A stretch of 64,000 nucleotides of DNA. Origin: Nitrospirota bacterium. Lineage in GTDB: Bacteria > Nitrospinota_A > UBA7883. A program made the position numbers and the translations under genes. The notes beneath the pieces are model-generated. The model saw nothing but the letters and a program-made list of their open reading frames with translations. It made no database searches and was not told the DNA's origin. Shown here piece after piece: positions 1-64,000 of this stretch. Positions within the stretch are counted from its first letter, which is position 1. Each line of letters begins with the position of its first letter. The stretch is taken from the NCBI GenBank assembly GCA_024275315.1, contig JAJRZK010000021.1, forward strand, positions 1-64,000, in the 5' to 3' direction.

Positions 1-36
1 GAACATGAAATCCTGTTTGTCATCCTCGCCCCTCAT
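1..36 (-). CDS. start of a gene cut by the window edge, downstream of purL (possibly purF)
   Basis: Only the first 12 codons are in the window (MRGEDDKQDFMF). The ATG at 36 is preceded by a clear Shine-Dalgarno (GGAGG, about 41-45 on the complementary strand) at normal spacing. It follows purL on the same strand after a 131-bp gap in which I see no terminator hairpin. In many bacteria the gene after purL is purF, whose conserved glutaminase start would lie just beyond the edge. That identity is inferred from position only. Confidence 0.45.
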   Translation of the reverse strand, partial: MRGEDDKQDFMF

Positions 37-167
37 AACCTGCCTCCCATCGGATGTGTATGCGTTATGAAAGGTTAGATGACTCATATCTTAAAACGGC
101 GCCCAAAAAAGAGTTTTTCAACGACCTGCTAGTCTGGCTGCAGGGCAAGTGGCCACTCGTTGAAATC

Positions 168-2384
168 TCAGGCGGACATCATTTCCGGAAGAGTTTCGGC
201 CCATGGTTTGACCAGGTCGGCGATGGCGCAATCGACAATTGTCGTTTCGTTTATAGACAGCCTTGCTGTTCCGGAGGTTACTTTTCCTATGACTTGCGCC
301 GGTAGGTTTCTGGCGTACACGCTGTCCATCAGGCTACTCGTATTCTCCGGCCGGCACGATATCACCACCCTCGACTGGGTTTCCGAAAAAAGAAACACAT
401 CCGGCCTCAGGTCTGTCCTGACGGACACGTCGAACCCAGGTTTTTCCTGGAGTCTGATATCAAAACAGCACTCCGCAAGACACACGCCCAGCCCCCCGTC
501 GGATATGTCGTGCATGGACGACACCAGGCGCTTGTCGGCGAGCTCCACAAGCAACTTTTGCAGGGCCACTTCATGGCCCAGGTTCAGCTCGGGCGGTTTC
601 CCTTTTTCCATCTGATGAATGATGGCCAGGTAGGCCGAACCGCCGGTCTCCGCCAAAGTCTGGCCGACAAGGACAATGTCGTCCCCCTCGTTCCGGAAGA
701 ACTGGCCCACCATCTTCGTGTGATCAGCAAGCAACCCAACCGCGCCCACCGTCGGTGTGGGCCATACCGGATCCGTCTGGGTCTGGTTGTAGAAAGATAC
801 ATTCCCGGAGACCACCGGCGTTCCCAGGGCCTTGCACGCCACGGACATGCCCTCTATGGCTCGTATGAACTCCCACATCACCTCTTCGATCTCCGGACTG
901 CCAAAGTTCAGGCAATCTGTAATGGCAAGCGGTTTTGCTCCACTGCAGGCCACGTTTCGCGTCGCCTCCGCCACAGCCTGGGCGCCTCCCGTGTATGGGT
1001 CCAGGTGGCAATAGCGGCTGTTGCAATCCAGGCTCATGGCGACCGCCTTGCTTGTCCCTTTGACCCGGATCACCGATGCGTCGGAGCCGGGCAGTTGAAT
1101 GGTGTTGGTGCGGACCTGGTGGTCGAATTGTCTGTAAACCCACTCCCTGGAGCACAGGTTCGGGGACGACAACATAGCAACCAGCGTCTCGCCCAGGTCC
1201 GGCGGGACCGGGATTTCATTCATATCAAGATGTTGCCGATCCCGCAGGTCGTCCGGCGGCCACGCGGGCCGGGAGAACATGGGAGCCTTGTCTGCCAGTT
1301 GCGCCGCGGGCAGATCGGCCACCACCTGCGCGTTGTCCCTGATGACGACCTTGCCGTCGCCTGTCACATGGCCCACAACTTCGGCGTTGAGTTCCCATTT
1401 GTCGAATATCCGGCGTACCTTTTCTTCTGTCCCTTTGCGGCATACCAGCAACATCCGCTCCTGCGATTCGGAAAGCATGATCTCGTAAGGGGTCATACCC
1501 TCCTCGCGCCGGGGGACCTTGCTCAAATCCAGTTCCACGCCCGTGCCAGCTCTTCCGGCCATCTCGAACGAAGAACTGGTCATTCCCGCCGCGCCCATAT
1601 CCTGGATGCCGACTACGAAATCGGTCTTGAAAAGCTCCAGGCAGGCTTCCAGCAGGCGTTTTTCCGTGAACGGGTCACCCACCTGCACGGTCGGTCTTCT
1701 CTCCTCGTTGCCCTGTCCGAACTCTTCGCTGGCCATGGTGGCGCCATGGATGCCATCCCTGCCCGTGCTGGAGCCGACATACATCACCGGATTGCCGGCC
1801 CCTTCTGCGCTTCCCAGGAATATCGAGTCTTTTTTCACCAGGCCAAGGTTGAATACGTTCACCAGGCAGTTGCCGTTATAGCTCTCGTGAAACACCATCT
1901 CTCCGCCTATGGTGGGAACACCCATGCAGTTGCCGTATCCGGCGATGCCAGCCACAACACCATCGACCAGGTACCTGGTTTTTGGATGATCCGGCGACCC
2001 GAACCGGATCGAATCGAGCGATGCGACCGGCCTTGCGCCCATGGTGAAAATATCCCGCAAGATCCCCCCCACACCAGTGGCCGCGCCCTGGTACGGTTCT
2101 ATATATGAAGGGTGGTTGTGCGATTCCATCTTGAACACCACCGCGTCGCCGTCTCCGATATCGACCACCCCGGCGTTTTCCCCTGGTCCCTGGATCACCT
2201 GTGGCCCTTTGGTGGGGAAAAGAGCCAGGTGTCTGCGGGAACTTTTGTAGGAGCAGTGCTCGCTCCACATCACGGAGAAAATGCCCAATTCCACGAGGTT
2301 GGGAACCCGTTCCAGGATTTCAAGGATCAGGTCGAACTCCTCCATGGACAGACCATGCTGTAAAATCTGTTGCTTATTGAACAT
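168..2384 (-). CDS. purL: phosphoribosylformylglycinamidine synthase subunit PurL
   Basis: The 738-aa PurL converts FGAR, ATP and glutamine-derived ammonia to FGAM in purine synthesis, as the large subunit of a PurL-PurQ-PurS complex in the cytosol. The length fits the short form that needs separate PurQ and PurS, not the ~1300-aa single-chain enzyme. Hallmarks seen: the N-terminal [14 protein letters not shown] block, KMESHNHPS (ATP and metal binding), [16 protein letters not shown], and the second-half [10 protein letters not shown] block. Two AIRS-like halves are present and the frame is intact. The ATG at 2384 lies where transcription from the promoter at 2391-2418 should begin, so the message may be leaderless. 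Neither purQ nor purS is in the window. Confidence 0.97.
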
Positions 2385-2390
2385 CGGGCT

Positions 2391-2418
2391 ATTATAAACA
2401 ATTGTTCAACCATGGCAA
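2391..2418 (-). promoter_or_regulatory. sigma70-type promoter of purL with a palindrome in the spacer
   Basis: On the minus strand TTGCCA (2418-2413) and TATAAT (2396-2391) are separated by 16 bp, a near-consensus housekeeping promoter. Transcription should start about 7 nt after the -10, which falls on or next to the purL ATG at 2384. The spacer contains the perfect 10-bp palindrome AACAATTGTT (2397-2406), which could be an operator. Confidence 0.6.
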
Positions 2419-2529
2419 CCGGTGGCTTGCCAGTGGTTGTTTGATATAGTTGAAAATGTTCCACAAACAGTCATCGGCGCCCGGCGTGGATCGCCGGTGT
2501 CAAACGTTACGGAAAAAGAAAGCCAGGAC

Positions 2530-5052
2530 ATGAATCCATACGGAGCCGCTCCCAGTGTGGCCTTGATGCTGCCAGATCATGGCCTGGGTTTGTCCGGCCT
2601 GTATGAAAGGTCGTTTTCCAAAGCCGGATGGGGGGTGCGCCATATCGACCACCCGGAGCGGTATGGCGGGGAGGACTCGCTGGCCATAATAGATTTTAGC
2701 GTGGCCGCCAGGTTTCCCGGGTTGGCCGAATCGATACCCACCAGCGCCCTTGCCATCGATCTTGTGTACAGCAGGGAGTATGAATCAGACTACCTGAATT
2801 ATCCATTCCACCTGCTCGACAACGCCACCGTGATTATCCACGATTACGAAACCAGACGCCTTGTGAAAACCATAATCCGTCCGGTCAAGCCCAGGCTTGT
2901 TATGGTTCATTATCCGTCCGCGCCGGTAAAAGGCGCGGTGGAAGCCGCTGGCAAACTCGTAGAGCCGGGTGGATGGGTCGGAGATGTTGGTAAACCCGGA
3001 GAGCCGGGCGGAGAGGTCGGAGGCGTCGGTAAACCCGGAGAGCCGGGCGGAGAGGTCGGAGGCGTCGGTAAACCCGGAGAGCCGGGCGGAGAGGTCGGAG
3101 GCGTCGGTAAACCCGGGGAGCCGGGTGGATGGGTCGGAGGCGTCGGTAAACCCGGAGAGCCGGGCGGAGAGGTCGGAGGCGTCGGTAAACTAAAAATATT
3201 CGCCCATGAGATGTTCAGGGATCATCCCTGGCTTGACGGCGAAAACGTGGAGTATGTAAAAGCCCCGTTTCCGCGAACCGTTCCTGGCCGGTTCTTTATC
3301 GTCATCCCGGAGTATGACCCAAACGTATGGCCCATGGTAAATTGGGGTGCGGCTTTGGGCGCTCCAACGGTCGCCCCGGGGACAGAGACTTTTCCCAGGA
3401 CGATGTTTTACGGATCGTTGCTGTTCGACCCTGTGTCTGAAGACGATTTCCGGCTCAAGATATCGATCCTTTCCCGCCCCGACCCGAAACGGCCATCCGG
3501 AGGGAAAATGCGGTTCGGCGTTGTAAGCCCCCGTCACGGCCAGCACTCGCCGGGCGGAGCGGAAAACCACGCCTTGTCGCTGGCGTTGGGCCTGAAGCAG
3601 GCGGGGCACGACGCGCAGATCATCACCACCTGCACAGACAGTATGCTGAGCTGGAACAACAACCTGCCCGCCGGAGTGGATGACAGCGGACAGATTACCG
3701 TGCGCAGGTTCCCCATAGACAACATCGACGTGGCCATGCATCACGCCATCGGCCACAGGATCAACTCCCACCAGGAGTTGACCTGGACCGAGGAGACCGA
3801 ATGGATGCGGCAAAGCATACGATCGGCCGGGATGGAGGAATATATCAGGTGCAACAGCGGGGAATACGACTGGTTTTTGTTTGTTCCATATCTTTACGGC
3901 ACAACCTTCTGGGGCTCCCAGCAAGCGCCGGAAAAAAGCTTTATCGTCCCTTGCTACCATCGGGAGCCGCACGCCTTCACCAGGGTCGTCAATCAATGCG
4001 CCCAATGGTCGGCCGGGATGGTGTTCAACACGGTGTCGGAAAAGCGCCTGGCCGAAACGGAGCTTAAGATACACAATCCGGCCATGATGGTGGCGGGGTC
4101 GGCTGTGGATACTGACGCAAAAGGAGACCCTGCCAGGTTCCGGGCCAAACATGGCGTGGATGGCCAGTTCCTGCTGTATGTAGGCAGGTTGCAAAGGGAG
4201 AAAAACGTGCCCGAGCTTCTCGATTATTTCCGGAAATATTCGAGGGAGCGCGGAAAAGGTCCTGGCCTGGTCTTCGTCGGCAAGGGGGACGTGAACATAC
4301 CAGACGACCCGTCGGCCAGAATAACGTGTCCCGGTTTTCTTGAAGAACAGGACAAGATGGACGCGTTCGCCGCCTGTGCGGCGTTTGTGCTCCCCTCCGT
4401 GCAGGAGAGCTTTTCGATCGTGATGATGGAAGCGTGGGCTCAGGGCAGGCCGGTGATAGCCAACGGTCGGTGTGAGGCGGCGCGGGAGCACATATTTTCG
4501 TGCGGGGGAGGGGTGCTGTACCACGATGAAGAAGAGTTTAGCCGGGCGGTGGACAAAATAATCGGCGACCCCGCCCTGGCCGAGGAGATGGGGCGAAAAG
4601 GGCGGGAGTACGTTCTGGCGAATTTTACAAGCGCCGATGTGGCCTCCCGCTTGCTGGAATCGCTGTCTGGTGTAAAAATCACGCCAGCGATAGAGCGTCT
4701 CGGCAAAGCCGCGTCGGAAGGTGCGCGTTTGCTTGGAAAAAAAGGGGAGGACGCGCTTAGCCTCTGGATAGCCGACATAGAGGCGAATCATGCGCAAACA
4801 GCGCCCGTTTCGGAGCCCGCGGCGCCGGAGCTTTTGGAAAAAGTGGAGGATTTTGCAGATATTTCCACAGGTTACAAGGAGTTCAGCCACAGGGCTGTTG
4901 TCGGGGGGGTGTGGAGCCGGTTGAGAGGCGCCATCACCCGTCACCTTCGCGTCAACTATATCGAATCGCTGGAGGGCAAGCAGGGGGTGTTCAACAGGGA
5001 GACAGTCAAGCTGTTAAGAAAGCTGTACGAGGAGTTGCGGGGCAAACAATAG
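2530..5052 (+). CDS. GT4-family glycosyltransferase with an in-frame Gly/Pro-rich minisatellite
   Basis: An 840-aa protein from ATG 2530; an in-frame ATG at 2422 would add 36 residues of less protein-like sequence, so the start is uncertain. Residues 1-144 and about 222-320 form an N-terminal part I do not recognise, interrupted at about 145-221 by six 13-residue repeats (GKPGEPGGEVGGV). A GT-B glycosyltransferase of the GT4 type starts near residue 327 (FGVVSPRHG, PGGAENHALSLA). It has the acceptor-side loop, the LLYVGRLQREKNV donor-domain start and the E-x7-E motif (ESFSIVMME). It probably transfers a sugar from a nucleotide donor to a glycan or lipid carrier at the cytosolic membrane face. 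It is transcribed away from purL and ends at a hairpin shared with the convergent gene at 5210. The substrate cannot be read from the sequence. Confidence 0.85.
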   Translation: MNPYGAAPSVALMLPDHGLGLSGLYERSFSKAGWGVRHIDHPERYGGEDSLAIIDFSVAARFPGLAESIPTSALAIDLVYSREYESDYLNYPFHLLDNATVIIHDYETRRLVKTIIRPVKPRLVMVHYPSAPVKGAVEAAGKLVEPGGWVGDVGKPGEPGGEVGGVGKPGEPGGEVGGVGKPGEPGGEVGGVGKPGEPGGWVGGVGKPGEPGGEVGGVGKLKIFAHEMFRDHPWLDGENVEYVKAPFPRTVPGRFFIVIPEYDPNVWPMVNWGAALGAPTVAPGTETFPRTMFYGSLLFDPVSEDDFRLKISILSRPDPKRPSGGKMRFGVVSPRHGQHSPGGAENHALSLALGLKQAGHDAQIITTCTDSMLSWNNNLPAGVDDSGQITVRRFPIDNIDVAMHHAIGHRINSHQELTWTEETEWMRQSIRSAGMEEYIRCNSGEYDWFLFVPYLYGTTFWGSQQAPEKSFIVPCYHREPHAFTRVVNQCAQWSAGMVFNTVSEKRLAETELKIHNPAMMVAGSAVDTDAKGDPARFRAKHGVDGQFLLYVGRLQREKNVPELLDYFRKYSRERGKGPGLVFVGKGDVNIPDDPSARITCPGFLEEQDKMDAFAACAAFVLPSVQESFSIVMMEAWAQGRPVIANGRCEAAREHIFSCGGGVLYHDEEEFSRAVDKIIGDPALAEEMGRKGREYVLANFTSADVASRLLESLSGVKITPAIERLGKAASEGARLLGKKGEDALSLWIADIEANHAQTAPVSEPAAPELLEKVEDFADISTGYKEFSHRAVVGGVWSRLRGAITRHLRVNYIESLEGKQGVFNRETVKLLRKLYEELRGKQ
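2962..3192 (+). repeat. 39-bp tandem repeat (about six copies) inside a coding region
   Basis: Units begin at 2962, 3001, 3040, 3079, 3118 and 3157. Copies 2-4 are almost identical; copies 1 and 5 carry the same variant block (GGTGGATGGGTC), which points to duplication of variants by unequal exchange or slippage. Each unit encodes 13 residues, so copy-number change keeps the frame. The frame shifted by one is also open across the array and reads as an ESRAERSEAS-like peptide repeat, but it stops soon after the array. Confidence 0.93.
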
Positions 5053-5141
5053 GCGTAGCTGACCTTCCGGCTTGGGCAGGGGATGCGGACAGCCAACACA
5101 GGAGCAGACGAACTGGCCGGACGCCAGATTCCCGCCAGGCG

Positions 5142-5177
5142 AAAAAAAAGCCGGACCTTTGCGCATGGCCCGGCTTT
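5142..5177 (-). terminator. rho-independent terminator between convergent genes
   Basis: A perfect 8-bp stem, AAAGCCGG (5147-5154) with CCGGCTTT (5170-5177), has a 15-nt loop. Read on the minus strand, the stem runs straight into an unbroken T tract (complement of the A run at 5142-5149), a textbook terminator for the gene at 5210-5746. It may also stop the glycosyltransferase message from the other side, where the U tract is shorter. Confidence 0.85.
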
Positions 5178-5209
5178 ATGCTGTTACAGCGTTTTAGCGC
5201 TGATATCGT

Positions 5210-5746
5210 CTATCGGTCGATACCGCCGTCTATGTTCGCCGGGCGAACAGCCATGGCCTCGAAACCAGCCACCTTGGCTTTGGCGGCGTCTCCGGAAGCT
5301 TTCAGCTCGTTGTGATAGGCGGTGGCCCCTTCGATGCATTTTAACGCATAGTCGAAGGCGTAAGGAATACCGGCGCCCCTGGGAGAGAAACCGCCGAGGA
5401 TAACACCGACCGTCGCCGCTTCGAAAACCTCCATCACGCTCGCGCCTTTTTCGCAGGCTGGGATGACGTGCACGATACATTTCGATGACATGGTGCCCAC
5501 GCCGCCAGACATGAACATCAGCTCCTTTACCTTCTGGGAAAGGTTACCGTCACTGAAAACCGTCGAGTAGTAGTTGCCGAAACATACACCCGCGTCCGTG
5601 CTGACAGTATTGATAATTTTGAACATACGTGGGTTAAATCCCGATACGGCATCCATGTATTCGTTGGCGTCGGTGTCACTCATGGAGCCAGCCAGATCTT
5701 TCATCTGGTTGCGCAAATCAAGCATTTTTTGAACGTTGTCGCTCAT
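5210..5746 (-). CDS. carboxymuconolactone decarboxylase (AhpD)-like protein, first CxxC cysteine replaced
   Basis: A 178-aa protein from the ATG at 5746, chosen over longer starts because of a strong purine-rich Shine-Dalgarno (AAAAGGGGG) just upstream. The middle has the all-helical CMD/AhpD pattern: KELMFMSGG, then SSKCIVHVIPA followed by EKGAS and a MEVFEA helix. In AhpD-type proteins this site is Cys-x-x-Cys-x-x-His; here it is Ser87-x-x-Cys90-x-x-His93, so only the second cysteine and the histidine remain. A disulfide-based peroxidase cycle is therefore unlikely. A lyase-like or cofactor-free role is possible but not shown. It is monocistronic, flanked by a terminator and a 400-bp gap. 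Confidence 0.7.
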   Translation of the reverse strand: MSDNVQKMLDLRNQMKDLAGSMSDTDANEYMDAVSGFNPRMFKIINTVSTDAGVCFGNYYSTVFSDGNLSQKVKELMFMSGGVGTMSSKCIVHVIPACEKGASVMEVFEAATVGVILGGFSPRGAGIPYAFDYALKCIEGATAYHNELKASGDAAKAKVAGFEAMAVRPANIDGGIDR

Positions 5747-6154
5747 AAAAACCCCCTTTTCAGTATTTCGGTTGGGCAATTCAAGGCGTGTTCTAGCAAC
5801 AAACTCCCCTGTCACCGCTTGGGCAGAAAACCTAGTTTGCAACACACCTACTACGAAAGGAGTTTATTCCACCCAAACACAAATGTCAAAGCATTAAATG
5901 GCTCTGGATGGAACAATGCCTTTGATTTAAATACTTGTTTTCCTATGGTTTTTATGGAAATAGAGTGAGAAAGACAACCGGTCTCAGGTCGGCGGCGACG
6001 CAGGCGGAAGCATCCTTGAACACGCTCGTCACGTGGCCCATTCTGCAAATCCGCAAGACATACGAAACCGATGATTTGCATTTTTTTGCGATCATCATCA
6101 AACAGAACTGGATTTTGAGGCGGTTAAGGAGTTACAATACCCAGTTTTGTAAGA
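5747..6154. other. intergenic region between the CMD gene and tRNA-Gln
   Basis: About 400 bp with no convincing gene on either strand; the short open frames here lack a Shine-Dalgarno or protein-like composition. It must hold the divergent promoters. The only good element seen is TACAAT at 6133-6138, a -10-like box 17 nt before the tRNA; no clear -35 is spaced correctly in front of it. Confidence 0.5.
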
Positions 6155-6229
6155 TGGGGCGTCGTCAAGCGGTAAGACACGGGCCTTTGGAGCCCGCATT
6201 CGGAGGTTCGAATCCTCCCGCCCCAGCCA
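6155..6229 (+). tRNA. tRNA-Gln (anticodon UUG), CCA encoded
   Basis: The sequence folds as a cloverleaf. The acceptor stem TGGGGCG (6155-6161) pairs with CGCCCCA (6219-6225), followed by discriminator G6226 and CCA. The anticodon stem is CGGGC/GCCCG (6180-6184 with 6192-6196) around the loop CTTTGGA, giving anticodon TTG at 6187-6189. The T arm contains GGTTCGAATCC. A TACAAT box 17 nt upstream may be its -10 element. Confidence 0.97.
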
Positions 6230-6267
6230 GGAGTTAGCGGCGTTTATTAACGATTATAGGTGCTCGG

Positions 6268-7221
6268 ATGGAGACAGACAACGACAAGCTGGCGCTGATA
6301 AGCGGCCGGTCAAACCTGCCCCTTGCCAGGGAAATCTGCGAGTCGGTTGACACCAGGATGTGCTCACGGGAGCTTACGAATTTTTCCGATGGGGAGATTT
6401 TCGTCAAGATACAGGAAAACGTGCGCGGGTCGGATGTGTTCATCATCCAGTCGACATCGACGAACGTCAACGATCACCTTATGGAATTGCTGATAATGAT
6501 CGACGCCATCAAGCGAGCTTCGGCGAAGCGTATCACAGCGGTAATGCCATATTTTGGGTATGGCAGGCAGGATCGCAAGGTGGAATCCCGCACACCGATA
6601 ACCGCCAAGCTGGTAGCGGACCTTATCACGGCGTCCGGGGCGGACCGTGTGCTGACCATGGACCTGCACGCGGGCCAGATACAGGGGTTTTTCAACCTGC
6701 CGGTGGACCATCTTTACGCTTCCCCCATACTTACGGAGTATATCAAAGGCAAGAGCTACAAGTCTCTTACGATATTTTCCCCCGATTCCGGCGGGGTGGA
6801 GCGCGCCAGGGCGTTTGCGAAGGCTCTTGGTGTCGGGCTGGGAATCATCGACAAGCGCCGCGAAGAGAAAAACGTCGCCAAAGCCATGAATATTATCGGA
6901 GAAGTCAGCGGGCGCGACGTCATGATAGTGGACGACATGGTGGACACAGCGGGAACATTGACAGAATCGGTAAACGCCCTGCTCAACGCCGGCGCAAACT
7001 CCGTGTCGGCGTGTTGCACCCACGCTGTGCTGTCCGGCCCCGCCATAGAGAGGATCAACAACTCCTCCTTGAAGGAGCTGATAACCTGCAACACGATAAA
7101 ACTGAACAGCGAAGCCATGAACTGTGGGAAAATATCCGTGCTTTCCGTGGCTCGACTTTTGGGCAAGGCTATAATGCGAATCCACGCGGAATCTTCTGTA
7201 AGCTCGCTGTTTGAATATTAA
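6268..7221 (+). CDS. prs: ribose-phosphate pyrophosphokinase (PRPP synthetase)
   Basis: A 317-aa class I PRPP synthetase makes PRPP from ribose-5-phosphate and ATP for purine, pyrimidine, His and Trp synthesis in the cytosol. Visible signatures are the FSDGEIFVKI block, YFGYGRQDRK (ATP loop), DLHAGQIQGFF (divalent-metal site) and DVMIVDDMVDTAGTL (PRPP-binding loop). Length and frame are normal for the family. It is the first gene of a prs-rplY-pth cluster whose order is widespread in bacteria, lies 38 bp after tRNA-Gln, and its Shine-Dalgarno (AGGTGC) is weak. Confidence 0.97.
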   Translation: METDNDKLALISGRSNLPLAREICESVDTRMCSRELTNFSDGEIFVKIQENVRGSDVFIIQSTSTNVNDHLMELLIMIDAIKRASAKRITAVMPYFGYGRQDRKVESRTPITAKLVADLITASGADRVLTMDLHAGQIQGFFNLPVDHLYASPILTEYIKGKSYKSLTIFSPDSGGVERARAFAKALGVGLGIIDKRREEKNVAKAMNIIGEVSGRDVMIVDDMVDTAGTLTESVNALLNAGANSVSACCTHAVLSGPAIERINNSSLKELITCNTIKLNSEAMNCGKISVLSVARLLGKAIMRIHAESSVSSLFEY

Positions 7222-7249
7222 TCAGGATTGAATATCAGGACAAGGAATC

Positions 7250-7885
7250 ATGAGCGCAACGATATTGAATGGCAAGATACGGCCCGTCGGCCGGAAAGGT
7301 CCGTCCAGGAGACTAAGGGCAGAGGGCCTGCTTCCGGGCATCATATACGGCAGGGGGGAAACTCTGCCGGTGACCGTGGCGGCCAGGGATATAAAAAAGA
7401 TCCTGGAGGTTAAAGGAGGGGTCAACAGGATCCTGACCACCAAGGTCGAGGGGGACAAAAAGGAGCGGCAGGTGATTATCAAGACTCTGGACGTCCATCC
7501 TATTTACGACACTCTGCTCCATGTGGACTTGCAGGAACTGGATATGGACAAGCCCCTGAAGGTGAACGTGCAACTCGAGTTCGTGGGGGTCGCGGTCGGA
7601 GTCAAGGAGCAGGGCGGGAAGCTCAGCATAAACCTGCGCTCGCTATTGATCGAGTGTATGCCGAAGGATATCCCCACTGTTATAAATATTCCCATAACGC
7701 AAATGAGTGTGGGGACGTCGTGGCGTGTGAAGGATTTGCACATAGGCGAAAATCTTAAAGCGCTCAACGATCCTGAAGTCGTGGTTGTGGCTGTGGCCAT
7801 GCCGAAGGTAGAGGTGGAGAAGACCGGGGAAGATGTGGCCGCCGAAGCCGAAACGTCTGAGCCGGCTGAGCCTGCGCAAAGTTAA
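7250..7885 (+). CDS. rplY: 50S ribosomal protein L25, long general-stress (CTC) form
   Basis: A 211-aa protein of the L25/TL5/CTC family, which binds 5S rRNA. The N-terminal RNA-binding barrel is recognisable in GRKGPSRRLRAEGLLPGIIYG and in HVDLQELD. The additional C-terminal CTC domain (ECMPKDIPTVINIPI) and an acidic Ala/Glu/Pro tail end the protein. The length matches the two-domain form rather than the short E. coli L25. It sits 28 bp after prs with an AAGGA-like ribosome site and 32 bp before pth, so the three genes are probably cotranscribed. Confidence 0.95.
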   Translation: MSATILNGKIRPVGRKGPSRRLRAEGLLPGIIYGRGETLPVTVAARDIKKILEVKGGVNRILTTKVEGDKKERQVIIKTLDVHPIYDTLLHVDLQELDMDKPLKVNVQLEFVGVAVGVKEQGGKLSINLRSLLIECMPKDIPTVINIPITQMSVGTSWRVKDLHIGENLKALNDPEVVVVAVAMPKVEVEKTGEDVAAEAETSEPAEPAQS

Positions 7886-7917
7886 TCCATAAAGCTTTAC
7901 TGTGTCGCCTGGCGAAG

Positions 7918-8460
7918 ATGAAACTCATTGCCGGACTGGGCAATCCCGGTTCCCGGTACGCCGACACGAGGCACAATGCTGGGTTTGTAGCCATAGACGT
8001 TTTGTTGCGTCACCATGGTCTTAAAATGGGACGGAACAGGTACAAGGCCCCCTTTTTGTCGACGAATCTTCTGGGGAATGAAGTGTCGTTTGTAAAGCCA
8101 TCGTCATACATGAACCTCAGCGGTGTGGTTATCCGTGAAGCCATGGACGAGCTCGACGTCGACAGGTTGCTGGTGATCCACGATGATATAGATATAAAAA
8201 AAGGTGAAGCGCGGTACAAGACAGGTGGCGGCCACGGCGGCCACAACGGATTGAAATCGATAATCGCCGAGCTTGGCTCCAACCGGTTTGAGCGGATCAG
8301 GATAGGCGTAGGCCGCCCGCCGGAATGGATGGACCCGGCGGAGTATGTTCTTGGGGAGTTCACCGAAGATGAGCGCGAGCCCCTTTCACAAGCGCTCGAT
8401 ACAATGCTCGACCTGGTGGAGGATCGGTTTCTGGCCGGCGCCGGGGAGGGCGGGACATGA
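7918..8460 (+). CDS. pth: peptidyl-tRNA hydrolase
   Basis: A 180-aa Pth recycles peptidyl-tRNAs released from stalled ribosomes by cleaving the ester bond between peptide and tRNA. Family marks seen: the start LIAGLGNPGSRYADTRHNAGF, with the catalytic His in the RHNAG block; KPSSYMNLSG; HDDIDIKKGEARYK; and GGHGGHNGLKSI. The ATG at 7918 begins exactly at the conserved GLGNPG strand, 32 bp after rplY, and the length is normal. The stop overlaps a possible 45-codon frame leading into hppA, which I do not accept as a gene. Confidence 0.97.
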   Translation: MKLIAGLGNPGSRYADTRHNAGFVAIDVLLRHHGLKMGRNRYKAPFLSTNLLGNEVSFVKPSSYMNLSGVVIREAMDELDVDRLLVIHDDIDIKKGEARYKTGGGHGGHNGLKSIIAELGSNRFERIRIGVGRPPEWMDPAEYVLGEFTEDEREPLSQALDTMLDLVEDRFLAGAGEGGT

Positions 8461-8590
8461 AGACAGGTTTTTTACGGGCGGCGTGCAGACGCCATGTATG
8501 CGTGTTTGCGTCGGCTTTTGCAATCTGTGATATGGACAGGGAAAATGTTAACCGTATTTACAAGTTTAACTTATTTAACTTAGAGAGGGA

Positions 8591-10582
8591 ATGAGGATGC
8601 AGATACTGGTTTCAATAGCGCCGCTGGTAGCCATAGTGGGGCTGGGAGTGGCGTTCATGCTATACAAGGATGTCGTCAAACAGTCACCCGGCACAGAAAG
8701 GATGCAAGAGATAGCCGAGATGATCCACCAGGGCGCCATGGCGTTTTTGAAGCGGGAATACTTGATACTCGCCGCTTTTGTGGGCGTCGTGTTCGTCTTG
8801 TTATACATATTTATCGCTCCCAAAACGGCGGTGGCTTTCATAATAGGGGCGATATGCTCCATGGCGGCCGGTTATATCGGGATGATGGGGGCCACCAAGG
8901 CCAACGTAAGAACCTCCGCCGCCGCCAACCAGAGCGGACAGGACGCCGCGTTGCAGATCGCTTTCTCCGGAGGGTCGATAATGGGCCTTACCGTGGCCAG
9001 CCTGGGACTGCTTGGTATCAGCGTTTTCTTCATGATCTATGTGATGTTTTTCGGTGTTGAAAATGTGTCGTACCTGGCCGGATTTGCCATGGGAGCCTCG
9101 TTGATCGCCCTGTTTGCGCGTGTGGGCGGCGGCATATACACAAAATCGGCCGATGTCGGGTCGGACCTGGTGGGCAAGGTGGAAGCCGGAATCCCGGAGG
9201 ACGACCCACGCAACCCGGGGGTCATAGCGGACAACGTGGGAGACTGCGTAGGCGACACCGCCGGGCTGGGGGCGGATATATATGAATCGTACGTGGGCTC
9301 GGTCATCGCCACCATCACCATCGGGGCCGCCATGGGTTCGAGTTCCATGGCGTACATGACGTTGCCGATCATAGTTATCATGATAGGGCTCATATCCTCC
9401 ATAATCGGGATAGCGTCCATGAAGTTAATGAAAGGATTCGATCCTGCTTCGGTGCTCAGATACACATCCTTTGTAGCCGCCGCCATTATGCTGGCGCTGT
9501 CGCTTGTGGCTGTCGCCGGACTGGGACTTGGAATCGGAGTTTGGGGAGCTCTCACGCTCGGGTGTCTGGCCGGCATCGGCATCGGGTTGCTGACGGAGTA
9601 TTACACCGGCATGTTCGGCCCCGTGAAAAAACTTGCCGCGACAACCAGCACCGGCGCGGCCACGTTGATCATTTCCGGTTTTGCTTTGGCCTTGGAATCG
9701 GTGGCTCCGACGGTGATAACAATAGCTATCGCCACATATTTCGCAAACGCGTTCGCCGGCCTGTACGGTATCGGCCTGGCGGCGGTAGGTATGCTGGCCA
9801 CGGTGGGGATAACCATGAGCGTGGACGCGTACGGACCCATCGCCGACAACGCTGGAGGCATCTCCGAAATGTCCGGGCTGGGGCCGGAGACAAGGAAGAT
9901 CACAGACGGTCTCGACGCCATTGGCAACACCACGGCCGCCATCGGCAAAGGGTTTGCCATAGGTTCGGCGGCAATGACGGCTCTCGCCCTGTTCTCCGCG
10001 TACACCCAGGCGGTCGGGCTGGAAAGCATTAACCTGGTAAACGCCACCGTGGTTATCGGCCTGTTCATAGGAGGCGCCATCACGTTTTCCATAGCCGCCA
10101 TGACGATGACCAGCGTCGGCAAGGCCGCGATGATGATGGTAGAGGAGATCCGGCGCCAGTTCCGAGAGATCGAGGGGCTCATGGAGGGAAAGGCGAAACC
10201 CGATCCGGCCACGTGTGTCGACATCGCCACCAAGGCGTCGCTAAAAGAGATGATCCTTCCTGGCGTCACGGCGGTTCTCGCTCCGCTGGTTGTGGGCACG
10301 CTTCTTGGCGCGGAGGGCCTGGGCGGAATGCTGGCGGGAGCCACGGTGTGCGGCGTGATGCTGGCGCTGTTGATGGCGAACGGCGGCGGAGCGTGGGACA
10401 ACGCGAAGAAATATATAGAGGAAGGCCATCATGGAGGCAAGGGGTCAGACGCTCACAAGGCGGCGGTCATAGGCGACACCGTGGGTGACCCCTTCAAGGA
10501 CACTTCCGGACCCGCGATGAACATTCTCATCAAGCTGATGTCGATCATCTCGCTGGTCATAGCGCCTCTGCTTATCGTGTAG
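8591..10582 (+). CDS. hppA: membrane-bound pyrophosphatase, K+-dependent type
   Basis: A 663-aa integral membrane protein of about 16 helices hydrolyses PPi and pumps H+ or Na+ across the inner membrane. The PPi-Mg site is visible in [20 protein letters not shown] and in the C-terminal [14 protein letters not shown]. The [17 protein letters not shown] segment has Ala where K+-independent enzymes carry Lys, which marks the K+-dependent subfamily. Pumped ion (H+, Na+ or both) cannot be decided by eye. A GAGAGGG ribosome site precedes the ATG, and the 130-bp AT-rich leader after pth suggests its own promoter. No terminator is obvious after it. Confidence 0.96.
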
Positions 10583-10740
10583 ACCGGGTTGTTTCATGTC
10601 TGTTTTTTGCAGGACAGGATGACCATGGCGCCGGAAAAAAGGTGCATTGAGTGTCTATCCCTGGTGCAAACGTTTGAAACGTTATGGGCATATTACTCCC
10701 AGAGTGGTGGAAACCTGTATGGCCCGGAGTGCAAAAATCC

Positions 10741-11672
10741 ATGAGCGAACTGCTGGTGGCGCTGGACGATATTTCAAAATTTGACCGGCGGTTCGGCGAT
10801 CATGTGCAAATGGGTTTTTTTGAGGAAGGCGAACTGACAGAGTTCATGAGCAGACTCCAGGCATGGGTCGCCGGGGACGAACCGGCGTCACATGGAACGT
10901 TCATCGAAAGTCGTGTGATGCTCAACGACTATTTCAAGCGAGTCAAGGAGCTGGTAAGCAAAAGCCTGGGCATACCGGTATACACCGACAAAATGCAGAT
11001 CGGGAAGGAGTTTGAATATAACGAAGGGGCCATAAGATGGAAAGGTTATCTGCCCCAGATCGTCAAGCTGTGGGACAAGCTCGACACCATTTTCGAGACA
11101 GCCTCTGGCTCCGAAACAATCGTGGTCATCGGTGATATCAGGCGGTCGCAGGATTTGATGACCTTTGCGCCCAATCCGCAGGTGTTCGCCGATTATATGG
11201 GCAGGTTCATACATGAATCGAGACGCATCATCAGTGAGAATTACGGCGTGTTCGACAAGTTCACGGGGGACGGGTTCATCGCCTATTTCAACGAGACGAT
11301 TTGCAAGGAATTCGACGTCGATTATACGGAGTGTTTTTAAAATTTTCGCGGATGGAAATAGAATTCGCCAATGAACTGTTCGCCGAATGGCGGGGTCTTG
11401 TGAGGAAAAGACCTCAGGAGCTAATAAGTCTTTCCATAGGCGCTGATACAGGAAAAATAGATTTTCTGGACAAGGACTATCACCTCATTGCAATAGGCGA
11501 CGCCATTGTGTGGGCCCACCGCATGGTGAGCGTGGGCAAGGCCAGCGAGATTGTTATCAATAACCTGTTAGGAACGCAACTGCGAGGCTATGAAGGCCTG
11601 GAGTTTGAATACCGGCCAGGTAAGACCAAGGCGGGCGAATCGTTCATGGCGCAAGTCCTGAAATTCAAATAA
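10741..11672 (+). pseudogene. class III adenylate/guanylate cyclase-like gene split by a -1 frameshift
   Basis: Two consecutive frames make one protein. The first (start ATG 10741 with a GGAG ribosome site; ATG 10684 also possible) carries an N-terminal helical part and the start of a class III cyclase domain. Both metal-binding aspartates are there: one in VVIGDIRRSQDL, the second in FDKFTGDGFIAYF. It stops at TAA 11338-11340. The rest (FLKFSRMEIEFANELFAEW, SLSIGADTGK, AIGDAIVWAHRMV, ASEIVINNLL) continues in the -1 frame to 11672. Slipping one base back on TTT just before the stop, inside a T5A4 tract, restores about 310 residues. This can be a real knockout, a sequence error or programmed slippage. 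The family makes cAMP or cGMP; which product is unknown. Confidence 0.75.
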
Positions 11673-11704
11673 GGCGCTGTGGAATAAACTGAAATCGGGG
11701 CGGG

Positions 11705-13960
11705 TTACTGGTTTAATTGAGCGTTGATATGATCCATAACCCTTTTGACGGCTTCTTTCGAAATCGGCTCCGTTTTGAGGGATAAAAACTCATCCCGTTT
11801 TGCCCTGACGTTTTCAAAAAGGGGTATGTCCTCTTCCTGTGCGAACCTGCCCAGGCAACGGATGGAAAGTTGCAGGAGCTGAAAAACGGCCTTGGCGTCG
11901 TTGACGTTTCTAGCCTGGGAGTACACGTCGGAATTCGGGTCCCCATACTCCCGTACAGCGGAGCGTATTATCCTGCGCTCTATCATTCCGCCCGAAAGCG
12001 ACAACAGTATGAAAAGCTCCCGCTCAATCGATATGAGAAACCGCAACGGTTTAACGTTTTCATCTTCGGCCGCGCCGCTTATGATGCTGACCAGGTCTTC
12101 GTGGATGGATATGATTTTACGCAGAAACCGCTCATGATCCCGGGCGATGAAACCTGTGACATACCTGGCCCGGTCGTCGCTGATGCCGTCTTTTACCAGG
12201 AGGACTTCCTCTGGCGTAAGCTCTATGTGGCGGTGAAGCTCCTTGTTGTATTTACGTATGAGGATGTTGGCCAGGATAAGGCCGTTGCGCTCGGAAAAAT
12301 CCAGCATTCCGGGGGTCTTTACAAAGTCGGACAATATAACTTCCAGTATTGTGTCTGGCCGCTTGATCTTGTCTATGAACAACTGCAGAGAGTTCAGCAT
12401 CGCGACACGGTCGTCCCTGGCTTTGATTTTTTTCAGGAAGTCCCAGAAAGACATGAAGGATTTCTTTTCATTTGTGGCGAAAAACAGGATGTTTTTGTCA
12501 AAAGTGTTTTTGTAAAAGCGTCCATCGCTTCTGAAGCATTTCCTTATAATATCCAGGAACCGGTCCGCCTCCTCCACCGGGGCGTTAATCTCCAGGGAGA
12601 TCGTTTTAAGATCGTTCGGGTCGAAATCCACATCCCCGTCCAGTAGCCTCCCGATTTTGTCGTTTGTTCGCGCCCTGTTTTTTATGAAGTTGACATACTT
12701 TAACAGGCTTTTGTGGAGTGTGATGGTTTTCATGTCACCGCTGGGCGCGGCGATATTCAGTTTTCCGCCTTCGACAGCGATGGAGTCGGCGACATGATCT
12801 GGTGTCCGGAGCAGTTTGCCGCGAATTTGTTTCAGCGCTTCGAGTTTTACATCGTCTTTTTTCGACTGCAAAACAAGTTTGTTCACATCGCTTATAATTT
12901 CCTTGAATTCCTCCGAATGAATATCGCGATAATCGGCCATATAGAGAGAATCGATAATCTTTGCGGCTTTCAGAGGCGATTTTGCGTACAATCTCATCAA
13001 CTCACGCGACAGCTCGGCCTGGGCGGTGGTGAGCGTCGCCTTGCGCTCTGAGCTGGTGAATATCCAGCGTGTGCTGTTGACTTCTATCGCCGGCTTTATC
13101 GCCTTTTCCCGGAATTTGGGATTCATGAAAATGGCGTCGTACACGTTGGCGCACCGCAGGAGAGGGGAGCCGCTTCTGGCGTTTTTAATGATGGCCCCGA
13201 TTTTGGCCACCAGCTTCTGGAACGACAGCCTGTCCGCCTTGTTCAGCCAGGCCAGCATCGTCAGATTCGGGTCGGGGCGCGTATGCTCGTTCAGGATTAT
13301 TATGTCCACGCCGTCCTTGCCGATCCTGTTCTTGGCGGCGGGGGGCATGCCAGACATGGCTTTTAAATAATCGGACAGCATCCAGCAGGTGTTTTCCAGG
13401 CTGTCCACGTCGTCTCTTTGTCCCCGGGGGAGGCTGATTCGCATTGTGAATATACCGGCCCTGGCGAAGGTTTCAGAGGCCGTTTTGAGTCTTTCGGGCA
13501 GATATTCGGAATCCTCGCCCTGCAGTTTGCTCGTTTTCCCGATAGTGGCGCCGTCCACCAGCGTCGTTCCAGACTGAATTGTATAATCGAGCTTGCCGCT
13601 TTGGTCGTCTATTTCCGGGCCTTCCCTGCCTCTGTATTTTATCACCAGGTAGTCGTCATGGTCATAAGCTTCGGCCAGGTCTTCTATCGCCCTTGTAAAG
13701 TGCCCCAGCTCCACCTCCTGTGTCGTCCGGTCCCGGAGGGCGATGGCGCTGTCAATGAAGCAGGACAACGTATACGCCGCTTCGACCAGAAGGGCTCTCG
13801 TCAAACCCAGAACCTTCGATTCCTCATAAAGAGTTTCGATGAGCCCCTCTGGCTGCTCGACTGACCAGGTGGAGTCGTGGTCTTCCTCGTCGTCACCATA
13901 CTGCTCGAAAAGCGCTTCCTCGAAATCCTCGAGATTGAAGGTTTGATCTTTGTCCACCAT
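11705..13960 (-). CDS. unrecognised 751-aa cytosolic helical protein
   Basis: No family is recognised. The ATG at 13960 is preferred over an upstream in-frame start at 14035 because the extra residues look non-coding; a weak GGCGGA lies about 10 nt before it. The first 30 residues are strongly acidic (ALFEQYGDDEEDHD). The rest is mostly charged amphipathic helix with no signal peptide or membrane segment and no zinc or nucleotide motif that I can see. The repeated spacing of Leu and Ile with KIIDSLYMADYRDIHSEEF-like blocks suggests a HEAT-like or other alpha-solenoid scaffold, which is inference. It is convergent with the broken cyclase, 32 bp apart, and stands alone. Confidence 0.75.
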   Translation of the reverse strand: MVDKDQTFNLEDFEEALFEQYGDDEEDHDSTWSVEQPEGLIETLYEESKVLGLTRALLVEAAYTLSCFIDSAIALRDRTTQEVELGHFTRAIEDLAEAYDHDDYLVIKYRGREGPEIDDQSGKLDYTIQSGTTLVDGATIGKTSKLQGEDSEYLPERLKTASETFARAGIFTMRISLPRGQRDDVDSLENTCWMLSDYLKAMSGMPPAAKNRIGKDGVDIIILNEHTRPDPNLTMLAWLNKADRLSFQKLVAKIGAIIKNARSGSPLLRCANVYDAIFMNPKFREKAIKPAIEVNSTRWIFTSSERKATLTTAQAELSRELMRLYAKSPLKAAKIIDSLYMADYRDIHSEEFKEIISDVNKLVLQSKKDDVKLEALKQIRGKLLRTPDHVADSIAVEGGKLNIAAPSGDMKTITLHKSLLKYVNFIKNRARTNDKIGRLLDGDVDFDPNDLKTISLEINAPVEEADRFLDIIRKCFRSDGRFYKNTFDKNILFFATNEKKSFMSFWDFLKKIKARDDRVAMLNSLQLFIDKIKRPDTILEVILSDFVKTPGMLDFSERNGLILANILIRKYNKELHRHIELTPEEVLLVKDGISDDRARYVTGFIARDHERFLRKIISIHEDLVSIISGAAEDENVKPLRFLISIERELFILLSLSGGMIERRIIRSAVREYGDPNSDVYSQARNVNDAKAVFQLLQLSIRCLGRFAQEEDIPLFENVRAKRDEFLSLKTEPISKEAVKRVMDHINAQLNQ

Positions 13961-14259
13961 ACTTTGTCCGCCTCGAACCCTGTGTGTGATCCGGATACGC
14001 CAATTCAGTATATTTCCACACCGATAGCATATCATTTTTTACTTATTTGCCAACACGCGCCGTCCTGCGCCGGATTGGGGAAAAGATAATCGCTGAAGTG
14101 ATCAGACAATTCTTGGCGGATACGCGCCGGGACGGGGAGCAGACAGACGAAAACATTTTCCGGCAAAATCGGCTGACGGTTCATGTTGTCATGCGAATTT
14201 TATCGTTCGTGGGATCCGACAGACATGAAATTATCAAGCGACAAAACTTTTCCCATCAA

Positions 14260-14684
14260 CGCTCCGGGGGGGCGGTTCTCGAGATCCATTCTCTGGCAAA
14301 GAGTAAAAACGGATCGGTTTATCTTTCATACGAGTTCAACCACCGTATATTAATCCACACCAACGGATCCACCACAAGCTTTGGCGAAAAGGAGGCGAGC
14401 CGGGATGTTCTGGTATTCAAGGGGGCTTTGCCTGGTTGACACCGGGGACACGGAGGAGCTTTTCGTGTGCGACTCCTGGAACACGGATATCCATCTTAAA
14501 TATGTCGCCAGGCTGTCCAGTAAATGGGGTCCACCTCTATTATCATCTGGCTAAACTGGCGTTGGCGAAAGCCGACCGAACAAGCGCGCGGGAGCATTTA
14601 AAGTGTCGCCTGGAATTGGACCCGGATCACGGAGCGGCGGCCAGGCTCGCCAAAGACTTTTCGTGCCTTGGGATGGGTGTTTAA
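14260..14684 (+). pseudogene. decayed NHL-repeat/TPR gene copy
   Basis: The frame ending at 14439 reads LEIHSLAKSKNGSVYLSYEFN then HRILI, a clear relative of the N-terminus of the NHL protein at 16426-19065 (LKIHSLAWADDGRVYLSDEFN, HRVLI). After one frame change, FWYSRGLCL and LFVCDSWN match the second NHL repeat of that protein (FWYPRGLCL, LIVCDAWN). The reading then jumps to a TPR-like end (YYHLAKLALAKADRTSAREHL, then LELDPDHGAAARLAKDF) that stops at 14684. So the first repeats and a tail remain while the middle is deleted and the frame broken. The copy is on the opposite strand to its relative. Confidence 0.65.
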
Positions 14685-14820
14685 TAAGGTGGCGGAAACC
14701 GGAAAACATCGAGATGAATAGACTGGCGACACCATGTGATAGGTTGTCGGTTTACGACTTTGCCCTGAACCGCGACGCCATCTTCAGTGATTTCTCCTCG
14801 TAGATCGCTTCTGTTCAGGC

Positions 14821-16026
14821 TCAGTAGAGGGGGTAGACGCCACCTCCCGGCTCCTCTTTCGCTTCGGCCTGACCAGAAAAGACGGCGGTGTCGGCGAGGG
14901 GCGGGGTAATATGCGTTCCGGCCAGAACCTGTGGCAGCAGTCCCGTGATGTTTTTTGCGATGAATCGGTGCGCCGCCTCGTTCGGGTGAGGGTCGAAAGG
15001 GTGAAGGCGCACCTTGAAAACCATGTTCCAATGATGGCAATGCTCTCTGGCCGGCATGGCGTCGTAGTCGATTCTCGTCCATGAGAAACCGTTTCCCGTC
15101 AGAAACTCGAAAATATCCCAATCCGGCTCGTCATGAAGATATGCGACCAGCAGAGGGATGCCATGGTTGGCGCAAAGCTTTCTGACCTTCCGTAGCAGAA
15201 ACTGAAACGTGCATCGCTGCACGCCTTTGTCGCCCCTGCCGCGGAACCTGACCCGGTTGACGCCGTGTTCCATGCTTTTCGTGATAGCAAGGTTTTTCAG
15301 GTATGCTATCCGTTCGTACCGCTTCGGCGGATACTCTTTGCATCTCTTACCGTCGAACACGATGCCCGGTTTTTTCACGTTATAGGTAAGCAGATATTCG
15401 ACAGGGACGGTGTCCCTGATCTGGTGGTCCGGTATGACGCCGAGAACCACGGCGTCGGTGCGCGATCCGGGCAGCTCACGCTGTAGCCGGAGATAGCTCT
15501 GATACAACGAATAGCCGGGCACTCCGTAATTTGAAAATCGATAGTGCGGAAAGGCCTCCTGAAGCAACCATGGAAACGTTTTTTCGTCGTTGACACCCCA
15601 GCCGAAGGTGATGGAACAACCATACAACCCTACGTTTGCTTTCGTATCGCCAACCGGTTTTTTTGATGTGATTCGCCGCCCCTTATCGTCTATCGTAAAG
15701 CGCCATGAATGCTCCATCTCCCATATCTTCATGGTGTGGCTGTTCTCTCCCGGCGCGAGCGTCACCCCCAGGGCAGGATGAAAATCGAAAAACTTTTTCG
15801 GGCGTCCAAAGAAATGTTCTCGTCGGCCCGCCACCAGAAAACTGTTTGAGGCCAGCTCGTTTATTGTGGCGATTTTGACTTGATAGCTTCCGAGCCTTAA
15901 GAGCAGTTCCATGGCGATGAGAGCTAGGAGAGAGATGATGGTTCCCAAGGCGCCGGACGCAAGCCATAACAGAAGAAACAGGAGCGCCAGTACAGCGCCG
16001 AATATAAGGGATGGGGCGTTTAGCAA
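14821..16026 (-). CDS. membrane-anchored SGNH/GDSL-like hydrolase
   Basis: A 401-aa protein with a strongly hydrophobic N-terminus (residues about 7-45, likely two closely spaced membrane segments) followed by an extracytoplasmic SGNH-type domain. The nucleophile block is YGCSITFGWGV (Ser138) and the catalytic Asp-His pair is probably in FDPHPNEAAH near residues 349-358. Blocks such as FSNYGVPGYSLYQ and DAVVLGVIPDH fit the other conserved strands (Asn and Gly oxyanion residues). Relatives act as esterases or O-acetyltransferase partners on cell-surface polysaccharides. The start is TTG at 16026 behind a GGGCGG stretch. It is followed upstream by the stand-alone module gene and the NHL gene, so a surface-glycan role is inferred from company. 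Confidence 0.7.
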   Translation of the reverse strand: MLNAPSLIFGAVLALLFLLLWLASGALGTIISLLALIAMELLLRLGSYQVKIATINELASNSFLVAGRREHFFGRPKKFFDFHPALGVTLAPGENSHTMKIWEMEHSWRFTIDDKGRRITSKKPVGDTKANVGLYGCSITFGWGVNDEKTFPWLLQEAFPHYRFSNYGVPGYSLYQSYLRLQRELPGSRTDAVVLGVIPDHQIRDTVPVEYLLTYNVKKPGIVFDGKRCKEYPPKRYERIAYLKNLAITKSMEHGVNRVRFRGRGDKGVQRCTFQFLLRKVRKLCANHGIPLLVAYLHDEPDWDIFEFLTGNGFSWTRIDYDAMPAREHCHHWNMVFKVRLHPFDPHPNEAAHRFIAKNITGLLPQVLAGTHITPPLADTAVFSGQAEAKEEPGGGVYPLY

Positions 16027-16078
16027 CCGCCCATCTTCGTCCAGCGGAATGCAAGAGTCGCGGGGTGGAGCAAGTCGG

Positions 16079-16429
16079 CTAAGAGAGAAATCTACCGGCG
16101 AGAGATAACGTAGGAAAGCTAACTACGTTTTCGTGGAAATAGTGCGCCCCTGTGACAATGATAACTTCGTCAGACATGCAAACGGCAAAGTGGCGGACAA
16201 AGCCGATATTAAGCGGCGATATGGCTCCGGAAAATTCGTACAGTCGATTGACCCTCGATCGAAACCGCTCTTTCTGTCCCTTTTTTACGAAGAGGGTTAT
16301 CTTTACAGGTTCGGCGCGCCGATACGAATCGAGAGCGTTTTCTATTGCCTCCGGAGGGGCGGTTCCGATTATAGCCAGACGGGTCGGGCGAAACGAACCG
16401 TCATCATAGAGATCGACCGAACGGATCAT
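16079..16429 (-). CDS. stand-alone Rossmann-like module related to domains in the radical-SAM cluster
   Basis: A 116-aa protein with the order beta (RLAIIGTAPP) - helix - beta (VKITLFVKKGQ) - short strand (RLYEFSG) - helix - beta (DEVIIVTGAHYF). The same order with the same kind of opening (ILVLRSAP, VLLIRSAP) recurs in six proteins between 20.3 and 35.4 kb here, so it looks like a small member of that set. It resembles half of a GT-B fold (GT9-like) but shows no catalytic residues I can name. The ATG overlaps the TGA of the NHL gene by the ATGA arrangement, so the two are cotranslated or coupled. Function unknown. Confidence 0.6.
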   Translation of the reverse strand: MIRSVDLYDDGSFRPTRLAIIGTAPPEAIENALDSYRRAEPVKITLFVKKGQKERFRSRVNRLYEFSGAISPLNIGFVRHFAVCMSDEVIIVTGAHYFHENVVSFPTLSLAGRFLS

Positions 16430-19065
16430 TGGCCAAGGCGCTCTTCCGGATCGAAGTCGGGTGGGCCGATCTTATAGCGGACTCCTCGTGGACCGAACGA
16501 CTCCTTCTCCACCCGGTACCGGTCCGAGGAGGCGGCGATTTTCTGGAGACCGTCGCTGACCAGCCCTTGTTGATCTTCGGTGAAGTAGAGGATTCCATAC
16601 CAGCCGGGGTGGCTCTCTAACAGGGCATTCAATTCCGTCAGTAGAGCGACGATCCGGGGTTCGTCGTTAACAGCCATCGCCGCCACGACGCATTCCACCG
16701 CAGCGGATGGAACGCCGGGAAAGAGGTCGGGGGAGCCGGCCCCCTCGACGATAGCGTCAGAGAAGGCGCCTCGTAGCCGTTCTATCATCACCCGGACATA
16801 AGAGCAACTGACGGAGGGCCACCGCCTGGTTTCTTCGTCAAGGGTGGCGACTGCGGCGTCGAAATCGCCAGCCAACGCCTGGGCGATGGCCATCTGAAGC
16901 CGCGGGCCAGGTTCGTCGGGCCAGTCGGCCACCATCCGGGAGAGCCGTTCAAGCGACTCGTCCAGCGGTCCCGCCAAGGCTACCACCGATTCGATCTGCC
17001 GGATGAACGCCGGGGGAAGAAATGAGGCGAATTTCTTCAACAGTGCTTGAGCGGAAAGATAGGAGCAGCGATGGGCCATGGCCATGGCACGGATCATCGC
17101 CGTGTCGGCGGAGGTCTTTTCGTGGTCGACAGCTGCGTTATCGATAAGGTCGGCGATCATTATTCCGCAGGAAAACCGCCCTACGCTCAGGGAATGATAC
17201 GCCGCGCGAGACGCGTGTTCGATAAAACCGGGGTCGGCGGCTAGTTCGTTGCGTACCACATCCACTGCCTTGTCGATCCGGTTGAGGGCTAACGTCGTGT
17301 CGAGGCCCAGCCAGCGGGCCCTCTTGGCGATGACCGGGTCGGGGCTGTTGGCCAGCGTTTTCAATATGGCGTCGGCAGCGTCGTAAGCCCCCCATTCGTA
17401 GCTGAGCCGGGCGAAGAGCTCCAACGCATTCCGGGGAAGCATCTCGTGCTCTGATGCGTAGGTCCGGTAGGGGGCGAGGCATACGGGGAGCGGCGGGAGC
17501 GCTTCCGGGGTCTCGTCTCCATCCAGCCACTGCAGGCACTCCACAGCGACCCTCATGTAGTCGTGAAGGAATATAACGCCCAACAGGCCATGCAACACAA
17601 TGCCGGTATCGAGAGTGGCGATGTCAGCCAGTTTTTCCTTCAGCAGTCCGATGGTCTGCTCATAATCATTTTTCCTGGCTTCAAATTCACCTGCCAGAAG
17701 GTTGCGATAGTCCGCAACCGCTCCCTTAAGTGTCGATTCACGCAAGGCGGGTGGCAATAACGTCAGCAGCCGGACTGGCATGGATAGGGCTTTTACGAAC
17801 ATGCGGCGTGCGCCTCTTCGCTCCGCTCCGCGCATGATGACCTTAATTCTTGCTTCGGCCACCTTGCTGCTGTGAATGGATCCGGTCAGCCCGTCGGGCG
17901 GTTCGCCGTTCCGTTCGGCCGTCGTCACCGCGGCGAAGTGGGCGATGACCTCTGCGCAGTACTGTGTTTCGATGTCCGCAAGACGCTGCAGCGATTTCTG
18001 GGACACCTGGATCGATCGCCGCAGAAAATCCTGGACCTTCTCTGATGTCAGACCATGTACATAATCGGTCCCGAGGCAGCGGCTTGACTTTTCGATATCC
18101 GCCAAGTTTATTGACTCAATCGGTTCTGGAAGAAGCGGGGGTTTTGTGCCGCCTTCAGGTTCGGGAAGGTGGCAGATGTTCAAAATATTATCGCCCTGAT
18201 ATCCTGCGATAGCGCCGGCCTGCGTTCCCGGGCCGACAAGAAAGGCGGTCGTGAGGTTTCGATCGACCAGTTCGATTGGTGTGGCGAAACAGAAATTAGA
18301 TCCATGCAAAAGAAGTAGCCTCCGGTCAACCGATTCCACTAAAAGGCCGCCATCAGGCAGCAGGGCCAAGGCTACAGGGTGAAAAAGAGGCGGCTCGCCG
18401 GCGTCGAGCGGTACAATATTCGAAAACGTACCATCCAGCGATATTCTCACTATGCGCCGGTTTCCGGTGTCGGCCACCAGAAACTCACCGCCCGGTTCCC
18501 GCACAAAAGCTAGCGGATAATTGAATCCCCGCTCAACCGACGAATCGCAGGGTATCGCGCGCAATTCGTCGACCGGGTCGTTTCGCCGTTCTTCCTCGTC
18601 GAGCGTCATTCTCTGCCCGAAATGACCGGCCGCGGCTCCGTCCGGCAGGTAGTGGCAAATACGGTTGTTGCAGCGGTCGAGAATCCACAATCAGTCATCA
18701 TCGCCTATAACCGCCACAGGCTCGTGGAACCGGTCGTCACCATCACCAATGGAGCCGAAGGAGTCGATGAACTCGCCGCTGGGCGCAAACCGCTGGATGC
18801 GGTGGTTCCAGGCGTCGCAAACGATCAGCTTCCGGTCCGCGCCTTTGCCGGCCAGGCAAAGCCCGCGGGGATACCAGAATTGCCCCGGCTCACCGCCCCG
18901 CGCTCCTACTACAGTGACGGCGTTGCCATCGACTATCAATACGCGGTGATTGAATTCGTCCGATAGGTAGACCCGACCGTCGTCCGCCCAGGCCAATGAA
19001 TGAATCTTAAGGATGGGGTCGCCCGGAGCGTCAATGGGGATCGAATCAAGAAACTCGAGTTTCAA
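16426..19065 (-). pseudogene. NHL-repeat beta-propeller/TPR-like protein interrupted by an in-frame TGA
   Basis: One frame of 880 codons from ATG 19065 to 16426, interrupted once by TGA at 18691-18693 between GDDD and LWILDRCNNRI. The first ~270 residues hold about five NHL-type repeats (VYLSDEFNHRVLIV, LIVCDAWNHRIQRF, LWILDRCNNRICHY, FLVADTGNRRIVRI), i.e. a partial or whole beta-propeller for binding. The remaining ~600 residues are Ala/Leu-rich helices typical of TPR-like solenoids. In related repeats the residue at the stop is variable. Both halves are otherwise free of damage, so either the mutation is recent, the base is a sequencing error, or the codon is read through. There is no signal peptide. 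It is upstream of and overlapping the 116-aa module gene. Its decayed sister lies at 14260-14684. Confidence 0.7.
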
Positions 19066-19119
19066 TTAAGGCTACCCGAAAAGGAACAGTCGATATCTGA
19101 ATTGTTTCATCATTGCGCA

Positions 19120-20110
19120 GAATTGTAACATGAAACCTCTAAAAACAGGCCAACAATTGGCGGTTTTCCTGATTTTCAGGTTGTCTCAATATGCGCTCAA
19201 GTTCCTGCCGTCCATTTACGGGCGGTTTGGTTTAATATCTCGGTTTCCAGGCGCACCTCTTACGTGTCAGGCAGAGCGTAGCTTCAATTACGGCGCGCTT
19301 GAAGTTACACGCCAAGCCGCATATCAACATCCAGATTTTGTTCCGATCTATCCCGTAACAGCGCATCCGATCCATCGAATTCCAACGCTTCAAGCCGCCA
19401 TCTTCGTCTCCCCCAGCTACGTACGCACCTTCGACTATCGACGGTTAGCCGCTTTTTCCACGCCTTCAAAGGACGGTTGCGCGCCGCCTTATATAACATA
19501 GTCCGCATAAACTCGGCTTGTCTCATCCGGGATCAATCTCTCAAAACGGTTCTGGTCGTGCTCGCCTGTTGGAACAAGCTCCATGCGGCGGATGATCCGT
19601 GTCTTGCCCATGGGACTAAGCCGCTTTGACCTTGTCTTTACGGCTAACGTAGCCGTGTCAGGGTCAATAGAGTCGCCATTGTCACGGCTTCGATTCAGGA
19701 CGGCAAGCAGACTCGACCAGCGTCGAATCAATGATCACTCCCTGCTTGATCTTCTTCCCTTGACGCTATAAGGCTTTGTCCACCTCGGCCCGTACCCGGT
19801 CAATCACACCGCTATCTTCCAACCGATTACGGAACTTCACCAAAGTCGTATCGTCTAGAAGATACCGCGAACGTCTTCACCGATGAACCGTTCGAAACTA
19901 CGCCTGCCATATGCTTCCTCGACCACCTGTACGTCAGAAAGCCCGTACCATGACCCAAGAAGCGATGCCTTGAACAAGCATCAACGGGGGAATCGGGGGG
20001 ATGGCCACGGCCCTTGTGCATCTTGAGTAGCAGTTTCTCGAGACGGCGAAAGTCTATTTCTATTACCTTCTCGATTTCGTCGAGCATTGATGTCTTTTTG
20101 CGACACGCCT
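19120..20110 (-). pseudogene. decayed IS5-like transposase
   Basis: Reading the minus strand in shifting frames gives the parts of an IS5-group DDE transposase in the right order. First comes a GRGHPPDSPVD and HRFLG block. Next is LLDDTTLVKFRNRLEDSGV with GVIIDSTLVES, the first catalytic Asp region. Then YKAARNRPLKAWKKR, and finally a C-terminal ACNFKRA-like end. At least four frame changes and several stops separate them, so it is long dead. I could not define the terminal inverted repeats. It marks the edge between the NHL/SGNH zone and the radical-SAM operon. Confidence 0.65.
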
Positions 20111-20276
20111 GGTCTGCACAGTCTGGGAGCGTGCCGATGCCGGTTGCATCTCAAATCCCCTTTCAAATGCAGTCGCTGGTCCCATTTAGATGACACAAAG
20201 AGAAAAACGGCGTCCGAAATGTGCCTTTTTCAGAGATTTAGCGATGTCCCGATTCCCGGTGAGCGCGCCGCAATAT

Positions 20277-22235
20277 CTAATCAATCAAGCTTGTGGCGGG
20301 TTGGGCGACGTCGCGTTTTAAAAATGTTTCAATGTTCCCGCTCAAATTGATTCCTACGGCCTGGTGGAGGCAAATATCGAGCGCGAATTCACGCACACCG
20401 TCGTAGGAGCCTTTGGCCATCTGGCCATAGAAAAAGATAACGGTATGGTATTGCTTTCCCCTCAGTTTCTCGATTTTGTCCGGCTTGATCTCGTTGATGT
20501 TAAAATAAGCGGATTCATCATAGACCACAAGGTCTCCGGAACCCAAAAGAGGCGAGTACGTTTCCACGCAATCATTTTGCAAAACCATGTCTATTGAAAT
20601 ATCCGGTTTTTCCTTCAGCAGGATATTTATGAAACTTATTACGTGGCTGTGCATGCTCGAGCGCAGCAGAAGGACGTTATCCACTTTTTCAGGCATGATT
20701 TTTCTTGCCTGGGGATGAATAAGGGATGTGAACAGCTCCTCGTCGAACTCTTTTGGATGCCCGTCGGAAAAGTCCAGCTTCTGCTCCGCGTAGCCACGGC
20801 CTATCCCGAGATGTTTTACAAAATCCAACAGCCGTTTCTGCCGGTCCACACGCATGTCAAAATTATTGGAGCCATCGATGGATGTCCAGTTTTCCACCAC
20901 CCATTCGTTGTGTCCGTGCTCGAAGCGGATTCCGAAACTGGCCGGGTCACGCCACATTTTCGATCCATACTGTACGTTGAGCATAGGGGTCACTTCGACC
21001 TGGTTTATCACGTTTTTATTTTCTCTGAGAAACTCGTATGTCTCGAGCACATGATCCTCGGTTTCGCCCGGATATCCTACAACAAGGTTGACGCTGGTGA
21101 TTATGCCTGCGCGGTGGCAGTTGGATAACACTTCAGAAGCGGCTCGCGTGTTATATCCCTTCCTCATCATTTTGAGCACGGCGTTGCACCCGCTTTCAAG
21201 CCCGAACGTTATGAAATTAAAGCCGGCCCTGTTGAGCTTCCGGCAGAATTCATACGTCATTTTCCTGTGTATCGTGAATTGGCCGTACAGTTTGACATTC
21301 AGATCCGCCTCGATAAGCAGATCGCACAGCCTGCCAAGCTCGCCGTAGTCGCTGTTCACCTGGAGCGTCGTAAGAAATATTCCCTTCACGCCGAAAGTCT
21401 CGGCGACATATTTGATCTCCTCGAATATATGTTGCGCGCTTCGATGCCTGAAAACCGGGTTCGTCGGCGCGGCGGAGCAAAAGGTGCAATGCCCCCATCC
21501 GCATCCCCGGCTGGGATGTATTGGAATATGAAGTGTCGGATACAGAAAAGTGTAATCGCTCATGGAATGCTCGGTCCAGCGGGGCCAATCGATTTCATCG
21601 ACCGGTGTGGTGAAGTCGGGCTGGACATAACTGCGCCATCCTTTATCATCGTTGACGATCAATCCGGCGATACCATAGGCGGACTCACCGGAGTTTAGAC
21701 ATTCCATATATCTGATGATAGCCTTTTCACCATCACCGATAATCATGGCGTCCGGCAGGCTGGAAATCTCCCTGGCCACCTCCCTGTGGTAGTATGAAAA
21801 ACCACCATAGATGATTTTTTTCTTCGGCGCCATTTCCTTTATCCTGGAGGAGATCGCGTCGGCGCATCGCTCGTTCATCATGTTCACGGTGAAACCGATG
21901 ACAGGCGTCGGAGCCGCGGCGAGAGCCGTGGCGACTTTTTCTATTTCGGCGCCGAAGATTTTCTTCATCTGTTCAAAGCCTTCTTCGCGGCGCCACAGGT
22001 AATTTGAGCTGGATTCCTCCCAATACTGCGTAAGGCCGCTGTCCCTGTATTTGTTCAGCAGACAGATATTAAAATCGAAATAAGCGGGGTTGTATCCTTT
22101 GCCGCGTAGAGCTTCGCACAGGTAGGCGACACCTGCGTTGGGGAACTGGACGTTAAAGTGTGGACAGTTTACAAAAAGGATATCGGCGTTTTTGTCGATA
22201 GAATCCAGGCGGTCGTCCAAAACATCTGTTGACAT
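20277..22235 (-). CDS. B12-binding-type radical SAM protein with C-terminal shared module
   Basis: A 652-aa protein in three parts. Residues about 17-200 resemble the N-terminal cobalamin-binding domain of B12 radical-SAM enzymes (ILFVNCPHFN, GVAYLCEALRGKGY, IIYGGFSYYH) but without a DxHxxG motif. Residues about 235-480 are the radical-SAM barrel, with cysteines 245, 250 and 253 in SRGCGWGHCTFC, a C-x4-C-x2-C spacing, plus FGLESG and GYPGETEDH. Residues 518-652 are the recurring Rossmann-like module (NVLLLRSS, IDMVLQN, YHTVIFFYG). It is a close paralogue of the protein at 30282-32222. It is the last gene of the operon, 208 bp behind the preceding GT4 gene. Likely a methylase or other radical enzyme acting on a glycan precursor; the substrate is unknown. 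Confidence 0.85.
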   Translation of the reverse strand: MSTDVLDDRLDSIDKNADILFVNCPHFNVQFPNAGVAYLCEALRGKGYNPAYFDFNICLLNKYRDSGLTQYWEESSSNYLWRREEGFEQMKKIFGAEIEKVATALAAAPTPVIGFTVNMMNERCADAISSRIKEMAPKKKIIYGGFSYYHREVAREISSLPDAMIIGDGEKAIIRYMECLNSGESAYGIAGLIVNDDKGWRSYVQPDFTTPVDEIDWPRWTEHSMSDYTFLYPTLHIPIHPSRGCGWGHCTFCSAAPTNPVFRHRSAQHIFEEIKYVAETFGVKGIFLTTLQVNSDYGELGRLCDLLIEADLNVKLYGQFTIHRKMTYEFCRKLNRAGFNFITFGLESGCNAVLKMMRKGYNTRAASEVLSNCHRAGIITSVNLVVGYPGETEDHVLETYEFLRENKNVINQVEVTPMLNVQYGSKMWRDPASFGIRFEHGHNEWVVENWTSIDGSNNFDMRVDRQKRLLDFVKHLGIGRGYAEQKLDFSDGHPKEFDEELFTSLIHPQARKIMPEKVDNVLLLRSSMHSHVISFINILLKEKPDISIDMVLQNDCVETYSPLLGSGDLVVYDESAYFNINEIKPDKIEKLRGKQYHTVIFFYGQMAKGSYDGVREFALDICLHQAVGINLSGNIETFLKRDVAQPATSLID

Positions 22236-22443
22236 GGTTTTATCCGCTTCCAGCTAGTTGCTTTTCGAAAAAGAAGTTAACAAATCGGGTTTCAACAGTA
22301 AATACTCTCCTATCATAAACGATTCCGGGGAAATTGCGCATACAGCCGGGCTCAACACACCCTATTACTTATCGGCGCCGCCGGCGAAACAATTAGCTGT
22401 TTCATGCCACGGATCCCGGTTCACTATATTTGCCTCCATGTTG

Positions 22444-23640
22444 TCAATCGGGGAAAATCGAACTGTAATGCGACCCAAGGACGCTGAGCAACCTTTCGGT
22501 CCGCTTCTCCATGGTGAAGCGTTTGGTGACGGCAAACCCTCTTTCAACCAGGCGCTCCCTGCGCTCGTTATCATCAATCACGCGTCCGATGGCGGAGGCT
22601 ATGGACTGCGGATCATGTGGGTCCATATATTCACCGGCGTCGTCCACTATCTCGGGCATCGATGAAACATCGGACACGATCACGGGGGCTCCGCAAAGCA
22701 TTGCCTCGAGCGGAGGCAACCCGAACCCTTCGTAAAACGAGGGAAAGACAAGAGCCTCCGCCATGTTGTAGAGAATCTTTAGCTGGTTGTTGTCGACAAA
22801 GCCGAGTATCATCACATTATTTCTAAGACCCAGCCTGATAATTTCATCGGTGACTTCCGTGTAGAGCTTGCCGTTAACACGGGCCACTTCGCCGACCACA
22901 ACCAGGGAAAGCTCATTTTCAGACTGGCTGTTGTATATCTTCAACGCCCTGACGGCGTTAAGCATATTCTTGCGAGGCTCAATCACCCCCACGCTTAACA
23001 GGAATCTTTTCGGCAGTCCCAGCTTGCGCCTGGTATCTTCGATTATCGGGTCGGAGACTTTGCCGAACAGCTGGTTTACAGGAGGGTAAACCACCTCTAC
23101 CTTTTCGGCGGGAATGCCATAGTACGCCACGATATCGCGCTTCGAGCTTTCTGACAGAGTAGTTACAAGCCCCGCCTCCCGCATGCAGATCTCGCCCCAC
23201 TTGAGGATTCTCTTTTGCTCGAGCGAATGCTGGTCTGGAAGGGTTTTTACAAACACATCCGGCGCGTGGACAACTGAATGGATGTCGGCTAGTGTTGGAG
23301 TGAGAAAGTTATAGCCGTAAAAGAGAATATTCCCCTGAAGCGGGAAAGACCGGCGCAACCTGACCTGTTCCCATGTCTGCTCGTATGAGCCGAAAATGTG
23401 CGAGTATTCCGGAACCATCTTGAGTGTGAACCGGGGATCCGCCAGGACATCCCTGAACGATGGAAAGTAGTTTTCCACCAGGTCTGACGCGCTGTTTGAA
23501 TAGTTGAAAATGTCGACCAGCAGAATATATTCATTGTCGTTGCCGTCTCTATGCAATCCTTCCAGGGTCAGCATCAGGGCGGAACCGAGCCCGCGGGCCT
23601 TGTGGGTGAACAGGGTGCGGATATCTATCGCCAGCCTCAT
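22444..23640 (-). CDS. GT4-family glycosyltransferase
   Basis: A 398-aa GT-B enzyme starting at ATG 23640 (MRLAIDIRTLFTHKARGLGS), which overlaps the stop of the nucleotidyltransferase gene in an ATGA arrangement. It carries the GT4 hallmarks: an N-terminal acceptor domain, FLLSVGVIEPRKNMLN at the start of the donor domain, and EGFGLPPLE (E-x7-E) followed by AMLCGAPVIVSD. It transfers a hexose-type sugar from a nucleotide donor; retention of configuration is expected for the family. It is similar in layout to the divergent GT4 at 35631-36764 (both begin AIDIRT or TIDART). It is coupled to the sugar nucleotidyltransferase before it, which fits a common glycan pathway. Confidence 0.92.
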   Translation of the reverse strand: MRLAIDIRTLFTHKARGLGSALMLTLEGLHRDGNDNEYILLVDIFNYSNSASDLVENYFPSFRDVLADPRFTLKMVPEYSHIFGSYEQTWEQVRLRRSFPLQGNILFYGYNFLTPTLADIHSVVHAPDVFVKTLPDQHSLEQKRILKWGEICMREAGLVTTLSESSKRDIVAYYGIPAEKVEVVYPPVNQLFGKVSDPIIEDTRRKLGLPKRFLLSVGVIEPRKNMLNAVRALKIYNSQSENELSLVVVGEVARVNGKLYTEVTDEIIRLGLRNNVMILGFVDNNQLKILYNMAEALVFPSFYEGFGLPPLEAMLCGAPVIVSDVSSMPEIVDDAGEYMDPHDPQSIASAIGRVIDDNERRERLVERGFAVTKRFTMEKRTERLLSVLGSHYSSIFPD

Positions 23641-24938
23641 GGGGTAAATGGTCTCTTCCGGTTTAATAGCGTTCGTCTGGCCGCCAACGCGGCCATGATG
23701 GCATAGAACACAGCCCGCTCCGCTATCCTTGCAAAAGGAAAACGGCGCGTGCGGAAAATGCTCCACCATGAAAGAATAAAAAACCTGGCGGGAGGAATCA
23801 GGCCGTACACACGCTGGCAAACCAGCTTTGCCAGCGTTTCCATGTGGAAATAACCAGTCCTGTTCGGGTTGTTGTATGGAAGCGCCACGGCGTCGAACTT
23901 CTCCCGTCTCAACCGCTTTATCAAGCCCCATGACCCAAAGCCGAGCCTGAACATGTCGTCGCCTTCGAACAAGAAGGTTTCGTCCACACCATCTATTTTC
24001 ATGATATCGGGTTCGACGCCAGGCTGGCACAGAACGGCGACCTTGCCGACGGGCATGGTCCTTCTTATAAAACGTATCACCTGCGTGAACATGTTTATCG
24101 GGAGTGTTCTCGACACGAGAATCCTTTCAATACGGTCGATGCCGTCCAGTTTCCAAAGCGCCATCGGTGAAGGCGCGGCCAGGCTCCCCGGCTGGTTGTC
24201 CGGCGTTTCGCCCAGCCGGTTTTTTACAATCCGGTCTGCGACCAGCAGGTCCTCGGGATATGTCACGTTTACATAATCACCGATAAAATGCACGGCGTGG
24301 ACACGCTTTCCGGAGCTTGCCATATTCTGGATGACATCGGTGATCTCCACTTTGCCTGTCCTCCCGGAGGGGTTGGTCGCGCCGATAAAATCGAAAACGG
24401 ACTCGGAAAGAAAGTAGACCCCCATACCCAGAAAATCGTTAATCAGGTTTTCCGGTTTTTCCTTGAGCTCAATGGCCATTCCGTTCTTGATATTTATGGA
24501 ATAACTCTGGTGGATCGCAAGAGGGTTGGTGGCTATGGTGTATCCGACACCCTGCTCCATGTCGCCGGGGAAGAAAAATTTCCCGTGGCAAAGGCAGTCT
24601 CCCAGAGTCATTACGAACGGAGACCGGACGACACCCCTGGCTTTTTGCAGGGCCATGGCGATGCCGTTCGGTTCTTTTTCGATAATCAGTTCGCTTTCGG
24701 TGTCGAGGGTTTGCACAAAACTTCTGATCTGATCGGACTGGTAGCTTGCGATGAAAATAAACCGGTTGCAGTATTTCCTCCAGAACTCGACTATGTAGCT
24801 TAGCAACGGTTTTTCGTTTACTGGCAGGGTGGTCTTCTGGTTCGCCGCGGTCAGAGGAAACATCCTCTGCCCCAGTCCGCCACAGATGATAACGCAGTCG
24901 AGATCGTCCCTGGTTCCCCAGTGCAACTTTTCAGACAT
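23637..24938 (-). CDS. sugar-1-phosphate nucleotidyltransferase fused to the shared C-terminal module
   Basis: A 433-aa protein from ATG 24938 (a GTG one codon earlier is also possible). Residues about 14-245 are an NTP-transferase domain: CVIICGGLGQRMFPLT with the GGxGxR loop, then KTTLPVNEKPLL, FIASYQSDQI, TLGDCLC (metal-binding Asp) and EITDVIQNM. Such enzymes join NTP and a sugar-1-phosphate to make an activated sugar. Residues about 270-395 are the same Rossmann-like module as in the radical-SAM proteins (RILVSRTLP, VAVLCQPG, FDAVALPYNN). A basic, hydrophobic C-terminal tail (about 385-425) may touch the membrane. It overlaps both neighbours by a few bases, so the three genes at 22444-26218 are a translation-coupled unit. 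Confidence 0.88.
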   Translation of the reverse strand: MSEKLHWGTRDDLDCVIICGGLGQRMFPLTAANQKTTLPVNEKPLLSYIVEFWRKYCNRFIFIASYQSDQIRSFVQTLDTESELIIEKEPNGIAMALQKARGVVRSPFVMTLGDCLCHGKFFFPGDMEQGVGYTIATNPLAIHQSYSINIKNGMAIELKEKPENLINDFLGMGVYFLSESVFDFIGATNPSGRTGKVEITDVIQNMASSGKRVHAVHFIGDYVNVTYPEDLLVADRIVKNRLGETPDNQPGSLAAPSPMALWKLDGIDRIERILVSRTLPINMFTQVIRFIRRTMPVGKVAVLCQPGVEPDIMKIDGVDETFLFEGDDMFRLGFGSWGLIKRLRREKFDAVALPYNNPNRTGYFHMETLAKLVCQRVYGLIPPARFFILSWWSIFRTRRFPFARIAERAVFYAIMAALAARRTLLNRKRPFTP

Positions 24939-26218
24939 CACGAGGCCTTCATGTTTTTTTTGTTAATCGCGCTTGTGTACATATCCACCAGCTTTTTCAT
25001 GACAACCCTCCGGTCGCAAATCCTCGCCACTTTGCTTTTCGCGTTTTGCCCCATACGCCTGGCCATCCGCCCGTCCGCAAACAGCGTTTTAATTTTATCC
25101 GCAAAATCGGACGGGTCGTCGTATCGGGCCAGCAGTCCCTCCTCTCCGTCGTTTATCAGCTCCGGCAGGCCGCCTATTCTCCCGCTTACGATCGCCTTGC
25201 CGGCGGCCATGGACTCCAGCGCGAACACGGGAGACATGTTTTCCCATTGCTCGGCTATGACTATTATCGAAGCTTTATAAAACAGCTCCCTGAACTGTTC
25301 CTGCGGTAGTTTGCCGGTGAAATTCACGTTGTCGTCCACGCCCAGGTCCTTTGCCAGCTTTCGAATATACGCTTCAAACTTCGACTCGCACAGGGGCCCC
25401 ACCACATTGAGCCTGGCGTCCGGGAATGTTTTTATAACCTCGGCCATGGCCTTTACCAGGATATCCGGCCCTTTCCTGGCCTGCACCCAGCCGGCGAACA
25501 GGGCGGTGCGCTCGTCTGGCTGGCTGTCCGGCCGATCTTCGACATCGGGATCCGCGGCAAGGCGGATCACATCGACGGCCGGCTGTGCGTCGGCGTGTCT
25601 CATCACCACGCTTTTCGAATTTTCCGAGAGCGTTATGATCCGGTCGAACATCGCCAGGCTCCTGGCGAAATATCTTTTTCTGGTGACTATGGGCAGGTTG
25701 CTGATGTAATGGGACGTTTTGAAAAACTGGCTGTGCAGGCATCGGCGCATGCAATGGAACCCGTGCCCCTGTTTACATATGGTGTTTTCAAGGTCGATCA
25801 GCATGTTCGTAGGGCAGAAAATCCAGTAGTCGTATATCGACAGCACAGCGGGGACACCGGCTGATTTGACCGCGCTTACGGCCGAAAATGTGAGGACGTT
25901 GAAGTTGTGAAAATGAACCACGTCCGGGCGGTATACCTGGAGTACCGTTTTAATTTGCGATTTTACTATGGAATCTTTCTGGAGCCAGAAATGGCGAAGA
26001 AAAAAAAAGTAGGGCGCCGTGTATCGGTCAGGGATGGTCTCTATCGGGAAAAATGTGAAAGGACCGTTGACCTCTTTGCGCGGCAATGTGGCCGCCACCG
26101 CCTGTGAAATTTTTTCATTCTCGGCCAAAAGCTCCAGGATGTTTTTGCAGGCCATCTCCGCGCCGCCCCAGGTGCTGTGCGTGTGGGGCAGATAATTGGT
26201 GACGTGAAGGATACGCAT
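24938..26218 (-). CDS. GT4-family glycosyltransferase
   Basis: A 426-aa GT-B enzyme. It starts MRILHVTNYLPHTHSTWGGAE, with the GGAE acceptor-site loop of GT4 enzymes; DVVHFHNFN and TLSENSK follow. The donor domain has ALFAGWVQARKGPDILV and an ENMSPVFALE block where the usual E-x7-E spacing appears to be one residue longer. Its ATG follows the TAG of the radical-SAM gene with no gap (TAGATG), and its stop overlaps the next gene. Donor and acceptor are unknown. The pairing with a second GT4 and an NTP-transferase suggests that an oligosaccharide of at least two to three sugars is made here. Confidence 0.9.
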   Translation of the reverse strand: MRILHVTNYLPHTHSTWGGAEMACKNILELLAENEKISQAVAATLPRKEVNGPFTFFPIETIPDRYTAPYFFFLRHFWLQKDSIVKSQIKTVLQVYRPDVVHFHNFNVLTFSAVSAVKSAGVPAVLSIYDYWIFCPTNMLIDLENTICKQGHGFHCMRRCLHSQFFKTSHYISNLPIVTRKRYFARSLAMFDRIITLSENSKSVVMRHADAQPAVDVIRLAADPDVEDRPDSQPDERTALFAGWVQARKGPDILVKAMAEVIKTFPDARLNVVGPLCESKFEAYIRKLAKDLGVDDNVNFTGKLPQEQFRELFYKASIIVIAEQWENMSPVFALESMAAGKAIVSGRIGGLPELINDGEEGLLARYDDPSDFADKIKTLFADGRMARRMGQNAKSKVARICDRRVVMKKLVDMYTSAINKKNMKAS

Positions 26219-27304
26219 CTATTTTGCCCCGGTAACGGACGGGACGGGCGGCCTCATGGCGGATGTTTCGTTGAAAAGCCGCACCTGGTCTTCTGCGGGA
26301 TAGGCGTCGCTTAACGGCCTGGCCCCGTCACCATAGAAAACTTCGTCATCGGGCAGGTTGAGCCCCTGGGGAACGTAATAGCTGAAATGCGCGTTTATGC
26401 CGATTCGTCTCGCCCAGTCGAGCCCGGCCCTGTCTGATTTATAGCTCGATCCGGGCAGGCCGATGATAAAAAACCCGTTTACGTTTTCAAAATATCGGCG
26501 GGCTATTATGGCGGCTTTTTCCATCTGCTCGAACGACTCGGCCTTGTTGATGGATGCGAGCACGTCGTTGTCCGTTGATTCTATCCCGAAGCTGACCTGG
26601 ACACATCCGGCCCGAGCCAGCGCCTCGGCCAACTCGTCGTCAAAAAGGTCCGCGCGCAATCCGTTGGCGCATTCCCACGGCAGGCAAAGGTCCTTTACCA
26701 GGCGGCAAAATCGTATGGCTCGCTTTTTGTTGGCGTTGAAACAGTCGTCAAGGATGAAAAATTTTTTTATTTTCCAGCGGTCCACAGCGGCGCGAAGCTC
26801 GTTTACAGAGTTTTCAGGGCTTCTCGGGCGGAATTTCCTGCTCCGGCACATGCAATGCTCGCACGGGAAAGGGCAACCCAGGCTGGTCATAATAGCGTAT
26901 CTCCACACGCCGTTTTTCCAGTTGGTTTCAAAAAGGGGAAACGTGTCGAAAAGCTCGTAGTTCGGAAAGGGGTACTCGTCGGAGAATTCGACGGTATACT
27001 CCAGGTGATCGTCCCATTTGCGGTATGGATAACAGCATTGTATATCTATGCCCGACCCCACAGAGACCACCTTTGTGTTCGGGTAGGCGCTTTTGTACGT
27101 GTTTGCGATGCGCGCCGCCTCCCCCGCGTTAAGCGAGCGGACAGATATGCCCAGGGTGTCTGTCTTGCGTGACAGAAGAGCGTCGTATGGGCGCGGGTTG
27201 GTGTTGAAATCGACAACCGGAACGTTGAAATGAGTCGCGGCGTACGCCAGCGAAATATCCGGAAAATCCACGTTTACCCTGGAGTAGGGGTTGACAAAAA
27301 TCAT
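26219..27304 (-). CDS. radical SAM protein with short B12-domain-like N-terminus
   Basis: A 361-aa protein from ATG 27304, chosen because it forms an ATGA overlap with the upstream stop; a TTG at 27313 would add three residues. The start FVNPYSRVNVDFPDISLAYAA resembles the first strand and helix of B12-radical-SAM proteins, but the domain is short (about 130 residues). The cluster motif is SLGCPFPCEHC (Cys144, 148, 151; C-x3-C-x2-C). FGIESTDNDVLASINK and FFIIGLPGSS are typical SAM-barrel blocks. It may lack a cobalamin site. It is translation-coupled to the SPASM-type gene before it and abuts the GT4 gene after it. Confidence 0.85.
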   Translation of the reverse strand: MIFVNPYSRVNVDFPDISLAYAATHFNVPVVDFNTNPRPYDALLSRKTDTLGISVRSLNAGEAARIANTYKSAYPNTKVVSVGSGIDIQCCYPYRKWDDHLEYTVEFSDEYPFPNYELFDTFPLFETNWKNGVWRYAIMTSLGCPFPCEHCMCRSRKFRPRSPENSVNELRAAVDRWKIKKFFILDDCFNANKKRAIRFCRLVKDLCLPWECANGLRADLFDDELAEALARAGCVQVSFGIESTDNDVLASINKAESFEQMEKAAIIARRYFENVNGFFIIGLPGSSYKSDRAGLDWARRIGINAHFSYYVPQGLNLPDDEVFYGDGARPLSDAYPAEDQVRLFNETSAMRPPVPSVTGAK

Positions 27305-28380
27305 GTCGCGCAACCGCCCGGTTTTTCATACAGGCAACAGTCGGAGCAAGGGTCGGCAACCTTTCCGTTTCTGATTTTGCGCCGCAGGGTTTTATATTTT
27401 TCACCCCGCCAGATATCGTCGAAGCTTTGCTCGAATATGTTGCCCAGTGACAAGGCTTTCTGGCGTTCGCGCTGGTTGGCCTCGTTACCGGAGCAGCACG
27501 GGATCACTTCGCCCGTCACGAAAATAAAGGGCATGTACCAGGTTATGCAGTTTTGCATGGATGGCTTGTTCAACTGGGCGTTCTGGTTCCAGAATATCTG
27601 GACCCCCAGCCGCCCCGCCTCGGCGAAGGATTGATCGATGACCTGTCTGGGAACGTCCACATACAGATGGTCAATTTCCGGATATCGGTGCAAAAGGCGT
27701 GTGAACTGGATTTTACTGCCGGGGGCTATGTCCGATATAAGATGTATGTATGGAATAATCTCGTGGTAGTTGATCTTGTTCACGATGAAATGAAAATCGA
27801 GAACGGGGAAAAACTTTCCTTTTCGGCGCTTGATTTGCGTAAAGCGGCGCACGTTGCTCACCACCCGGTCAAAATCGGACCCCACACGGATTTTATCGTA
27901 TGTTTCCCTGGTGGCCGCGTCCATAGAGCAATATATCTGCTCCACACCCAGGTCGATCAGCTCCTCGGATTTTCGCTCGTCCACGAAATAAAAAACATCG
28001 TAAATCTCCACTATCAGGTTGCGCTCATCCTTGCAATAGCGCAACATCTTCACAAAGTCCTTGTTCACGTAGCTTTCGCCGATGCCGGTCAGGCCGATCC
28101 ATTTGAGGCGGGGGAACTGATCCACTATGGATTTGAACTGGTCGAAAGAGAGCGAAAAGGATTTCTCGTTCCAGTATGTCCTCTCGCACATGAGGCATTT
28201 CAGATTGCAAAAAGTGGTGTTTTCTATCTCTATGTAGGCGGGGTACGGCTCCAGCCACTGAAGAAGCTTCACCAGCCATGGGCGTTTGGTGTTGTAGAAC
28301 GTGAGGAAATGAAGATAGTTATACGCGTAACGCCATCCCTTTTCCAGCATTACATGGGTGAAAAAACCTGGCATGGACAT
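27301..28380 (-). CDS. SPASM-type radical SAM protein
   Basis: A 359-aa protein with the radical-SAM cluster in TTFCNLKCLMC (Cys58, 62, 65) and a C-terminal cysteine-rich region: IPCCSGN, then DPCSDCCLYEKPGGC. That is the pattern of SPASM or twitch domains that hold one or two auxiliary [4Fe-4S] clusters. GLTGIGESYVN is the glycine-rich SAM-binding strand. Such enzymes modify peptides or oxidise or epimerise sugars. The context (glycosyltransferases, no precursor peptide seen) favours a small-molecule or glycan substrate, which is inference. It overlaps the next gene by ATGA and is 4 bp from the preceding stop. Confidence 0.87.
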   Translation of the reverse strand: MSMPGFFTHVMLEKGWRYAYNYLHFLTFYNTKRPWLVKLLQWLEPYPAYIEIENTTFCNLKCLMCERTYWNEKSFSLSFDQFKSIVDQFPRLKWIGLTGIGESYVNKDFVKMLRYCKDERNLIVEIYDVFYFVDERKSEELIDLGVEQIYCSMDAATRETYDKIRVGSDFDRVVSNVRRFTQIKRRKGKFFPVLDFHFIVNKINYHEIIPYIHLISDIAPGSKIQFTRLLHRYPEIDHLYVDVPRQVIDQSFAEAGRLGVQIFWNQNAQLNKPSMQNCITWYMPFIFVTGEVIPCCSGNEANQRERQKALSLGNIFEQSFDDIWRGEKYKTLRRKIRNGKVADPCSDCCLYEKPGGCAT

Positions 28381-28384
28381 CGAG

Positions 28385-28954
28385 CTACTGCAACCTTTTG
28401 TGTTTTTGTGGCAGTTCCTGTTTTACCCGGAGAATCTTTTTCATCCGATAGGCTATCGTTTCCCATATGGTGACAAATAGTATTTCAAAGGCGAACATGA
28501 CGACCATGATGTTATAAAACCATTTTCGCGGAAGAAAAAATCTTCCAAGTATCCCTTCGTTTTTAAGCCCGCTTATCACCTGGTTGATGTTCATGGAGCT
28601 TACCTTGCCGGGGCGGATTTTGAACGCCAGCTTGCGCAACGGGCCATACCCCTCGCCAAACGTGTCGTTGTAGAGCAACAGAACATGGTCGTATTTTCTG
28701 GCGGCCAGTTTTTCCACAAGCGTTTTTGTGACGCAGGATTTTTTGAAAAAACCGTCCCAGTTATCGTCTATCACTTCGTTTATGTCGTCACGGCCAGCAA
28801 GCTGGCCCGTGACACTTTTGGGGCAATAGACATCGATGACGACCCCTTCTCCCGAGCGCAGGTTTTCGATCGCCTTTTCAAACAGCCATGAAGGAGCCGA
28901 GCGTATTAGCAGAACTTTTTCATTCCTGTCTGTTTCCGATGTTTCGCTTGTCAT
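28385..28954 (-). CDS. stand-alone shared module with a membrane segment
   Basis: A 189-aa protein. Residues about 12-125 are the recurring Rossmann-like module: KVLLIRSAP, helix, VVIDVYCPKS, a short strand, KYDHVLLLYND, and a final IRPGKVSSMN strand. Residues about 143-165 (YNIMVVMFAFEILFVTIW) form a membrane segment followed by a basic tail, so the module would be tethered to the inner membrane, probably on the cytosolic face. It lies between a B12-type and a SPASM-type radical-SAM gene with gaps of 20 and 4 bp. It could recruit the other module-bearing enzymes to the membrane, which is inference. No catalytic residues are obvious. Confidence 0.75.
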   Translation of the reverse strand: MTSETSETDRNEKVLLIRSAPSWLFEKAIENLRSGEGVVIDVYCPKSVTGQLAGRDDINEVIDDNWDGFFKKSCVTKTLVEKLAARKYDHVLLLYNDTFGEGYGPLRKLAFKIRPGKVSSMNINQVISGLKNEGILGRFFLPRKWFYNIMVVMFAFEILFVTIWETIAYRMKKILRVKQELPQKHKRLQ

Positions 28955-28974
28955 AATGATTTTATGTAAAATAT

Positions 28975-30285
28975 TTATATAGTGCTCTTTTCAGCCTTGG
29001 TGATGTAGTCCCTCCAAAAGGGCGAAGAGTTGTCTATAGTAGTTCTGATTATCTTGTCGATGGGGTAGGGGCACGACGGAAAGTTTTCCCTGCAATAGAC
29101 CATTTCCCTGTCCTTGGCCGGATCGAACCAGTATTCATCAGTCATTAATCCATCTCGTATAAAACGCTGGTAATAATCCGTGCCCGGGTAAATCTTGAAA
29201 TATTGTAGGTTGTATTCGTCGAAGTACGAAACCATCTCCAAGGTGGCCTTACGCTCCTCATCAGTCTCGCCGGGCAAAAAGAGAATGAAATAGCCTATCA
29301 TCCAGAGATCGAGTTTTCTTATGTTTTCTATCGCTTCAAACGTGGTGCGTCGCGTTATGCGCTTGTTGGAATCGGCAAGCACTTTGTCCGATCCCGATTC
29401 CACGCCAAACCCTACGACAGCCAGCCCAACATCTTTTAGCCTTTTAAGAACGTCAAATTTCATGTCTGCGCGAATATCTATCCTGAACTTTACATCAGTC
29501 AGGCCCTCTTTTTCCGCGAGGTCGCAAAAACGGATGATATCCCTGTCATTCCCCGCGAACAGCGGGTCGTAAAAGCGCAAGTATTGCGCGCCATAGTTGT
29601 CCCGGAGGCGCCTGACTTCGTTAAAGATTGTTTCTGCCCCCGCCTGGCGCCATTGCCCGAGGGCCTGTGTGGCGCAGAAGCTGCAATCATACGGGCATCC
29701 CTTCGAGACGATGACCGGGAGATGTTTCAGTGACATCAGATGTTGTGGAGCCTCCATGTCCTTCCAGGACGACAGCTCACTTTCCAGTATTGTATAATCG
29801 ATCGCCACAGTTGGGAATCGACGCCTTATGCGGGGCGATACGTTTTTTATCGCGCCATTTTCCCTGTAATATAATCCTTCGATTTTATCCTTTGTCTCGC
29901 CTTTTACAAGCTTTAGCAGAGGTATTTCCCCATCGCCATCGACCACGTAATCGATGACCTGGTATTTTCCCATTATTTGCCTGGACATGAACCCGGCGTG
30001 GCACCCGCCCAGGACAACAAGTGCTTGCGGGTTTTTTTTCTTTAATTTTGTGGCGAAATCGATAACTTCGAATCTCGTGTCCGTGTAGCAGGAGACGCCG
30101 ACTATATCGGATCTTATCGCAGCTTCGATGGCGGCTTCTTCCGATATGCCAGATAACCCGGGTTCGCAAACGGTAACATCGTTAAACCCGTTTTGTTTGA
30201 GATACGTTGCAAGCGAAAGGAGACCCAGGGATGGAACCGGCGCTTCGGCTTTCCTGAAATACGGGTTAAGTAAAAATATTTTCAT
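28975..30285 (-). CDS. B12-binding-type radical SAM protein
   Basis: A 436-aa protein. The N-terminal cobalamin-type domain (residues 1-140) has IFLLNPYFRK, SLGLLSLATYLKQNGF, IVGVSCYTDTRF and VVLGGCHAGF. DYVVDGDGE is the usual link to the SAM barrel. The cluster is VSKGCPYDCSFC (Cys197, 201, 204; C-x3-C-x2-C). FGVESGSDKV and FLPGETDEE complete the barrel. Relatives include methylases of unactivated carbon and many enzymes without known substrate. Unlike the two large paralogues here, it has no C-terminal module. Its ATG overlaps the stop of the 646-aa radical-SAM gene (ATGA). Confidence 0.9.
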   Translation of the reverse strand: MKIFLLNPYFRKAEAPVPSLGLLSLATYLKQNGFNDVTVCEPGLSGISEEAAIEAAIRSDIVGVSCYTDTRFEVIDFATKLKKKNPQALVVLGGCHAGFMSRQIMGKYQVIDYVVDGDGEIPLLKLVKGETKDKIEGLYYRENGAIKNVSPRIRRRFPTVAIDYTILESELSSWKDMEAPQHLMSLKHLPVIVSKGCPYDCSFCATQALGQWRQAGAETIFNEVRRLRDNYGAQYLRFYDPLFAGNDRDIIRFCDLAEKEGLTDVKFRIDIRADMKFDVLKRLKDVGLAVVGFGVESGSDKVLADSNKRITRRTTFEAIENIRKLDLWMIGYFILFLPGETDEERKATLEMVSYFDEYNLQYFKIYPGTDYYQRFIRDGLMTDEYWFDPAKDREMVYCRENFPSCPYPIDKIIRTTIDNSSPFWRDYITKAEKSTI

Positions 30286-32222
30286 GCTACAACCTTTCCC
30301 GGTTTGTCATCGGGGGTGTATTCCTCCATCTCGCCTATGAAATCGACCGTGACCACTTTGCCGGGCCGCAACGTTTCTGCGAACTCCAGCACTTTGCGGT
30401 ACGTGTAGCGCGGCATGGCTCCGAACGGGACCACGACCGCGTCATACGCGAGCGATCGCAGCTCTTCGAGCGTGTCTTGATTGACAGTTTCAACCGACAA
30501 CGGCCCGTCCTGACACAAAAATGTTCCACCGCCGTTCATCAATCTGTCGAAATCGTCCTTTACGGAATCCTGGCACAACAAGTCAAACCTTGTTCCCGGC
30601 GCCCCCGCCCGGAGCTCTTCGACAAGAAGGGTCGCCTGCTCCACCGCGCAACTTCGCAACACGAGCGCTCTGTCGACATTCTCTAAAACGCCGGAGGATT
30701 TTATCCACGAGGCCACGGCGCTTTTGTATAGCCCGGGCTCAAAAAGGTTTTCGCCTCCGCGAAGAAAATGGAACTCCTGCGAGTGATACCCCTTGCCGAT
30801 GCCTAGTTCCTCGATTTTGTTTTGCAACAGCTCCGCGCGGCGGACTCGTTCGTCGAATGTGTTTACTCCATCTTCGGAGATCCAGAACCTTTCCTCCCGC
30901 AATCCCGGTGTTTTGTCGAAAACAACGCCGAACTTTTCGTAATTGTTCCAAAGGGGCGACCCGTACTGGATGGAGCATATGTTCACCACTTCGACAATAT
31001 CAATAAACTCCCTGTTTCTCTCCAGAAACTCGACTGTTTCTTCAATGTCCTCCATCGTCTCCCCCGGAAAACCCACAAGCAGGTTTACATTCGTAATCAG
31101 GTCGGCCCGCCGCGAATTGACAAGGCACTGTTCCGCGAGACGGACGTTGTGCCCTTTTCGCATGATTTTCATCATCCTGTTAGAGCCCGTCTCCATGCCG
31201 AAATTGATTATCGGCATTCCCGCGCGCCTGAGCTTGGAAAGGAGGTTGGGGGTCAGTCTTTTGTCTATGTGGAATTGGCCGGAGAAGCATATTTTCAGCC
31301 CGGATTCGATAACCATATCACAAAACCGTTCCAGTTCCTGGTGATCTCCGTTGACGATAAGGTCAGACAGATGGAAATTGTCTATCCCGTTATGTTCGAC
31401 GCTGTAACCGATCTCTTCGAGCAGTGATTCGGAGCTGCGCCGCCTGAAACCCGGGGTGGCGTTGAAGTCGGAGCAAAAATGACATCTGCCCCAGGCGCAC
31501 CCCCTGCTGGCGTTTACGCTTACCGTGACGAACTCGTGCAACGTCTTGTATCTGGACAAGTCGAACTCGCGCCAGGTGGGCCACGCGATCTTGTCCAGGT
31601 CTTCGGTTCTCGAACGTGGCTGATATCCATTGGCGCCGGTTTTCTTTTCCATCACACCAGGCACGGAGCCGGGGTCGCCTCCATTTGCAAGCGCGCGCAT
31701 AAGCTCCACGATTGTGGTTTCGCTTTCTCCCACGCAAATGTAATCCGGCTGGTCGGAAAGTGATTGGCAAATATCGGCGTGATAGCATGAGTAACCGCCG
31801 TAGATGACGGTTTTGTCCGGCGCCAGTTTCCGCACCCTTTTTGCGATATGGTCGCTGGTCCTCAGATTCAGCATATTCACCGAAAAACCGATCACCCGGG
31901 CGTCGCATTCCGCTATAACATCAGCGACTTCGTCGAAGCTGTCTCCAAACGCTTTTTCGATCTCAGGATAATCTTCCCCCATCCAGAAGGCTATCGATTT
32001 GTCGACATGCCAGAACCTGTCTATTCCATTGTTGCTGAAACGTTTTATCAGGGTATTGTTGATGTCCATGACAGCCGGTTTAAAGCCTGCGTTTCTTACA
32101 GCCTCGCATATGTAGGCGATTCCGGAGGGGGGATAGAGGACATTAAAATGGGGCGTGTTTACCAGGAGAATGTCGGTTTCATGCTCCGGCGCGTTGATAA
32201 TCGGCTCTGTTTTGTTTTTCAT
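30282..32222 (-). CDS. B12-binding-type radical SAM protein with C-terminal shared module
   Basis: A 646-aa paralogue of the 652-aa protein at 20277-22235 with the same three parts. A B12-type N-domain (residues about 16-200; ILLVNTPHFN, GIAYICEAVRNAGF, VIYGGYSCYH) comes first. A SAM barrel follows, with NASRGCAWGRCHFC (Cys242, 247, 250), again C-x4-C-x2-C. The Rossmann-like module occupies residues 515-646 (RALVLRSC, RFDLLCQD, YDAVVVPFG, GKVVTVDF). FGMETGSNRM and GFPGETMED are SAM-barrel landmarks. The two paralogues are at the two ends of the B12/GT part of the operon, so they probably act on related positions of one product. There is a weak AGGTAG ribosome site. Confidence 0.87.
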   Translation of the reverse strand: MKNKTEPIINAPEHETDILLVNTPHFNVLYPPSGIAYICEAVRNAGFKPAVMDINNTLIKRFSNNGIDRFWHVDKSIAFWMGEDYPEIEKAFGDSFDEVADVIAECDARVIGFSVNMLNLRTSDHIAKRVRKLAPDKTVIYGGYSCYHADICQSLSDQPDYICVGESETTIVELMRALANGGDPGSVPGVMEKKTGANGYQPRSRTEDLDKIAWPTWREFDLSRYKTLHEFVTVSVNASRGCAWGRCHFCSDFNATPGFRRRSSESLLEEIGYSVEHNGIDNFHLSDLIVNGDHQELERFCDMVIESGLKICFSGQFHIDKRLTPNLLSKLRRAGMPIINFGMETGSNRMMKIMRKGHNVRLAEQCLVNSRRADLITNVNLLVGFPGETMEDIEETVEFLERNREFIDIVEVVNICSIQYGSPLWNNYEKFGVVFDKTPGLREERFWISEDGVNTFDERVRRAELLQNKIEELGIGKGYHSQEFHFLRGGENLFEPGLYKSAVASWIKSSGVLENVDRALVLRSCAVEQATLLVEELRAGAPGTRFDLLCQDSVKDDFDRLMNGGGTFLCQDGPLSVETVNQDTLEELRSLAYDAVVVPFGAMPRYTYRKVLEFAETLRPGKVVTVDFIGEMEEYTPDDKPGKVVA

Positions 32223-32233
32223 ATGGGAAAATG

Positions 32234-32380
32234 CTACCTGGCTGTGTCCGCTCCAAGCTGTTTTATCTGATTACAAGGCTCCGTCGCTGTCTGGCCGTAG
32301 AGAAAACGGCAGTATCGCATTGTAGTTTCCCTGTGTTCCAAATAATCTTCTAACAGGCGCAATTCCACCTGTTCAAGCAT
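32234..32380 (-). CDS. possible 48-aa small protein between radical-SAM genes
   Basis: ATG 32380 to TAG 32234 encodes MLEQVELRLLEDYLEHRETT followed by MRYCRFLYGQ and a polar end. The charged helical start looks protein-like, and the frame fills most of the only gap (127 bp) in this part of the operon. It overlaps the last 31 bases of the upstream gene in another frame and stops 11 bp before the next ATG. The ribosome site is poor, so this is tentative. A cofactor-like subunit or a coupling leader are both possible. Confidence 0.3.
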   Translation of the reverse strand: MLEQVELRLLEDYLEHRETTMRYCRFLYGQTATEPCNQIKQLGADTAR

Positions 32381-33870
32381 GTTCTGCAATAGTCCAATGG
32401 ATTGTCTTTAGGAGTATCCTCTCTCAATTTCAGATAGTCGGCAAGATCAAGCTGCAAGTTGCGCTGGCTATCGAGGAGAATACGCCGTATCTCTCTTATT
32501 TTCGGCCCGTTCCAGATATTACTTAAGCTGTCTTTATTAAGATTTCCTATTCTGAAAGCTTCCAGCGGCGCCTGGGCCTTCGAGTTCATGAAATATTCGT
32601 CGAAAGTCTCCGATGGTATCCGATATATAAACGAGCATGGGTACACATCCCCGTTCATCGTCACATACATCTGGTTCCACGGGCTTAAGCATGTCCTCAT
32701 GGAAGGGCGGGACGGCTTTCCGACAAGATCCACACCCAGCTTCCCGGCCCTGGCCAGGGCTTTGCTCTGGCCCTCCATCCTCTGGGGAGAGGGGGCGCAG
32801 AACCAGTGGCAGTCGCCGCTCTTTTTATCCAGGGCCAGCACGTTGAGAAGGTTCACCTTGCCGACGCCGAGGTCCGCCGCCAGCTCTACCACCTTGTCTA
32901 TATGATTATAATTGTCGACGGATACGACAGTGTTGAATATCACCTCGACACCCGGATGTTCGGCCAGAAGCGTCGCAATGTTTTCCCTGATCCGTGCAAG
33001 CTGGGAATGTTTGCGCAGATGGCCGAATATATCCTCCTCAGCCCCGTCCATGGACACGACGAGCGTCAGGTCGATATCGAGCAGGTGGTTGAGCTTGCCG
33101 GCGCTTATGTATGAGCCGTTGGTCACTATCGCTGTCGGAACTTTTTTTCGCCTGATCGATTTGGAGATTTCCTCGAAACCTGGATTCATCAAAGTTTCCC
33201 CAAGCCCCAGCAGTGTGATATGGCCGATCCTCTTATCTTCGATAAATTTCTCGAACACCTGCGGGTCTATGCTCCGGGACGTGTCGAGCCCGGCCACGTT
33301 TCTCGGGCAATGGACACATTCGTAATTGCACAAAAAGGTAGTTTCGAATATCGCCCCGAAATCGTCCCACAAAGGCTCTTCGGAAAGGTTTTGGGGATAC
33401 GCTCTTTCCTTGTAGAACATGTCATCCATCGATTGTGTTACGCTATCGCCGTCCGTGAAGGAAAAGGTATGTGATCCGTTTCCGCCATCGGGGATGATTG
33501 GGCGGTAAAGCATATCCGGGCAAACCAGCCCTATTCGCTCTGCGCCAAGGCTTCTGCAATAGTCGATTATCTTTTCATACCCGTCGCCGTTGTGGTTGTC
33601 GCAGACAATAACGATCTCCTTGAAACCGGCGGAGCTTAGCGTTTTGTCAACCGAATCGGGCAGGTGGCTTGTCTCAAACATTCCGTCCCATCCGCCGATT
33701 ACGACCCGGCGGCCTGTTTCAAGGAGGCGGCGGCCTGTCTCGCCCTCGCGGGGAACCAGGAAAATCGTATTGCCGGGCGATCCTGCGCGGTTATCCAGGG
33801 ATTCGGCCAGTTTCATGGTCTGCCAGGCCGGTGCGGCGCAAAAAACAAGCTTGTCCATTTTTCCTGTCAT
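32350..33870 (-). CDS. SPASM-type radical SAM protein with N-terminal shared module
   Basis: A 506-aa protein. Residues about 5-150 resemble the recurring Rossmann-like module (KLVFCAAPAW, NTIFLVPRE, EIVIVCDNHNGDGYE, ERIGLVCPD). Residues 175-400 are the SAM barrel with FLCNYECVHC (Cys181, 185, 188) and LLGLGETLMNP. The C-terminal part has CLSPWNQMYVTMNGDVYPC and a final YCRTCLNRWNCAC, a SPASM-like set of at least six cysteines for auxiliary iron-sulfur clusters. Its ATG overlaps the stop of the next upstream gene (ATGA), pairing it with a similar enzyme of the same domain order. Confidence 0.87.
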   Translation of the reverse strand: MTGKMDKLVFCAAPAWQTMKLAESLDNRAGSPGNTIFLVPREGETGRRLLETGRRVVIGGWDGMFETSHLPDSVDKTLSSAGFKEIVIVCDNHNGDGYEKIIDYCRSLGAERIGLVCPDMLYRPIIPDGGNGSHTFSFTDGDSVTQSMDDMFYKERAYPQNLSEEPLWDDFGAIFETTFLCNYECVHCPRNVAGLDTSRSIDPQVFEKFIEDKRIGHITLLGLGETLMNPGFEEISKSIRRKKVPTAIVTNGSYISAGKLNHLLDIDLTLVVSMDGAEEDIFGHLRKHSQLARIRENIATLLAEHPGVEVIFNTVVSVDNYNHIDKVVELAADLGVGKVNLLNVLALDKKSGDCHWFCAPSPQRMEGQSKALARAGKLGVDLVGKPSRPSMRTCLSPWNQMYVTMNGDVYPCSFIYRIPSETFDEYFMNSKAQAPLEAFRIGNLNKDSLSNIWNGPKIREIRRILLDSQRNLQLDLADYLKLREDTPKDNPLDYCRTCLNRWNCAC

Positions 33871-35381
33871 GCCGCGAAAGTCTCGTCCTGGCTTTCAATC
33901 CCAAGGTCCACAAGTTGCCGCCACAGGTCGCCCACGCGGCCTCCGGCTTTCAGTTGGCAATTTCGGCACTCGTCACGCAACCGGCCGGAGAGAATTTCAT
34001 CGCGCAGGGCGATAAATAACTCGTTGTTCCAGATAGTGACCAGTTCATCCTGGTCCAGGTTTCCAAATGGCGTTTTTACCCCCCCGCAACATGGGAGCAC
34101 AACTCCCGTTTCATATAGATGGACGTTTATCCAGGGGTCAAGGCACATTTTTGTCGGGCTGTCGTTTCTGTTTGCGTCGCCTGCCCCGGCCTCTTCCCGC
34201 CTGGCCGCATGACGCTCTTCAGGCCGGTCGTTGAATATGGCCTGCCGGTAATTGTCGGCTTCGTCGAGGGTTACCACGACACCGCAATCGTCGCCCAGCT
34301 CCCGCGCTTCATCGTAATATCGGCGCAACAACGGGATATCCTCCATGAGGGATTGGCCGGTCACCCTGGCGTTGGGCATGAAGGTGTTGATTATCACCTT
34401 GGACACGCCATACTCCTTTGCCAGCCTCACCACAGCCGGGAGCTGGTGGATATTGAGTTTCATCCCCGTCATGATGAAATAGATTTTCGGAAGTTTCGCG
34501 CCCGCTTTCTCTTTTGCGTTGTTGAGGGCCTTAAGCGCGGACAAAAGACGATCCCAGCTGGCTCCCCGCATCACTTTTTCATACAAACGTTTTTGCCCCG
34601 CGTGAACCGAAATTCTCAGCTCGTCCACGCCCATGTCCACAATATGGTCTGCGAGCTGCTTGTCTATCAGGTTGGCGTGCGTGGTGATCGATAAAAAACG
34701 GTTTCTCTTCTTGATATCGCGTCCTATCTTCACAAGATCGGGATTGAGGAAAGGCTCTCCCCCCAAGAGCAACCCGAAGAAGGCGTGTTTATTATTCAGC
34801 GATGACAGAATTCCTTCGAAAATATTGTATGGCATGTCCGAACCGAATCTGGTTCGGCGGTCGCCGGAGGCGCATAAAATACACGCCACGTCACACCTGG
34901 AGCTGGCGGCGATTATGTATTGACGCGGCATGGTTTTCAGGCGGCGTAACGCGCGACGCTCGAGAATCTTCCACGATGGTGTGATTTCGTAATTCAGGTC
35001 GCACACCCAGTCGGCGAATTGGCGGACTTTTTCGTAGTTCAAGCCGTCCTCGACGTTCATGGGGGTCACCACCGCGTCATAACGGTTTGCGACAATCTGA
35101 TCTGCGACTTGTTTGTCGAGATACGATTTGTCAAAACCTACCCCATCCGGATAGTCAAATATTTCCCGCAGGCGCCGATCATTCCTGAAGTGCGGCGAAA
35201 CGTTTTTCTGGCAGACCAGGCCTATTTCAACAGGACTGATGGAATCGGCCAGGCTCCTGATTATTTCTTGCACGTGCTGCTCCGGGGCGGACCGTAAAAC
35301 CAGGATTTTGGTAATCCCGGCGGATTGCAGACGCTCGAATCCGTTTGAGGATAGACGCGCATGGTGTATGATTTCTTTCAC
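33867..35381 (-). CDS. SPASM-type radical SAM protein with N-terminal shared module; first gene of the operon
   Basis: A 504-aa protein from GTG 35381 (no good ribosome site; a later start is possible). Residues about 24-135 are the module in its clearest form: KILVLRSAP, VEIGLVCQKN, IFDYPDGVGF, YDAVVTPMN. The SAM cluster is SSRCDVACILC (Cys163, 167, 170), with LLLGGEPFLNPD as the glycine-rich strand. The SPASM-like end has CLDPWINVHLYETGVVLPCC and ECRNCQ. It shares domain order with the gene that overlaps it downstream. It begins a run of minus-strand genes down to 20277 with few gaps. The 249-bp gap to the divergent GT4 gene should hold the promoters for both. Confidence 0.87.
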   Translation of the reverse strand: MKEIIHHARLSSNGFERLQSAGITKILVLRSAPEQHVQEIIRSLADSISPVEIGLVCQKNVSPHFRNDRRLREIFDYPDGVGFDKSYLDKQVADQIVANRYDAVVTPMNVEDGLNYEKVRQFADWVCDLNYEITPSWKILERRALRRLKTMPRQYIIAASSRCDVACILCASGDRRTRFGSDMPYNIFEGILSSLNNKHAFFGLLLGGEPFLNPDLVKIGRDIKKRNRFLSITTHANLIDKQLADHIVDMGVDELRISVHAGQKRLYEKVMRGASWDRLLSALKALNNAKEKAGAKLPKIYFIMTGMKLNIHQLPAVVRLAKEYGVSKVIINTFMPNARVTGQSLMEDIPLLRRYYDEARELGDDCGVVVTLDEADNYRQAIFNDRPEERHAARREEAGAGDANRNDSPTKMCLDPWINVHLYETGVVLPCCGGVKTPFGNLDQDELVTIWNNELFIALRDEILSGRLRDECRNCQLKAGGRVGDLWRQLVDLGIESQDETFAA

Positions 35382-35630
35382 GGCGGCTACTTTAGCACTA
35401 CTAAAAGCGTGTGGACATTTGTTGTATTATCTTATATCGGATGTTTCCAGGGAGTCTTTAATATCGAGACCTTTATTGTAGCTTACATTGCCCCACGCGC
35501 TCACCGGAAATTTCACCATACCGGGAATTCCGGCTTTGGCGTTTCCGGGTCTGGTGGAACATATGGCCGGATCAATATTGCAATCAGACGGTACCCCGAT
35601 CTCCTCGCCCCTGTATTATGAGTCTTATCC

Positions 35631-36764
35631 ATGAAAATTACCATAGACGCGCGCACATATTTTTTGCGTAGCGGCATCGGCCGGTACACAAGAGGCGTAA
35701 TAAAGGCCTTGGCGGACGAATATCCAAACGACGAGTTTGTCCTGCTCATATCCAACCGGAAACGGGCGGACGATTTCCCGCTGGCGCACGGCAACCTCGA
35801 TGTGCGGGTTTCACAGGCCGACCTGAATGATTTTGAGCAGGAAAAGAAAATTCTCTACCACGAGATGGCAAAGTCGGGGGGAGACATCATGTATTTCCCC
35901 TTTTATATCCTGCCGGGAATTTTTAAGCGCCCGGCGATAACCACCATATTCGACCTTACGTTCCTGCGCTATCCGAAGTTTCACTTGCAAACGACGATCG
36001 ACTACCTGTCGAGTTATATCGAAAGTGTCATTTCAGGAGCTGATAAAATTATTACCATATCCGATTATGTCCGCCAAGACGTTATGAGCTACGCCGACGA
36101 TCATGGTCTGCCGCTGGACGACCAGAGAATCGTCCGGGTTTATCCAGGAGTTGATGACAGGTATTTTGACGCCGATTTCGATGGATCGGACAGCTCCACG
36201 CTGGGGAAATACGGACTTAAGTCGGGGGATTACCTGCTTTACGTAGGCTCGATCGAGCCACGCAAAAATGTCAGCTCCCTGCTAAAGGCCTATGATAGCG
36301 TTGACGTGGACATCCCGCTGGTAATCGTTGGGCTGGAGCGGTGGTTGCCGGAGAGGTTTAAAGAGACGGTTTCGTCGTTGCGGTCCACGGAGAAGATTTA
36401 TTTCCTCGGGTTTGTCGCAGACGAGGACCTTCCGTCGCTGTACCGTGGCAGTTTGTGTGTCGTATATCCGTCGTTCTCCGAGGGGTTCGGGTTTCCGGTC
36501 GCCGAGGCCTACGCGTGCGGGACCCCGGTGATAACTTCGGACAACTCGTCGATGAAAGAGATAGGAATCGCGGCTGTTTTAACAGACCCCGGCGATACCG
36601 TGCGGATAGGTGAATCCATTTTACGGGTGATAAATGATGAAAACCTGCGGAATAGGTTGGTTGAGCGAGGCGCCGGGGAATCTGTAAAGTACAGGTGGGG
36701 CCGATGCGCGAAGGAATTGATGACGCAGTTTCTGGACGCTGTTGAAAACCCGCGCAAAACCTGA
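35631..36764 (+). CDS. GT4-family glycosyltransferase, divergent from the radical-SAM operon
   Basis: A 377-aa GT-B enzyme: MKITIDARTYFLRSGIGRYTR with the GIGRYT acceptor-site loop common in mannosyl- and rhamnosyl-type GT4 enzymes, LLYVGSIEPRKNVSSLL at the donor domain, and EGFGFPVAE (E-x7-E) plus ACGTPVITSDNSS. It shares its start and several blocks with the GT4 at 22444-23640, so these may add consecutive sugars. Head-to-head placement with the radical-SAM operon suggests shared control and the same pathway. The ribosome site is weak. After its stop there is an imperfect GCCCG/CGGGC pairing that I do not count as a terminator. Confidence 0.92.
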   Translation: MKITIDARTYFLRSGIGRYTRGVIKALADEYPNDEFVLLISNRKRADDFPLAHGNLDVRVSQADLNDFEQEKKILYHEMAKSGGDIMYFPFYILPGIFKRPAITTIFDLTFLRYPKFHLQTTIDYLSSYIESVISGADKIITISDYVRQDVMSYADDHGLPLDDQRIVRVYPGVDDRYFDADFDGSDSSTLGKYGLKSGDYLLYVGSIEPRKNVSSLLKAYDSVDVDIPLVIVGLERWLPERFKETVSSLRSTEKIYFLGFVADEDLPSLYRGSLCVVYPSFSEGFGFPVAEAYACGTPVITSDNSSMKEIGIAAVLTDPGDTVRIGESILRVINDENLRNRLVERGAGESVKYRWGRCAKELMTQFLDAVENPRKT

Positions 36765-36956
36765 GTCATGGGCTGTGACATCGCGTGCCCGCGGAGTTTT
36801 TTTGTGGCCGGGCGGAGGCGAAAGCTTTCTTGCCGACACCATCTGCTTTTACGCCTGACACATGTATGAAAGCCATATGAACCTGGTTTTTCGCGCATAG
36901 CGGAAATTATGGTATAAAAGTAATAAAAACCAGAAAACGGACCGGACAGCCGACCC

Positions 36957-38894
36957 ATGCGACCCATGCCTGAAAAACTGGATCACCAGAGTTTTGACAA
37001 AAGGCCGATCAACCACTCTCCCGCCTATCTTACGTTGCTTGTAGGTGGCCTGGTCTCCCTTCTTTTCTATGTCACCGTAAACAACGAGGAGCAGGCGAGG
37101 TTCACCGCAGAGTTCACCGGCCGCGCGGGGAACCTGGCTATCGCTATGCAAAGCGGTGTGGAAAGCCATTTTGGTTTGCTCAACTCGGTAAGTGACTGGT
37201 TTTTGGCGGAGATGGAAAACGGCGTGATAGAGGGCGCTAGAGCCACACACGACAAATTCGGGATCATCGCGAAAAGGTTATACACAAAGTACCCCGGGGT
37301 GACGCTGATGGCCCTCGCGCCGCATGTGCCTTTCGATCAGCTTTCCCATTTCGAGGAGAGCGTGCGCGCCAATTTAACGCCCGGTTTTCGCCTGCGCGAA
37401 AGCGCAAAAGGTTCCAACCGGTCGGTGTCGGGCGACTACCCTGTGCTGTTCGTGGAACCGTTGGAGGAAAACCGGGGGTTAATAGGACAAAACCTGGTCT
37501 CCATCCTGGAGGCCGCCAAATCGGCAGGCGGAGCGGGGAGGAAGGGCGAATGGATCGTAACACCTGGACAGACTGCGCCTGGAATCGCCACACGCGGCGA
37601 CAGGATAATCCTGGCCAAGCCCCTTTTTTACGTAAACGAATCGCAGACCGGGAACGATGGCGAGCCAGTCGCCGTGTTCCTGGCGGCGCTGGATATTGAA
37701 AAGCTGCTCGGTTCGATCTTTGGCGGCATGGATTTTGGCGGCATCAGGATACTCTTGTTCGATATGTTCAACCCAGAGCTTCCCTCGTCCCGGCGTTTTA
37801 TCACCGGGATTGAAAACAGCGCCTCGTTTGAAAAGCTGGACGAGGCTGAGCTGGATGAAATAATGAACGGGATTCACGTTACGAGAAACATCACCATGGC
37901 CAACCATCCGTGGTCCATTATCCTGAGCCCGACACAGGATTACATCGAGGAGGAGTGGGCGTATCACGCCTGGATGTTCATGTTCGGGGGGCTGATGATC
38001 ACGGTGCTATTGGCCGGATATATCGACAAGGTCGTCCAGCACACCGGGGAAATGGAGCGAAAGGTGATGGAGAGAACAACGGAGCTGACGGACGCCAACA
38101 GGGAGCTGGAGAGGGAGATCGCAACCCGCAAGACCGCCGAGAATGATGTTCGTAAAAAGGATAACGAACTGGCCCACGCCATGCGTCTGGCGTCGCTTGG
38201 TGAAATGGCGGCGGGTGTGATTCACGAGGTAAACCAGCCGATGACGGCCATACTGACCTATGCAAACAACTGTATCTACAGCCTGAAAGGGGATAACTCC
38301 AACCTGGAGATGGTCTCGGAAAATCTGGAACACGTCAAAAGCCAGGTTAGACGGGTGCACAAGATCACCCGGTACCTGCAGGGGTTTTCCAGGAGCGATT
38401 CCCAGGTGTTTACAAAAGTGAATGTCAACAATATAGTACAGAACGTGGCGAGCTTTTTTGTTCAGCAATTCCGCTCGAAGGGGATCGGGTTTACCATGGA
38501 GCTGGATCACTCGCTCCCCGAGGCCACCGGCGACCTGTTGCGTCTCGAACAGGTGCTGATGAATATTTTTCTTAACGCGGTCCATGCCCTGGAAGAGACC
38601 GGAACCAAGCGGCTATGCGCCAGGACGATGGCGAAATCAGGCTCCGTCATACGGATAGAAATCAGCGATAATGGTCATGGAATGACAGAGGAAGAGTTGT
38701 CGAACCTTTTCAAGCCGTTTTTTACGACAAAATCAAAGGATAAGGGAACAGGGCTGGGAATGTCCATCAGCCGGAAAATAATCGAAGATCATAATGGAAC
38801 CATTTTCGCCGAGAGCGAGCCTGGCGTCGGGTCGATATTCATAATCGAGTTGCCGACGGGGGCGGGGGACGCACAAGAGGAGATAAATGGCTGA
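36957..38894 (+). CDS. CHASE-domain sensor histidine kinase
   Basis: A 645-aa inner-membrane kinase. A first membrane segment (about residues 24-42) precedes a ~290-residue periplasmic CHASE domain (GVESHFGLLNSVSDWF, PGVTLMALAPHV, NRSVSGDYPVLFVEPL). A second segment (about 333-355) leads to a coiled coil (VMERTTELTDANRELEREI), a HisKA box with GVIHEVNQPM, and an HATPase domain with NIFLNAVHAL (N box), SDNGHGM (G1) and GTGLGMSIS (G2). The E-V-N-Q-P H-box is typical of DctB/FixL-like kinases that pair with sigma54 regulators. The next gene, exactly such a regulator, starts 8 bases inside this one. The CHASE ligand is unknown. Confidence 0.94.
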   Translation: MRPMPEKLDHQSFDKRPINHSPAYLTLLVGGLVSLLFYVTVNNEEQARFTAEFTGRAGNLAIAMQSGVESHFGLLNSVSDWFLAEMENGVIEGARATHDKFGIIAKRLYTKYPGVTLMALAPHVPFDQLSHFEESVRANLTPGFRLRESAKGSNRSVSGDYPVLFVEPLEENRGLIGQNLVSILEAAKSAGGAGRKGEWIVTPGQTAPGIATRGDRIILAKPLFYVNESQTGNDGEPVAVFLAALDIEKLLGSIFGGMDFGGIRILLFDMFNPELPSSRRFITGIENSASFEKLDEAELDEIMNGIHVTRNITMANHPWSIILSPTQDYIEEEWAYHAWMFMFGGLMITVLLAGYIDKVVQHTGEMERKVMERTTELTDANRELEREIATRKTAENDVRKKDNELAHAMRLASLGEMAAGVIHEVNQPMTAILTYANNCIYSLKGDNSNLEMVSENLEHVKSQVRRVHKITRYLQGFSRSDSQVFTKVNVNNIVQNVASFFVQQFRSKGIGFTMELDHSLPEATGDLLRLEQVLMNIFLNAVHALEETGTKRLCARTMAKSGSVIRIEISDNGHGMTEEELSNLFKPFFTTKSKDKGTGLGMSISRKIIEDHNGTIFAESEPGVGSIFIIELPTGAGDAQEEING

Positions 38895-40257
38895 TAACAG
38901 CGGGACCATATTCGTCGTGGATGACGATTCTGCGATAAGAGCTTCTGTTGGCCAGATGCTCGCCATACACGGCTACGATGTCATGACATTCGAAAGCGGA
39001 GAAAAAGCGTTGGCGGCGCCCCGTCTGGAGGATGCGCTTTGCTACGTAGTGGACATATTGATGCCGGGCATGTCGGGGCTGGACCTGCTGGAGAAACTGG
39101 TGGAAAAACAGGTCAGCGGACCGGTGATCATAATGACAGGTCACGGTGACATTCCGATGGCGGTGCAGGCGATGAAAAAGGGAGCCTACGACTTCATCGA
39201 AAAACCGTTCGATGACGAGGCGGCGCTGGCGAGCGTCAGAAGGGCGGCCGAGAAGCGCCGGTTGCTCCACCAGGCCAACAGCCTCCGTGAAGAGCTCAAA
39301 GAGGCCAGGATGAGCGGGGATAAAACGCTGGGGCTCATCGGCCAGTCGGACGCTATCGCCCAGATAAGAAAAAAAATATTGGCCTACGCTTCGTCCGACG
39401 TGTCCGTGCTCATCATCGGGGAAACCGGAACGGGAAAAGAGCTGGTCGCGCGCGCGTTACACGACAACTCCAGCCGGAGCAAAGGACGTTTCATAGCGGT
39501 AAACGTCGCCGCGCTACCGGAGACCCTCGCCCTGGGGGAGCTGTTCGGCTACGAAAAGGGGGCGTTTACCGGCGCGGGCGCGTCCAGGCAGGGGAAATTC
39601 GAATACGCAAGCGGCGGCACTTTGCTCCTCGACGAGATAAACAGCGCTCCAAAATCGGTGCAGGCGGGGATACTTCGGGCGGTGGAGGAAAAGACCGTCA
39701 CCCGTCTGGGCTCCAACAGGGCCATCCCGATAGACACGCGAATCCTCGCCACAACGAACCAGGACATTGACCTGCTGGTCAAACAGGGCGAGTTCCGGCA
39801 GGATCTGCTCCACAGGTTGAGCGTGGCTTCGATACATATACCACCCTTGCGGGATCGCCCGGAGGACATCAGATCCATGGCGACAAGTTTTCTTAAAGAC
39901 AGTTGCAGGTTCTACGACAAGGCCGAAATCGCTTTTTCACAGCGCGCGTTGAAGGACATGGAGGCGTATTCCTGGCCGGGGAACGTGCGGGAACTGAAAA
40001 ACAAGGTGGTGGCGATGATGTTGCAATGTGAAGACAACGAAATAGGGCGCATGACATTCCCGGAGGAAAAAGAGGCGTTCCACGGCGTAGAGCCGTTGCA
40101 ACAGTACCTGGACCGATGCGAAAAGGAGTTTATCGCAAAGGTCCTGCAATTAAACAAGGGAAACCTCAAAAACACGGCCGCAACCATGAAGACTCCGCAA
40201 CGTAGCCTCTACAGCAAAATGCAGAAGTATGGTCTGGATAAAGAGGATTTCAAATAG
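38887..40257 (+). CDS. sigma54-dependent response regulator (DctD/NtrC type)
   Basis: A 456-aa regulator: receiver domain (acidic pocket VVDDD, phospho-acceptor Asp56 in DILMPGMSG, Lys106 in IEKPF), linker, and AAA+ sigma54 activator. The AAA+ domain has Walker A GETGTGKE (178-185), GAFTGA at about 225-230, the GGTLLLDEI Walker B block and PGNVRELKN. A C-terminal Fis-type helix-turn-helix (NTAATMKTPQRSLYSKMQKYG) binds enhancer DNA. It overlaps the kinase gene and is surely its partner. Targets could include the minor pilin operon, which starts 360 bp downstream behind a sigma54-like box; this link is inferred. Confidence 0.95.
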   Translation: MADNSGTIFVVDDDSAIRASVGQMLAIHGYDVMTFESGEKALAAPRLEDALCYVVDILMPGMSGLDLLEKLVEKQVSGPVIIMTGHGDIPMAVQAMKKGAYDFIEKPFDDEAALASVRRAAEKRRLLHQANSLREELKEARMSGDKTLGLIGQSDAIAQIRKKILAYASSDVSVLIIGETGTGKELVARALHDNSSRSKGRFIAVNVAALPETLALGELFGYEKGAFTGAGASRQGKFEYASGGTLLLDEINSAPKSVQAGILRAVEEKTVTRLGSNRAIPIDTRILATTNQDIDLLVKQGEFRQDLLHRLSVASIHIPPLRDRPEDIRSMATSFLKDSCRFYDKAEIAFSQRALKDMEAYSWPGNVRELKNKVVAMMLQCEDNEIGRMTFPEEKEAFHGVEPLQQYLDRCEKEFIAKVLQLNKGNLKNTAATMKTPQRSLYSKMQKYGLDKEDFK

Positions 40258-40314
40258 ACCAACCCCTGGATCGGCCCATCCGTCCTGGCCGGTGTTATCC
40301 TGGTGGCGAGCCTA

Positions 40315-40337
40315 AAATCGGCAGATTCAGCCGATTT
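40315..40337 (+). terminator. hairpin after the kinase-regulator pair
   Basis: AAATCGGC (40315-40322) and GCCGATTT (40330-40337) pair perfectly over 8 bp with a 7-nt loop, 57 bp after the regulator stop. There is no real U tract behind the stem, so it may be a weak terminator or an RNA-stabilising hairpin. Confidence 0.45.
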
Positions 40338-40520
40338 ATGCCCTGTGATGCTGGTTGCTCGTAATATATTGTAAATATGTATATTATAGGACAGTAGGAA
40401 TCCGGATCGGTCAATTAAGCTGATTTCAAACTTGTCCCGCTCTATTGTTCCACAAAGCTGCCCAGCTCTAACATTTTGAAATGTAAAGCTATTTATTTTT
40501 TATAAGGCTCCAGCCGGTTA

Positions 40521-40536
40521 CGGCATGACCATTGTA
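40521..40536 (+). promoter_or_regulatory. sigma54-like -24/-12 promoter for the minor pilin genes
   Basis: CGGCATG-ACCA-TTGTA matches the sigma54 pattern TGGCACG-N4-TTGCW at the -24 GG and most other positions, but has T for C in the -12 GC. It lies about 78 bp before the pilV-like gene, a suitable distance. Pilin genes are often sigma54-controlled through PilR-type activators; a sigma54 regulator is encoded directly upstream. Confidence 0.35.
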
Positions 40537-40619
40537 TTCATAAATCAGCGAAACGTTTTGTTTAGTGAAGATTTCGATGGTTATTTGAGCCGGAATAACA
40601 AGGACAAGGAACATTGAAC

Positions 40620-41033
40620 ATGGATTATAAAAAGCGGATCGACAAATCAGCCGGGGGCCAGGGCGGGTTCAGCATTCTGGAGAGCCTTGTAGCGTCTGTA
40701 ATTCTGGTGGTGGCCCTGATAGGTTTTCTGTCTGTAGCCGTATCCACCACGAACCTTGGGGGCCGCAACGCCAGGGTGGCCACCGCCAACGCTCTTATCT
40801 ACGACAAATATGAATCTTTCAAACTCTCAGGTCTCGATTCGATAGCGGATTCTGTGGAGCAGAACATCGACATAGACTCCAATGGCAACCTGATCCAGGG
40901 CGTGTTCGACAGGACGGTTGCGGTTAGCCAGCTCGACGCGGGCACCTCGCTCCTGGTGGCGAAAAATGTCACTGTTACGGTTTCATGGCCCGGACACTCC
41001 GTAACGCAATCATCAATCTTCATGAAGGAGTAA
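40620..41033 (+). CDS. minor pilin, PilV-like
   Basis: A 137-aa prepilin (139 if the TTG at 40614 is used; an AAGGA ribosome site fits that start better). The type III signal peptide is short and basic, followed by the prepilin-peptidase site GG|FSILESLVASVILVVALIGF, with Glu at position +5 of the mature chain and one hydrophobic helix. It becomes part of the tip or initiation complex of a type IV pilus in the inner membrane and periplasm. The order pilV-pilW-pilX-pilY1 that follows is the usual minor pilin operon. No fimT or pilE-like gene is present on either side. Confidence 0.82.
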   Translation: MDYKKRIDKSAGGQGGFSILESLVASVILVVALIGFLSVAVSTTNLGGRNARVATANALIYDKYESFKLSGLDSIADSVEQNIDIDSNGNLIQGVFDRTVAVSQLDAGTSLLVAKNVTVTVSWPGHSVTQSSIFMKE

Positions 41034-41039
41034 TGAAGG

Positions 41040-41699
41040 GTGAAAAACATGTCCATATCAAGGGATCGTCTTTCGGGAAATAGTGGTATCACGTTGATCG
41101 AGATACTGATAGGCATGGTCATATCAGTGGTCTTGATGCTGGCGCTATCTATGGCCGTAAAGACGCAAAGCCACAGCTCCAAACGTGAGATTAACCGGGT
41201 TGACATGATCCACAATCTGCAAAACACCGCGATGAGAATGAGAACCGAGCTTCGGATGGCGGGGTATCAGGCCGGCGTAACCAGCGACATGCATATCGGG
41301 GCCATTACCGCAGCCAACCTAAACGATATCACATTCGTTTACGACACGAACGAAGACGGCAACCGCGAAACGATTACCATCAGGCCTGATAAAGCCACCG
41401 ACTCCGGGTATGACGCCAATCACCCCCGCATCGTGCGCCTCTGGTCTGACGGAGCAACCGTGAACATGCGCCCCATCGGCGACAACATCACCGGGATAAC
41501 GCTGAAATATTACGATTCGTCGGGTATCCAGCTGGCCGACAGCACCGTGAACAGCACCTCGGGAACCCAGGCCAACAGGGACAATATCCGCAAGGTGGCT
41601 TTGGTTATCAACGCCCGTTCAGAATCAAAAGACCCTGACTCGCAAGCCTATTTGACTGACCAGCTCGCGTTTCAGGTGATACCTCGAAACTTCAAGTGA
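41040..41699 (+). CDS. minor pilin, PilW-like
   Basis: A 219-aa prepilin starting at GTG 41040 (ATG at 41049 also possible), 6 bp after the pilV-like stop, behind AAGGAG. The processing site is SG|ITLIEILIGMVISVVLMLAL, with Ile at mature +1, an unusual but tolerated residue, and Glu at +5. The C-terminal part (about 80-219) is a soluble domain with NDITFVYDTNEDGNRETI and ALVINARSE blocks that recall PilW-family folds. It overlaps the next start by a few bases. It works with the other minor pilins and PilY1 in pilus assembly, adhesion or surface sensing. Confidence 0.82.
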   Translation: MKNMSISRDRLSGNSGITLIEILIGMVISVVLMLALSMAVKTQSHSSKREINRVDMIHNLQNTAMRMRTELRMAGYQAGVTSDMHIGAITAANLNDITFVYDTNEDGNRETITIRPDKATDSGYDANHPRIVRLWSDGATVNMRPIGDNITGITLKYYDSSGIQLADSTVNSTSGTQANRDNIRKVALVINARSESKDPDSQAYLTDQLAFQVIPRNFK

Positions 41700-41710
41700 G
41701 GAAATGGATC

Positions 41711-42274
41711 ATGAGACATTTGGAATCCAGGAAAGGGAACTCGCTTCTTGTCGCGCTGATTGCGATAGTTATGCTAAGCGGATTGGCGATTGTCATGGTC
41801 AAGCGCGGCACCCATTCCATGAAAGACACTGTCAACTTCAAAAAGGTGCAAAGCTCGTTTACCGCCGCCGAGGCGGGATTGGAGCATGGCCGAAAATTGC
41901 TTAACGACGGCGTTTCCGACACGTGGGACGACGAGTTGACCCTGGCCCACCAGATCGGGCCGGATAACGTGTGGAACACCGCCGACGACGTCAAGACGCC
42001 ATTCATCGCCACCACCACGCTTTCGGCGTCGCAAACTTACACCGTCAGCATAGAAGACAACAACGATGATAAAAGCATGAACGTGGATTACGACGGGTTG
42101 ATATGGCTCATTTCCACAGGAACTTCCGGAACGAAAACGACGACCCTGAAAGTGCTTGTCCAGAATGACTCACAGGATTCGCACATCTCCCAGGAACACT
42201 ACGGCGAACGCAGTCTGGGCCACGCCAAAGGCGAGGGCCGGAATGTGGCCAATAACAAGAGAGGAACGCTATAA
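41711..42274 (+). CDS. minor pilin-like protein, PilX family
   Basis: A 187-aa protein from ATG 41711, which has GAGGAAA at good spacing; GTG 41696 would overlap the pilW stop. The N-terminus ESRKGNSLLVALIAIVMLSGLAIVMVKRG is the PilX type: a basic leader and hydrophobic helix without the canonical Gly-Phe/Glu+5 site. This is followed by the SSFTAAEAGLEHGRKLL helix typical of the PilX N-terminal domain. The acidic DDNVWNTADD-like and DNNDDKS stretches may bind calcium. The last base of its stop is the first base of the next start codon, so PilX and PilY1 are translation-coupled. Confidence 0.78.
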   Translation: MRHLESRKGNSLLVALIAIVMLSGLAIVMVKRGTHSMKDTVNFKKVQSSFTAAEAGLEHGRKLLNDGVSDTWDDELTLAHQIGPDNVWNTADDVKTPFIATTTLSASQTYTVSIEDNNDDKSMNVDYDGLIWLISTGTSGTKTTTLKVLVQNDSQDSHISQEHYGERSLGHAKGEGRNVANNKRGTL

Positions 42275-45200
42275 TGAGACATTTCAGCAAATTATCAGCC
42301 TTTTTCCTCGTGTTCTTCGTCATTTTTGCGGGTTTTGAAGCCCGGGCGAACACACGCACGTTTCCGGCTGGCAGCTATATCATTCCCATGGACTCTGTCA
42401 ACCAGCCTGAAGCCGATGGCGGCATTTTCGAAGCGTACGGCCTGGTTTTCGACCTTCTGGAGAACGGAGCCACCGTATACTGGATTATCGACGAGAACAA
42501 GACCTCCGTCAGCGCTCCCGATATCACCATATCCAACACCATGACCACCCCGGTGGTCAGCGGATTCGGAACCACCTCCGTTGTCTGGCCCGGGGCCGGA
42601 ACGGACACCATAAACTACTCCGGGGCGCCGTTTGTCATAGTGCCCGGCGAGGGGCTGGACCAGGCGTCCACGGAGGCGATCCTGGGCCACGCCGACTGGA
42701 GCGCGGTGAACAAGCATGTGTCAAACGTACCGTTTACCGCGAACGTCTCCAGGGAGCTTACCGGAATACCTCCCAAAATAGCTCTTCTCAACAACCAGGA
42801 GGACGTTACCAGCGGAAGCGGCAACGCCCAGATACTGGAGAGCTACCTTATGGTGGCCGGAATTTGTAACACCACTTACGACATCATTACGCCCAATATG
42901 ACGCGTGACGGCATTTTGCAGGGCACACCGGTGACTTTCGGCGGTACCACATATCAGAACGACTACACCATCTTGTGGGCGCCCCACTGGACCGGGTACA
43001 GTAGCTATAACGCCGACAACAATGGCGACGGCCAGCCGGATGTGGAGAATATTATCGCCAACATCAGGACGTTCCTGGAGGCCGGCAACGCCTTTTTCGC
43101 CGAATGCGCCAGCATAGAAGTGGTCGAACACAGCCAGAACGGCCATTTTCTTACAAGCAACGGTATCAACCACGATGGCGGAACCATGGACCCCGCCAGG
43201 ATCATATATAACGACACCACCTCTCCTTTTCCCCAGGTGGGCGACTTTTCATATGTGCCCGAAGGGGGACATCTGCACAACTGGCGGCCGTGGAACGCCT
43301 CCAACAGCAGCTCGAACATGGAAGCCTATCCCTTCACCCCGGTTCCCACCGTCGCGAGCCAGTATAACGCCACGGTTTCCAGGTTTACCCATGACGATTG
43401 GGACACCAATCTCGCCACCACCACAGACCAGTGGGACTACTACATCGGCGGCAGGATAGATGGTAACGAATCCATGGGATACGTGGTGTATCTAGGCGGC
43501 CATAAATACATCAACACCAGCGGGTGCGCAGGCGGATCCGGTGGCGGCGGTGGCGGCGGTGGGGGAAACTGCACGTCGGTCACGAGGGAATGGGAGTTTG
43601 AGTTCAAGAAAGATATCAGCAATGAGTCTTTCACAGTTGAAATCAAGTTCACGCCCTCGGGCGGAGCGCAGGAGACCTTGACGTTGTCCAACATCTCGGC
43701 TTCCAACCACGCTGTCTCCGGCGGCTCGAAGCTGTTTGTAGACTTTACCAACATGGTGGTCGACAAGAAAAAGCTCAAGAAGGTGAGTGTGGAGAACAAG
43801 GATTCCGTGCCCATAACGATAAATTCGATTAAAACCACATGGACAGGAGGCAATTCGAGTCAGAAGACCAAGAAACTCAAGGATAAGACCGTTGGGGATG
43901 ATCTGTATAGCTCTGAAAAGTCCCAGCCCCATACTTACAACATCGACTACTGCGACGTACCGTCCGCAGCTCCTGCTCCACCTCCTCCAGCTCCCGGCGG
44001 CGGCACTATCGGCGGTTGTGTGGACAACTCCGGTTGTTCCTGGAAAAACGTCGCAGGTGTCAGGTACGTGCTTAATACCCTGTTCAACCTGCAATACGCG
44101 GTTATCAGCGTGACGTACAACAGGTCGTCGCCCATCGTTATGGACAACGTCCTGTACCAGGGCACTTTCGATTATCCCAGCTACCGCGGCCACATGAACG
44201 CCTACAACGTGCTAAATACAGGAGCCGGTGCGATCCGTGACCTGTCGGCGGACGTTCCAGCGGCGGCGAGCAGGAACCTGTACACCACGGTGGACGGGCA
44301 AACCCTGATACCATTTACCAAGGCCGAGCTGGCCACGAACGTGGCGTTCCAGAACGCGCTGAACCTGGGTGTGGCGTATGCCGGTAACGAGGCTACGTAT
44401 GACGCGCTGATCGACCGTGTGCGGGGAGTTGGCCAGTCCAACCTGCTCGGCGCGGTGGAGCATTCGGCTCCGGCGATAGTCAAACCATACGGACGGTCGA
44501 ACTCCAACAGGCCTGTCATGGCCTATTTCGGCACGTTGGACGGGATTCTGGAGGCTTTCAACGTCGACTCGCTCCATGGCGGGACCGGAACGGTGACGGA
44601 GGTTTTCGGGTTCATTCCATATGGCCAGCTCGCCAGCCTGCAAAATGACAGGGGTCAGCCGAACTCCGTCCAGCCGTATCCCGGGGTGGACGCTTCGCCG
44701 ACGGTTTCGGAGTTGTTGCTCGATCACGACAACGACCCGACCACCGACAAGGTATGGCGCACCGTCCTTACAAACCTGGTTGGTAAATACGGCGCATGGT
44801 CATCCGCGTTCGCGCTGGACATCACCGACCCGGAAAACCCCGACCTCGTCGGTCTGCCTCTCCTGTTTGGCGAGGTTGTGGGCGTGGATGGGACCGGCAA
44901 CCCCGTGATGGGCGCCGGGTACCGCACATCGGTGGGTACCGTGCGTGATTCCTCCGGCGCCGAGCGCAACTTCATTTTCGCCGCCACCAACAAACAGCGT
45001 GATCTTCTGGCCAATCCGCCGGATATGGGTGGCATCCAGGTTTTCGCGTTTGACATGGCCGACGGGTCGCAGGTGTGGCGGTTCAGCGTCGATTACGTAG
45101 GCACCCAGAACGAGCTTCCCGGCGCCATCACCCTGGTCGACAAAACCTTCGACAGCTATGTAGACACAGTCGTGGTCGGTGACATGGACGGCAGGTTATG

Positions 45201-45819
45201 GGAGCTAAACGCGGCGGACGGGTCAAACGTCAACGGAACGGGAATCCCGTTGTTCAATGGCGGAGCCGGAGCCACCGTGACCAACGCCGGTGTCAACTAT
45301 CCCATCAGCGCGTCACCGACGATCGTGGTCAACGAGGATGGTCATTTCGTGGTGGTGTTCGGCACCGGAGGCGCGGACTGGGCTCCGGCGGACGCTACTC
45401 ACATTCACTCGATCATAGCTATCGATATGACCGAGAAACAGCCCTCTCCGACCGTGCTCAACGGCGCCGGGGTGTTGCTGTGGCAGCAGAATCTCGATGT
45501 CGGCGAAAAGGCGTGGAGCTCTCCTACGGTCGCCAACAATGTTGTTTACGTGAGCACCGCTTTTGGCACGATGGAAAGCGCCAACCCGGGAGACGATCTG
45601 GCCAGCACCACCCAGCAGGGCAAGATTCGATCCATGGATCTTCAAACCGGTGCGCTTGGCATAAACATCGACGCTGGAAACCAGCGCGGGTCTGTCTATA
45701 TCAAGAACGGCCATGCGTATGGTTCCACGCTCGATGGCAACGTGGTCCAGGTGGGGGACGAGGACTTTTCCTCCGGGACCACGATCGATGTGAAAACCAG
45801 ATCCTGGAAGCAGGAGTAA
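42274..45819 (+). CDS. PilY1-like pilus tip/adhesin with an amidotransferase-like N-terminal region
   Basis: A 1181-aa secreted protein. The signal peptide (residues 1-25) ends AGFEARA. Residues about 160-410 look like a flavodoxin/class I amidotransferase-like fold (PKIALLNNQEDV, DYTILWAPHW, FLEAGNAFFAECASIE, YVVYLGGHKY). This replaces the von Willebrand-type N-domain of classic PilY1. A linker with a nine-glycine run and a Cys-x-Cys-free beta domain (about 425-555) leads to a Pro-rich segment. The C-terminal beta-propeller (about 590-1181) is PilY1-like (MAYFGTLDGILEAFN, GGIQVFAFDMADGSQVW, VVGDMDGRLWELN). LDHDNDPTTDK and DNNGDGQPD are likely calcium loops. It is exported and acts at the pilus tip in adhesion or retraction control. 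A strong terminator follows. Confidence 0.85.
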   Translation: MRHFSKLSAFFLVFFVIFAGFEARANTRTFPAGSYIIPMDSVNQPEADGGIFEAYGLVFDLLENGATVYWIIDENKTSVSAPDITISNTMTTPVVSGFGTTSVVWPGAGTDTINYSGAPFVIVPGEGLDQASTEAILGHADWSAVNKHVSNVPFTANVSRELTGIPPKIALLNNQEDVTSGSGNAQILESYLMVAGICNTTYDIITPNMTRDGILQGTPVTFGGTTYQNDYTILWAPHWTGYSSYNADNNGDGQPDVENIIANIRTFLEAGNAFFAECASIEVVEHSQNGHFLTSNGINHDGGTMDPARIIYNDTTSPFPQVGDFSYVPEGGHLHNWRPWNASNSSSNMEAYPFTPVPTVASQYNATVSRFTHDDWDTNLATTTDQWDYYIGGRIDGNESMGYVVYLGGHKYINTSGCAGGSGGGGGGGGGNCTSVTREWEFEFKKDISNESFTVEIKFTPSGGAQETLTLSNISASNHAVSGGSKLFVDFTNMVVDKKKLKKVSVENKDSVPITINSIKTTWTGGNSSQKTKKLKDKTVGDDLYSSEKSQPHTYNIDYCDVPSAAPAPPPPAPGGGTIGGCVDNSGCSWKNVAGVRYVLNTLFNLQYAVISVTYNRSSPIVMDNVLYQGTFDYPSYRGHMNAYNVLNTGAGAIRDLSADVPAAASRNLYTTVDGQTLIPFTKAELATNVAFQNALNLGVAYAGNEATYDALIDRVRGVGQSNLLGAVEHSAPAIVKPYGRSNSNRPVMAYFGTLDGILEAFNVDSLHGGTGTVTEVFGFIPYGQLASLQNDRGQPNSVQPYPGVDASPTVSELLLDHDNDPTTDKVWRTVLTNLVGKYGAWSSAFALDITDPENPDLVGLPLLFGEVVGVDGTGNPVMGAGYRTSVGTVRDSSGAERNFIFAATNKQRDLLANPPDMGGIQVFAFDMADGSQVWRFSVDYVGTQNELPGAITLVDKTFDSYVDTVVVGDMDGRLWELNAADGSNVNGTGIPLFNGGAGATVTNAGVNYPISASPTIVVNEDGHFVVVFGTGGADWAPADATHIHSIIAIDMTEKQPSPTVLNGAGVLLWQQNLDVGEKAWSSPTVANNVVYVSTAFGTMESANPGDDLASTTQQGKIRSMDLQTGALGINIDAGNQRGSVYIKNGHAYGSTLDGNVVQVGDEDFSSGTTIDVKTRSWKQE

Positions 45820-45841
45820 GGTTTTAACGTTGAGCATACCG

Positions 45842-45880
45842 ATCACGGGCGCGGTTGCCGTGCCCGTGATTTTCTTTTTT
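45842..45880 (+). terminator. rho-independent terminator of the minor pilin operon
   Basis: ATCACGGGC (45842-45850) pairs perfectly with GCCCGTGAT (45862-45870) over 9 bp, with an 11-nt loop, and is followed by TTTCTTTTTT. It lies 22 bp after the pilY1-like stop. Confidence 0.93.
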
Positions 45881-45960
45881 CTCTTGAAAAAGCCTCCGGA
45901 AGGGTTTATTCAACAACTTGTCATATTGTCACACGTTGAAATTGTCGGAGCCGGTAAACT

Positions 45961-47136
45961 ATGCGCACAATCGTAATTGATCCTGTCGGACGATGGGGCA
46001 GGCTGGCGGGGGCTTTGTCTGTAATGGTCTTGTTTATGATGGCGACTGTCCAGCCGGCTTATCCCGTAACGATAGACAGGCTTTTGGAACTGGCGGCCGA
46101 TGGGGACGCTACAGCGCAATACACCCTGGGAGTCATGTACCAGAAAGGGTCCGGAACCGAGCAGGACAAAAGCGAGGCGGCCAAGTGGTACAAGCTCGCC
46201 GCCCAATCTGGTCATGTCAAGGCGCAGTTCAACCTGGGCATTATGTATCTCAAGGGAGATGGTGTCGAAGTCAACCCGGACGACGCTGTCAACTGGCTGA
46301 CAAGCGCGGCCGAGCAGGGCGACGTGGACGCGCAGTACGCGCTGGGGCTTGCGTATGAGAATGGTACGAGCGGTATCGAAAAGGATGATTATCTGGCGGT
46401 CAAATGGTACACCAGGGCCGCCGAACAGGGGTATACCAAGGCGCAGTCCAACTTGAGCGTGCTTCTGGAGCAAAGCGAGGAGGAACGGGACAGGGACGAC
46501 GCCCTGGATTGGGCGCGAAAAGCGGCGGAGACGGGCAATGTGAAGGATCAGTTCAATCTCGGGCTTATGTACCTCACCGGGGATGGTGGAGTTGATACGG
46601 ATATAGAAGAGGCCGTCAAATGGTTTCGTAAAGCGGCGAAAAAGGGCCATCCCGACGCGCAGTACAACCTTGCGGCCGTCCTGTTCAAGGGAGACGGAGT
46701 TGAAGCCGATGTGGACGAGGCGGTGTCGTGGTATCGCAAGGCCGCCGAACAGGGCCAAACGGACGCGCAGTATACGCTGGGTCTTTTGTACCTGGATGGA
46801 GACGGTGTGAAGAAGGATAAGGCGACGGCGTTTAAATGGTTTACGAAAGCTTCTGAAAACGGCCATCCCGAGGCGCTGTACAATGTGGGGGTTATGCAGT
46901 ACAAAGGAGACGGCGTGAAACGGGACCTGTCTTCGGCGATGGATATTTTCCGGAAAATCGCCAGTGATGGAGACGCCAGGGCCCAGTTCAACCTTGGTGT
47001 GATGTATGTCAGGGGCGAGGGCGTGGCCAAAAGCGAGGAAGACGCCCTGAAGTGGTTTACAATGGCGGCTGAGCAGGGAAACGAGGCGGCCAAAAACGCA
47101 GTCGAGAAAATAACCGGTCGATCCTGGGAGGAATAA
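45961..47136 (+). CDS. secreted Sel1-repeat (SLR) protein
   Basis: A 391-aa protein with an N-terminal hydrophobic signal or anchor (residues about 15-38, ending QPAYPVT) and then about nine Sel1-like repeats to the end. Each has the pattern AQYxLGxMYxxGxGVxxDxxxAxxWYxxAAxxG (for example residues 55-90: AQYTLGVMYQKGSG, KWYKLAAQSGH). Such solenoids are protein-binding scaffolds, often periplasmic. The repeats are nearly all intact, with one degenerate copy around LLEQSEEERDRDDAL. It is 2 bp from the nuclease-like gene, so the two are cotranscribed. The partner is unknown. Confidence 0.92.
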   Translation: MRTIVIDPVGRWGRLAGALSVMVLFMMATVQPAYPVTIDRLLELAADGDATAQYTLGVMYQKGSGTEQDKSEAAKWYKLAAQSGHVKAQFNLGIMYLKGDGVEVNPDDAVNWLTSAAEQGDVDAQYALGLAYENGTSGIEKDDYLAVKWYTRAAEQGYTKAQSNLSVLLEQSEEERDRDDALDWARKAAETGNVKDQFNLGLMYLTGDGGVDTDIEEAVKWFRKAAKKGHPDAQYNLAAVLFKGDGVEADVDEAVSWYRKAAEQGQTDAQYTLGLLYLDGDGVKKDKATAFKWFTKASENGHPEALYNVGVMQYKGDGVKRDLSSAMDIFRKIASDGDARAQFNLGVMYVRGEGVAKSEEDALKWFTMAAEQGNEAAKNAVEKITGRSWEE

Positions 47137-47138
47137 GT

Positions 47139-47699
47139 ATGCGGTACCGTACGAGACTCGTGTATGTTATGGCGTTGGTGACCTGCGCCCTGGTGGTTGC
47201 GTCCGGCGCGAACCGGGCGATGGCGGCGCAGGAGATTGAAGGTGTCGTGGACAATATCCGTTATGGAGACACTTTTCGCGTCAAGCTGGAGGAGGGCTGG
47301 CGGCTGGAGGAGAGATATAAAAAATGCTCCCGGGTGTACAGCACTATGGCGTGGATTCAGTTGCTGGGGGTAGATACCCCCGATGGGAAAAAGGCGTGTA
47401 GTGGCGATGCGGCCTTTTTTACGCGCCAGGCGGTGTTTGGAAAGCGCGTGAAACTGAAAATTCACACCTGTGGTGACGCGTGGGGGCTTGCCGGAGTTGT
47501 TGAATATGACGACATGGGAGAAACAAAAACCCTCAACTTCGAGCTGGTGCGCGCCGGTCTTGCGACGTTGACCGGGGGCAGGTTGGGCTTTTCCGGCGAG
47601 AACACTATCAAAAAATATAACGATGCGCTCGAGGAGGCCAAGATAGACCAGCTGGGCCTGTGGGAATCGAAACCCTGTTCTACAACAGCAACGAAATAG
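47139..47699 (+). CDS. secreted staphylococcal nuclease-like (SNase/TNase) protein
   Basis: A 186-aa protein with a signal peptide (residues 1-30, ending NRAMAAQ). The rest is an SNase-like OB-fold domain: EGVVDNIRYGDTFRVKLEEG, IQLLGVDTPDGKKACSGDAAFF, FGKRVKLKI, GLAGVVEYDDMGETKTLNFELVRAGLAT, and an end of the ALEEAKIDQLGLW type. The usual catalytic Arg after the IRLxGVDTPE block is not obvious; where many members have REKS or ARQALxxL, this one has ARQ-like RQAVF. Activity on nucleic acid is therefore plausible but not certain. It would act in the periplasm or outside the cell. Four cysteines outside the core may form disulfides. Confidence 0.82.
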   Translation: MRYRTRLVYVMALVTCALVVASGANRAMAAQEIEGVVDNIRYGDTFRVKLEEGWRLEERYKKCSRVYSTMAWIQLLGVDTPDGKKACSGDAAFFTRQAVFGKRVKLKIHTCGDAWGLAGVVEYDDMGETKTLNFELVRAGLATLTGGRLGFSGENTIKKYNDALEEAKIDQLGLWESKPCSTTATK

Positions 47700-47777
47700 T
47701 TAGAAACAGAAAGTATCCGTAAGCGCGTGTGTCAAGAGGTTTTCTTCTGATCTTTTTCCGCTTTCGGAAAATATCTC

Positions 47778-48630
47778 ATGGATAGCAAGGTTCCGGTTTT
47801 AACGTTATGGGGGTTTGTTTTTCTTGCGGGTCTGTTCACGCAGGGCTGTTCCAATAATTCAAGTGATGGAGCCGCTGGCTCATCTTCATCGCCGAAAATA
47901 TATGTGACCATCTACTCCCACAACGAGGATAGCTGGGGCTCTGTCGTAAACGCTCCCGCCGATTACGTTTCATATCGAAACAACCTGCTCGAGCGTCTGA
48001 AACTTATCGCGTCCCATGGCGCCACGCTCAACTGGCAATCCGACCTTACCGTTTTGGAAGCCATGATAAAGTATGAGCCAGACTCGCCCAAAACCGATAC
48101 AAACGCAAAGAACATTGTTAGGTACATGGTCGAGGATCTGGGGTTCAGCGTCGATCCCCATGGCCATCTTGTCTACGCCAATTACGCCGATCTGGCGTAT
48201 CTGATACGACAGCTCGGGGTCGAACCTTCTGGTGTCATAGGTGGAGCGGGGGTTTTCGACTGCGGGAGCGATTATCTGGGTTTTCTCAGCATACTGGACT
48301 GGCATCCGGTAATCGAGCTTTCATCCGATGGAGTGATTCGCGGCGAACGTTATCCCGCATCCGAATGGAGACCGACCATCCTTTCCGGCCCGGCCATGGG
48401 GGGGGCACTGGTTCGACGATTTCTCAAGCGGCGTATGGTATCCGGGTAACGCGTCGGATTTCTACACCCATCAAAGCGGCGGGCAAATTACCTATATCGG
48501 GCAGGGCTATCCGCACGGCAAGACGAATCTGGGACCGAAACAGGCCACCCTGGGTTTGTGGGGGCCAACCCTGTTAACCAGGGGCGGTGTTCCCATATTA
48601 TTGCGAGGATTTGATTTTGAGTGCGTATAA
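47778..48630 (+). pseudogene. putative lipoprotein gene broken at a G8 run
   Basis: From ATG 47778 the frame encodes a lipoprotein signal (LTLWGFVFLAGLFTQGC, lipobox Cys24) and a soluble domain (KIYVTIYSHNEDSWGSV, ATLNWQSDLTVLEAMIKYE, MVEDLGFSVDPHGH). It fails at eight G (48398-48405) and stops at 48449. With one G fewer, the frame runs on as HWFDDFSSGVWYPGNASDFY to TAA 48630, giving about 283 residues. The second part is clearly protein-like, so the break is recent or an error. The DPHGH and HNEDSW residues recall metal-dependent polysaccharide deacetylase-like folds, but I do not assign a function. Confidence 0.7.
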
Positions 48631-49452
48631 CAAAACTTTCATTATCGGATCGGTCTTCTTTGTGATCGTATTAATGGCCTCGTGCGGCAAAGGTAGCCCG
48701 GACGGCTCTTCATCCGGCGGCGGCTCCGGCAACGTGGTGGGAGATGCGGGGGAGGGTGTGTCGTGGGTCGAGTTTACCGTGGATAACGGGTCGGCGATAC
48801 AGGCTTTGTACAAGGAGCCGGGCCAGGCGGCCAGGTCCTCCGTGAAAAATGGCGGGAGGCTCCCGGCGATTATATATAACCACGGAAGTTACGTGGAGGA
48901 TCATGGATACGATCAATCCGTCAGCGACGGGTATGACGTGAAAGATTTTGCGAACGCGATAGCCGATGCGGGATACGTGGCGCTGGCTCCTGTCCGGCCT
49001 GCCGATTCAAGCTTCGGGGACGGGATAATTCCCGGCGCGATCAATTATTTGAAAAGCCCGGACGGTGTGGATTCGGGCAAAATATATATGATCGGCCATT
49101 CAAAAGGAGGCGCCCAGACGATTTTGCGGCCATCAAGTATGGATCGGATTTAAACGCGGTCGCCGTCACGGCTCCTGCCATTACGACCGAGAGCAGGTAC
49201 AACGCGATCGTGTCCCAGCTTGACGGCTTTGGCGTACCGATATACGTTGCGCTCGGCCTGTACGAGCCGAACCCGGCCATCGCGAAATATGTTCCGATGT
49301 TTGTCTCAGAGCTACAGGCCCGTGGCAAAAATGTCGAGTCCAGGCTCGATTACCCGGGCGATCACAAATGGTTCTGGACGGTCCGTGATGAATACTGGGG
49401 CGATACTGATCTTTCGGCGGGGTGCGATATACGACGTAGTGGAAGTGGCGTT
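48617..49452 (+). pseudogene. alpha/beta-hydrolase lipoprotein gene with a -1 frameshift
   Basis: The likely start is TTG 48617 (GAGGA ribosome site, overlapping the end of the previous gene). It gives a lipoprotein signal (FFVIVLMASCGKG) and an alpha/beta-hydrolase of the dienelactone-hydrolase kind: LPAIIYNHGSYVEDHG, YVALAPVRPADS, and the nucleophile elbow IGHSKGG (Ser). Shortly after the elbow, near 49115, the frame stops (49153) while the -1 frame continues with FAAIKYGSDLNAVAVTAPA, VPIYVALGLYEPN and YPGDHKWFW, the last holding the expected catalytic His. The restored frame then runs antisense into the NifA-like gene, so its true end is unclear. Two broken lipoprotein genes in a row suggest local decay. 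Confidence 0.65.
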
Positions 49453-50979
49453 CTATCTTATTTTCCTTACGACGACCCCGTATTTTGCGATCCTGTAGCG
49501 GAGCTGGCGCAACGTGATTCCCAGGCGTCTCGCCGCTTTTACCTGAACGCCTCCCGATTCTTCCAGGGCCAGCTCAATCGCCTTTTTCTCTTCTGATTCG
49601 ATGTTGGAAGCTCCTTTCGCGCGCGATCGATCCGAAAGCCCGTGGACGGATAAGCCTGAACCGGGAGCACCCGCGGCTATACGCCTCTCCGACGCGGCCA
49701 GCGCCTCCGCCACATCGATCCGCCCGTCCCGCTCGATAAGAAAAGCGCGGTGGATGAAGTTTTCAAGCTCCCGCACGTTACCCGGCCAATCGAGCTGTTG
49801 CAACAGGGATACCTGGTCTTGCGTGGTTATCACCATTTTTCCATACTCGTTGTTCAGCTTCATGAGGAAATGCCGGGCGAGGTGGGGTATGTCCTCGCGT
49901 CGCTCGGCGAGGGAGGGCGACCAGATCGGAAGGACGTTGAGCCTGTAATACAGATCCTCGCGGAACAGGCGTTGGCGCACCAGGCTTTCTATGTTGGCGT
50001 TGGTGGCGCAGACTATCCGCACGTCCACCTTGATGGTTTTGCTGGAACCGAGACGCTCGAATTCTCCCTCCTGCAACACACGCAACAGCTTGGCCTGAAA
50101 ATTTAACGATGTCTCGCCTATCTCGTCCAGAAAAAGCGTTCCCCCGTTGGCCGCCTCGAACCTCCCTTTCGCGCTGGCCGTAGCGCCGGTGAACGCGCCT
50201 TTTTCATGGCCGAACAGCTCGTTTAACAGCAGGTTTTCTGAAACGGCGGCGCAGTTGAGGCTGATGAACGGAGCACGGCTCCGGAGGCTGTGGTTATGGA
50301 TGTTTCTCGCTATCAACTCCTTGCCGGTTCCGCTCTCTCCTCGAATAAACACGCTGGCCCTGCTTGTGGCCACGGACCGGATCGTCTCGCAGACCTGCTT
50401 TATAGCGCGGCTTTCGCCGATGATACCCTCCATCGCCACCGGGGGCTCCTCAATGCCCGATTTGTATACGCGGCGGGGAATCGAGCCGGTGGAGTCGAGG
50501 TAAAAACCCAGCTGACCCGCTAACACCTTCAGTAACTTGGCTTTGTGAGTGACACTCCCCTCGTTGGCGATCAGGGCGGTCAGTATTCCGGTTTGCAGGC
50601 TCTTGTCCTGGCCAACGATCGGGCAGGAAAAAAACGCCATCTTGCGGTCGGCTATATCTGCGGGCGTGATGAGGGGAAGCTCAGCCGCTTCACGGCCAAA
50701 AAGCATCTGCTCATAATCAAACCTTCGCTTGTGCCGTGACACGAATGCGCCAAACTGTTCGCTCGCCCTGCTCAACTCCTCCTGGGTCAGCTCCGGGGCC
50801 AGCTCTATGTTGTAGCTGTTGGTGACGCTGTCGCGTATGAGCAACACCGGGTTTCTTATTCCGAAATAGTCGGTGAGCATGATCAGCACCATGTTGATCT
50901 TGGCCAGGCGGTTACCCGTGGAACCCAGCATCTTTCCGGCCTGGACGAAAAACTCCAGATAATCAAGTTGCGAACTCAT
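49453..50979 (-). CDS. NifA-like sigma54 activator with N-terminal GAF-type domain
   Basis: A 508-aa protein from ATG 50979 (AAGGTG ribosome site). Residues about 1-165 form a GAF-like sensory domain (VLIMLTDYFGIRNPVLLIRD, PIVGQDKSLQTGILTALI). Residues 184-420 are the AAA+ domain with RGESGTGKE, GAFTGA (261-266), GGTLFLDEIGE and WPGNVRELEN. A linker rich in Gly/Ser leads to a Fis-type helix-turn-helix (VKAARRLGITLRQLRYRIAKYG). There is no receiver domain, so control is by ligand or by a partner such as PII, as in NifA/AnfA/VnfA. It is divergent from porin-glnK-amtB with a 220-bp gap, which makes those genes its likely targets. Confidence 0.93.
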   Translation of the reverse strand: MSSQLDYLEFFVQAGKMLGSTGNRLAKINMVLIMLTDYFGIRNPVLLIRDSVTNSYNIELAPELTQEELSRASEQFGAFVSRHKRRFDYEQMLFGREAAELPLITPADIADRKMAFFSCPIVGQDKSLQTGILTALIANEGSVTHKAKLLKVLAGQLGFYLDSTGSIPRRVYKSGIEEPPVAMEGIIGESRAIKQVCETIRSVATSRASVFIRGESGTGKELIARNIHNHSLRSRAPFISLNCAAVSENLLLNELFGHEKGAFTGATASAKGRFEAANGGTLFLDEIGETSLNFQAKLLRVLQEGEFERLGSSKTIKVDVRIVCATNANIESLVRQRLFREDLYYRLNVLPIWSPSLAERREDIPHLARHFLMKLNNEYGKMVITTQDQVSLLQQLDWPGNVRELENFIHRAFLIERDGRIDVAEALAASERRIAAGAPGSGLSVHGLSDRSRAKGASNIESEEKKAIELALEESGGVQVKAARRLGITLRQLRYRIAKYGVVVRKIR

Positions 50980-51122
50980 TTTTTCACCTTTGGACCTCGA
51001 AACATCAACTGACTGACGATTATAATACAAAATTGACATTCATGTGTGTTAAAAATGTTAATAATGTCTCTCCCGTCTTCGGGTTATCTGTGTAATATAT
51101 TGAATAATAAAGCTAAAAATAT

Positions 51123-51138
51123 TGGTACGCGATTTGTT
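51123..51138 (+). promoter_or_regulatory. sigma54-like -24/-12 promoter before porin-glnK-amtB
   Basis: TGGTACG-CGAT-TTGTT matches the sigma54 pattern TGGYACG-N4-TTGCW except for T in place of C in the -12 element. It lies about 61 bp before the porin ATG, leaving about 50 nt of leader. A NifA-like activator is encoded on the other side of the same gap, and glnK-amtB genes are classic sigma54/nitrogen-controlled genes. I did not find a TGT-N10-ACA NifA site. Confidence 0.5.
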
Positions 51139-51198
51139 AACAGTATCATCCGTCTATTCGATTGTTGATTTAACTTTAAGCTTTGGAGTAACGGAAAA

Positions 51199-52640
<1,442 letters not shown>

Positions 52641-52651
52641 CGGAGGCGGAA

Positions 52652-53941
52652 ATGACGAAATTCATGGTTTATCTTTTCATATTTTCAATGGGGTTGCTTT
52701 TCAACATCGACGCGGCTTTCGCCGGGGAGGCCGAGCCGAAGATAGTGGGCGCCGATACGGCATGGATGCTGGCTTCTTCCGCCCTGGTCATGCTGATGGT
52801 GCCTGGTCTCGCCCTGTTTTACGGCGGCATGGACCGCAGTAAGAACGTGTTGTCGACGTTGCTATTGAGCTTCGTCTGTCTTGGTGTGATCACCGTACAA
52901 TGGACGTTGTTCGGATACAGCCTCGCGTTTGGCTCCGACGTAGGCAAAGTGATAGGCGATTTATCCTTTCTCGCTCTTGCCGGGGTGGGGCTCGAGCCTA
53001 ACGGGACGATACCGCACCAGCTATTTATGGTGTTTCAGATGATGTTCGCCATCCTGACTCCGGCGCTCATATCGGGCGCGCTGGTGGGCAGGATGAAGTT
53101 CCAGACTTTCGTTGTATTTATTTTGCTGTGGTCCACGCTTGTTTACGATCCGCTCTGCCACTGGGTATGGGGCGGCGGCTGGATCAGCGATCTTGGCGCT
53201 CTCGATTTCGCCGGTGGGCTGGTGGTCCACATAAGCTCCGGCGTTTCGGCTCTTGCGGCGTGTATCATCCTTGGCAAACGCAAGGGGTTCCCGGCGGAAC
53301 CGATGCCTCCGCACAACCTGCCGATTACCCTGCTGGGCGCCGGGATGTTGTGGTTCGGCTGGTTCGGATTCAACGCCGGTAGCGAGCTTGCCGCAGACGC
53401 CGTCGCGGCCTCCGCTTTCGTGGTGACACAGATCGCGGCAGGAGCCGCCGTGCTCGGCTGGGTGTTCACGGAGTGGTCGCACAGGGGTAAACCGACCCTG
53501 CTTGGCGCCGCTTCCGGAGGTGTGGCGGGGCTGGTGGCGATCACGCCCGCGGCCGGGTTCGTGGGACCGATTTCCGCCATAATGATCGGCGCTTTGGCCG
53601 GAGGGTTGTGTTACCTGGCGGTTCTTGCCAAGCACAAGTTTGGTTATGACGATTCGCTCGACGTTTTCGCTGTCCACGGTATCGGTGGGACGATAGGCGC
53701 GATATGCACGGGGCTGTTCGCTACGGCCGCCATCGGAGGAACGGATGGGCTGTTCTTCGGCAACCCCGGCCAGTTGGTGACCCAGCTTATCAGCGTGGCC
53801 GCCGCGTGGGTCTACAGCTTCACGGTGACATTCGTGATCCTGAAAGTTCTGGAGGCTACCATGGGGCTCCGGGTGTCCGAAGAGGACGAGGTGCAGGGAC
53901 TTGACTTGAGTTCGCACGGGGAACGAGGTTACACCATGTAG
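52652..53941 (+). CDS. amtB: ammonium transporter
   Basis: A 429-aa Amt/Rh channel with a cleavable signal peptide (residues 1-24, ending DAAFA) and 11 membrane helices. The transport path is marked by FGFSLAFG-like YSLAFGSD, the twin histidines in VHISSGVSAL and FAVHGIGGTIGAI, and DPLCHWVWGGGWI. The cytosolic C-tail (LRVSEEDEVQGLDLSSHGERGY) is the part that meets GlnK. It conducts ammonium or ammonia into the cell as a trimer. A very good GGAGGCGGAA ribosome site precedes the ATG. The porin-glnK-amtB operon ends at a perfect hairpin. Confidence 0.97.
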   Translation: MTKFMVYLFIFSMGLLFNIDAAFAGEAEPKIVGADTAWMLASSALVMLMVPGLALFYGGMDRSKNVLSTLLLSFVCLGVITVQWTLFGYSLAFGSDVGKVIGDLSFLALAGVGLEPNGTIPHQLFMVFQMMFAILTPALISGALVGRMKFQTFVVFILLWSTLVYDPLCHWVWGGGWISDLGALDFAGGLVVHISSGVSALAACIILGKRKGFPAEPMPPHNLPITLLGAGMLWFGWFGFNAGSELAADAVAASAFVVTQIAAGAAVLGWVFTEWSHRGKPTLLGAASGGVAGLVAITPAAGFVGPISAIMIGALAGGLCYLAVLAKHKFGYDDSLDVFAVHGIGGTIGAICTGLFATAAIGGTDGLFFGNPGQLVTQLISVAAAWVYSFTVTFVILKVLEATMGLRVSEEDEVQGLDLSSHGERGYTM

Positions 53942-53980
53942 CTGGATAGCCATTGGATGTTTGACGTTTGCAGTCCGGAC

Positions 53981-54012
53981 TTCGGGATATCCCGCAAGCG
54001 GGATATCCCGAA
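53981..54012 (+). terminator. 14-bp perfect hairpin after amtB, with palindromic arms
   Basis: TTCGGGATATCCCG (53981-53994) and CGGGATATCCCGAA (53999-54012) pair over all 14 bp around the 4-nt loop CAAG. Each arm contains the palindrome CGGGATATCCCG, so the arms can also self-pair. There is no U tract after it, so termination would be imperfect; RNA protection or a protein site are alternatives. Confidence 0.6.
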
Positions 54013-54073
54013 ACTCTATAAAATTACGGCGTATTAAAAGGGGTAACCACTATTTTTATTTTCAGCTAATGTC

Positions 54074-55210
54074 ATGGGCCATGATATAACGGATAAGGTG
54101 ATCTGGGTCGTTGACACTCCACAAGAGGGGAAGCGCCTCCAGGGTTATCTTCAGGCATATGGCTTTACCTCTGTGTCAATAATGGGCGCCGATATCGATC
54201 TTGCCGAAAAGATGAGGCTGGGAGAGCCTGACATTTTACTCATTGATCTGTATCCATGGTCTCAAATCACTGGGCGATTGGCTCAAGACGGGGAAAACTA
54301 TCATACCCGCGTCGTCGTTATGGCGCCTCAAACGAGCGAATCACAACAAGATGGCATGGCGTTCGGCATTACTATAAACGTGCTCAGAAAGCCGTTCAAA
54401 TCCGGGGGGTTAATCAACTCGATCCTGTCACTTTACGGGATTGATAGGACCCTTGGGTCGGAGCTGGCACAGGAGGCGTATGCTATTGGCATGAACCGTT
54501 TAACATCCGGCGCATACGAACGTTACGTTTTGGAGCTCAGACGCGTTTTGGGATCCGAGCCAGACCTTTTTTATTATTTTGCTCCAGGAGCTTGCTATTT
54601 GAACCAGGGGAAATACGAATCTATCATTGCATCGTTTGAAAACAAGCTTCACCCGGATGAGCAATTGGAGCGGATTAGGAAGGAGGCTGAAGCTTCAAAG
54701 CAAGATTACCTGGCTACCATAAGGCGTCTTAAGCGTATCATCAAACGCCAAATTGCCGGTGCGGAGCACTATGTTCAGCTTGGTAAAAATTATTTGGGAA
54801 TCGATATGATTCCGGAGGCGGATGAATCATTTGATAAGGCCATTCAAATGGAGCCGGACAATATATCGAATCGAAAAGAAATAGGCGTCGCTTACCTTCA
54901 AAAAGAACTGTACGAAAGAGCTGAGAAAGCATTCTCCGACGCTATCGACCTGAATCCTAAAAACAGTTCTCTCTATATCCATGTTGCGATTGCTTTAAGA
55001 AAGCTGGGTAAATACAAAGAAGCTATTGCAATTTACAAACGCGCCATAAAGCTTGATCCTATGGATGAAGCGGTCTTTTTCAATCTTGCCAGGGCTCTTT
55101 TTGAATCCAATCGTAAAAAAGATGCCATTAGAGCGCTGAAAAAGGCGGTTTCGCTGGATCCTGAGTTTACTGAAGCTAAAAACTTGTTGGCAGAGTACCA
55201 GAATGGATAG
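54074..55210 (+). CDS. receiver-domain/TPR protein
   Basis: A 378-aa cytosolic protein. Residues 1-120 are a CheY-like receiver with Asp58 (DILLIDLYPW) and Lys106 (NVLRKPF), but the usual acidic pair at the first strand is reduced to one Asp (WVVDTPQ). Phosphorylation by Mg2+ may therefore be weak or absent. After a helical linker with a coiled-coil stretch (LERIRKEAEASKQDYLA), residues about 230-375 hold four TPR repeats (AEHYVQLGKNYLGIDMIPEA, EIGVAYLQKELYERAEKAF, IHVAIALRKLGKYKEAI, VFFNLARALFESNRKKDAI). It overlaps the next gene by 8 bases. The ribosome site is poor. Likely a signalling scaffold for its PilZ neighbour. Confidence 0.87.
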   Translation: MGHDITDKVIWVVDTPQEGKRLQGYLQAYGFTSVSIMGADIDLAEKMRLGEPDILLIDLYPWSQITGRLAQDGENYHTRVVVMAPQTSESQQDGMAFGITINVLRKPFKSGGLINSILSLYGIDRTLGSELAQEAYAIGMNRLTSGAYERYVLELRRVLGSEPDLFYYFAPGACYLNQGKYESIIASFENKLHPDEQLERIRKEAEASKQDYLATIRRLKRIIKRQIAGAEHYVQLGKNYLGIDMIPEADESFDKAIQMEPDNISNRKEIGVAYLQKELYERAEKAFSDAIDLNPKNSSLYIHVAIALRKLGKYKEAIAIYKRAIKLDPMDEAVFFNLARALFESNRKKDAIRALKKAVSLDPEFTEAKNLLAEYQNG

Positions 55211-56048
55211 CTGCGACAACCAGGATACAAAGCAAATACTTAAAGGCAAAACCTGCCTTATAGTTGAGGACCACTTTCCCATGCGTCAGTTTATCGAATT
55301 GATATTGAAACATCAGCTTGGATGCGATTCTATATTTCAAGCCGAGGACGCGGAGGAGGCTTTAGGAATATTGGAAAATCCAGCAGGCGATGCGGTGGTA
55401 GATTTAATTGTCTGTGACTGGGGACTCCCTGGAATGGATGGAGATATGTTTTTGCATGAAATCCGTTTAATGGAGGCCTATAAACAGACACCTTTTCTGA
55501 TGGCAACCGGCAATAACAGCCGGGATTTGGTCATTACGGCGATACAAGCCGGTGTTACCGATTTTCTCATCAAGCCGTTTACAGCCGCCAATCTTGTTCG
55601 TAAAATAAAACGATCCATTGTTATGGCACGAGGGCGCACAAGGAAACGATACCTGGTCAAGGAAAAATATCCTGTTAAGTTAGTGTCATCTTCGGCGAAG
55701 TGTACAGGGGAGCTTGTGGATATCTCCGACGCTGGTTGCGGAATCTTGCTTAATTGCGGACTGAGCATTCCCATGGATGATGAACAAGTAAATCTCACCA
55801 TAATTATTGAAGATGAAAGTATCCAGATGAATGCCAAGTCGCGTGGTATTGCTGACAATGCGTACGTAAAAGAGTCTTCAGGGGTTATCAAGATGGGATT
55901 TGAGTTTTTGCCCGATGAGTCGGGACTTCCAGACCTCTTCAAACAATTGTTAGATAGATACCAATCGATTCAGAGCGCAAATATAACTAAGGAGAGTTCC
56001 AAAGTGAAGGAGACAGGTAGCCGTAAACGACTTCTGGATATTGATTAA
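55203..56048 (+). CDS. response regulator with PilZ domain
   Basis: A 281-aa protein: a complete receiver (CLIVEDHFPMR, phospho-acceptor Asp72 in VCDWGLPGMDG, Lys124 in LIKPF), then a PilZ domain of about 110 residues. The c-di-GMP motifs seem present: an RxxxR-like RTRKR around residues 147-151 and DISDAGCG (DxSxxG) near 178. It should bind c-di-GMP and give phosphorylation-dependent output by protein contact rather than DNA binding, for example on motility or pili. It is coupled to the receiver-TPR gene. Its TAA stop overlaps the TAA of the convergent TPR gene in the shared TTAA. Confidence 0.9.
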   Translation: MDSCDNQDTKQILKGKTCLIVEDHFPMRQFIELILKHQLGCDSIFQAEDAEEALGILENPAGDAVVDLIVCDWGLPGMDGDMFLHEIRLMEAYKQTPFLMATGNNSRDLVITAIQAGVTDFLIKPFTAANLVRKIKRSIVMARGRTRKRYLVKEKYPVKLVSSSAKCTGELVDISDAGCGILLNCGLSIPMDDEQVNLTIIIEDESIQMNAKSRGIADNAYVKESSGVIKMGFEFLPDESGLPDLFKQLLDRYQSIQSANITKESSKVKETGSRKRLLDID

Positions 56049-56746
56049 CCGGCTTTGCCCAGCGTTTTGCAACAGATCCCCTTGTTCAGCGACGGGTCGT
56101 ATTTTTTCGCCAACGCCGCCATTTTATCGGCCAGCTTCGTTTGTCCGGTGGCTCTATAGGCCTCGCCAAGCTCCACCAGTGAATAGTAGTGAGTCGGCTC
56201 TTTTTTTATGATCGATTCGAGCAGATGTATGCCCTCCTCCATGGCGCCGGAATGGACCGCCATCACCCCTCTGAAATAGAGCGCCGCGAGATCGTTTGGG
56301 TTGGTTTTCAGATGATTTTCGATATGTTCCCCCGCCAGGTCAAGCCTGTCTGCGTGGTAATACGCACCTCCCAGCACCTTGTCGATATCGTTTGCGTTAG
56401 GTTTGGTCTTTATTTTTTCGCGCACCATCCGCTCGAACTTCTCCGGTCCTGCCTTTTTAACGACACGCGCGAGCTGGACGTATGGGCGCTGGTCGTAATG
56501 GTTCATGCTGTTGAGGTTGAGGAACAGGCCGATCGCCTGGGGATAGCGCCCTTCTTCTATATGCCGGGCCCCCAGTTTTCGCATTTCCTCCATTTCCTTC
56601 AGATGGTTGGCCCTGTGCGCCAGCGACATCGGGTTGACCTTGGGCGGCTCCATGCCGTCCGACCCGATCCTTGGCGCCAGTGACGCGATCACCCCGGCCA
56701 TGAGGCCAAGAAAAATGATTGTCATCAGGAATTTCATGTTTTTCAT
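56045..56746 (-). CDS. membrane-anchored TPR protein
   Basis: A 233-aa protein with one N-terminal membrane segment (FLMTIIFLGLMAGVIASLA, residues about 5-24) and a periplasmic or cytosolic TPR region. The repeats include ARHIEEGRYPQAIGLFLNL, VLGGAYYHADRLDLAGEHIE, LAALYFRGVMAVHSGAMEEG and YYSLVELGEAYRATGQTKLA. It ends with a small Cys pair (GICCKTLG). Its ATG overlaps the stop of a 33-codon frame upstream (ATGA). It is the last gene of the minus-strand corrinoid/two-component set. No specific partner can be named. Confidence 0.85.
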   Translation of the reverse strand: MKNMKFLMTIIFLGLMAGVIASLAPRIGSDGMEPPKVNPMSLAHRANHLKEMEEMRKLGARHIEEGRYPQAIGLFLNLNSMNHYDQRPYVQLARVVKKAGPEKFERMVREKIKTKPNANDIDKVLGGAYYHADRLDLAGEHIENHLKTNPNDLAALYFRGVMAVHSGAMEEGIHLLESIIKKEPTHYYSLVELGEAYRATGQTKLADKMAALAKKYDPSLNKGICCKTLGKAG

Positions 56747-56844
56747 GACGCAGTTTTTTTCATGCTAAAAATGTGCTCGACAAAACCATGGCGGCGGTGG
56801 TTCGCGCAGTCGCCACAGCCGCCCGGGTTCACTCCAATATCCAA
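56743..56844 (-). CDS. possible 33-aa CxxC small protein
   Basis: TTG 56844 has an excellent ribosome site, AAGGAAGG, six bases before it (56858-56851 on this strand). The frame encodes MDIGVNPGGCGDCANHRRHG, then FVEHIF and a basic end, and its TGA overlaps the ATG of the next gene (ATGA). CGDC with three following histidines could be a metal or haem site. Two independent signals, the ribosome site and the coupled stop, argue for translation; homology cannot be judged. Confidence 0.4.
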   Translation of the reverse strand: MDIGVNPGGCGDCANHRRHGFVEHIFSMKKTAS

Positions 56845-56878
56845 TGATAACCTTCCTTCGAGCCATTTACAATCGCCG

Positions 56879-57919
56879 CTAGCTTGCCGGCAGTTCCAGC
56901 GTGGCTGTGGTCCCCTGTCCCGGCTTTGACGAGAGGGTGACCGTTCCATCGTGGTTGTTGAGGATGTTGCGAACGATGGACAACCCGAGGCCGGTGCCTG
57001 TTTTTTTTGTGGTAAAAAACGGGTCGAACACGAATTTCAGGTCCGCAGGATCGATCCCCTTTCCGAAATCGGTTACGATAATACAGGCCAGGTTGGCGGG
57101 GCTTTTTTTTACCAGCCTCGTCTCTATCTCCACATGCCCGCCCGTTTTCGTGGCCTGGACGGCGTTTAGAAGTATGTTCAGCAGCGCCTGGTTGAACTTC
57201 ATCCTGTCGAAAAGGATCATCTCCATATTTTTGTCGAACTTCTTTTTTATCACGACGTTTTTTTCCTTGCAGACGCTCTCCATAGTCGCCATGACGGCCT
57301 CTATCTGGGTATGCAGGTTCTGCCGGCGCAGGTTGAGCGACATCGGCTTGGCGTAGTCGAGCAGTTCCATGACTATTTTTTCCAGGTTGGCCACTTCTTC
57401 CTGGGCGATTTCGAAATGCTCCACGTCGTCTCCGGCCGGGTTCAGCCTTTTGCGCAATATCGAAAGGTTCATTTTTACCGAGGACAGGGGGTTGCGGATT
57501 TCATGGGCGATGCCGATAGCCAGCCTTCCCAGCGATGCAAGCCGCTCTTCGTTTTTTAGTTTTTCCTCCAGTATCTGTGTTTCGGTCACGTCCCGGATGA
57601 TACCCATAACGCCGATGATGTTTTCGTCGTCGCCCAGTAATGGTGATGATTTTACCACCACCTTGTACGCATCGCCCCGTTTGTCGAGGATTTCCATCTC
57701 TATGGTCTGGTGAAACCCCATTATGGAGGGAACGCTTTCCCGTTTGCCGATATGTTTTGTGTTCAGGATGTTGACAAGAGGCTGGCCGATAAGCTCTTCT
57801 TTGTCGTAGCCCCACTCTGATATGTTGTTGTTGATATAGATAAATTTCCCCTCCATATCTATCGCCCATATGAGGTCGCTGGCGTTGTCGAGCAGTTTTC
57901 TGTAGATATTTTCCTGCAT
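56879..57919 (-). CDS. PAS-domain soluble histidine kinase
   Basis: A 346-aa cytosolic kinase without membrane segments. The PAS domain (residues about 5-118; LDNASDLIWAIDMEGKFIYIN, VVKSSPLLGDD, GVMGIIRDVTE) is followed by a HisKA box with phospho-acceptor His139 in IGIAHEIRNPLSS. The HATPase domain has LLNILLNAVQA (N), VTDFGKGID (G1), FDPFFTTKKTGTGLGLSI and GQGTTATLELP. It is 12 bp after the UroD/RACE fusion gene and so is part of the same operon. Its most likely partner is the sigma54 response regulator at the head of the operon. The PAS cofactor is unknown. Confidence 0.94.
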   Translation of the reverse strand: MQENIYRKLLDNASDLIWAIDMEGKFIYINNNISEWGYDKEELIGQPLVNILNTKHIGKRESVPSIMGFHQTIEMEILDKRGDAYKVVVKSSPLLGDDENIIGVMGIIRDVTETQILEEKLKNEERLASLGRLAIGIAHEIRNPLSSVKMNLSILRKRLNPAGDDVEHFEIAQEEVANLEKIVMELLDYAKPMSLNLRRQNLHTQIEAVMATMESVCKEKNVVIKKKFDKNMEMILFDRMKFNQALLNILLNAVQATKTGGHVEIETRLVKKSPANLACIIVTDFGKGIDPADLKFVFDPFFTTKKTGTGLGLSIVRNILNNHDGTVTLSSKPGQGTTATLELPAS

Positions 57920-57931
57920 GATCGCCCCCGG

Positions 57932-60763
57932 TTATGGAATGGGTTGGAGCTTCTGGAGAAGCTGTGCGTAACCATTATCCCGTGCCAGGTCGATTTTTTC
58001 TAATATCGCGGCGACTCTGTCCATCTCGTCCCTGGCCGCAGAGGATAACAGCGCCATTCTTCCGCCAACACTCGACGCGGCCCGGACAAACGAATATTTC
58101 GCCGTGTCGTAGTCCGGGATCATGTCGATCCGCCTGGCGGCGTCCATGTCTATAAGGATACCGAAGCCCCCGGATACGCAAATGGAGCCTATATCCTTAG
58201 GTTTGGCGCCGAGCTTGTCCATCAAAACCGAAACAGCCGCCCTGTAGGCCGCCTTTGCGCGCAACGCCTGTTCGATATCGGCGCTGGTGACGGTTATCGG
58301 CCTGTACATGGCTGTTTTCTGCTTAGGCGCCAGTGTGAAAACGCCGTTGGAAAGCTGGAGCTGGTTTTTACTGTATATAAACGACCCCTGCCTGTCGATG
58401 ATTCCGTTGCTGTACAACTGCGCCAATACGCTTACAATGGATGAACCGCACATCCCGAAAGGCGCCGTGCCTCCGAGTGTTTCGATTGTTAATGATCCAT
58501 CGGGGCTGATTGCAATATTTTGAATCAATCCGCCCTGGAACACGCTGTCCTTGCTTATCCTGAGGCTCTCAAACACCGTTCCGCCGATTGTCGGGACGTA
58601 CAGGATCCTTTCGCGGTTGCCGACAAACACCTCTCCTCTATCGCCGACATTGACAAACACGTCTATCATTTCGCCGTCGAACAGTCCGGATCCGATAACA
58701 CCCGCCATGGCGGATCCGCCCGGAAAAGAGGAGTTACGGTGGGGGGTGTTGATCCTGCAAGAGGAACTCGCCGCCAGACGTACGCCCCTGGGCATCGACT
58801 GCGCGGTGGTGGTGGACCATACAGACCCGGGCGCTGAGTTCCTGTGGATCCCTAGCGCCGGAGCGGTCAATCGGTCGGTGGTGATCACCAGGGAGTAGAC
58901 CTGGTCGGAGACCATGGAATGGTTGTTGTGAAACCACAATATGAGATTGTTTATCCCGTCGAAAAATCTCTTTTGAAGAAGCGCCAGCTGTTTCGAATCC
59001 CGTGCCAGTTCGCCGAAATCTTCCGTCACCTTCGGATTCTGGATCGACGCCGCGTGTTTAAGGTCGCCGGTTTGAAGATCATGGATATAAGCTGAAATGG
59101 TGGTGGCGCCTATGTCTATCGCCACGCCGTAGATCTTGTCCGAACGGGAGAAATCAATTATCTCCTTTTTTGACGTGTCCATCACCATAAAGACCCGCTC
59201 TCCGGATTCCTGGCTGAGCGACAGGAGCTTGTCCAGGGCGGCTGTTCCCGTTTGATAACCTTCAACTTTTTCCAGGAGCCATTTTTTAAGGGAGTTCGGC
59301 GGCGGCATCTCGGAAAGCTCCAATGGTTTTGACAGTATGCCGGGTGAAAACCCGAATCGGCTGATCTTGTCGTTTATCGACCGGTGATACAGCGCCGCTG
59401 AAATGTCGCACTGGCCCGCAGGATACATCCTTGACGAATGGGGCACGTAAACTTCCATTCCGTCGCTGACCCTGGCCTGGCACGCCAGACGCTCGCCCGG
59501 ATAGCCACCCCGGTTTCTCAGTTGAATCTCCTCTATCTTGTCGGGATCGTCCATCTCGTAGTTGTCGACGCACACCACGCATTCTCCGCACGACCCGGTG
59601 AGGTTGCAATAGGTCGTGATAGTGATTCCGGCGGTCTTAGCCGCGTCGAGAACGGTTGTTCCGGCTTGTACATAGACTTTTTTTCTGTGGGGGAGTATGG
59701 TCACCTCGTTGCCGTGGCCTTCGCACCGGTTAATATATTCGAAGGTCTCCATTTCTTCTTCGACAGCCTTTCTCATGGCGATGATATTTTCCGGATTGGA
59801 ATTAAGCGGTATCTCGCATCCGCTACCCAGGATGAATCTTTCCGTGTTTCTTGCCGCCGCCAACAGAGCCTTTGATTCTTCCAGTATTTCGCATTCGCTT
59901 CCCTCAAGGAACAGGTTTGGCTTTATGTTTCCGTTTATCACCGTATACACGGAATGCTGGATGGCGGTTTCTATTGGGACAAGGTAGTCCACTGTTGTAA
60001 TATCGGCCCCTACGGCGGTGAGAATGTCCAGGTTTGTTTGTACGGGACCGGCCACGGAATACCAGGTGAAAATGTCCTGCCTGGCCGATTTTACGGCGGC
60101 GAAAACGCTTCTGATCGGCTCCACTTCGAATCTGTTGAAAATTTTCGCGGGAAGCACCGACGGGGAGGCGGTGGGGTCGAACATGATTATGCCGTCCGCC
60201 CCGGCGTTTACCAGCGCGACGGCGAATTTTGTCACCACACTCAGGCAGAATTCCATCACCTCGCCGAATTTTTCCGGCTCGTCGACTATCATGTAGAGCA
60301 TCTGTTCTATGTCCATGATACGCGAAGCCAGGGTGATGGGCCCGATGGCGTTGGCTATCACCGGTGTCGCCCCTTTTGTTTCATCCTTGAGCAACCTGAC
60401 GGCCCGGAGCAATTCCGGCATTCTTCCATCGCGGTCCGGGTCGGGGATTTTTATTTTGCGCAGGTCTTCGGGCTTTTTGATCAAGGTTTTCACCACGTAT
60501 GGATAGTTCATCTCCGGATAGGCGAGGTCGCACCCGAGCGCTTCGGCTTCCACGCACAGGTCGGATATGGCGAATAGCGCGTCGCTACCTATGGTGTCGC
60601 GGGCGTTGATCTGGCATTGGGCTATCAACTGGCCGGACGTGACGTAGTCACGGACGGTTTCGCCCGCCATGGTGGCGGCGACGGCTATTATTTCCGGTAC
60701 GAGCGCAGGGCGGTCAGTTCGCTGAAAATGGACTACAGACCGAATTCGCTCGGTGGAGTTCAA
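57932..60763 (-). CDS. fusion of UroD-family methyltransferase-like, [2Fe-2S] ferredoxin and ASKHA corrinoid-reactivase domains
   Basis: A 943-aa protein from TTG 60763. Residues 1-345 are a uroporphyrinogen decarboxylase/MtaA-like barrel (IRSVHFQRTDRPALVPE, ANAIGPITLASRIMDIEQML, LVNAGADGIIMFDP, GSGCEIPLNSNPEN). The H-x-C-G zinc site of MtaA/MtbA enzymes reads S-V-A-G (235-238) here, while the later Cys315 is kept. Residues about 352-445 are a plant-type ferredoxin: Cys385, 391, 394 and 427, with an extra Cys397. Residues about 543-943 match the ASKHA domain of RamA-type corrinoid activators (GVAIDIGATTISAYI, VNVGDRGEVFVGN, PFGMCGSSIVSVLAQL, CVSGGFGILIDMDAA). It would bind, and reductively reactivate with ATP, the Co(II) form of the corrinoid protein encoded 6 bp upstream. 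Confidence 0.88.
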   Translation of the reverse strand: MNSTERIRSVVHFQRTDRPALVPEIIAVAATMAGETVRDYVTSGQLIAQCQINARDTIGSDALFAISDLCVEAEALGCDLAYPEMNYPYVVKTLIKKPEDLRKIKIPDPDRDGRMPELLRAVRLLKDETKGATPVIANAIGPITLASRIMDIEQMLYMIVDEPEKFGEVMEFCLSVVTKFAVALVNAGADGIIMFDPTASPSVLPAKIFNRFEVEPIRSVFAAVKSARQDIFTWYSVAGPVQTNLDILTAVGADITTVDYLVPIETAIQHSVYTVINGNIKPNLFLEGSECEILEESKALLAAARNTERFILGSGCEIPLNSNPENIIAMRKAVEEEMETFEYINRCEGHGNEVTILPHRKKVYVQAGTTVLDAAKTAGITITTYCNLTGSCGECVVCVDNYEMDDPDKIEEIQLRNRGGYPGERLACQARVSDGMEVYVPHSSRMYPAGQCDISAALYHRSINDKISRFGFSPGILSKPLELSEMPPPNSLKKWLLEKVEGYQTGTAALDKLLSLSQESGERVFMVMDTSKKEIIDFSRSDKIYGVAIDIGATTISAYIHDLQTGDLKHAASIQNPKVTEDFGELARDSKQLALLQKRFFDGINNLILWFHNNHSMVSDQVYSLVITTDRLTAPALGIHRNSAPGSVWSTTTAQSMPRGVRLAASSSCRINTPHRNSSFPGGSAMAGVIGSGLFDGEMIDVFVNVGDRGEVFVGNRERILYVPTIGGTVFESLRISKDSVFQGGLIQNIAISPDGSLTIETLGGTAPFGMCGSSIVSVLAQLYSNGIIDRQGSFIYSKNQLQLSNGVFTLAPKQKTAMYRPITVTSADIEQALRAKAAYRAAVSVLMDKLGAKPKDIGSICVSGGFGILIDMDAARRIDMIPDYDTAKYSFVRAASSVGGRMALLSSAARDEMDRVAAILEKIDLARDNGYAQLLQKLQPIP

Positions 60764-60769
60764 GATGAC

Positions 60770-61468
60770 CTAGGGATTTTGCCGTTTGCAGATATAATCG
60801 AGCCCGTCGAACGCGTCGTGAGCGACAAAGTCGAGGTTCAGCGATTCCATGGAGCTTTGCTGCACAGCCGACCCTCCTCCCACAACTTTGATATATCCAT
60901 ATCCTCTGCGAATCAGCTCGGGCTTGATATCCTTGATTTTCGCCAGGCACACTGTCATGAGGCTGGAGACACCTATGTAATCGGCGTTCTCCCGTATGGC
61001 GGTGTTGACGAATGTGTCCACGGGCACGTCCTTGCCCAGGTTTATGACCTTTACGCTGTTGAATCGGCACAATGTGGCGACGATATGCTTGCCCAGGTCG
61101 TGGACGTCTCCCTGGATGGTTCCGATTACCAAGGTTTTGACTGGCGCTCCGCTGTTTGTGCGCTCGAACGCGTCGGCGATCTGGTCCATATCCATCTGGA
61201 GCTTGCGGGATATACATTCGTCTACCACCTCCACCATGGCCCTGCTGGCCAACAGCACGTCGAGGAGCTGAAAGTTTTCCACGGTGCACTTGTTACGGAG
61301 AATGGCCAGGCCCTCGGAAAGGGCGCTTATGATGTCTTCCACCGGACAGCTGTTGTCGAGCAACTTTTCCGCGCAGGCGACAGCTTCGATGTTTTCTCCG
61401 TGCTGGACCAGTGAGGCCAGGTCGGTAAGCTGGTCCGATTTGGCGCTTTCAATTTCTTTTGACGGCAT
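60770..61468 (-). CDS. corrinoid-binding protein (MtbC/MtaC-like)
   Basis: A 232-aa protein from ATG 61468. Residues about 10-100 are the helical cap (LASLVQHGENIEAV, GLAILRNKCTVENFQLLDVLLASRAM). Residues 108-232 form the B12-binding Rossmann fold with GTIQGDVHDLGKHIV (Asp121-x-His123-x-x-Gly126, the lower ligand to cobalt), GVSSLMTVCLAKIKDI and KVVGGGSAV (the GG loop). Such proteins carry a methyl group between a substrate-specific methyltransferase and an acceptor. No dedicated MT-I gene (MtaB, MtbB, MttB type) is in the window. It is 5 bp after the sigma54 regulator and 6 bp before the reactivase fusion, so the three are surely one operon. Confidence 0.93.
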   Translation of the reverse strand: MPSKEIESAKSDQLTDLASLVQHGENIEAVACAEKLLDNSCPVEDIISALSEGLAILRNKCTVENFQLLDVLLASRAMVEVVDECISRKLQMDMDQIADAFERTNSGAPVKTLVIGTIQGDVHDLGKHIVATLCRFNSVKVINLGKDVPVDTFVNTAIRENADYIGVSSLMTVCLAKIKDIKPELIRRGYGYIKVVGGGSAVQQSSMESLNLDFVAHDAFDGLDYICKRQNP

Positions 61469-61473
61469 CGGTT

Positions 61474-62901
61474 TTACGCCTTGCTCATGTAATACTGGAT
61501 GGGCTTGATGCCGTATTTCTTGATTTTCCTGTCCAGCCGGGGACGGGTGATTCCGAGGATCTGGCATGCTTTGCCCTTGTGCCATTTTGTGTGCTGCAAG
61601 GTGAGCCTGATTTGATCTTTTTCCACCTCGTTAAGCGATTTTAATGTATTTTCATCGTTCTGGAACGATTCGGACTCCGTGTTGTCCATGAGCCCGCTAT
61701 AGGTTTCCGTCTCCTCCGGGCCAAGTATCGATTTGAAGTGATTGGCGGTCAGCCTGTCGCCCCGGGTCATTATAACGGCGTGAATGATCGTGTTTTCCAG
61801 TTGTCTTACGTTGCCGTTCCAGGGATATTCCGTGAGCGTGTCTATGGCGTCTATGGATATGTACTTGATTTCGCGGTTGAGCTCCTGGTTGGCTTTTGCG
61901 ATGAAATACATCGTCAGGTCCGGGATGTCCCTGGTGTGCTCTCTCAACGGAGGGATGTGTATGCTGATTACCTTGAGGCGGTAATAAAGGTCTTCACGGA
62001 ATTTACCAGCTTTGACAGAGTCTTCCAGGTTTCTGTTGGTGGCGGATATAATGCGGCAGTTGCACTTGAGCTTTTCCTTGCCGCCCACTCGTTCAAATTC
62101 CTTCTCCTGCAACACCCGCAGGAGCTTGGCCTGGAGGTTGATATCCATTTCGCCGATTTCGTCGAGGAAAATGGTGCCGTTCCGGGCAAGGGAGAACTTG
62201 CCCTCTTTTTGTGTTATCGCTCCGGTAAAAGAGCCCTTTTCGTGGCCGAAAAGCTCCGATTCGAGAAGGGTGTCGACAATCGCGGAGCAGTTGACAGATA
62301 TAAATGGTTCGTCCTTGTTGGCGCTGCTCTGGTGTATGGCGCGGGCCACGAGCTCTTTGCCTGTGCCGCTTTCACCGGAGATGTGGGCGGTGGCCTTGCT
62401 CATCGACACCAGCCCCACGGTCTTGAAGACTTCCTTCATTACGTGGCTTTTTCCTATGAACTGCCGTCCTATATCCTTGACGACGGGCACAGGTATAAAC
62501 GAGGTTTTCTGGTTATACTTGCTCTGAAAAAACTCGCCTGCTTTTTCAACTGCGCTGTCGATCTCTTCTATATCTATCGGCTTGTGGATATATTCCCCGA
62601 CGCCGTTCTGCACCGCTTTGATGGTGGACTCCATGTCAGGGAACGCGGTTACTATTATAGAATAGTAATTGTCGCCTTTCTGGCGGATTTCTTTCAGCAG
62701 TTCCACACCGTTGGCGTCGGGCAGGCGTACGTCGAGTATCACTATGGCCGATACGAACGATTCCAGCTTCGACAGGCCCTCGTAGGCCATCTGGGTTGTG
62801 GTGACATCGTAGCCGTTTCGCTCAAAATGGAGCTTCAGGGTTTTGCAGATCGATTTGTCGTCATCGATTATAACAATAGGTTCTTTGACCATAACTGCCA
62901 T
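61474..62901 (-). CDS. sigma54-dependent response regulator of the corrinoid operon
   Basis: A 475-aa protein from ATG 62901 with a clear AAAGAGG ribosome site. The receiver has IIDDD, phospho-acceptor Asp57 (ILDVRLPDANG) and Lys107 (YIHKPID). The AAA+ domain has SGESGTGKE (175-183), GGKEKLK and the sigma54-contact loop GSFTGA (223-228), with Ser for the usual Ala, a variant known in working activators. Walker B is GTIFLDEIGE, and YPWNGNVRQLENT follows. The Fis-type C-terminus reads KGKACQILGITRPRLDRKIKKYG. It is the first gene of the run leading to the corrinoid protein, reactivase fusion and PAS kinase. Its kinase may be the PAS kinase downstream or the partial one at the window end. Confidence 0.95.
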   Translation of the reverse strand: MAVMVKEPIVIIDDDKSICKTLKLHFERNGYDVTTTQMAYEGLSKLESFVSAIVILDVRLPDANGVELLKEIRQKGDNYYSIIVTAFPDMESTIKAVQNGVGEYIHKPIDIEEIDSAVEKAGEFFQSKYNQKTSFIPVPVVKDIGRQFIGKSHVMKEVFKTVGLVSMSKATAHISGESGTGKELVARAIHQSSANKDEPFISVNCSAIVDTLLESELFGHEKGSFTGAITQKEGKFSLARNGTIFLDEIGEMDINLQAKLLRVLQEKEFERVGGKEKLKCNCRIISATNRNLEDSVKAGKFREDLYYRLKVISIHIPPLREHTRDIPDLTMYFIAKANQELNREIKYISIDAIDTLTEYPWNGNVRQLENTIIHAVIMTRGDRLTANHFKSILGPEETETYSGLMDNTESESFQNDENTLKSLNEVEKDQIRLTLQHTKWHKGKACQILGITRPRLDRKIKKYGIKPIQYYMSKA

Positions 62902-63041
62902 TACCTCTTTTCCCGTGTGGCGGCGATAGGTCTGTACGCCTTGCCGGTTGGGTCTGCTATTTTAATAAACAAAAAACCCCTTCGCCAAATGTTCATTTTC
63001 TGTCTACCGGTAAATACGTTGTGATGTGATACAACGGCAAC

Positions 63042-63152
63042 CTAGTGGGAAGCTACGTACCAGAGGATATATACGACCACTACCATGTTGACTGCGATCC
63101 CGAAATGGATCATCCAGTCGAGAAATGAAAATTTTTCTTTGTTTTTGATCAC
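63042..63152 (-). CDS. 36-aa single-pass membrane protein
   Basis: A GTG start at 63152 and TAG at 63042 give a charged N-terminus (MIKNKEKFSFLDW), one hydrophobic segment (HFGIAVNMVVVVYILWYVA) and a stop two residues later (SH). A GGGGA ribosome-site candidate lies 10 bases before the GTG. The basic start suggests the N-terminus is cytosolic. It lies alone in the gap between the partial kinase and the sigma54 regulator. Proteins of this size and shape often regulate a larger membrane protein; none is seen nearby in the window. Confidence 0.5.
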   Translation of the reverse strand: MIKNKEKFSFLDWMIHFGIAVNMVVVVYILWYVASH

Positions 63153-63407
63153 TGTCAGGATTTCCCCATACCATAGTTAATACTTCTAGATTTCTAGGTG
63201 CGTGATTATATTCCATTTGTCGCCCGTCATCCATATAAATTTTAACGAAACGTTAAAAAGTTGCTGTTCTATTTTATTTATAACCGGGCATAATGCGAGT
63301 GATATCGTTGTATGCGTATGAAAACAGAAGGATTAAACAAAAATCTTGGGCAGGTATCGAGTCGCCGGGACCTCTGTAAAGTCGGCCCCGCGCGGTTTAC
63401 GGAGGAA

Positions 63408-64000
63408 TCAGGCTATCGTGTTTTCCGGGGCCAGCTTCAGTTGAACTATAACTTCGGTGCCGTCTCCTAAGGAGCTTTCTATTCTGAACCTGCCGCCATG
63501 TTTTTCTATGATGCCACGGCTGACCGAAAGCCCCAGCCCATAGCCTTTATGCCCCCTTTTGGTGGTAAAAAACGGGTCGAAAATCTTCTTGATTTCATCT
63601 TTATGGATGCCGGTTCCGTTATCCCTGACCGTAACCACGCCCCATCCATCGGATTTCTTGACACTTACGTTGATATACCCGTTTTCGTTGACGGCGTGGA
63701 TCGCGTTTAGGACAACGTTCATGATGATGATGCTCAGCAGTCTGGCCTCTCCCATGAGCATCACCGGTGTGTCGGGCTGATCCAGCTTCAGTTTGATCTT
63801 CTTGTTATCGATCATGAACCCAAGCATGAGCAACGAATCCTCCACGATTTTTTTTAATTCGACCGGGCGCATGTCGAATTTTTCAGTCTGGGTGTAATAG
63901 GCCAGGTGCTGGATGACGCTTTCTATACCCAGAAGATGTTTTTTTACCGTGGCCAGACTCTCCGGCGTCAGCCGCTGTTGCCTGCCGTTGGTCTCCATAT
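63408..64000 (-). CDS. histidine kinase, C-terminal part, cut by the window edge
   Basis: The last ~197 codons of a kinase. The HisKA second helix (VKKHLLGIESVIQHLAYYTQ) and a full HATPase domain are visible: IIIMNVVLNAIHAV (N box), VRDNGTGI (G1), FDPFFTTKRGHKGYGLGLSVSRG (F/G2) and LGDGTEVIVQL. The phospho-histidine box and sensor part lie beyond the edge, so the Met at 63998 is almost certainly internal. Its position upstream of the sigma54 regulator on the same strand makes it a second candidate partner for that regulator. The 255 bp between it and the small membrane-protein gene show no clear terminator or gene. Confidence 0.88.
   Translation of the reverse strand, partial: METNGRQQRLTPESLATVKKHLLGIESVIQHLAYYTQTEKFDMRPVELKKIVEDSLLMLGFMIDNKKIKLKLDQPDTPVMLMGEARLLSIIIMNVVLNAIHAVNENGYINVSVKKSDGWGVVTVRDNGTGIHKDEIKKIFDPFFTTKRGHKGYGLGLSVSRGIIEKHGGRFRIESSLGDGTEVIVQLKLAPENTIA

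What the first reader, a model, noticed from the sequence alone, without database searches (positions are those of the whole stretch)
20277..36764. Seven radical-SAM enzymes with three GT4 glycosyltransferases and a sugar nucleotidyltransferase in one locus
On the minus strand 33870 to 20277 is almost continuous, with ATGA or TAGATG junctions at 33870, 30285, 27304, 26218, 24938 and 23640. Seven proteins have a radical-SAM cysteine triad (20277, 26219, 27301, 28975, 30282, 32350, 33867): four B12-type, three SPASM-like. They are translation-coupled to two GT4 enzymes and a nucleotidyltransferase, and a third GT4 is divergent. I know of no described pathway with this set. No RiPP precursor or peptidase is seen, so a heavily C-methylated, deoxygenated or epimerised glycan or glycolipid is the best guess.
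Basis: partly seen in the sequence, partly recalled or inferred. Interest (0 to 1): 0.88.

Follow-up and report, generated by a model that had tools for sequence, protein, structure and literature searches.

The report
Radical-enzyme glycan operon with half-GT9 tag
An uncultured bacterium carries an 11-gene operon of seven radical-chemistry enzymes and sugar-assembly enzymes, most of which share one undescribed protein module derived from half of a sugar-transferring enzyme; the same module recurs on glycan enzymes in many bacteria, pointing to a shared way of handling an unusual sugar polymer.

Summary
In detail: seven radical-SAM genes, two GT4 genes and a nucleotidyltransferase form a near-continuous minus-strand operon (35381-20277), with a divergent third GT4. 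Six operon proteins (four radical-SAM enzymes, the nucleotidyltransferase and an overlooked 189-aa protein with a hydrophobic tail), plus weakly a 116-aa ORF downstream, share a ~120-residue domain absent from Pfam. It is homologous to the N-terminal (acceptor-side) half of GT9 heptosyltransferases but lacks the Gly-Asp motif and the donor half. A profile built only from other genomes picks out exactly these seven ORFs in the window. In roughly 30 other genomes the domain sits on B12-type and SPASM radical-SAM enzymes, GT2s, GT4s, an FkbM methyltransferase, a GT2-radical-SAM fusion, or alone. A homologous locus in the same order lies among NDP-sugar and heptose-type genes. Best explanation: a surface-glycan or glycolipid pathway whose tailoring enzymes work on a shared glycan or lipid-linked acceptor, recognised or docked through the half-GT9 domain. 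The glycan assignment is well supported; the domain's role is inferred. A peptide (RiPP) product is unlikely. The chemistry performed is unknown.

The parts
33867..35381 (-). LRS (half-GT9) + radical-SAM/SPASM protein, 504 aa; LRS at 34959-35318
   Evidence: Pfam radical SAM and SPASM; LRS by profile
32350..33870 (-). LRS + radical-SAM/SPASM protein, 506 aa; divergent LRS at about 33553-33849
   Evidence: LRS E=0.0014 genome-wide although not in the training set, 6e-12 with a profile from other genomes only
30282..32222 (-). B12-binding/radical-SAM protein with C-terminal LRS (30315-30683), 646 aa
   Evidence: model shows B12 Rossmann + barrel + LRS; nearest PDB folds include TsrM, OxsB, AprD4
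28975..30285 (-). B12-binding/radical-SAM protein, 436 aa, no LRS
28385..28954 (-).
   Evidence: model pLDDT 79; Foldseek top hits GT9; hydrophobic helix 149-167
27301..28380 (-). Radical-SAM/SPASM protein, 359 aa, no LRS
26219..27304 (-). Radical-SAM protein with shortened B12-like N-terminal domain, 361-364 aa
   Evidence: hhalign to B12 domains 91%
24938..26218 (-). GT4 glycosyltransferase, 426 aa
23637..24941 (-). Sugar-1-phosphate nucleotidyltransferase with C-terminal LRS (23775-24137), 434 aa
   Evidence: NTP_transferase; LRS
22444..23640 (-). GT4 glycosyltransferase, probably 398 aa
   Evidence: homologue E=2e-36 in LRS cluster L088
20277..22235 (-). B12-type/radical-SAM protein with C-terminal LRS (20319-20690), 652 aa, paralogue of 30282 (35-36% identity)
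35631..36764 (+). Divergent GT4 glycosyltransferase, 377 aa
   Evidence: homologue E=9e-52 inside LRS cluster L085
16426..19065 (-). NHL-repeat protein, one frame split by an in-frame TGA at 18691-18693; probable member
   Evidence: collinear with an intact 964-aa protein in the homologous locus of G009
16079..16429 (-). 116-aa ORF, divergent LRS-like domain; probable member
   Evidence: E=1.6e-4 with the profile from other genomes; collinear with the N-terminus of a 713-aa SGNH-like protein of G009
14821..16026 (-). SGNH-hydrolase-like protein, 401 aa; probable member
   Evidence: weak Pfam GDSL match; similar to residues 176-260 of the 713-aa protein of G009

Best explanation
The locus makes or tailors an unusual surface glycan or glycolipid. 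Shown: a compact operon of seven radical-SAM enzymes, two GT4s and a nucleotidyltransferase, with a divergent GT4; a shared ~120-aa domain on six operon proteins that is the N-terminal half of a GT9 heptosyltransferase without its Gly-Asp motif or donor half; recurrence of that domain on glycan enzymes and radical-SAM enzymes in many genomes. Inferred: the nucleotidyltransferase activates a sugar, GT4s build the chain, and B12-type and SPASM radical-SAM enzymes modify it (C-methylation, dehydration, oxidation or epimerisation) on a common carrier. In GT-B enzymes the N-terminal half binds the acceptor, so the half-GT9 domain most likely recognises a shared acceptor or carrier, or else docks the enzymes to each other; the 189-aa copy with a hydrophobic tail would hold this at the inner membrane.
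For: Operon and enzyme families. Domain: leave-one-out E 4e-11 to 2e-16; a profile of 33 domains from other genomes finds exactly seven ORFs in the six-frame window. GT9 origin: hhalign E 5e-7 (5 window domains) and 5e-9 (39 domains), versus 0.25-0.29 (5 domains) and 3.6e-4 / 0.1 (39 domains) for GT4 / B12 controls; Foldseek top three hits are GT9; two best PDB sequence hits are GT9, N-terminal part. GD motif in 0 of 39 LRS versus 18 of 18 GT9 (the comparison set was itself picked with a regex that contains GD). Partner types: B12-radical-SAM, SPASM, GT2, GT4, NTase, FkbM, GT2+B12-radical-SAM in one chain. Same-order homologous locus contains nucleotidyltransferase, 4,6-dehydratase-like, 3,5-epimerase, C-methyltransferase, DegT, SIS and PfkB+cytidylyltransferase genes. 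Relatives of the 646-aa protein lie in glycan clusters with ABC export or beside carbamoyltransferases. Most conserved positions (R18, S19, Y95, N96, G102, Y103 in the 189-aa protein) lie at the ends of strands 1 and 4, the usual Rossmann ligand site. Hydrophobic tail at the same place in stand-alone copies from other genomes.
Against: No flippase, polymerase or initiating transferase was recognised among the window genes examined. The domain's ligand is unknown; docking is also compatible with protein-protein contact. Three operon radical-SAM proteins lack the domain. The LRS tree does not group the window's copies together except the 646/652 pair, so it gives no sign of pathway-specific co-evolution. 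Half of the stand-alone copies examined have no detected hydrophobic tail. Function is inferred from homology throughout.
Confidence: 0.6

Rival explanations
1. Scaffold reading: the half-GT9 domain has lost ligand binding and serves only as a protein-protein module that assembles the enzymes into a membrane-anchored metabolon around the 189-aa protein.
For: Stand-alone copies with a hydrophobic tail in the window and in L089, L091 and more weakly L090; the domain sits at either end of unrelated enzymes.
Against: The most conserved residues lie at the ends of strands 1 and 4, the usual ligand site of Rossmann folds. Several LRS-bearing loci show no stand-alone copy in the stretch examined.
Confidence: 0.3
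2. RiPP reading: the radical-SAM enzymes modify a ribosomal peptide and the glycosyltransferases glycosylate it.
For: The 646- and 652-aa proteins match the RiPP C-methyltransferase family TIGR03975 best among NCBIfam models.
Against: Those matches are at about half the curated cut-off (141.7 and 132.8 vs 281.85 bits). No peptidase or convincing precursor was seen, although small ORFs were inspected only for 18900-20300. Relatives lie among sugar genes.
Confidence: 0.05
3. Lipid reading: the pathway modifies a hopanoid-like or other membrane lipid headgroup rather than a glycan chain, HpnJ-like.
For: HpnJ is the best NCBIfam match of several 584-587-aa LRS proteins and of the 364-aa window protein.
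Against: All scores are far below the HpnJ cut-off of 577.6 bits; neighbours make or transfer nucleotide sugars. A glycolipid remains compatible with the main explanation.
Confidence: 0.12
4. Unrelated neighbours: the genes are adjacent by chance or belong to several separate pathways.
For: No homologue of the 646-aa protein at E<1e-40 in the other 23 genomes of the phylum.
Against: Overlapping starts and stops, a domain shared by six of the eleven operon genes, and recurrence of the combination elsewhere.
Confidence: 0.03

Closest known systems
GT9 heptosyltransferases (WaaF, PDB 1psw; GT9 of Veillonella parvula, 3tov)
   Same: N-terminal Rossmann half, by profile-profile, fold and PDB sequence comparison
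   Different: No Gly-Asp motif, no donor-binding C-terminal half; attached to other enzymes
Cobalamin-dependent radical-SAM enzymes (TsrM, OxsB, CysS, TokK, MgmA) and the AprD4 diol dehydratase
   Same: Nearest solved folds to the 646-aa protein; B12 and radical-SAM domains
   Different: About 15% identity; carries the extra half-GT9 domain; substrate unknown
Radical-SAM-rich glycosyltransferase/rfb gene block on the B. hyodysenteriae plasmid (PMC4267127)
   Same: Several radical-SAM genes among group-1 and family-2 glycosyltransferases, an epimerase, rfbC and rfbF
   Different: Operon organisation and presence of the half-GT9 domain not examined here; function untested
Omnitrophota surface-polysaccharide clusters (L007, L008)
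   Same: B12-radical-SAM proteins 32% identical to the 646-aa protein, SPASM modules, GT4
   Different: No half-GT9 domain detected there (one search lists none); contain ABC export and asparagine-synthase genes
RRE leader-binding domains of RiPP enzymes (from general knowledge)
   Same: Works-like analogy only: one small recognition module fused to diverse tailoring enzymes of a pathway
   Different: Unrelated fold and, by neighbourhood, a glycan rather than a peptide substrate

Membership tests
GT9 glycosyltransferase (for the LRS domain) | N-terminal GT-B Rossmann half | tested here: met
   hhalign 92-96%, Foldseek top hits, PDB profile hits
GT9 glycosyltransferase (for the LRS domain) | Gly-Asp motif near the N-terminus | tested here: not met
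   0 of 39 LRS domains
GT9 glycosyltransferase (for the LRS domain) | C-terminal donor-binding half (Pfam Glyco_transf_9) | tested here: not met
   No Pfam Glyco_transf_9 match in window proteins or LRS domains
Cobalamin-dependent radical-SAM enzyme (30282, 28975, 20277, 26219) | CxxxCxxC radical-SAM core | tested here: met
   Pfam PF04055 above cut-off for all
Cobalamin-dependent radical-SAM enzyme (30282, 28975, 20277, 26219) | N-terminal B12-binding domain | tested here: inconclusive
   Above cut-off for 30282 and 28975, below for 20277, shortened in 26219
Cobalamin-dependent radical-SAM enzyme (30282, 28975, 20277, 26219) | Methyl transfer or other B12 chemistry | not testable with these tools
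   Needs biochemistry
Surface-glycan (O-antigen/LOS/EPS-type) cluster | Glycosyltransferases plus sugar nucleotidyltransferase | tested here: met
Surface-glycan (O-antigen/LOS/EPS-type) cluster | Export or polymerisation genes in the locus | tested here: not met
   None among the window genes scanned; ABC export present in the relative L007
RiPP cluster (TIGR03975) | Family cut-off for the maturase | tested here: not met
   141.7 and 132.8 bits versus 281.85
RiPP cluster (TIGR03975) | Precursor peptide gene | tested here: inconclusive
   None evident; small ORFs listed only for 18900-20300
Hopanoid HpnJ | NCBIfam equivalog cut-off 577.6 bits | tested here: not met
   At most 157.3 bits

The most novel reading that the evidence does not exclude
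The half-GT9 domain is a general substrate-recognition module for glycan tailoring, a glycan counterpart of the RiPP recognition element: a glycosyltransferase acceptor domain that lost catalysis and was fused repeatedly to radical-SAM enzymes, glycosyltransferases, nucleotidyltransferases and methyltransferases so that all act on one carrier-bound glycan.
Probability: 0.33. Interest if true: 0.85.

Novelty: new variant of a known kind. Interest (0 to 1): 0.7.

Why it matters
Radical-SAM enzymes acting on bacterial surface glycans are hardly characterised, and here one genome carries seven in one operon. A domain that marks enzymes of such pathways, undescribed in Pfam and found on radical-SAM enzymes and glycosyltransferases in about 30 genomes, gives a handle to find these clusters systematically and a testable idea of how many tailoring enzymes are directed to one glycan.

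Tried and rejected
The genome-contig scan found only two Omnitrophota loci; viral contigs found none. Promoter scan (24 found, 15.3 expected) and terminator scan (23 vs 23.4) were not informative. LRS domains were not found in the giant multi-radical-SAM fusions. A tblastn of one 586-aa LRS protein against plasmids gave 29 partial matches; the 15 listed end before its C-terminal LRS domain, and many are annotated hpnJ. Literature searches for the combination found nothing directly on it. The first 43-domain iteration contained four true GT9 proteins; the clean 39-domain set was used instead. In one search one B12-radical-SAM protein (L089 7108-8892) was mislabelled true GT9 and some GT4-like proteins 'other'; duplicates L114/L071 and L111/L074 also occur there. 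The flanking-gene test (kinase 36957) found homologues in only two relatives and did not settle whether the locus is an island.
Full report
Observation. Pfam recognises the radical-SAM core in all seven above its cut-off; SPASM in 27301, 32350 and 33867; B12-binding in 30282 and 28975 above and in 20277 below cut-off. The 26219 protein has a shortened N-terminal domain that a B12 profile still recognises by profile-profile comparison. The operon runs 35381 to 20277 on the minus strand with 4-bp overlaps at five junctions, gaps of 0 to 20 bp elsewhere, and two larger gaps of 127 and 208 bp. The GT4 at 22444 probably begins at 23640. The genome has about 50 radical-SAM matches in 2.9 Mb, so the density is far beyond chance.

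What was missed. A gene for a 189-aa protein (28385-28954) lies in the operon. Its N-terminal 120 residues recur at the C-terminus of the 646- and 652-aa B12-type proteins, at the N-terminus of the 504- and 506-aa SPASM proteins, and at the C-terminus of the nucleotidyltransferase. I call it the LRS domain after its best-conserved motif. Leave-one-out profiles recover five members at E 4e-11 to 2e-16 with a genome-sized database; the sixth, in the 506-aa protein, was found genome-wide without being in the training set. In the window's own genome the 5-member profile found only this locus, apart from one weak match (E 0.28) at a place that overlaps the N-terminal end of a GT9 gene.

The decisive test was independent of the window's own copies: a profile made from 33 LRS domains of other genomes alone, run against the six-frame translation of the window, returned exactly seven ORFs: the 189-aa protein (4e-26), 646 (3e-23), 504 (2e-22), nucleotidyltransferase (7e-22), 652 (2e-19), 506 (6e-12), and weakly the 116-aa ORF at 16079 (1.6e-4). 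The 33 domains had been gathered starting from the window profile.

What the domain is. No Pfam family matches it credibly. Three lines point to the N-terminal half of GT9 heptosyltransferases. Profile-profile comparison gives E 5e-7 with the five window domains and 5e-9 with 39 domains; controls with B12 domains and GT4 are much weaker, although GT4 rises to 37% probability with the larger set, at a different region. A model of the 189-aa protein (pLDDT 79, from a shallow 7-sequence alignment) has GT9 structures 1psw and 3tov as its top three Foldseek hits, with E-values only around 0.002-0.006. A 19-sequence profile has 3tov and 1psw as its best PDB sequence hits (E 0.0012 and 0.0041), over their N-terminal residues. 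None of 39 LRS domains has a Gly-Asp motif near the N-terminus, where GT9 enzymes carry theirs; the 18 comparison GT9 proteins all have it, but they were picked with a pattern that requires it. No donor half follows. So it is a GT9 relative, not a GT9 enzyme. The best-conserved positions map to the ends of strands 1 and 4 of the model, the usual ligand site of Rossmann folds (general knowledge).

Distribution. A search of 385 genomes found 72 with a match at E<=0.001; many weak ones are true GT9 proteins. Loci fetched from about 30 genomes carry LRS on B12-type radical-SAM proteins of about 590 aa, SPASM radical-SAM proteins, GT2 and GT4 enzymes, an FkbM methyltransferase, one 936-aa protein combining LRS, GT2, B12-binding and radical-SAM domains, and stand-alone proteins. 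In a 57-domain tree the partner type changes at least 22 times against a minimum of 7, fewer than in any of 200 label shuffles, so the domain mostly stays with its enzyme type but has changed partners; many branches are weakly supported.

Neighbourhoods. In a genome of the same order (G009) two LRS-SPASM genes, a B12-type gene, an NHL gene and a stand-alone LRS gene lie beside genes for a nucleotidyltransferase, a 4,6-dehydratase-like enzyme, a dTDP-sugar isomerase, a C-methyltransferase, a DegT aminotransferase, a SIS protein and a PfkB-cytidylyltransferase fusion; the last two resemble heptose-pathway enzymes (inference from domain content). The NHL gene of the window is collinear with the intact 964-aa G009 protein, and the window's 116-aa ORF and SGNH gene are collinear with one 713-aa G009 protein, which is why I extend the locus to 14821. 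In Omnitrophota, relatives of the 646-aa protein lie with ABC export, GT2, GT4 and SGNH genes. In another small phylum they form proteins of about 2000-2600 aa with four or five radical-SAM domains, three of them beside NodU-type carbamoyltransferase genes.

Mechanism. Shown: operon, domain, GT9 ancestry, absence of the Gly-Asp motif, association with glycan enzymes. Inferred: sugar activation by the nucleotidyltransferase, chain assembly by GT4s, tailoring by radical-SAM enzymes on a common acceptor, recognition or docking by LRS, membrane anchoring by the 189-aa protein, whose hydrophobic tail is shared by stand-alone copies in L089 and L091 and more weakly L090, but not detected in four others. 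The acceptor idea rests on the general rule that the N-terminal half of GT-B enzymes binds the acceptor. A pure scaffold role cannot be excluded. Nearest solved structures to the 646-aa protein include B12-dependent methyltransferases and the sugar diol dehydratase AprD4, so neither methylation nor dehydration can be chosen.

Known or new. Radical-SAM genes among glycosyltransferase and rfb genes have been noted on a Brachyspira hyodysenteriae plasmid, where a lipooligosaccharide role was suggested but not tested (PMC4267127). I did not examine that plasmid. Literature searches for the combination with GT9 found nothing, in a library that lacks most subscription journals. The cluster is thus a new variant of a sparsely described kind; the half-GT9 domain appears undescribed.

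Noticed in passing
window 18691-18693 (minus strand): An in-frame TGA splits one NHL-repeat reading frame (19065..16426); a homologue in G009 is intact across this point (964 aa). Broken gene, sequence error or readthrough not distinguished.
   Followed up: partly
L009 4212-11288, L046 4539-12293, L048 5366-12232; L010 5953-11997, L047 6251-12565: Giant proteins of about 2000-2600 aa with four or five radical-SAM domains, in one small phylum; the three five-domain ones lie next to a NodU-type carbamoyltransferase gene.
   Followed up: partly
G000 contig C50 (L012 4921-9720) and C53 (L050 1388-8588): Further clusters in the same genome combining radical-SAM genes with a GT4, or with MBOAT-, SGNH- and asparagine-synthase-like genes (by eye from start sequences).
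   Followed up: no
L085 9335-12145: One 936-aa protein holds LRS, GT2, B12-binding and radical-SAM domains.
   Followed up: partly
window 2422-5052: A GT4-like protein contains a run of near-identical VGKPGEPGG repeats.
   Followed up: no
window 57932-61585: Corrinoid-protein, uroporphyrinogen-decarboxylase-like and corrinoid-activation-like genes next to a sigma-54 regulator (by eye).
   Followed up: no
PDB 9grx_1, 7f9o_6: A plant NDH subunit (PnsB1 in 9grx) scores near GT9 in both the fold and the profile search with the LRS domain.
   Followed up: no
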